From: a bacterium
GTDB taxonomy: Bacteria > Patescibacteria > JAEDAM01 > Absconditabacterales > Absconditicoccaceae
Direction: 5' to 3'
Length of the DNA stretch: 26,324 nt
Assembly (NCBI GenBank): GCA_017442645.1
Contig: JAFRZH010000021.1
Location: forward strand, 1-26,324
Part shown: positions 1 through 26,324 of the stretch, piece after piece
How positions within the stretch are numbered: position 1 is the stretch's first letter
How the letters are laid out: each line of letters opens with the position of its first letter
The notes under the pieces: generated by a model
Seen by the model: the letters and a program-made list of their open reading frames with translations, nothing else
Database searches by the model: none
Told to the model about the DNA's origin: nothing
Program-made: the position numbers and the translations under genes

Positions 1-174
1 AACTCCTCAAAAGGTGTTTGAAGAACATATACAAAAATGCTATATCATTTAGTGAATATTATTGCTATATACTCAAAATGAATACAATTCATAATTGTAT
101 TATTTGCATATTTATTGCACTTGATTTTTGAAACTACAAGATTTTATTGAGATAAAAAACTTTCAAATAAATAA
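1..174 (+). CDS. 3' end of unknown membrane-associated protein (partial)
   Basis: Frame 1 stays open from the window edge to a TAA, giving about 57 residues, if TGA is read as glycine (three in-frame TGAs, at codons 7, 28 and 50). The visible part has a hydrophobic stretch near residues 13-45 that looks like one membrane helix, then a short basic tail ending KKLSNK. I do not recognise the family, and the start lies outside the window. Support comes from context: it converges on ftsX, and a symmetric hairpin with A- and T-tracts sits exactly between the two stops. Chance openness over 57 codons with only two stop codons in AT-rich DNA is a few percent, so it is probable but not certain. Confidence 0.5.
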
Positions 175-203
175 AAAACAGAAATAGTGTTCCTGTTTTT
201 TTA
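173..203. terminator. Bidirectional terminator between convergent genes
   Basis: The perfect 9-bp stem AAAAAACAG/CTGTTTTTT has an 11-nt loop. T-tracts follow it on both strands, so it can serve the partial gene on the left and ftsX on the right. Confidence 0.75.
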
Positions 204-227
204 TTGTAACTCAGACTTTTTAAAAAT

Positions 228-1175
228 TTATTTTAGTTTTTTATGAAGGCGGTGAACATAACGATATCAAATTGTCATACTTAAAATCAAAAAAGTACAA
301 AGTTCAATTCCTAGGAGAATCGCAACATTAATTCGATGTTCTAGAAGATAAGGAATTAAGGTAAGAGTAAAGACTTGAGACATATAATAGTCAAAAACTC
401 GAAAAGATCCTCATGTAAAAATAAGAGAAATCAAAAATCCAATAATTAGGGAAAAGAGAATCGTCCAAATGAAAGGTTGAATAATCTGAGAAGAACTCGC
501 TCAAAGAAGCTTTTTAACTTGAATATCTTTTTTAAAAGTATTGAAGAGTCCTTTAAGAAAGAAAATAACAAAAGAGAGAATAACTCGCATAACGACTCCG
601 ATAAAAATCCAACAGAGAATTTGTACAAAATTAGAAAGTTTTATAATATTGAGAATTCTATTTTCTTGGCTTGAAAGATTCTTGAGTTGTGAAATGTCTT
701 GAATATTGAGAATAATAGATTTATTATCAATCATAATTTTTTGTAAGACTTCATACTGGTCTTTATCTTTGAGGGTAACATATAATGTGGCTGGAAGAGG
801 ATTCTTAATTCAAAATTTTTCAAAAGTACCAGTCAGATTTGGTAATCTTTTTTCCAAAAATTTCACAGAATCTTCTTTACTTGAAAAAGTGGCTTTTATA
901 TCAGCTTGTTCAAGTTGTTCTTTTAAAGTCATAACTTGTTTATAAATATAGTCTTCTTCTTCTGGTTTATCTTTGATATAAAAATACATTCCTAATTTAT
1001 TTTTCAATCCTTCATTGAGAGAATTTCCATAAAAAGAAACTCCCATTAAGATATGAAGGAGAAATAAAAGGAATCCACTTAAAATGGTTACTCGAACAAT
1101 TTGTCATTTGTAGGCTTTAAAGAGAGAAGATAAATCATCTCGAAATATTTTAGGAGAAGAAACTTTAGTTTTCAT
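228..1175 (-). CDS. ftsX: Cell division ABC transporter permease FtsX
   Basis: A 315-residue protein with the FtsX layout. A short cytoplasmic N-terminus leads to one membrane helix (about residues 25-47), then an extracytoplasmic domain containing LEKRLPNLTGTFEKFG and NPLPATLYVTLKD, and then three C-terminal helices. The segment VKKLLGASSSQIIQPF corresponds to the conserved cytoplasmic loop of FtsX (usually L-x-GAs-x-x-x-I-x-x-PF). Several glycines are TGA, including the one in LLGAS, which splits the gene under the standard code. FtsX pairs with the ATPase FtsE and transmits ATP hydrolysis to periplasmic peptidoglycan hydrolases at division. ftsE is not in this window; the gene just upstream (29 bp) encodes a TPR protein. 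The ATG start follows the TPR stop closely, which suggests co-transcription. Confidence 0.9.
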
Positions 1176-1204
1176 TTGATAAATCAGATATGAAATAAAG
1201 ATTT

Positions 1205-1846
1205 TTACTTGGAAAGTAATTTTTTCTTTTGAGATTTATTTTTTATTTTATTTTCAATGGCTTTTACAAAAAGTGCAATTTTTCTATCATACCACTTCAA
1301 TTCCTTATCAACAAGAATTAAATGATCATGATGTTCATAAAAATAATCAATCATTTTATTAGCATTATCATAATCACTTTCTAGCATATAGAGTTGAATG
1401 AGATTGTAAATAACTTCAGCATCTTGATTATTGATTTTAAAAGATTTTTTTAACCATTCTACTCCCTTTTCCCTATTTCCATATCGGTATTCACAAAGTC
1501 CATAACATCTTATAATTTCATGATTTTCTCCATTTGTAAGATCTAAAGCTTGTTTTAAACTTTTTTTTGCAACTTCTCGGTTATTTTTTTCCATTTCTAG
1601 AATTCCCTTAATATAGAGTGTAAGGGGATCATCTTTTTTCTTTGCATTCAAAAAAGTTACAGCTTTATCTGCTTTTTCTATTTCTCATTTTTGATATTGT
1701 AGGTCAGCTATTTGTAATAATGCATCTTCATTATTAGGATCTCTTGATAAAATACCATTCACAAGTTTTATTGCATCATCATAATTCCCTTCTTTTTTTA
1801 AATTCTCTATCTCTTGTAAAACTTGAGGGGGGATTCCTATAGTCAT
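1205..1846 (-). CDS. TPR-repeat protein
   Basis: A 213-residue protein made of tandem 34-residue-like helical repeats. Examples are EIENLKKEGNYDDAIKLV near the N-terminus, DALLQIADLQYQKGEIEKA, and further pairs such as YGLCEYRYGNREKGVEWL and VIYNLIQLYMLESDYDNA. The Gly/Ala/Tyr spacing is typical of tetratricopeptide repeats, which act as protein-protein scaffolds. No signal peptide or membrane helix is visible, so it is probably cytoplasmic. One glycine (in YQKGEIE) is TGA, so a standard-code call would wrongly start at residue 66 (MNAKKKDD). The ATG at 1846 was chosen because the TPR pattern starts immediately after it. It lies 29 bp upstream of ftsX on the same strand; whether it works with FtsX is inference. 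Confidence 0.8.
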
Positions 1847-2048
1847 AAGTATTTGTTCTATAAAATAAAAGTATTTTTATCTCTTATATTGTAGAGATTT
1901 TTTTTAAAAAAAGCAATAAAAAATCTGACCGTCTTTGTATTCATCTTTACTTTTTTAAATTTTATTTTAGATTTACGTTAAAACTTATTCTTGAAATAAA
2001 ATATAAATCCTTATAGTAAAATTATCTTTTTATTCTTTTACTTACTCT

Positions 2049-3764
2049 ATGAAAAGACTTGCGAAATTTTTTGCGGGATGGATTGAATCTTTAAGTATTT
2101 TTCCGCTTGGATATGCTTGTATTATTGCTTTTACGCTTTTTAGTATTGGTGATATTGCGGATTGGTTTAATGTGGAAGATGAAATATGGATTTCAACAGG
2201 ACTCGCTTTGATTCTTTGAATTTTTGGATCGTTACGATATCTCTATGGAGGAGAAAAGGGGACTCAAAAAACTAAGAAATTCTTGTGGATGACTCAGATT
2301 TTTTCTCTTTTTCTTAGTATAGGATACTATTTTCTAGGTATTGCAAGAGCTGATTTATATGCAGAGCATTTGTTGTTCTTTGGGATTTTTCCCGTTGCTA
2401 TCGTTGGAATCTTCTTTTTCATCGTGATGACTTTTAGAAAAAAAGAAACAAAAATCTGGCTGATCGTGAGAGAAATCATCGAATCCTTGTCCCTTGGGGG
2501 ATTGGCAGGTCTGATCGTTCGAGGAGGATTGTCTTGAGCTTTGGCTTCCATAGAAGCGTTATTTGATTTGAATTTCATCAATTGGCATCGATATGAATAT
2601 TTCGCTTCCTTTAGTTTAATTTTCTTAGCGTGATCGTTTGTGCTTACGTATTTCCTCCAACTTTATAAGCAAAACGAAGAAATCATTGAATCTTCTCGTT
2701 TGAGAAAAATTTTTGGATGTTATATTGTTTTGCCTCTTCTTTTGATTTATTTCGCGATTTTCTTTGCATATGGATTGAAAATTCTCATTACGGGGACGTG
2801 GCCAAAAGGTTTGATCGTTTGGTTGGGAATAAGTTATTTTGTTTTTGGAATGGTAACCTATTATCTGACTTATGCAGAAGAAACGCCTTTTTACAAGAAA
2901 ATGCATCAACTCATCTTTTCAAGTTTCCTTTTCATTGCTTTGATGATGGCAGGAGCGATTGGACTTAGGATTTCTCAGTATGGAATTACTTTTCATAGAT
3001 ATTTCATTTGTGCCTTTATTTTGGTGATGATTGCATTCTCCCTTTTAGCACTTCTTCGTCCAAAACAAAGATTTTTCTTCTTTGGAACGCTCTTTTTCGG
3101 AGCGACGGTTCTTAGTTTTTATGGACCTCTGAATGTGACTCAGGTTTCTTTCTTTTCTCAAAAACAAAGAGTGGTTCATTTAGCAGAAACATATGGCTTA
3201 AACTTACCTTTTGAAAGAAATAGTTGAAAAAATCTGACAGAAACAGAAGTAAAAGAGCTTCGTGGAGCGATTGCAGGAGTTGTGGAAGATTTTGCATATG
3301 AAAAATGGGAAGATTTCCTTTTGATAGGATTCACAACGGAATGGGAAGATCTTGACGAAGTTTCTCGTTGGGGAGTAAGTAATAAAATTTTTGAATTTCT
3401 CGGATTCCCTGAAAATAAGGACCGAAAATATCAAGGGAAAGAGTATTTTTATTTTGGGCAAGGACATATGAATGATGTTCCTCTCAAAGTTCAAGGGTTC
3501 TCTTATCTTTATTATCTTGATGATTTGCAAGAAAGTACGACACAGAAAAATGTTTTTCAACTTTCATCTTATTTTGAGAGTTTAAAAGGGAAAACTATTG
3601 ATTTAAATCCTTATCTTGAAATTTTGAGTACCGATAAAAATGCGCATTCTTTCTTGATCGAAGACGGAGAAAATAGACTTATTCTCACTAGAGTGAATGG
3701 AACTGTTGCACCTGATGGAGAGATAGAGATTGATTATGTGAATGGATATTATTTAGAGAAGTAA
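2049..3764 (+). CDS. DUF4153-family polytopic membrane protein
   Basis: A 571-residue protein with roughly ten hydrophobic helices in the first 390 residues, then a soluble acidic C-terminal region of about 180 residues. The stretch CYIVLPLLLIYFAIFFAY, followed by KILITGTWPKGLIVWLG, matches the conserved core of DUF4153 membrane proteins (PLL-x-Y … Y-x-x-KI … WPKG). The function of that family is unknown. Four in-frame TGA codons (near 2218, 2534, 2630 and 3226) break it under the standard code and are read as glycine here. It starts at the first ATG after a divergent intergenic region shared with the TPR gene, and a hairpin terminator follows. An AAAAAATCTGAC repeat word lies inside the coding region at 3227. 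Confidence 0.75.
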
Positions 3765-3773
3765 AAAGAAAAA

Positions 3774-3818
3774 TCCCCTCGGCTTCGCCGTATCACCTTG
3801 CAAAAGGGGAAAAATTTT
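3774..3818 (+). terminator. Terminator after the DUF4153 gene
   Basis: Outer stem TCCCCT/AGGGGA enclosing a CGGC-TTC-GCCG hairpin, then A- and T-rich sequence. It starts 10 bp after the stop codon. The CGGCTTCGCCG core also resembles the GC-rich intergenic repeats seen elsewhere in the window. Confidence 0.55.
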
Positions 3819-3822
3819 TGAT

Positions 3823-3945
3823 ATCTTTTAAGATGTTTTGCTTCGCTCAACATGACAGACATACACAAAAAGAAATAAAAATCTGACTGGAAAATGTCCC
3901 TCTTTTAAAAGAGGGGGGACCGCTTGCGGTGGGAGATTTTTTTAT
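3823..3945. repeat. GC-rich palindromic intergenic repeats
   Basis: A cluster of short palindromes in AT-rich DNA: a GCTTCGC hairpin (about 3840-3848), an AAAAATCTGAC word at 3877-3887, CCCTCTTTT/AAAAGAGGG (about 3899-3916), and CCGCTTGCGG followed by GGGAGATTTTTTT (3920-3943). The last 24 bp recur identically at 15947-15970. Related modules lie at 15765-16113, 16545-16801 and 19254-19452. Confidence 0.7.
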
Positions 3946-3950
3946 TTTCG

Positions 3951-3989
3951 AAAAAAGGTAAAAAGCCCAACAAAATATGCCGAGCTTTT
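3951..3989 (-). terminator. Terminator of the small gene at 4018-4242
   Basis: On the minus strand an 8-bp stem (AAAAGCTC/GGGCTTTT, one G-U pair) is followed by a T-rich run. It lies about 28 bp after the stop codon. Confidence 0.65.
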
Positions 3990-4017
3990 ATTGTCGTTGG
4001 AGATGTGAGCCCCACGT

Positions 4018-4242
4018 TTAACGAATTACGAATTTGTTATCCATAATCGCTTTGGTGATATTCCACACAATCTCTTCCTTGTTAGGTTGAAGTGAAAAGT
4101 CTTGATACAGACTCTGGATGACACCAATGAGATTGTCGGCTCTCTGCTGGAGGTTCTGAATGTGGTTGAAACTTTGGATAGAAATTTTTGCCTCATCCTT
4201 TTCGTTTCCTACTCCATACACGATTGTTTTGTAAATCTTCAT
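4018..4242 (-). CDS. Small protein of unknown function (74 aa, TGA-free)
   Basis: An ATG-to-TAA frame of 74 residues beginning MKIYKTIVYGVGNEKDE, with a polar helical middle (NHIQNLQQRADNLIGVIQSL) and the ending NKFVIR. I do not recognise it. It has its own transcription unit: a TTGACT-16-TATGAT promoter about 85 bp upstream and a hairpin terminator just downstream. Its glycines are not TGA, unlike most genes here. The 5' leader (about 4243-4320) can form competing hairpins: GAGG pairs with CCTC, CTGGT with ACCAG, and CTCC with the later GGAG. The leader or the peptide could be the functional product. A longer ORF on the opposite strand overlaps it but is not supported by any signal. Confidence 0.6.
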   Translation of the reverse strand: MKIYKTIVYGVGNEKDEAKISIQSFNHIQNLQQRADNLIGVIQSLYQDFSLQPNKEEIVWNITKAIMDNKFVIR

Positions 4243-4325
4243 AATAGAAACAATATAAGATTATACGTACTCCTTCTGTCCTGGTGGAGGTTACCAGCCT
4301 CGTTTACATTCAAACGATTAAAAAT

Positions 4326-4353
4326 ATCATATATATATATACTTTAAAGTCAA
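4326..4353 (-). promoter_or_regulatory. Promoter with (TA)n spacer for the 74-aa gene
   Basis: Minus strand: TTGACT, a 16-bp spacer containing a TATATATATA run, then TATGAT. It is one of four similar promoters in the window. Confidence 0.65.
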
Positions 4354-4459
4354 GAGAATTTTTACTTTTTTATAAACTAGGATGTTCCTTTGAAAATCAG
4401 ACTTCTTAACTATTTTTTCTAAAAAATATAGCACCTAAATAAAAAAAGTGATAAAAAAC

Positions 4460-4512
4460 TTGCAATTAAAAAAAAATTCTTATAAATAGCACTGTAAATG
4501 TTTTAGTGATAC
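4460..4512 (+). promoter_or_regulatory. dnaK promoter with degenerate CIRCE-like operator
   Basis: TTGCAA (4460-4465) lies 15 bp before TATAAA (4481-4486). Overlapping the expected transcription start is an inverted repeat, ATAGCACTG (4486-4494), N9, TAGTGATAC (4504-4512). Its spacing and arms resemble CIRCE (TTAGCACTC-N9-GAGTGCTAA), the HrcA repressor site found upstream of dnaK and groE operons. The left arm matches at 7 of 9 positions and the right arm less well, so HrcA control is a reasonable inference but not certain. Confidence 0.5.
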
Positions 4513-4579
4513 TTTTTAAAAATCCTACTAAAGACACTGAAACTCTTTGAAAATTTTATCTTATAACATTCATACAATC

Positions 4580-6457
4580 ATGGCAAAAGTAATTGGAATT
4601 GATCTTGGAACGACGAATTCGTGTGTATCTTACCTTTTGGGAGATAAATCTGAAGTGATTGCAAACGCAGAAGGAAACAGAACAACTCCTTCTATCGTGT
4701 ATATCAAAGGAGATGAATTGCTCGTTGGAGATCTTGCAAAAAGAAAGGCTATTTTGGAGCCAAAAAATGTAATTTATGAAGTAAAAAGATGGATCGGAAG
4801 AAAATATTCGGAAGTTAAATCTGAACTCAAAAAAATGCCTTACGACACAAAGGAAGGTAAAGACGGAGGAGTTCTTATCGTAATAGATGGAAAAGAATAT
4901 AAACCTGAACAGATTTCTGCGTTCATCTTGAAAAAACTCAAGGAAGATGCTGAAAAATTCTTGGGAGAAACGATTACTCAAGCAGTAATTACGGTACCAG
5001 CTTACTTCAACGATTCTCAAAGGAACGCAACGAAAGCAGCTGGAGAAATCGCAGGACTTAAAGTTGAAAGAATTATCAACGAACCAACTGCGGCCTCTCT
5101 TGCTTATGGAGAAGGAAAATCAAAAGATGAACAAATCGTAGTATTCGATCTTTGAGGAGGTACCTTCGATGTAACCGTACTTGAAATCTCTGGAGAAGGA
5201 ACATTCCAAGTATTATCAACCGCTGGAGATACAGAACTTTGAGGTGCTAACTGGGATCAAAGAATTATGGATTACTTGATCGATGAATTTAAATCTAAAG
5301 AAGGAATCGATCTCCGCGACAACGCTATGGCAATGCAAAGAATCAAAGACGAAGCAGAAAAAGCAAAAAAACAATTATCAAATATGGAGAGAGTTGAAGT
5401 TTCTATCCCTTTCATTACGCAAGGAAAAGACGGAACTCCAAAAAATCTTGAAGTAACCTTATCAAGAGCCAAATTTGAATCTCTTTGTTCAGATTTATTC
5501 AATAAATGTAAAGTTCCATTTGAAAAAGCAATCAAAGATAGTGGACTTTCTTACTCTGAAATCTCAGATGTAATCTTGGTTGGAGGTTCTACGAGAATGC
5601 CTCAAATTCCTGGAATTGTAAAAGACGTTATTGGAAAAGATCCAAAACCTGCCGTAAACCCTGATGAAGCTGTAGCACAAGGAGCCGCTATTCAAGGAGG
5701 AATCATTCAAGGAGATGTAAAAGATATTCTTCTTTTGGATGTTACTCCACTTTCTCTTGCAGTTGAAGTAGAAGGAGGACTTGCTCATGTAATGATCCCA
5801 AGAAACACCACAATCCCTGCTAAAAAATCTAATATTTATACTACCGCAGTAGATAATCAAACTGCCGTTACGGTTCATGTTACTCAAGGAGAAAGACAAT
5901 TCGCAAGAGATAATAAATCTCTTGGAATGTTCAATCTTGAAGGAATCCCTCCAATGAGAAGAGGACAACCACAGATTGAAGTAACATTCGATATCGATGC
6001 TAATGGTATCTTGAATGTAACTGCACAAGAAAAATCTACAGGAAAACAACAATCTGTTCAAATTCAAGGTTCTACTAATATTACTGATGAAGAAATCGAA
6101 GCAGCTAAAGCCGATGCAGAAAAATTCGCAGAAGAAGATAGAAAGAGAAAAGATATTATCGATGCGAAAAATAGTTTGGAAAGCTTGGTATATGCTCTTG
6201 AAGGATTGATGAAAGATCATAAAGATAAAATGTCTGAAGAAGAAAAAGATGCTATCGGAAAACTTATTGCTGATGGACATGCAATGAAAGATAATGAAGA
6301 AGCAACTCTTGGACAAGTAAAAGATGAAACTGACAGAATCCAAAAAGAATCAGAACAATATTTCCAAAAATATGTTCAAACTGCACAACAAGGAACTCCT
6401 GAAGGGGAAAAGAAAGAAGAAGGACCTGTTGAAGGAGAAGTTGTTGATGCTGATTAG
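4580..6457 (+). CDS. dnaK: Chaperone DnaK (Hsp70)
   Basis: A 625-residue full-length Hsp70: an ATP-dependent cytoplasmic chaperone that binds unfolded segments with DnaJ and GrpE. The N-terminal ATPase domain opens [14 protein letters not shown] and carries [44 protein letters not shown] and [11 protein letters not shown]. The substrate-binding domain has [10 protein letters not shown] and TTIPAKKS, and the C-terminal lid ends acidic (EGEVVDAD). Two TGA codons, at 5153-5155 and 5240-5242, fall at residues 192 and 221. Those are invariant glycines of GGGTFDV and ELGGANWD, which proves TGA is glycine here and that the gene is intact. Only two of its many glycines are TGA. It stands alone, without grpE or dnaJ, under its own promoter. 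Confidence 0.97.
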
Positions 6458-6465
6458 AAAAAATG

Positions 6466-6496
6466 AAAGACGGGAGCTGTTTCCTGTCTTTTTTTG
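6466..6496 (+). terminator. dnaK terminator
   Basis: The stem AAAGAC-G-GGA / TCC-T-GTCTTT with a 6-nt loop is followed by a seven-base T-tract, a few bases after the dnaK stop. Confidence 0.85.
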
Positions 6497-6596
6497 TTAA
6501 TAAAAAAAGAAAAAGTCTGACAAAAAAAGAGGATGATCTACCTCTCTTTTAAGCAAAAGTCTTTTCAAAAATCGTTGATGGTATAGTTTGTTCTTT

Positions 6597-7859
6597 TTAA
6601 TTATCTTCAAAGTTTATGTATTGGTTAAAAAAAACGTTTACAACTTGATCTACATTATATGTTTCGTATTCAGATTTTTTGAGAATCTTGATGGCAAGCT
6701 TTAATATTTCCTTTTGTGTTTGTTTATCTGTAGATTCCCATGCTTCGGTCAATTGTAATTTGTGATAAATAGAAAGTAAATCTTCTTTTTGATTAGGTGA
6801 AAGTGTCGATATTTCCTCCTGAGTAATTCAATATTTACAGTATATGATTTCGTAAGAAATATTGTATTCTCAGAGGAAATAGTTTAAAAATTGATCTATG
6901 GTATCATTTTGATGTTGTGGATCTTGTAAATCTTCAATTGCAAAATTCATTAAATCTTTTTTATCCTCTGTGGATAAAGTATCCCACTTCTTTGTCTCTT
7001 TTAATGTTCGATATATTAGATCAATTGCTACCTTTTCGGGGAAATTACTACAAAGTTCTCCCCTTCTTCGACTTTCAATTTCTTTAGTTTTGTTTCTATA
7101 TCATTTGTGATTTTTTTTGTCATTTATATAGTGTATATCGTCTTGATGGTATGTATTAGCTTTTTGAGAATATATGTCTCATGGTTTATTTTTTGGATAT
7201 TTTGTTCAAGCTAAAATATCAGAATATAATTGGGTATAATGTCTTATACCTTCTTCTTTATATTGCTTGAGCTTTATATCTCTTTCTTCAGGAGAAGTAA
7301 TTCCTTCTTTTTCTATAATTTGTTGTGCTTCATTTTGAGAATATATTTCAACTCCATGCTCTGTTAGAAGTTGTTCTTTAAATTGTAAAAAGTGATTTAA
7401 TTCATGAAATACTGTTTCTATAATATCGGTATTGTGAGCAATATTAATTGTTACTTCTCTTTCTCGTTCCCAAAAAGATCACGATTCTTCTATTGTTGGT
7501 TCATTGATAGGATTTATTTTTACATTATCAATGTGCATTTCTTTACAAGCTAATTCAAATATCTTTCTTGCATATGTTTCTTTATCTCAATTAACATAAT
7601 ATTCTGTTTGCATTTCCAAAATTTTGTATTTATTTCTTGCTATTAAATTTTCAAATGCCTTATCAGTTTCAGCGAAAAATTTATTTGGAGCTCTGAATTC
7701 TCATCCGGGGATATCAATTTTTTTGTTATTAGTGGGATTTTTTGAAATCCAATTTTGTAATGCTGCTTGTAATTTCATTCTTATTCCCTTTCTTTTTGGG
7801 AAATTTTTTTCATCTGGAGTAGAAGGAGGGGACAGAGGATTAGTGAGGACTGTTATCAT
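6597..7859 (-). CDS. HExxH (zincin-like) putative metallopeptidase, invisible under the standard code
   Basis: With TGA as glycine, a continuous 420-residue frame runs from ATG 7859 to TAA 6597. Eight in-frame TGAs break it up, so the standard code shows only a fragment at its 5' end. Residues 152-156 read HELNH in the context TVFHELNHFLQFKEQLL: the HExxH zinc-binding and catalytic motif of zincin metallopeptidases, in a helix. Downstream, about residue 258, TKEIESRRRGELC could supply a glutamate third ligand as in gluzincins; this is inference. The C-terminal third is helical and charged (LSTEDKKDLMNFAIEDL, LSPNQKEDLLSIYHKL). No signal peptide is visible, so it is probably cytoplasmic. I know no exact family. 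An open extension to a TTG at 7922 is rejected because that TTG is the -35 box of an excellent promoter. Confidence 0.75.
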
Positions 7860-7893
7860 ATTTATAATATTAATGGTAGTAATAAACACACTA

Positions 7894-7922
7894 ATTATAT
7901 CTATTTTTAGATTTTTTGTCAA
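7894..7922 (-). promoter_or_regulatory. Consensus sigma70-type promoter for the HExxH gene
   Basis: On the minus strand, a perfect TTGACA, a 17-bp spacer and a perfect TATAAT. The expected start (about 7887) leaves a leader of roughly 28 nt before ATG 7859, with no clear Shine-Dalgarno sequence. It decides the start codon of this gene. Confidence 0.85.
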
Positions 7923-7998
7923 TTTTGTACGAGAATAGCAAACGACTTATTTTTCTAAGAATGTTCTGATTTTTCCTATTTTTTTCATAAAAAAAAAC

Positions 7999-8035
7999 TT
8001 GAAATATATATATCAATCATTATATCTGTCAATAG
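7999..8035 (+). promoter_or_regulatory. Promoter with (TA)n spacer and TGTCAATAG start region
   Basis: TTGAAA (7999-8004), a 16-bp spacer including TATATATAT, TATATC (8021-8026), then TGTCAATAG. The 21 bp at 8015-8035 match 19526-19546 at 20 positions, including bases past the -10 box, so the two share more than generic promoter boxes. Confidence 0.65.
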
Positions 8036-8080
8036 TCTAAATAATTAAATGACTGTTTTAGTTTTTTTGGCGAGAAAAAA

Positions 8081-8440
8081 ATGGACAAATTTGAAGATGG
8101 TTGATATGCTGCAGCTATTGGTGTTGATAATAAACCAAAGATTTTTCCGGATCAGAATGACTCAGATTCTGCTCCTAAAGTAGGAGAGGAGTATCAGAAG
8201 AGAATTGAAGAAATTATGAATATCCAAGTTGAATTTGATGGAGGAGATGACATCGAAAACTACCTTGGTGAAAATGAATTATGGGATTTTACCCCACGGT
8301 TGAAGAATGTTAATGGTACAGTAATTGAAACTTATTTAACGATTACTTCTGATCCTGAGAGATTTCGAAAATACAAGATGAAAGCTTGGCAGATTGAATA
8401 TCCTCCAAGATGAGGTGATGCATGAAAATGGCTTTGCTAA
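8081..8440 (+). CDS. Protein of unknown function (119 aa)
   Basis: An ATG-to-TAA frame of 119 residues with three TGA glycines (FEDGGYAAA, PPRGGDAGKW). It is acidic, with IQVEFDGGDDIENYLGENEL in the middle and SDPERFRKYKMKAWQIEYPP near the end. No signal peptide, helix or known motif is seen, and I cannot assign a family. It is transcribed from the (TA)n promoter at 7999 with a leader of about 45 nt. The start is supported by the upstream purine-rich GGCGAGAAAAAA. The last codons overlap a second coding-like frame (8422-8508), so the true C-terminus may lie there if a frameshift joins the two. Confidence 0.6.
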
Positions 8441-8508
8441 ATGATTGATATTATTTTTCTAAAGATTTAACTTGAGAAGAGTTTGTTAAGGTGATGGAGG
8501 GAAAATAA
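8422..8508 (+). CDS. Overlapping 28-codon frame (separate small ORF or frameshifted C-terminus)
   Basis: This frame lies one base back from the 8081-8440 gene. It starts at ATG 8422 inside that gene's end and reads MALLNDGYYFSKDLTGEEFVKVMEGK after two more residues, with two TGA glycines and a TAA stop. Its composition looks coding: balanced, with acidic and aromatic residues and an amphipathic end. It could be a translationally coupled microprotein, the product of a programmed frameshift, or the relic of a frameshift that shortened the upstream gene. The sequence alone does not decide. Confidence 0.4.
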
Positions 8509-8572
8509 CATAGTTACTTCATCCCACTTTTTCTAAAAGTCAATTTATAATTCTTAAACTTAAAAATTTTTA

Positions 8573-8600
8573 TTGTTTTAATTATGGTTTTCTCTATAAT
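8573..8600 (+). promoter_or_regulatory. secA promoter
   Basis: TTGTTT (8573-8578), 16-bp spacer, TATAAT (8595-8600). An AAAAATCTGA word follows at about 8613-8622, in the leader. Confidence 0.7.
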
Positions 8601-8648
8601 GAAATATAGACTAAAAATCTGATTTATTTTGTATGTTAGAAGAAAATC

Positions 8649-11600
8649 ATGTTAGGACGATTAACAAGTTTATTAGGAGGAGATTACAATCAAAAACAAT
8701 TGAAAAAAATCGATCCCATCGTAAGAGATATTAATGATTGGTATGAAAAATTTGAAACTTTAACAGATGAAGAGATTAAAAATAAGACTCCTGAATTTAA
8801 GGAGAGATACCAAAATGGAGAATCCCTTGATGATTTACTTCCAGAAGCTTTTGCAGTAGTAAAACAAGCCTGTAAAAGAATGTGCGGACAAACTTTTGAA
8901 GTAAATGGAAATCCTCAGGTTTGGAATATGATTCCGTATGATGTTCAGCTTATCGGAGGGATTATCCTTCATCAAGGGAAAATCGCCGAGATGAAGACAG
9001 GAGAAGGAAAAACTCTTGTAGCAGCTGCTCCAGTTTATCTCAATGCTCTTAGTGGAAAAGGAGTTCATGTGGTAACGGTAAATGATTACCTTGCTTCTCG
9101 TGATGCTCAGTGGATTGGAAATTTGTATCAATGGTTAGGACTTAGTATTGGAAATGTAGTGAAAGGAACTCCACTCGCGAGAAGGAGAGAAGAATACGGA
9201 AAGGATATCACGTATGTAGAAAATTCAGAATTATGATTTGATTACTTAAGAGATAATTTGGTAAAAAATATGGAAAGTAGGAGTGTGATTTGGAGACCAC
9301 TCAATTTTGCGATTATCGATGAAATTGATAGTATTTTGATCGATGAAGCAAGAACTCCATTGATTATTTCTGAAGGAAGAGAAGAACCTACAGAAAAATA
9401 CGTGTATTATTCCAATATTGTGAAAAGTCTCCAACCTTGTAGTGGAAAAAAGAAAGTATCTAAAGGACTTCTCAATGAATTGGTAAATGATGACGATAAA
9501 GAACAGGAAGAAGATGGAGATTATTATATTGATGAAAAAACAAAAACTGCTTCTTTAAGTGGAAAAGGAATTGCAAAACTTGAAAATATGCTCAATGTTG
9601 AGAATATTTATAAAGATTTAGGATTTGAAGAGATTCATCATATTGAAAATGCTTTGAAAGCAAAAGCAGTATATCAGAGAGATATTGATTATATTGTGAG
9701 TGGAAATGAAGTTTTGATCGTGGATGAACATACTGGAAGAACGATGCCCGGAAGAAGATTTAGTGAAGGACTTCATCAAGCAATTGAGGCGAAAGAAGGA
9801 GTCCCTATCCAGAGAGAATCTCAGACGATGGCAACGATTACCTACCAGAATTTTTTCAAACAGTATCAAAAACTTGCCGGAATGACAGGAACTGCCGCAA
9901 CGGAAGGGGAGGAATTCAATAAAATTTATGATTTAGAAGTGGTAATCGTTCCAACCAATAAAACCGTGATTAGAGTAGATATGAATGATAAAGTCTATTA
10001 TGATCAAGCAACGAAGTGGAAATTTGTGAGAAATTATATCAAATTTTATCATGAGATAGGAGAACCTCTTTTGATCGGAACTGCTGATATTGCGACTTCT
10101 GAATATGTTAGCCGTCTTTTGGAGAAAGATGCGATTACTCACTATGTTCTCAATGCAAAATTCCACGAACAAGAGGCAAATATTGTGGCAAATGCAGGAA
10201 GATATGGTTCTGTAGTGGTTGCAACGAATATGGCGTGAAGGGGAACGGACATCAAACTTGAAGACGGACTCAATGAAAAACTTGCAAATAATTATGCGAC
10301 TTGGTTACAGAAATTTTTCTCTAAAGAACAAAAAGATTTAGAAGTCAGAATTTTTTCTGAGATGGAGTTCGATTTGACATTGAATGCAATACAAACGAAG
10401 TTCTCTCTTTCAGATGAGAGAATTGAAACTCTCAAAAACGGAAATACACTTTCTATCGATGGTCGAGATCGAACCCTCAAAATCAATAAGAAAAAAAGAT
10501 ATAGCAACTCAGACTTTTATGCTCTTTTTACTTTTACCAATCCAGAAAAAGAAAAAAAATCTGACGACGACTGTGAATCAAGAGATTTTCATTATGGACT
10601 CTTTATTCTCGGAACCGAAAAACATGAATCCAGAAGAATTGATAATCAGTTAAGAGGTCGTGCCGGAAGACAAGGAGATCCTGGAGTTTCTGTATTTTTC
10701 GTGGCTTTGGATGATCTTTTGATGAGAAAAATGGGAGGAGAGAGAATTAAAGCACTCGCAGGAATGCTTTTAAGTAAAGAGGAACTTGAAAATCTTGAAC
10801 TCACTCAAAAACAATTTACGAAAACGATTACCAGAGCTCAGAAAGAGATTGAAGCCTATAACTTCAGTATCAGAAAACATCTTTTTGATTATGATTCTGT
10901 GATCAATAAACAAAGACTTAATATCTATCATACGAGAGATTCTTTGATTGAAGCGGATTTAGATGAAGAGAAAAAGAAAGAATGGCTTGAGGATTATAAA
11001 AGACAATTCCTTGTCGATGCTCAAGAAGTTTTAGCAGGACAAATGCAAGCAGCTGAAACTACAGAACAACCTATTTCTGATCTTCTTGAAGTACTCAATA
11101 AAGAACTTGGACTGGAAATTACTCCAGCTCAAAAGGAAGAGTTCGAAAAACAAGATCTCAAGACTCTTCATGAAAATTTGGAAAGAAGATTGGTAGAATA
11201 TTTCCAAGAAATGTTTGAAACGATCAATGATAATCTGCTTTTCAATCTCTTTAGAGATATTCATCTTCATATTATCGATAAACTTCGAGTTAATCATATG
11301 GATGAAATGCAGGCTCTCAAAGATAAGGTAGGATTTATGGGATATGCACAAATTGATCCTCTTATCATGTACAAAAAGGAATCATTTGAAAAATTCCAGG
11401 AATTACTTGAAAGAATAAAATCTGAAACAACAACGATGTTGATGAGAATTGACTTTAAATCTCTTGAAGAACAACAGCAACAACAAATTCAAATCATTGA
11501 AGCTCAGAAAAATGCAAAAGAGATCATGAGTAAACTCAAAAATGCAAGTAATTCAGCAAAAAATGTTAAAACTTCTCCATCTCTCAATGAACAAAGAATG

Positions 11601-11819
11601 AAACAATTTCAAAGAGCTCAAGAACTTTTACAAACAGGAGAAGATGCAAGAGAAGTTCTCTTTGAAGATGAAGATGGAATTGAAGTTTTTGAAGCAGATG
11701 ATGCGAATAATCTTCAAGATGTTTCTGTGATCAATACTTCAAAAAAAGTGAGACCAAATGATCCATGTCCTTGTGGAAGTGGAAAAAAATATAAGAAATG
11801 TTGTGGAAAAGAGGAGTAG
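8649..11819 (+). CDS. secA: Preprotein translocase ATPase SecA
   Basis: A 1056-residue SecA, the motor that drives unfolded preproteins through SecYEG at the membrane. Walker A is MKTGEGKT near residue 115, and the DEAD-type box lies in [51 protein letters not shown] and [20 protein letters not shown] follow. The C-terminal zinc-binding motif is [21 protein letters not shown] at 9234-9236 (residue 196, LGFDYLRDN) and 10236-10238 (residue 530, MAGRGTD) are invariant glycines. It is longer than E. coli SecA (901 aa). About 120 residues separate GRGTD from [10 protein letters not shown], where E. coli has about 45, so the variable subdomain of NBD2 carries a charged insertion of roughly 75 residues. 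It sits in its own unit, from the promoter at 8573 to a terminator overlapping the stop. Confidence 0.97.
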
Positions 11820-11830
11820 TTCCTCTTTTT
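11807..11830 (+). terminator. secA terminator overlapping the stop codon
   Basis: AAAAGAGGA pairs with TCCTCTTTTT across a 5-nt loop that contains the TAG stop (11817-11819). The stem begins in the last sense codons. Confidence 0.8.
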
Positions 11831-11862
11831 GATTTATGAAATAATCTACAGGATTCAGTATT

Positions 11863-11890
11863 AAAAAAGGATAGAAATAGCTCTATCCTT
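11863..11890 (-). terminator. Terminator of the lipoprotein gene
   Basis: On the minus strand, AAGGATAGA and TCTATCCTT form a 9-bp stem followed by TTTT. It overlaps the stop codon of the lipoprotein gene (11889-11891) and faces the secA terminator. Confidence 0.75.
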
Positions 11891-13262
11891 ACAACAAACG
11901 AATCTTCCCAAATCTTGAACAAGGTCAAGCTCCACATTGATTTCTGAAAGAAAGCTTATAATACTTCGTTTTATCTCTTGATTCAAAGAATCGATAAGTA
12001 TTGTATTTTTCTTCTTCATACTTCGATTCTCCTACGATACAAGCAATAGTCCCTTCTTCAGCATCTTTTTGAGTGGTATAAATAAGAACTCCTTCAGGAC
12101 TTTCCACTAAATCTTGTAGGAAATAATTTTCCGTACCCACCGTACATCCCTCAGTTAAATGTTTTTTCTCGATGAGGAGTTTTAAATCTTCCTCAGTTTT
12201 TTTATCAAAGACTTGGAGATATTCGTATTCATTCCTTGAATTCTCGCCATAAGGAGCAAAATACGAAATTCTCGTTCCCTTTCTTTCCAAGTCAGATTTT
12301 TCTTCTTTTTCTAAAAAAGCATTAAATCCTTTCGAAGTCTCAACTTCAACTCCTAAATCTTCATATTTGGAAGTATACACATATCCAGAGTAAAATTCGA
12401 TTCCGTACTGTTTTGGAGCACAAGCAAAAGAGATAAAAGTCTGAGGATCCTGAGAAAGCGGCTCTTGAACATTGTTTTTCATCGTTTCCAAACATTTCTC
12501 TTCCTCCTCGGCAAGATAGCGATCCCAGAAAAGAGGATAAGCATCAATAACCTCTTGGGTGATATCGAAAATACAGTCAAAATCGAATGATTTCCATTGT
12601 CCTCCCTCTTGAAAGGAGAGAAGTCAAGGAACTTTATAAAACGGTCCTACATTCTTCACGAGTCCCCATGCAAATTGTTTCCCTGGAATATCGTAAAATT
12701 CAAGAGGAATGGTATTTTGACATTGCCGTAAAAAAGCTTCAATCTCATGAACATCTGCTCCAAAAAAAGCATTTTTATTATATTCTTCATCTCCAAAATC
12801 TCCACATCCTTCAAATTTCTGATTTCCTTGATAGGTAAGATTTACGGTATATTCATGTAAATCTCCTTTCCCACCATCGACGCAGGATCTTTTCTCAAAA
12901 CTTCCTTCAAGTTCGGTATTGAAAAAGAAGTAATTCTCTTTATCGATTTTCATCGTAATGGGAAAGGTTTTCTTATTTTCATATTCCTCCATACTTGTTT
13001 CAAAAAATACTGCTTCATCTCCAGAAATCGTTAAATCCCAGAAAGGTTCCATTCCGAATGCAGAGAGGAACAGTGTGTCAGATGCTTCTTTATCGTCCTT
13101 ACTCTTTGATTCTTGTTGTATCATATTTCCAGAAATTACCGTTTCCTGGCTGCAAGTTCCAGAAAGGCTACAGGTATTTCCATCTTCAGAAGGTTGCTCA
13201 TCACATCAGAAAAGGCTTATCGTTCCTATCACCAAAAAGAGGAAAAGTCAGAATTTTTTCAT
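11889..13262 (-). CDS. Lipoprotein with COG3650-like domain
   Basis: A 457-residue predicted lipoprotein. The signal peptide MKKFGLFLFLVIGTISLFGC ends in a lipobox (LFG-Cys20) whose glycine is TGA, so the export signal cannot be recognised under the standard code. After a Ser/Gly/Glu-rich linker, FLSAFGMEPFWDLTISGDEAVF resembles the G-x-EPFW motif of a domain common in small bacterial envelope proteins (COG3650-like). The C-terminal half (about residues 250-457) is Tyr- and Glu-rich with several cysteines (CTVGTENYFLQDLV, IACIVGE, RNQCGAGPCSRFGK) and is unrecognised. It is probably anchored to the outer face of the membrane. It lies downstream of murI on the same strand but has its own promoter. 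Two strings that look like separate genes under the standard code are one protein. Confidence 0.8.
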
Positions 13263-13300
13263 GGTTTGATAACTATAAGATAAAAGATATTTTTCTCCGA

Positions 13301-13328
13301 ATATTAGAGAAAAAAGAAAAAATCGCAA
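13301..13328 (-). promoter_or_regulatory. Promoter of the lipoprotein gene
   Basis: Minus strand: TTGCGA, 16-bp T-rich spacer, TAATAT, giving a leader of about 30 nt to ATG 13262. Confidence 0.6.
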
Positions 13329-13363
13329 GAGAGAATCTGATAAGAGAATTTTATCTTTGAATT

Positions 13364-14185
13364 CTATTCCATTTTCTCCGCATCAATCTCTTCTCCCAAA
13401 AAAAGAGAAGCCGAACTGACAAATTTCTCCTCTGAATCCGTAGTAAAATACTGGATTCAGCTTTTTTTTGAACATTGAAGATCCATTTCTCCATGACGAA
13501 ATAAATAATCTTCCAAACTCTCAGCAACAATCTCTCCTTGAGAAATAACCTGAATTTTCTCTCAAACAACCTCCTGAATCTGATCTTGAATCAAAGGATA
13601 ATGCGTACAACCAAGAATAATCGTATCAATTTCCCCATCTTTCTCCAAAAGTTTTCCCACATATTTTTCGATAAAATACCTTGCTCCAGGAGTAGCATAT
13701 TCATTATTTTCAATAAGGGGCACCCAAAGCGGACAAGCTACCGCATTGACTACAATATCAGGATAAAAATGAGAGATTTCAATATCATAAGCACGAGATT
13801 TGACGGTTCATTCCGTCGCTAAAATCCCGATATGACGAGACTTCGTAATCAATCCAATTTTTTCCACCGTTGGACGAATCACTCCCAAAACTCTTCTATC
13901 AGGATATTCCAAAGGAAGCTTTTTCTGCTGAATCTCGCGTAAAGCTCTTGCAGAAGCGGTATTACAAGCAAGAATCACTAAAGAACAACCTTTATGAAAA
14001 AGTTTTTCCACATTTTCCCAAGTATACTGAAAAATCGTCTCAAATGAACGCGAACCATAAGGAGCACGAGCATTATCTCACAAATAAAGATAATCATATT
14101 GAGGTAAACGGCGACGAATCTCTTTCAAAACCGTTAACCCTCCATATCCTGAATCAAAAACTCAAATGGGTCCCATTATTGTCAT
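13364..14185 (-). CDS. murI: Glutamate racemase MurI
   Basis: A 273-residue glutamate racemase, which makes D-glutamate for peptidoglycan in the cytoplasm. The N-terminus reads GPIGVFDSGYGGLTVLKEI, then YLGDNARAPYGSRS. The two catalytic cysteines lie in ILACNTASA (about Cys74) and ILGCTHYPLI (about Cys193), with the usual acid motifs around them. At least four glycines are TGA, including those in PIGVFD and YLGDN, so only internal pieces show under the standard code. The start is ATG 14185, or ATG 14176 three codons on, with a TATAAT-containing region upstream. Its presence implies that the cell makes at least part of its own murein precursors. The lipoprotein gene follows after about 100 bp. 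Confidence 0.93.
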
Positions 14186-14398
14186 AAAAAGGTAAACATA
14201 CCAGACATATAATCTTTTTCATTATAAAATCAAAACCAAATGTAAAAAATGGTCCTTTTTTTACAATAGAATGTAAAAATTAAGATCATTTTTGATGATT
14301 AAAGAGAGATTTTCTCATAGTTTTGTTTATCAAGTAGTGTAATTATATAAAAAGTATAATTTTCTCTTGCAATATAAAATGGTTTAACTACTCTGTAA

Positions 14399-14758
14399 AT
14401 GAACAAGGAGATTATTTCAAATTGTTCAGATTTTATCTCATTACTAGCTAGAATGAGAATAAAATTTACCACCACACTCCTTAAAAACTTATATGAAGAA
14501 GATCCTAAAACAGTCATAAAATCATGATTACAACCTGAAATCATAGATGCTTATTGAGATGCTATTGAAGCTCTAGAAGAAGCCGAAACTAAAAGAGAAA
14601 TCTATAATGTTAGGTGATATAATCTAGAGAAAATTGGAGATCATTGGAGTATGAGGCTTAATAACAAGCGAAGAGTCGAAATTGACTTTGAAGATTGATA
14701 TGTTAAGGTGGTGGCTATCCTACGAATCAGCAATCATTATTGAAATAAAATCAGGTAA
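14399..14758 (+). CDS. higB: HigB-like toxin (RelE/ParE superfamily)
   Basis: A 119-residue frame, or 101 residues from the second ATG at 14453. The second start fits the usual HigB length better (MRIKFTTTLLKNLYEE). The C-terminal part has the HigB pattern: YNLEKIGDHWSMRLNNKRRVEIDFEDGYVKVVAI, where family members have L-x-x-L…G-x-WSIRIN-x-x-WRI-x-F, then ISNHYGNK in place of the usual DYH end. HigB toxins are ribosome-dependent mRNA endonucleases. Five glycines are TGA, which hides the gene. It sits 43 bp ahead of a clear HigA antitoxin gene in the usual toxin-first order. A TATAAT lies at 14355-14360. Activity is inferred from family and context. Confidence 0.8.
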
Positions 14759-14801
14759 TGGTTGCTCTTTCGGTGGCTTTTACTTCTTAAAATGAAGAAA
14801 A

Positions 14802-15197
14802 ATGAAAAGAAGAAGAGCAACACATCCTTGAGTGTATCTTTGAAGGGAACTTGAAGCAAGAGAACGAAGTCAAAAGAATTTTGCTGATATTATTGGAATT
14901 TCTGCTCCTGCATTAAATGCGATTATCAAAGGAGAAAAAAATCTAACTCCTGCTTTATGTGTTCGTATTTGAGTAGCATTTGGGACAAGTCCAGAGTTTT
15001 GGATGAAGATTCAAACTCGTTATAATTTAGAAAAAGCAAAAATTAAAGAAGAAAACAGAATCGAAAAAGTCTTTGAAAAAGTAAAAAAATATTGATATGA
15101 ATTATTAACTTATGAAGATGAAGATTATGAAGTAGAAGAACAAGAAGAAAAACAATCAATCTCAAAAGAAAAAATTCATGAACCTGTATGTGCATAA
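14802..15197 (+). CDS. higA: HigA-like antitoxin (XRE helix-turn-helix)
   Basis: A 131-residue protein starting MKRRRATHPGVYLGRELEARE. The HPG-x-x-L opening, the helix-turn-helix SQKNFADIIGISAPALNAIIKGEKNLTP and the following VRIGVAFGTSPEFWMKIQ with RYNL are diagnostic of the HigA/VapI antitoxin family. These proteins bind the toxin and repress the operon. A charged tail of about 50 residues follows (YEDEDYEVEEQEEKQ) that is longer than in typical HigA. Four glycines are TGA, in HPGVYLG, RIGVAFG and KKYGYE. The frame stays open upstream, but ATG 14802 puts the family motif at the usual distance. It is cotranscribed with the toxin and ends at a hairpin terminator. Confidence 0.88.
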
Positions 15198-15222
15198 GAG
15201 AGGAGTAATCCTCTTTTTTTTT
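15198..15222 (+). terminator. higBA terminator
   Basis: AGAGGA-gtaa-TCCTCT followed by a long T-tract, directly after the higA stop. Confidence 0.85.
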
Positions 15223-15232
15223 AATCTTTCCT

Positions 15233-15355
15233 CTACCTCTTCAAAAACTCATACTCATACACTTTCTCCGCGATCTTATCCCCAAGCACTTTCAAAACAC
15301 TCCTCAAAGCCCCAATTAATTCCATATACTTCTCATCAGAACTCTTATTATTCAT
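15233..15355 (-). CDS. Small ORF (40 aa) overlapping the DUF559 gene end
   Basis: ATG 15355 overlaps the last codons of the DUF559 gene (…GAAAATGAATAA). It reads MNNKSSDEKYMELIGALRSV, then a helical charged stretch ending EYEFLKR and TAG. It contains no TGA. The overlapping start suggests translational coupling. The predicted product is a short amphipathic helix. I do not recognise it, and it could be chance, but the composition looks coding. Confidence 0.4.
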   Translation of the reverse strand: MNNKSSDEKYMELIGALRSVLKVLGDKIAEKVYEYEFLKR

Positions 15356-15719
15356 TTTCCTCTCTTTCTTTAATGATATCTTCTAAATCAAAGATCACTT
15401 CTTCTAAATGTTTATAAATTTCTTCATTGGTATATCTCACAACTTTGATTCATAAATTTTCTAAATATTCTGTTCTAATCTCATCATCTTCCGCTCTAAA
15501 ATCATGACTTGGATCATCAATTTCAATACAAAGTTTGAGTTTTGCACAGTAAAAATCAAGAATATAGTTTCAAATAAGTTTTTGTCTAAGAAATCTATAT
15601 CAAGTTTTATCTCATTTTAAAAACAAATTCCAAAAGATTCATTCTGCTCTTGTCATAGTCTTTTGATTCCTCATTTCTCTTCAGAATTGTTTATTATTGG
15701 GATTGTATAAGAAGTGCAT
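15348..15719 (-). CDS. DUF559 (Vsr-like endonuclease fold) protein
   Basis: A 123-residue protein with the DUF559 signature: MRNQKTMTRAEGIFWNLFLK (T-x-AE-x-x-x-W-x-x-L), YRFLRQKLIGNYILDFYC (F-RQ-x-x-I-x-x-YI-x-DF) and KLCIEIDDPSH. After these come a regular D-x-x-R-x-x-x-L pattern and GIKVVRYTNEEI. The fold is that of very-short-patch-repair-type and restriction-type PD-(D/E)XK nucleases; here the usual EIDG-x-x-H reads EIDDPSH. The function of most members is unknown. Six glycines are TGA, so no ORF is visible with the standard code. It converges on the higBA operon, and the ATG at 15719 is the only sensible start. Confidence 0.85.
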
Positions 15720-16115
15720 GATTAAGTTTACTAAATAAAGGAGGACAAGGATTCTAATCAATATTGTTCCCCTTTTTTGAAAGGGGACACGGCGAAGCCG
15801 AGGGAATTTTCATTTTTTTTCACTTTCCCAATTCATTCGTAGGGACACCATTCTTGGTGTCCTTTTGTCATTATATCAAAAAGGACGGGAAGAATCCCGT
15901 CCCTACAGAGATTATTGAATCTCTCCCATCACTTCATAATTAGGGGCCGCTTGCGGTGGGAGATTTTTTTCTTTTTGAAAGATTTTTTTTTAAATCCTCC
16001 GGCTCTTCGAGCCACCTCCTTTAAAAAGGAGGACAACAACTCTCATTGATAAGAAACAGCTTATCAGACATCCCCCTCCTTGCTAAGGAAGGTTTAGGGG
16101 AGGTTCCTTTTACAC
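15720..16115. other. Intergenic stretch with palindromic repeats, no gene seen
   Basis: No convincing coding frame. The stretch holds several GC-rich palindromic modules: TTCCCC…GGGGACACGGCGAAGCCG (about 15769-15800), the element at 15838-15906, the CCGCTTGCGGTGGGAGATTTTTTT word at 15947-15970 (identical to 3920-3943), GGCTCTTCGAGCC with CCTCCTTTAAAAAGGAGG (about 16001-16033), and a CCCCTCCTTGCTAAGG…GGGGAGG module (about 16071-16105). Confidence 0.6.
15838..15906. repeat. MITE-like palindromic element (TIR GTAGGGAC…GTCCCTAC)
   Basis: The ends are inverted: GTAGGGACACCATTCTT on the left, and the reverse complement of the right end is GTAGGGACGGGATTCTT. Each half is itself a perfect hairpin (GGACACC/GGTGTCC at 15843-15862 and GGACGGGA/TCCCGTCC at about 15882-15901). 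There is no coding capacity. It resembles short non-autonomous palindromic elements. Confidence 0.6.
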
Positions 16116-16148
16116 AAAAAAAGCCTTCCACCGAAAAAGCGAAAGACT
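16116..16148 (-). terminator. Terminator downstream of the 54-aa gene
   Basis: Minus strand: AGTCTTTC and GGAAGGCT form an 8-bp stem (two G-U pairs) followed by seven T. It closes the unit that begins at the promoter 16487-16514. Confidence 0.65.
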
Positions 16149-16292
16149 CATTGTTGTCCACCCCGCAAACATAAAACGCCCAGGTGTAACGACTCACCTC
16201 ATCAAATAATATGATTACGTGAAAAACCTGTAAACAGGCAATATCGGAGAATGTTCTTATCCTCCGTTACTAATGATAAAATACCAATAATC
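16149..16292 (-). ncRNA. Structured 3' region or candidate small RNA
   Basis: Between the stop of the 54-residue gene and its terminator the transcript holds three hairpins in series: CGGAG…CTCCG, CCTGT-TTACAGG and AGGTG…CACCT. No good ORF with a clear ATG is present, although one frame (…RYTWAFYVCGVDNNESFAFS…) is open without a convincing start. The stretch could be a structured 3' UTR, a processed small RNA or an unrecognised RNA gene. I do not recognise it as tmRNA, SRP RNA or RNase P RNA. Confidence 0.35.
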
Positions 16293-16457
16293 TTAAAAAC
16301 CTGAAGCTTCTTGAATGGTAAAACCTTGTTTTTTCAGGCGATTAATTGTAGCCTGAGCCTTTCGTTTGTCAGTATAGGTATACTGCTCAGTTCTACCTTT
16401 TCTTACTGCTGTAATGGAGATTTTACCACGAGTGTCTCCTTTCTTTGGTTTACTCAT
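16293..16457 (-). CDS. Small basic protein (54 aa, TGA-free)
   Basis: A 54-residue frame, MSKPKKGDTRGKISITAVRK, then RTEQYTYTDKRKAQATINRLKKQGFTIQEASGF and TAA. It is strongly basic with a helical centre, so it may bind nucleic acid or ribosomes, but no family is recognised. All glycines are GGA or GGT; none is TGA. It has a near-consensus promoter (TTGACT-16-TATAAT) with a 30-nt leader, so it should be well expressed. It is too short for most gene callers. A longer frame on the other strand is a shadow. Confidence 0.65.
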   Translation of the reverse strand: MSKPKKGDTRGKISITAVRKGRTEQYTYTDKRKAQATINRLKKQGFTIQEASGF

Positions 16458-16486
16458 AATGCCTTACTTTATCAATTAGTCTATAC

Positions 16487-16514
16487 ATTATAGATATATA
16501 TATATGAAAGTCAA
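16487..16514 (-). promoter_or_regulatory. Strong promoter with (TA)n spacer for the 54-aa gene
   Basis: Minus strand: TTGACT, 16-bp spacer with a TATATATATA run, TATAAT. Confidence 0.8.
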
Positions 16515-16544
16515 GTCTTTTTTCTGAACTTTTTTTATCATAAA

Positions 16545-16801
16545 AAGGGGAGAGCAAACCTCCCCCAGCCCCTCTTTTTCAAGAGGGGAGTTATGATGGG
16601 TATTTTTCTTCTCCTTGAGAAGTGGACCGAAGAATGGATGAGGTCTTAAAAATGTTCCCCCTTGAGAAAGGAAACACGGTGAAGCCGATGGGATTTCTAT
16701 TCTTGTAGATAGAACCTCCCCCAGCCCCTCCTTAATAAGGAGGGGAGTTTTTAAAATAGATTTCCCTCTCCTATTTTAGGAGAGGGATAGGGTGAGGTTC
16801 A
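16545..16801. repeat. Three-module GC-rich repeat array, copy 1
   Basis: Modules in order: A, AACCTCCCCCAGCCCCTC with TTTTTCAAGAGGGG; B, CCCTTGAGAAAGG…CGGTGAAGCCG; C, a double hairpin from AACCTCCCCCAGCCCC (16713) to TAGGGTGAGGTT (16799). Module ends are inverted (AACCTC…GAGGTT). The same A-B-C order recurs at 19254-19452. Confidence 0.75.
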
Positions 16802-16812
16802 AAGAAACAAAA

Positions 16813-17877
16813 CTATTCAATAATCCCACTTCCCAAACAAATCTCTCCATCATAAGCCACAAACACTTGCCCTGGAGTCACAGCCCATTGCGGTTCCTCA
16901 AAATCCACTTTCACTTTATCTTCCTCAAACTCCGTTAAACGACACGCAACCGGAGGATTCTGGCGATACCTGATTTTCCCTGTCAGACTTTTCTCTTTTT
17001 TTTCTTTTGCACTCTCAAAAATCCAATGCCAATTCCTCGCGATCAAACTTCTCGTCTGCAATTGTTCCGCATCTTTGTCTGTCACATACACAAGATTTTT
17101 CTCGATATCGATACGATAAATATACGCCTTAAAATTCAGACTCAAACCGTGTCTTTGCCCAATCGTGTAAAAATACGCCCCCTCATGCGTCCCAACTTTC
17201 TTGGTCGCTCATGTCTCAGGATTCAAATACAAAATATCCCCATTTTTCTGCGGAAATCTCTGTTTCAAAAACTCCCTAATCGGCACATTCCCGATAAAAC
17301 AAAGTCCTTGACTATCTTTTCTCTCCGCATTGGGAAGATTAAACTTTTTCGCTAATGCTCTCACCTCCGTTTTTTCATACACTCAAACAGGGAAAAAAGA
17401 TTTAGAAAGCTGATTCTGATCGAGTCCCGCTAAAAAATACGATTGATCCTTGATCCTGTCGATTCCACGAAGAAGATGAAATTCTCCCTTTTCTTCCTCA
17501 ATCCTCGCATAATGCCCCGTCGCAATCCCGTCAAATCCTTCTTCCAACGCTTTCTTCATAAAGACATCAAATTTGATCAGACTATTACACAAAACATCAG
17601 GATTCGGAGTAATTCCCTTTTCATATCCTGCAAAAATGTAATCAATAATCTTTTCTTTGTATTCCTGCTGTAAATCATAGGAACGAATCTCGATTCAGAG
17701 GTGTTTTGCAACTTTGATCGCTTCTTGTGCATCTTTGTACGTTGTGCAATTCCCTTTTTCAGAAACATAATTTTTCATAAATCCTCCCACAACTTCATAT
17801 CATTGCTCCAAAAGGAGAGCAGCAGAAACTGCACTATCGACTCATCAACTTAATCAAACGAGAATTTTTTTGGACAT
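16813..17877 (-). CDS. mnmA: tRNA-specific 2-thiouridylase MnmA
   Basis: A 354-residue enzyme that thiolates U34 of Lys, Glu and Gln tRNAs, using ATP and a persulfide relay in the cytoplasm. The N-terminal PP-loop reads KILVGLSGGVDSAV, in which three of the four conserved glycines are TGA, two of them adjacent (TGA TGA). The catalytic cysteines fit the family: Cys97 in [15 protein letters not shown] and Cys193 in [41 protein letters not shown] and the C-terminal beta-barrel ([18 protein letters not shown]) complete it. At least seven glycines are TGA. The start may be ATG 17877 or the adjacent ATG 17880. It is monocistronic and lies between two copies of a repeat array. Confidence 0.95.
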
Positions 17878-17942
17878 CATTGAGCAAAAAAACTAAAAAA
17901 AACTTGATTTATAATATTTTTTATTTATACTTTAAAATGATA

Positions 17943-17985
17943 GGAGATAGGTGTCGGTTATAACGATGACCTATCTCTTTTTTTA
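17943..17985 (+). terminator. Strong hairpin with T-tract (terminator or tiny RNA)
   Basis: GAGATAGGT (17944-17952) pairs with ACCTATCTC (17969-17977), and TTTTTTT follows on the plus strand. No plus-strand gene precedes it. It lies just after the stop of the minus-strand DUF3800 gene, where the reverse orientation has only a weak T-run. A TTGATT…TACTTT promoter-like pair upstream (about 17902-17931) could make this a very short independent transcript. Confidence 0.55.
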
Positions 17986-18720
17986 TGAATAATTCCATAT
18001 TGAGAAAAAATTTGGAACAGTGATAATAATATCTTCTTTAAAACTTTTAATCCCCAACTTCTGTTTAATCTTTTGAACAATAGCATTTTTATAGATATTA
18101 GTAGTTCATTTAAATTCAGTAATAACTGCTCAAATCAAACAATCAACCATCTGTAAGAAAATATTTGAATGAGATTCTAATCTACACACTCAAAAACAAT
18201 TTTTTTCAGCAGCAACTAACAGATTTTTTAACTCTTTTTCATAATTTCTTCCATCAGAAACTGTAATAGAATCTGGTAAAATAACAAATTCATCTTGATC
18301 AGAAAAATTCTTTTTTAATAATTCGGTTAATTTGTGTAAGTAAAAATCAAAATAGGAGGAATTTATGGGATTTTTTGTTTTATCGATTACTAAGGCACAA
18401 AATTTTGCTTGATCAAATTTAAAATACTGAGAGAATAATCGTTTATATCCTTCACACGTTGTTTGATTGATATTTTTAAATTTCATTTCATAGGGAGAAG
18501 TCCTTCATTTGAGAAAATTTTCAATATTTTCTTTAGGTAAAGTTTTCAATAAATATTGTTCATGGTTTTTTATGATCGAAAATATTTGATGATATTTTTT
18601 CATAAGTAATGCATTATATTCTCCGATTTTCTCTTCTGGAATGATTAAACATCATAAACCCAAATAAGGTTCTTTAGATCAAGTACATGTTTCATCGATA
18701 AAAACAAAATATTTTGCCAT
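17983..18720 (-). CDS. DUF3800 protein (RNase H-like fold)
   Basis: A 245-residue protein with the DUF3800 layout. The N-terminus reads KYFVFIDETCTGSKEPYLG (FIDE with Asp9), ILPDSITVSDG lies mid-protein, and LESHSNIFLQMVDCLIGAV follows near the C-terminus (the S…LQ-x-x-D-x-x-x-G-A element). The family has a predicted RNase H-like fold with acidic catalytic residues; its substrate is unknown. Six glycines are TGA. The upstream Nudix gene ends 15 bp before this ATG, so the two are probably one operon. The stop codon abuts a strong hairpin at 17943-17985. Confidence 0.75.
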
Positions 18721-18735
18721 ATTAAAAAGAAAAGA

Positions 18736-19164
18736 TTAAATATTTAAAGATTGAAAGATTTCTGGATATTTAGATAAAGCAACTTGTAAAATATGTTCGT
18801 CTTCTTTATAAGATAAGGTTTGTTCAAGATCTTCTAAGGGAATTAAGACACTCGCATCAACATCTTCAGCTAATTTTTCTTTTGTCTCATCTTTTACTGT
18901 CATTAAAAAGTAATGAACCTCGCAATCATAACGAACATCTTTTTCTTCAAAAGAATAAGAAATCTGATCAAGATATCCATGAATTGTCCCAATAATTCCT
19001 GTTTCTTCAAAGATCTCCCTTAATGCAGTTTGTTCAAAAGTTTCTCATTCTTCAACACTTCCTTTGGGGAAAGAGTAATCATTAAATCTCTTTCTATAAA
19101 CAACATAAGCACCATTTTGTGAAAGAACAAGAGCTCATGCTTTCAGTTTTTTGATACTTTTCAT
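18736..19164 (-). CDS. Nudix hydrolase
   Basis: A 142-residue protein. The Nudix box, GSVEEGETFEQTALREIFEE plus TGI (residues 35-57), fits G-x5-E-x7-REUxEExGU completely, with Gly40 encoded by TGA. It hydrolyses a nucleoside diphosphate linked to another moiety; the substrate cannot be told from sequence. The N-terminus (KAGALVLSQNGAYVVYRKR) is the usual first strand pair, which suggests a small single-domain MutT/Ap4A-type enzyme. ATG 19164 is preceded by a TTGATT-17-TACAAT promoter. The DUF3800 gene follows after 15 bp. Confidence 0.92.
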
Positions 19165-19198
19165 AGTTTCTTATGTGAGATACAGTAAAGATAAGTTC

Positions 19199-19227
19199 AT
19201 TGTAACGAAACAAACAGAGAAAATCAA
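19199..19227 (-). promoter_or_regulatory. Promoter of the Nudix-DUF3800 operon
   Basis: Minus strand: TTGATT, 17-bp spacer, TACAAT; leader of about 30 nt. Confidence 0.65.
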
Positions 19228-19253
19228 GGGAAGGTTTAGAAAAAATTGTTTAT

Positions 19254-19452
19254 CAAATCTCCCCCCAACCCTCTTTTTCAAGAGGGGGAGTTCTATTTAC
19301 TATTTTTCCCCTTGAGAAAGGGGGATGTCCGAAGGACAGGGGGATTTGTCTTCTTGTGATAAAAACCTCCCCTAGCCCCTCCTTACTAAGGCGGGGAATT
19401 TTTTATATTCATTTCCCTCTCCTATATTAGGAGAGGGGTAGGGGTGAGGTTC
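19254..19452. repeat. Three-module GC-rich repeat array, copy 2
   Basis: The same A-B-C order and orientation as 16545-16801: CCCTCTTTTTCAAGAGGGGG; CCCTTGAGAAAGGGGGATGTCCGAAGGACAGGGGG as two short blocks; and the double hairpin from AACCTCCCCTAGCCCC (19364) to GGGGTGAGGTT (19451). Hairpin loops and stems vary between copies, with compensating changes (GGAGAGGGGTAGGGG against GGAGAGGGATAGGG). Confidence 0.75.
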
Positions 19453-19511
19453 TCAAAACACCTCTAAAATGTAAAAAGAATAATCCAAGTTTCGAACTGT
19501 ATAAAAAAGAC

Positions 19512-19546
19512 TTGATATATATATAAATCATTATATATGTCAATAG
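19512..19546 (+). promoter_or_regulatory. Promoter with (TA)n spacer and TGTCAATAG start region
   Basis: TTGATA (19512-19517) is followed by a TA-rich spacer, TATATATG and TCAATAG. The block 19526-19546 matches 8015-8035 at 20 of 21 positions. Confidence 0.65.
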
Positions 19547-19555
19547 AAAACAAAA

Positions 19556-19696
19556 ATGAAAATAACAGTCATGGGGCGAAACATGACGACATCATAAAGG
19601 AGACTGTGAAGCCACAGTCAAGGTTTGAAGTACACATGATTAAAACATGTTTCAAGCTACAATTAAATTGTTGATAAACCCAAAACACAAACAGAA
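19556..19696 (+). promoter_or_regulatory. Structured 5' leader with 13-codon leader ORF
   Basis: The leader of about 140 nt contains a 13-codon ORF (19556-19597, MKITVMGRNMTTS) and a series of hairpins: TCATG…CATGA (about 19567-19585), the perfect GACTGTG-AAGC-CACAGTC (about 19602-19619), ACATG…CATGT, and CAATT-A-AATTG. A second tiny frame (MIKTCFKLQLNCG) starts in the third hairpin. The arrangement resembles attenuation-type or translation-controlled leaders, but no known riboswitch class is recognised. Confidence 0.45.
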
Positions 19697-20260
19697 ATGA
19701 AAAAAATCATGCTTGTGGTGATAGTTATCGAAATGATACTATCCACCATATGTGAAGCACAGGTGGAAACCATTGTCTTTAAAGCACAATACGACAATGA
19801 CTCCATCCTCAGGGAGGTGCTCGTAACTTCTACGAGTGAGATATTCCAGTGTGAAATTAGCAGTCCCAGAAACCTCAAAGCCAACATTGAGAACGGGACA
19901 AGCGTCCATATTCCGATCTGTGATCGAGATGGTCAAACTCCTTTCCAAGATTTGGAAGGAGAATTCAGTCGATTCTTCATAGTAACGTTGAACGGGAAGA
20001 CGTACTACATTGAAAACTTGCCTCTCTTGAACACGAGGCAAAAAAGAACTGGAATTCTCTATCATCTCGGGAGGACTCAAACTCTGGATTCAATCACAGT
20101 GTTTGATCCTTTCCTGACATTCAATCTGAAAGAAGGAAAGTATAGCTACCAGGCAGACGGAGGAATCCATATCCCGATTCCCGAACGGGATACCTCTTTT
20201 ACGGTGGAATTTGTGATCGACGGCGTGGAGGTTCAAGTACCTATCAAGCCGAAGAAGTAA
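19697..20260 (+). CDS. Secreted protein of unknown function (187 aa, TGA-free)
   Basis: A 187-residue protein with a clear Sec signal peptide (MKKIMLVVIVIEMILSTICEAQ, likely cleaved after CEA). The mature part is rich in beta-type sequence and lacks helices: VETIVFKAQYDNDSILREVL, a central YYIENLPLLNTRQKR, and a C-terminal HIPIPERDTSFTVEFVIDG. Two similar elements, VHIPICDRDGQTPF and IHIPIPERDTSF, suggest an internal duplication of a beta-sandwich-like unit. No family is recognised. It has no TGA codon, and its GC content (about 45%) is well above its neighbours, with GGC, GGG and CTC codons. That points to high expression or recent transfer. It stands alone, behind a structured leader and before a strong terminator. 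Confidence 0.8.
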   Translation: MKKIMLVVIVIEMILSTICEAQVETIVFKAQYDNDSILREVLVTSTSEIFQCEISSPRNLKANIENGTSVHIPICDRDGQTPFQDLEGEFSRFFIVTLNGKTYYIENLPLLNTRQKRTGILYHLGRTQTLDSITVFDPFLTFNLKEGKYSYQADGGIHIPIPERDTSFTVEFVIDGVEVQVPIKPKK

Positions 20261-20276
20261 ACAAGACTAAAAAATC

Positions 20277-20309
20277 GGGAGTCACGACCATTGGAAGTGG
20301 CTCCTTTTT
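20277..20309. terminator. Bidirectional terminator
   Basis: GGAGTCAC pairs with GTGGCTCC (one G-U). T-tracts lie on both sides (TTTTT on plus, the complement of AAAAAA on minus), so it serves the secreted-protein gene and possibly the hydrolase end of the operon at 20356-26072. Confidence 0.75.
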
Positions 20310-20355
20310 CCCTTTTTATTCAATTTTTTCTATTTTCCTTTTTACTCCTATTAAT

Positions 20356-21054
20356 TTACAATTTTTCTATCCAATTCAAACTTTCTTGAAATAACGAGTC
20401 CATTCAATGCTCAAGAAATCTATGATCAGCTCATTGAATAATTGATAATTCTTCAGAACTTTGAATAGCTTCATAATATTTTTTAGCAGCTTGAACTAAT
20501 CCATACTCTGCAGCCATAATTTTTATAGGTAATGAAATTCCTTTTATTTTCTGTAGATAAACTTCAGATGGAATTTCAAAATCATGGTATAACTGGTCAT
20601 TTATATAATATTTATGCCCATTTCATCGATCAATATAATATTTTCAGTGTTCATCTAGATAAACATCATTCAATAATCCTTCGCCTCCCGTAGAAGAATC
20701 CCACATTAAAATTCCAGAAATTCTGTCAGGCTTTACATAAAGATTAACAATTCCTCCATAACTATGTCCTACCAAAAAAATTTTAGAAAATCCCTGTAGA
20801 GATAAAAAATGAATAATGTTATTTACATCAGTAATATGATCTTGTAAAGTAATATCTGTAAGTTTTCTTTCTCCCTCAAGATTTCCATAAAAATTAAATC
20901 TGAACGTAGAATATTGGTTTTCATTGAAAAAACGTTCAGCTTCTTTGAACATTGGTTCATCTTGACTACTTGTTAAACCATGTACAAAAAGAATCAATCC
21001 TTTTGATTGGGGAACTGAAGATAAAGTATAACGATTTTGAAGATAGGGGTTCAT
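20356..21054 (-). CDS. Alpha/beta hydrolase
   Basis: A 232-residue serine hydrolase-type protein. The oxyanion strand reads GLILFVHGLTSSQDE (HG motif), the nucleophile elbow is LVGHSYGG with Ser98, and the catalytic histidine is probably His211 in GADHRF near the C-terminus. The acid is not certain. The FNFYGN and DVNNIIHFL elements are typical of the esterase/lipase (YqiA or Hydrolase_4-like) group. Substrate unknown. Four glycines are TGA, all in the last 100 residues, so the standard code truncates it before the histidine. It is the last gene of a five-gene cluster and starts 29 bp after the formate-THF ligase stop. Confidence 0.85.
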
Positions 21055-21083
21055 TATGATTTACAAACTAAAAAAATAATCTC

Positions 21084-22721
21084 CTATTCCAATCCAGAAA
21101 TCACTCCCTCCTCATCGATTTCAATTTTCATAGCTGCTGGCTCTTTAGGAAGTCCTGGCATCGTAACGATACTTCCCGCTAACGCAACGATAAATCCTGC
21201 TCCACTATAAAGTTTCACCTCTCTAATAGGGAAAACATACTCTTTCGGAGCTCAAAGAAGTTTTTTATCATGACTAAGGGAATTTTGCGTTTTAGCAATA
21301 CAAACAGGAAATTTTCCATATCCAAGAGCTGTAAAATGTGCAAGTTGTTGTTTTGCATCATCAGAAAACTGTACTTCTTTTGCACGATACATCTCAGTTG
21401 CAATGGTTTCTATTTTTTGAGAAAGAGGGAGGTATAAATTATAAAGAGGAGAAAAATCTGACTCTTTTTTTTCGATCGATTCACAAACCTCACGAGCTAA
21501 ATCAAGAGCTCCGTTTCCTCCTTTTTCTCGACATTCCGTAAGAATTGCTTTTACTCCCATTTCAGCACATAAGGTTTGAAGTTTCTCGAGCTCTCTCGAA
21601 GTATCGGTCATAAATTTATTGATCGCAACGAGAGGATGCATTCAGAATTTTTTACTATTTTCTAGATGAACTCTCAAATTTTCAAATCCTTTTTCAAGTG
21701 CTTCAACATTTTCTTCTCCAAGATGTTCTTTTTCAATACCTCCATGCATTTTGAGAGCACGAACCGTTGCCACAATCACACAAGCCTCAGGCTTCAGACC
21801 GTTCAATTGACATTTGATATCAAAAAACTTCTCCGCCCCAAGATCAGCACCAAATCCTGCTTCTGTAACGACATAATCTCAAGTTGCAAGTGCAGAAATG
21901 GTCGCATTGATCGAATTACAACCATGAGCGATATTCGCAAAAGGTCCCCCATGGACAAAAGCAGGAGTTTTTTCCAAAGTTTGTACGAGATTAGGCTTAA
22001 TCGCATCTTTGAGCAAGGTTACGACAGCTCAAGTGCAGTTCAACATTCAGAATTTTATTGCTTTTTTTTTAAAATTTTCCCCAATCGTAATATTATCAAT
22101 TCTCTCCTTCAATTCTTCCAAAGTCTTCGAAAGACAAACAATCGCCATCATTTCTGATGCAGCTGTAATACAAAATTTTCCCCTCAAAGCACGGTCATTC
22201 ATATCCAAACAACGCGTTCGTGTAACCGTTTCCGGATCAATTCCAAGCTCATTTCCTTGATAAATGTGGTTATCAATCACCGCCGCAATCAAATTATTTG
22301 CACTGGTAATCGCGTGAAGATCCCCCGTAAAATGCAAATTAATATCCTCCATAGGCGTAATTTGTGCATATCATCCTCCACAAGCTCCTCCTTTTATCCC
22401 AAAACATGGTCCAAGAGAAGGCTCACGAAGTGCTAAAACGGATCTCTTCCCGATTTTTCTTAGCCCATCAGCAAGTCCAATGGAAAGCGTCGTTTTCCCC
22501 TCTCCTGCAGAAGTTGGAGTAATCGCCGTTACCAAAATAAGCTTCCCTTGTTTATGTTCTTCGCAGACTTGATGTTGCCATTCATAGAGCTTTGAAAGAG
22601 AAATTTTCGCTTTATCATTTCCATAAAGTTCATAATCATTTTCTTGTAATCAAAGTTCTTCTGCTATTTCTTTGATAGGAGTTTTTGAGTGTTGTTGATT
22701 GATTTCGATATCACTAAGCAT
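21084..22721 (-). CDS. fhs: Formate-tetrahydrofolate ligase
   Basis: A 545-residue enzyme, near the family's usual 555. It makes 10-formyl-THF from formate, THF and ATP, supplying one-carbon units in the cytoplasm. The P-loop is [11 protein letters not shown] (residues 68-78; usually TPTPAGEGKTT). [72 protein letters not shown] and [20 protein letters not shown] are all strongly conserved. Seven glycines are TGA, including one in GGACGGGY. A complete enzyme in what looks like a reduced genome suggests formate assimilation or salvage. It follows the GT2 gene by 70 bp, with a possible internal promoter, and precedes the hydrolase by 29 bp. Confidence 0.95.
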
Positions 22722-22791
22722 AGAGGGAAGAAAAAAGAGTAAAAGTCTGATTAGTCTGTTTATAGGGAGTTAGGAGAGAAAAGCAAACTGA

Positions 22792-23730
22792 TTATATATT
22801 CAAATTTTTGATTCTTCTTTTTATTTCCCATCAAGAAAATAATCATTTTCGGAATCCTAACATGATGCCCAAAATTTTAGCACAACTAAAATGTAAATCA
22901 AATCGAAAACCTCATTTCGTTCTTTTATACAGTCAAATAATTAAGAATCCGATAAAAATAAGAGGAATACTCCAAAAATGAATAAAAGGAATACTTCCTA
23001 AAAAAAGAAAGAAAAATCCTGAAAAAATGAGAGCTTGAATAAGAGAATTACTTTGTTTGATCCCTTTTACAACAAAAACTTCAGAATCTCCTTGGGTATA
23101 ATTTCTATACATTTGAAAAATCTCTTTATAATTCTTTCTCAATCATCGTTTTACCAATGCCTCTTTACAGTATTGGATATGATATCACAATCATCTAATA
23201 TGATAATTAAAATAAGTATCTTCTCACCATAGGGTTAGAAATTCAGGATATCATCAAACCTCTTCCCATACTTTCTTTTTGAAAGAAATATTTCTAGAAG
23301 GAAAATTAGGAGTTTTAGAGGTTAGACGGTAGGTTAATTTTTGTTGAAAAGCATTTTCAATAATAAAACCAGAAGCTCATCCGACAATTTCGCTTTCTGG
23401 ATGTTCTTGATAATAAGTCACAAATGATTCACATCGATTGTCTGAAACATGACATCAGGCATCTGTACAGAGAATCAAATCATAAGTGGAATTTTTTATT
23501 GCAAGATTTCTTGATCTTGCGATATTCCCATGACGAATGGTATTTTGTAGTAATCTAATCTTTCCTTGTTCTTCTTCTTTTTGTAAAAATTCATAAGTTC
23601 AGTCATGAGATCACCCATCTACAACGATAATCTCATTGGGGACAAGTGTTTGTTGATATAATGCTTGTAACACCTCATGGATATTTTTGATTTCATTATA
23701 AACAGGCATAATTACAGAAAAAGGAATCAT
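22792..23730 (-). CDS. Family 2 glycosyltransferase with C-terminal membrane helices
   Basis: A 312-residue GT2 enzyme. The GT-A fold starts FSVIMPVYNEIKNIHEVL, with the nucleotide-binding Asp in IIVVDGGSHDGT (about Asp38), the metal/sugar-contacting region LILCTDAGCH (about Asp90), and the acid motif LWGEDTYF. Two hydrophobic helices follow (ALIFSGFFFLFLGSIPF and FWSIPLIFIGFLII), then a basic cytoplasmic tail, so it acts at the inner membrane face. About a dozen glycines are TGA, including those of DGGSHDGT and one TGA-TGA pair. It transfers a sugar to a lipid-linked or surface glycan; donor and acceptor are unknown. It lies 21 bp after the pyruvyl transferase-like gene. Confidence 0.9.
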
Positions 23731-23751
23731 GAGAATTTTTGAATATAAAAC

Positions 23752-24729
23752 TTAAATTTTCATTTCTTTTAAAACTTGTTGCATTTTAGTTATTTTTTTT
23801 TGGTAGGGGAATACGATATTTTCTACTCCCATATAAGAACTAATGAGAAATAAGTGTAATCTTGTGTTGATAATTCTTTCTGCTCATCAGATTAAAGTAA
23901 AAAAATCTTCAAGATTATTGGTTCGATCGTATCTTTCGAGAGTAGGGAAATCTTCTTTTAAGACCTCAAAATATCTTTCATCATTATCGGTTCGCCCCGT
24001 ACAAATAGGAGTATAAATAAGAGAATAGTCAGATTGATATTTTTTTATTTCCTTTTTTATATCATCTAAATATTGTAAGGCATTACTATTAATATTGATA
24101 AGTATGTATTTTTTTTCGGATAGGTGTTTGTATTTCTTCCAATTTTCTCTTACAAAATAACTTGTATCCATAAAAAATTCTACATTTTGAAATCAATATT
24201 TTTTTAATTCTGAAACTCCTTCCCAGTCCCTACAGTAAATGTTTTGAGTATGACGAAGAATTCAATTAAAAAGCCATTTGTTAATCGTCTTTTTAGGAAT
24301 TTGTACCCCTCACATGATATAAAGATTCTTTTTTAAGAAAAAACTAGGTCGAATGGACCATAACCAATAATAATATGCATGAGGAGATTCTTCCGTTAAG
24401 ATTTCTCATCCTCAGAGAATAATACTATCAATTTGAAAAAAAGGAGAAATCTGACTGAATTTATTTTTTTTAAGATACCTAAAAGTACTCCTAATTCCTC
24501 TAGGTAATTCATCGATAAAATGCAACGTAGAAATATCGATTTCCTGAGAGAGAAAGGTCTTTAATCGAGTATTGTCCTGAGAAATGATATAAATCTCTTT
24601 TTTTTGTTTTTGTAAAAGTTTTATATTTCACAATAAAATTAATTCATCTCAAAGATTTTTAAATCATCGAAATCCCACCAATAAAACTTTTTCTCCTTTT
24701 ATTTCAAATGTACCTGAATGCATGATCAT
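23752..24729 (-). CDS. Polysaccharide pyruvyl transferase family protein (CsaB-like)
   Basis: A 325-residue protein with the family's marks. The N-terminal glycine-rich loop is LLVGFRGFKNLGDELILLGN, then comes DSIILGGGEILTEE, a mid-protein YCRDWEGVSELKKYGFQNV, and the conserved Arg/His site GAERIINTRLHLFLISSYMG near the C-terminus. Family members add pyruvate ketals to cell-wall sugars (as CsaB does for S-layer anchoring) or belong to a related GT-B-like group. Around ten glycines are TGA, including two of the GGG and a TGA-TGA pair. The start is ATG 24729, or 24723 two codons on. It lies between the flippase and GT2 genes in the same operon. Confidence 0.82.
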
Positions 24730-24782
24730 TCAATATGAATAAAGTAATTTTACTTTAACAAAAGATAACGGAAAATCAACTA

Positions 24783-26072
24783 TTAAGCCAAAATTTGTTT
24801 CATATACTTTCTTGCAAAAAATCCATAGAGAACAAGCAATAATATTTCAGAAAGAAGCAAAATAAAACAAGATGCATAAATTCCATATTGGGGAACAAAA
24901 AGAAAATTCAATCCTAAAGCTAAAAGAGCTATAAAAATCTGAATATAAAGTCTTGTATACTCTTTAGATAATGCAGTAATAATATTTCAGAAAAGATAAC
25001 TTAAAGCTTTGATAGGTAAAATTCGTAGTAAGATCAATAAATAAGAATAAGAAGAAATAAACTCTCCATTTGTTCCATAAAAACTTAAAATCCATTTCCC
25101 TCCAAAGAAAAAGAAGAATACAAAAGGAATACTAATTCCCAAGTGGAGCAGTCAGGCTTTTTTTACTCTTGAAAGAAACTGAACTTTATCATTTCTTACT
25201 TCTACAAACTTTTTGAAAAAGGAAATAGCAACAACATTAAAAAGGAGATAAATATAGGTAATCAACTTATATGGAGTTGAAAAATACGCAACCGTAGTTT
25301 TATCAGTAAAATGTTCCAATAAAACAATATTCATATCTCCATAGAAATATGCAGAAATACTTCCTAAAAAGAAAGGAATACTTAGTTTTAGCGTTTCCTT
25401 AATAAAGGGAAGATCCCGTTCAAATTTTTTAAATTGAAAGTGCTTTTTTACATAAAAAAAGGAGAAAATAACCGTAACGATGCTTGAGGTTAAATATCAA
25501 AGAAAAATAGCAAAAAGGCTTTGTGATATACTTAGAAACAGAATCGTAAAAAGCACAAGAGACAATCCACTCAAAATTTTCAAAAAAGCCTCTTTTTCCA
25601 TTTTTTCTACAGGACGAAAAAAAACTCTGAGGAACTCCGCAAAATTCACTAAAATGGAATGGAAAAGAAAAAGAAATAATAAGGTCTCTGATTCATGAAT
25701 ACTTGCATGAAAATTCCCTAAAATTAAAATCAAAACCGTTACTAAAAGAGTTAATCAAAGTTTTATGATACTTCCATTCATAAAATATTTTTCAGATTTT
25801 TCTGGATGTTTACTAATCTCTCTAAAAATTAAATTTCCCAATCCAAAATCCACAATAGCAACAAAAAATGCACAAAAACTGATAATCCAATTAAATTCTC
25901 CCAATCAAGAATCCCCAAATTTCTGAGAGATCCAGATTCCTAAGAGAAACGTAAAAACTTTAGCAAAAAATTCAGAAAAAAGAAGCCAAAAACTATTTTT
26001 TAAAACGGTTTGCTTAAAAGAGGTATTTTGAAAAAAAAATGATGATAACTTAGAAAAAAAAGGGTACTTCAT
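24783..26072 (-). CDS. Wzx-type polysaccharide flippase (MOP superfamily)
   Basis: A 429-residue polytopic membrane protein with about 12 helices. The N-terminal NSFWLLFSEFFAKVFTFLLG is typical of Wzx/RfbX O-antigen flippases. A charged loop follows (DFGLGNLIFREISKHPEKSEKY), then the central FFLGSISAYFYGDMNIVLLE and LLRILPIKALSYLFGNIITALSKEY. It should move a lipid-linked oligosaccharide across the cytoplasmic membrane. Five glycines are TGA. It is the first gene of the five-gene operon, and its promoter probably lies in 26073-26135. With the GT2 and pyruvyl transferase-like genes it indicates surface glycan synthesis and export. Confidence 0.87.
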
Positions 26073-26135
26073 GAGATAAACGTTTAATTAATATACATTA
26101 TCATTGATAAGTATTCTCTCTAAAAATACAAATAG

Positions 26136-26172
26136 TTTTAAAAAATAAAAAAAGAGTCAAAATTCTGACTCT
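26136..26172 (-). terminator. Minus-strand terminator upstream of the flippase operon
   Basis: AGAGTCA (26153-26159) pairs with TGACTCT (26166-26172), and the minus strand then runs into TTTTTTTATTTTTT. It ends a transcript from beyond the window. The stem contains an AAAATTCTGAC copy of the recurring word. Confidence 0.75.
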
Positions 26173-26250
26173 TAACTACATTTTGTAGAATCAAGAAGGA
26201 AGTGCAATCAATTAAGAATAAAATTAGTTACTAATTGTTATTATAAGTAT

Positions 26251-26287
26251 GCATAAATTTTTGATATTTAAGGTCAAAAATTTATGC
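26251..26287. repeat. Long perfect palindrome, 14-bp arms
   Basis: GCATAAATTTTTGA (26251-26264), a 9-nt loop, TCAAAAATTTATGC (26274-26287). The arms match perfectly. No T-tract follows that would fit a standard terminator, so an operator or structural site is likely. No gene is seen in 26173-26324. Confidence 0.65.
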
Positions 26288-26324
26288 AAAAAATCCTTGA
26301 AATTTACTTTACAAAAAAAGGAGA

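What the first reader, a model, noticed from the sequence alone, without database searches (positions are those of the whole stretch)
832..26169. Overrepresented 11-mer AAAA(A/G/T)TCTGAC: candidate DNA-uptake or other genome-wide signal
The core TCTGAC with an upstream A-run occurs at least 12 times in 26 kb on both strands. By base composition the extended word should occur less than about once. Copies lie inside conserved genes (ftsX, DUF4153, secA twice, lipoprotein, mnmA, fhs, pyruvyl transferase-like) and in leaders, after terminators and inside one terminator stem (26153-26172). Dispersal over both strands and tolerance inside genes is how uptake sequences (DUS/USS) behave in Neisseria and Pasteurellaceae, where they also form terminators. 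I know of no described uptake sequence in this lineage. A methylation or chi-like role is equally open.
Basis: partly seen in the sequence, partly recalled or inferred. Interest (0 to 1): 0.75.

Follow-up and report, generated by a model that had tools for sequence, protein, structure and literature searches.

The report
Candidate DNA-uptake signal in Absconditabacteria
A short DNA word, AAAAA(T/G)CTGA, is scattered hundreds of times through the genomes of one group of tiny recoded bacteria and behaves like the "self" tag that a few other bacteria use to pick up DNA of their own kind.

Summary
AAAADTCTGAC occurs 11 times in the 26-kb window against 0.27 expected and 0.34 under a codon-aware null. 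The window is from an Absconditabacteria (SR1)-type genome in which TGA reads as glycine; its own genome is not held.

Relatives show a relaxed core, A(A/G)AAN(T/G)CTGA, with a second A-tract one helical turn upstream. In 8 of 288 sampled genomes of the class AAAAAKCTGA occurs 318-610 times; the next best has 192. Enrichment holds in all six reading frames and every intergenic arrangement. T-rich and G-rich forms differ between genomes.

All 8 genomes carry comEC, dprA, comEA-type and pilin genes. Their sister clade lacks comEC and dprA, and there the word is at background between genes (8 vs 6.0), with a mild coding excess.

Best explanation: an uptake signal working like the Neisseria DUS and Haemophilus USS. 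No such signal for this lineage appeared in the literature listings seen. Uptake was not measured, no receptor was found, and the consensus is looser than in DUS/USS.

The parts
211..220 (-). core copy AAAAGTCTGA, intergenic
   Evidence: pattern A[AG]AAN[TG]CTGA
1919..1928 (+). core copy AAAAATCTGA(C), between divergent genes
2294..2303 (-). core copy AAAAATCTGA in DUF4153 gene
3228..3237 (+). core copy AAAAATCTGA(C) in DUF4153 gene
3877..3886 (+). core copy AAAAATCTGA(C), intergenic
4397..4406 (-). core copy AGAAGTCTGA, intergenic
6511..6520 (+). core copy AAAAGTCTGA(C), downstream of dnaK
6670..6679 (-). core copy AAAAATCTGA in 441-aa hypothetical gene
8613..8622 (+). core copy AAAAATCTGA in secA leader
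10345..10354 (-). core copy AAAATTCTGA(C) in secA
10509..10518 (-). core copy AAAAGTCTGA in secA
10555..10564 (+). core copy AAAAATCTGA(C) in secA
12292..12301 (-). core copy AAAAATCTGA(C) in lipoprotein-like gene
12435..12444 (+). core copy AAAAGTCTGA in lipoprotein-like gene
13248..13257 (-). core copy AAAATTCTGA(C) at start of lipoprotein-like gene
13457..13466 (-). core copy AAAAAGCTGA (G form) in Asp/Glu racemase gene
16983..16992 (-). core copy AAAAGTCTGA(C) in mnmA
17404..17413 (+). core copy AGAAAGCTGA in mnmA
18958..18967 (+). core copy AGAAATCTGA in NUDIX gene
21452..21461 (+). core copy AAAAATCTGA(C) in fhs
21642..21651 (-). core copy AAAATTCTGA in fhs
22047..22056 (-). core copy AAAATTCTGA in fhs
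22741..22750 (+). core copy AAAAGTCTGA upstream of fhs
24445..24454 (+). core copy AGAAATCTGA(C) in pyruvyl-transferase gene
24933..24942 (+). core copy AAAAATCTGA in polysaccharide-export gene
25621..25630 (+). core copy AAAACTCTGA in polysaccharide-export gene
25792..25801 (-). core copy AAAAATCTGA in polysaccharide-export gene
26159..26168 (+). core copy AAAATTCTGA(C) inside a hairpin that, on the minus strand, is followed by a T-run (terminator-like)

Best explanation
The word is a DNA-uptake signal of one Absconditabacteria clade. A surface DNA receptor, probably a type IV pilin, would prefer double-stranded DNA carrying A(A/G)AAN(T/G)CTGA with an extra A-tract one helical turn upstream. 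The type IV pilus and ComEA would pull the DNA in, ComEC would pass one strand, and DprA/RecA would recombine it. Because tagged fragments enter more often, alleles with the tag spread by biased transformation, so copies build up on both strands wherever the gene product tolerates them. The TGA-to-glycine code lets the tag sit in the one frame that would otherwise be a stop. Shown here: enrichment, structure, forms that differ between genomes, competence genes in relatives, and background intergenic levels in the comEC/dprA-minus sister clade. Inferred: receptor binding, uptake bias, recombination.
For: (1) Abundance: AAAAAKCTGA 318-610 copies in 8 of 288 sampled genomes of the class; the highest of the other 280 is 192.
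(2) Codon-aware enrichment over the 8 genomes plus window (summed): relaxed core 674 vs 176.9 coding and 222 vs 20.9 intergenic.
(3) All six frames enriched; 148 contexts in 257 coding copies; copies in divergent, convergent and co-directional gaps.
(4) Second A-tract at -11 to -6 (z 3.0-7.2 against other A5 tracts) and T at +11 (z 6.6); the spacing is one helical turn, as reported for USS segments (PMC1626085, passages).
(5) The fourth A and CTG tolerate little change, other positions do.
(6) Forms differ: G leads in G001, G003, G004; T in G002, G005, G006, G013; G045 is even.
(7) In aligned DNA of close pairs the core is kept in 64 of 118 cases vs 72 of 226 for permuted words pooled.
(8) ComEC, DprA, HHH_3 (ComEA-type) and pilins in 8 of 8.
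(9) Sister clade G007/G008/G026 lacks ComEC and DprA. Its intergenic relaxed core is 8 vs 6.0; in the three outgroup genomes placed in the tree it is 27 vs 7.4 (conditional P 0.006; T form 0 vs 1.0 against 12 vs 1.8, P 0.005).
Against: No uptake or binding was measured and no receptor was identified. The pilin found beside dprA in some genomes also has relatives in the competence-minus clade. Consensus is loose: AAAAATCTGA 204 copies vs 1027 singly mismatched ones, 486 of them expected. Exact-core density is one per 1.7-3.1 kb, below the near 1 per kb of DUS/USS. ComEC is not sufficient: 26 of the 41 ComEC-bearing genomes of the order lie outside the enriched groups (AAAAATCTGA 10-95 copies); three of them tested codon-aware gave relaxed ratios 1.1, 1.1 and 1.7. 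The competence-minus clade keeps a coding excess (65 vs 39.5), and its total relaxed count exceeds all 40 shuffles in G007 (27, highest shuffle 24) and G008 (23, highest 21); its overall ratios (1.5-1.7) equal that of competence-bearing G025 (1.7), so the contrast rests mainly on intergenic copies. The G form follows higher GC (0.341-0.376 against 0.295-0.304), so 'dialects' may partly be base composition. Some single control words were as conserved as the core (20 of 25, 22 of 33). The window's own competence genes were not seen.
Confidence: 0.62

Rival explanations
1. A chromosome-organising or regulatory protein (nucleoid-associated or cell-cycle factor) binds the word genome-wide, and this protein happens to be missing or changed in the sister clade.
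For: Phased A-tracts and tolerated positions fit a DNA-binding protein in general. Intergenic enrichment is stronger than coding. No uptake was measured.
Against: Most copies lie inside genes, in all six frames. No preference for promoters: of 104 intergenic copies 26 lie in divergent, 21 in convergent and 57 in co-directional gaps. Differing forms and decline alongside comEC/dprA are not predicted.
Confidence: 0.18
2. A Chi-like recombination signal read by a RecBCD/AddAB-type enzyme, or a KOPS-like polar signal.
For: Short, non-palindromic, over-represented word. A PDDEXK_1 nuclease domain is present in 13 of 13 genomes tested.
Against: The nuclease domain is equally present in the sister clade where intergenic copies are at background. 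No consistent strand bias: 8 contigs or pieces give F/R 22/14, 29/22, 12/33, 20/26, 20/12, 7/5, 7/11, 9/14; correlation with GC skew between -0.22 and 0.48 on the 7 where it could be computed (G004:C3 is the one lopsided contig). Sense and antisense copies are both enriched over codon expectation, 185 vs 44 and 72 vs 12.4.
Confidence: 0.06
3. Target of an orphan or restriction-modification methyltransferase, enriched as HIP1 is in cyanobacteria.
For: Some orphan-methylase sites are over-represented (HIP1, PMC4390886, start of abstract in the listing).
Against: Non-palindromic, with tolerated changes at several positions and a second A-tract. Methylation itself was not testable.
Confidence: 0.05
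4. Codon usage, base composition or context-dependent mutation bias.
For: AT-rich genomes; one frame (sense 1: Lys-Ser/Ala-Asp/Glu) holds 32.2 of the 44 sense copies expected. The G form goes with higher GC.
Against: Pooled enrichment survives synonymous shuffling in every frame and is strongest in intergenic DNA. The permuted relaxed control (ctlrel) has ratios 0-1.9 over 20 sets, one of them (G005, 13 with highest shuffle 11) above its shuffles. Relatives of similar base content (G007, G008, G026) lack the intergenic signal.
Confidence: 0.05
5. Dispersed insertion element or terminator part.
For: One window copy lies in a terminator-like hairpin.
Against: Flanks beyond about -12 and +13 carry little information (isolated z of about 3 at +34 and +35). 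Opposed neighbouring pairs closer than 40 bp are rare: at most 1 in each of 8 contigs or pieces.
Confidence: 0.03

Closest known systems
Neisseriaceae DNA uptake sequence (DUS) and its dialects
   Same: Hundreds of copies, both strands, coding and non-coding with non-coding preference, forms that differ between lineages, and a CTG core (CTG core of DUS: PMC3630211, passages). The T form shares TCTGA with the canonical DUS GCCGTCTGAA (as printed in PMC1626085, passages).
   Different: Upstream half is an A-tract, not GCCG; second A-tract one turn upstream; the A that all DUS dialects keep at +10 is variable here; looser consensus; opposed pairs are rare; unrelated phylum; TGA is a sense codon here; no ComP identified. 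A shared 3-5-mer can be coincidence.
Pasteurellaceae uptake signal sequence (USS)
   Same: Core plus AT-rich segments spaced about one helical turn (PMC1626085, passages), dispersal, subclade-specific variants.
   Different: Different core; the extra tract lies on the A side of the core; only one extra tract seen; lower density and looser consensus.
Saccharibacteria natural transformation (PMC10633639, passages)
   Same: Patescibacteria with ComEC-dependent natural transformation.
   Different: No uptake sequence in the passages seen; a different lineage of Patescibacteria.
Chi sites (recalled)
   Same: Short over-represented word tied to recombination.
   Different: No consistent polarity here; intergenic copies decline with comEC/dprA rather than with the nuclease.

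Membership tests
DUS/USS-type uptake sequence | Strong genome-wide over-representation of a 9-12-mer above codon-aware background | tested here: met
   Whole-genome counts; codon-aware on 26-143 kb per genome
DUS/USS-type uptake sequence | Both strands, coding and non-coding, with non-coding preference | tested here: met
   relaxed core 3.8x coding, 10.6x intergenic
DUS/USS-type uptake sequence | Shared by relatives, with lineage dialects | tested here: met
   the T/G difference also follows GC content, so the dialect part is weaker
DUS/USS-type uptake sequence | Natural-competence machinery in the bearer | tested here: met
   8 of 8 relatives have ComEC, DprA, HHH_3 and pilins; not testable in the window's own genome
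DUS/USS-type uptake sequence | Strong consensus: more perfect than singly mismatched copies | tested here: not met
   204 perfect AAAAATCTGA vs 1027 one-mismatch copies (165 of them the G form; 486 expected). One Neisseria genome also has more one-mismatch than perfect copies, 1372 vs 943 (PMC3630211, passage)
DUS/USS-type uptake sequence | Density near one copy per kb | tested here: not met
   Exact core one per 1.7-3.1 kb on 8 contigs or pieces; the relaxed core in the window is 28 in 26 kb, about one per kb
DUS/USS-type uptake sequence | Tagged DNA is preferentially bound and taken up | not testable with these tools
   Needs a competent culture
Neisseriaceae DUS | CTG core kept in all dialects | tested here: met
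   Changes in CTG give ratios 0.7-1.7 against 5.2-6.7 for the intact word, except T to A in the T form (2.5), whose reverse complement TCTGATTTTT contains TCTGA
Neisseriaceae DUS | A at +10 kept in all dialects | tested here: not met
   The base after CTGA is A in only 25-45% of AAAANKCTGA sites
Neisseriaceae DUS | ComP minor-pilin receptor | tested here: inconclusive
   Several pilin families found, none both specific to competence-plus genomes and basic; sampling partial
Chi site | Polarity along the replichore | tested here: inconclusive
   No consistent bias on 8 contigs or pieces; no closed genome of the clade

The most novel reading that the evidence does not exclude
Absconditabacteria evolved their own uptake-sequence system: a CTG-core tag with helically phased A-tracts, fixed by self-biased natural transformation. 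This would be the first such system, to my knowledge, outside the two proteobacterial families in which it is known. The TGA-to-glycine code frees the tag's TGA from being a stop. Competence in these epibionts would then serve exchange with kin rather than feeding on host DNA.
Probability: 0.52. Interest if true: 0.9.

Novelty: new variant of a known kind. Interest (0 to 1): 0.8.

Why it matters
A 2006 paper states that uptake sequences are not known outside Pasteurellaceae and Neisseriaceae (PMC1626085, passages). My eight searches (at most 20 papers listed each) listed no paper that by title or start of abstract describes one in Patescibacteria/CPR. An independent case in a deeply different, recoded, probably host-dependent lineage would be a rare natural replicate for the debate on how such tags arise: receptor bias plus drive, or selection for self-DNA. 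It bears on whether CPR competence serves nutrition, as proposed for Vampirococcus (PMC8080830, passages), or sex. It also gives a practical handle: adding the tag to DNA could help transform bacteria that have no genetics. The comEC/dprA-minus sister clade makes the idea testable by comparison alone.

Tried and rejected
Codon or dipeptide artefact: rejected by synonymous shuffling and six-frame counts. Terminator function: one hairpin case in the window, but opposed pairs are rare. Other dialects in more distant genomes: the top words in the far group (GCTCCTAAAAA, GTTGCTAAAAA) look like codons of a KAPKK-type repeat protein near secA (reading by eye, not tested). No dominant word was found in G009, G012, G015, G016 or G046 with 63-123 kb each; G012, G014, G015, G046 and G047 show the T form moderately. 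Receptor: the pilin beside dprA in G001, G002, G005, G012, G015 and G045 looked promising, but it is not beside dprA in G003, G004 or G013 and has relatives in the competence-minus clade. Clustering of 61 pilin-like ORFs from 40 fetched pieces gave one 3-member family seen only in the 8-genome group, but it is acidic and the sampling was partial. RecB-like nuclease as a Chi reader: present in 13 of 13 genomes tested.

Weak points: gene calls are crude (the racemase and pyruvyl-transferase genes of the window were missed), so some 'intergenic' DNA holds genes. The codon-aware counts use 26-143 kb per genome, not whole genomes. The 288 genomes are a sample of a larger class. The A-enrichment upstream is not only at -11 to -6: positions -3 and -2 also show z of about 5. 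The conservation counts count each conserved site from both sides, pair related genomes with each other, and include some overlapping loci (for example L006 with L051-L052, L002 with L035-L036), so they are not independent; single control words range from 0 to 20 of 25 kept. G045 is in the 8-genome group by word counts alone (not in the SecA tree); G046 and G047 are not in the tree either, and G012, G014, G015 are not one clade there. L018 was taken as G026 and L013 as G022 because the contig lengths agree. DprA was also not found in G048, which has moderate word counts. The sister-clade comparison was chosen after seeing the data. An earlier count said the sister-clade counts are all within the shuffle maximum; that is wrong for the relaxed core in G007 and G008. 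On rechecking I lowered the main confidence from 0.66 to 0.62 and the novel case from 0.55 to 0.52 for this, for the GC link of the forms and for the well-conserved control words; the rival of a chromosomal binding protein went from 0.16 to 0.18 and that of codon or mutation bias from 0.04 to 0.05.
Full report
What the window is. Pfam finds FtsX, DUF4153, DnaK, SecA, MnmA, formate-THF ligase and surface-polysaccharide genes. Most of these long reading frames are open only if TGA is sense. The DnaK motif reads DL-TGA-GGTFDVT (sequence), which fits TGA as glycine, the code of Absconditabacteria/Gracilibacteria. A SecA-based scan returned 30 loci at up to 70% identity. Of the 30 record titles 9 say SR1 or Absconditabacteria(les), 2 Gracilibacteria, 3 Patescibacteria group, 14 name no phylum, and 2 look mislabelled. 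In a SecA tree the window groups with G001 (96/93), then with G003 and G004, then with G002, G005, G006 and G013 (100/99). The window's own genome is not held, so genome-wide work was done on relatives.

The word is real and not a codon effect. In the window AAAADTCTGAC occurs 11 times against 0.27 expected. With synonymous shuffles in genes and dinucleotide shuffles between genes it is 7 vs 0.27 coding and 4 vs 0.07 intergenic. Over about 0.85 Mb of the 8 relatives plus the window, AAAAAKCTGA has 257 coding copies in 148 different peptide contexts. All six frames are enriched: sense 61, 80 and 44 vs 5.3, 32.2 and 6.5; antisense 29, 12 and 31 vs 6.9, 0.8 and 4.7. The 44 copies in sense frame 2 put TGA in frame. 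They would be stops in the standard code.

What the signal is. De novo word counts gave AAAAATCTGA among the top words in G002, G013 and the window, and AAAAAGCTGA in G001 and G004. Substitution scoring against the codon-aware null shows that the fourth A and CTG tolerate little change (one exception, T to A in the T form, 2.5-fold), while positions 2, 5, 6 and 10 tolerate more. Flank profiles show a second A-rich tract at -11 to -6, one helical turn upstream of the core A-tract (z 3.0-7.2 against other A5 tracts), further A at -3 and -2, and T at +11 (z 6.6); beyond that only isolated values near z 3. The window favours T (23 of 24) and a following C (11 of 24); the 8 relatives have C at 6-27%.

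Where it occurs. Whole-genome counts over 49 genomes of the order and 288 sampled from the class (the 8 and several others are in both) single out G001, G002, G003, G004, G005, G006, G013 and G045 with 318-610 copies. The best of the other 280 is G015 with 192, then G025 with 147 and G240 with 141. AAAAATCTGA and AAAAAGCTGA counts are 207 and 403 in G001, but 292 and 121 in G005. This looks like dialects, though the G-rich genomes are also the GC-richer ones. Codon-aware ratios for the relaxed core are 3.4-6.8 in the 8 genomes and 5.3 in the window, 1.9-2.6 in G012, G014, G015, G046 and G047, 1.7 in G025, and 1.1 in G009 and G016.

Link to competence. PF03772 (ComEC) is found in 41 of 49 genomes, including all 8. 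Among 25 genomes tested, DprA matches in 20 (19 over the cut-off; 8 of the 8), HHH_3 in 22 (8 of the 8) and pilins in 24 (8 of the 8). The sister clade of the 8-genome group in the SecA tree is G007+G008+G026 (100/100). All three show no ComEC, by profile and by a ComEC protein query from G002, and no DprA. There the intergenic relaxed core is 8 vs 6.0 and AAAAATCTGA 0 vs 1.0. In the three more distant ComEC-bearing genomes placed in the tree (G012, G014, G015) it is 27 vs 7.4 and 12 vs 1.8; conditional tests give P 0.006 and 0.005, and with G046 and G047 added 0.015 and 0.003. A coding excess remains in the sister clade (65 vs 39.5), and total relaxed counts there (ratio 1.5-1.7 each) exceed all 40 shuffles in G007 and G008. 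This could be decay, or background that the null misses; G025, which has ComEC and DprA, has the same ratio. Against a simple rule: 26 of 41 ComEC-bearing genomes of the order lie outside the enriched groups, so ComEC is needed on this reading but not sufficient.

Conservation. In aligned DNA of close pairs (about 80-84% identity) the exact core is kept in 64 of 118 cases against 72 of 226 for permuted words pooled. The relaxed core is kept in 184 of 315 against 148 of 614. In distant pairs it is 36 of 162 against 24 of 229 and 160 of 455 against 76 of 773. Single control words vary widely (0 to 20 of 25) and cases are not independent, so this is supporting evidence only.

Mechanism. The best-supported account is an uptake tag kept by biased transformation. 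Rivals (chromosomal binding protein, Chi, methylase site, mutation bias, dispersed element) are weighed above. Against Chi: no consistent strand polarity, and a RecB-like nuclease domain equally present where intergenic copies are at background. The receptor is unknown: a pilin gene lies beside dprA in several genomes, but the competence-minus clade has relatives of it.

Comparison with known systems. It works like DUS/USS. All DUS dialects keep CTG at +6 to +8 and A at +10 (PMC3630211, passages); here CTG is kept but the base in the place of +10 varies. USS has AT segments spaced about one turn (PMC1626085, passages), as here. A short shared core can be chance. Two usual features of the class are not met: the strong consensus (204 perfect vs 1027 singly mismatched copies) and near 1 per kb density of the exact core. 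I therefore do not file it as a DUS or USS, but as a new variant of the same kind. Eight literature searches (at most 20 papers listed each) listed no paper that by title or start of abstract describes an uptake sequence in Patescibacteria. One search (Patescibacteria with 'uptake sequence') found 0 papers; (candidate phyla radiation with 'uptake sequence') found 1, a review on gene transfer in metagenomes (PMC6777429, listing only). Papers on Vampirococcus, Saccharibacteria, groundwater Gracilibacteria and the phylum (PMC8080830, PMC10633639, PMC11452946, PMC13293708; passages only) mention ComEC and/or pili-based DNA uptake, but no uptake sequence in the passages seen.

Noticed in passing
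window 14399-15197 (+): A HigB-like toxin gene (PF05015, E 1.2e-4, below its cut-off) overlapping an HTH_3 protein frame: a probable HigBA-type toxin-antitoxin pair.
   Followed up: partly
window 16542-16792, 19241-19443, 3763-3953, 15775-15980: Intergenic repeats: a 103-nt pair at 83% identity, CCTCCCCCAGCCCCTC-type units, and a GGCTTCGCCG-type inverted pair; they look like small dispersed palindromic elements.
   Followed up: no
L171, L172, L175, L179, L180 (dprA regions): A type IV pilin gene of about 200 aa lies next to dprA in several Absconditabacteria genomes; not so in G003, G004, G013.
   Followed up: partly
L001 and L009: Public records titled Candidatus Peribacteria and Fermentimonas sp. 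carry Absconditabacteria-type SecA 69-70% identical to the window's, so the titles or bins are probably wrong (L001 also placed in the tree).
   Followed up: partly
genomes G007, G008, G026: A clade that keeps ComEA-type HHH_3 and pilins but shows no comEC and no dprA: apparent loss of transformation.
   Followed up: yes
L010, L012, L013, L017: Words such as GCTCCTAAAAA and GTTGCTAAAAA recur near secA and look, by eye, like a Lys/Ala/Pro repeat protein (KAPKK type).
   Followed up: no
window 10345-10564: Three tag copies within 220 bp inside secA, both orientations.
   Followed up: no
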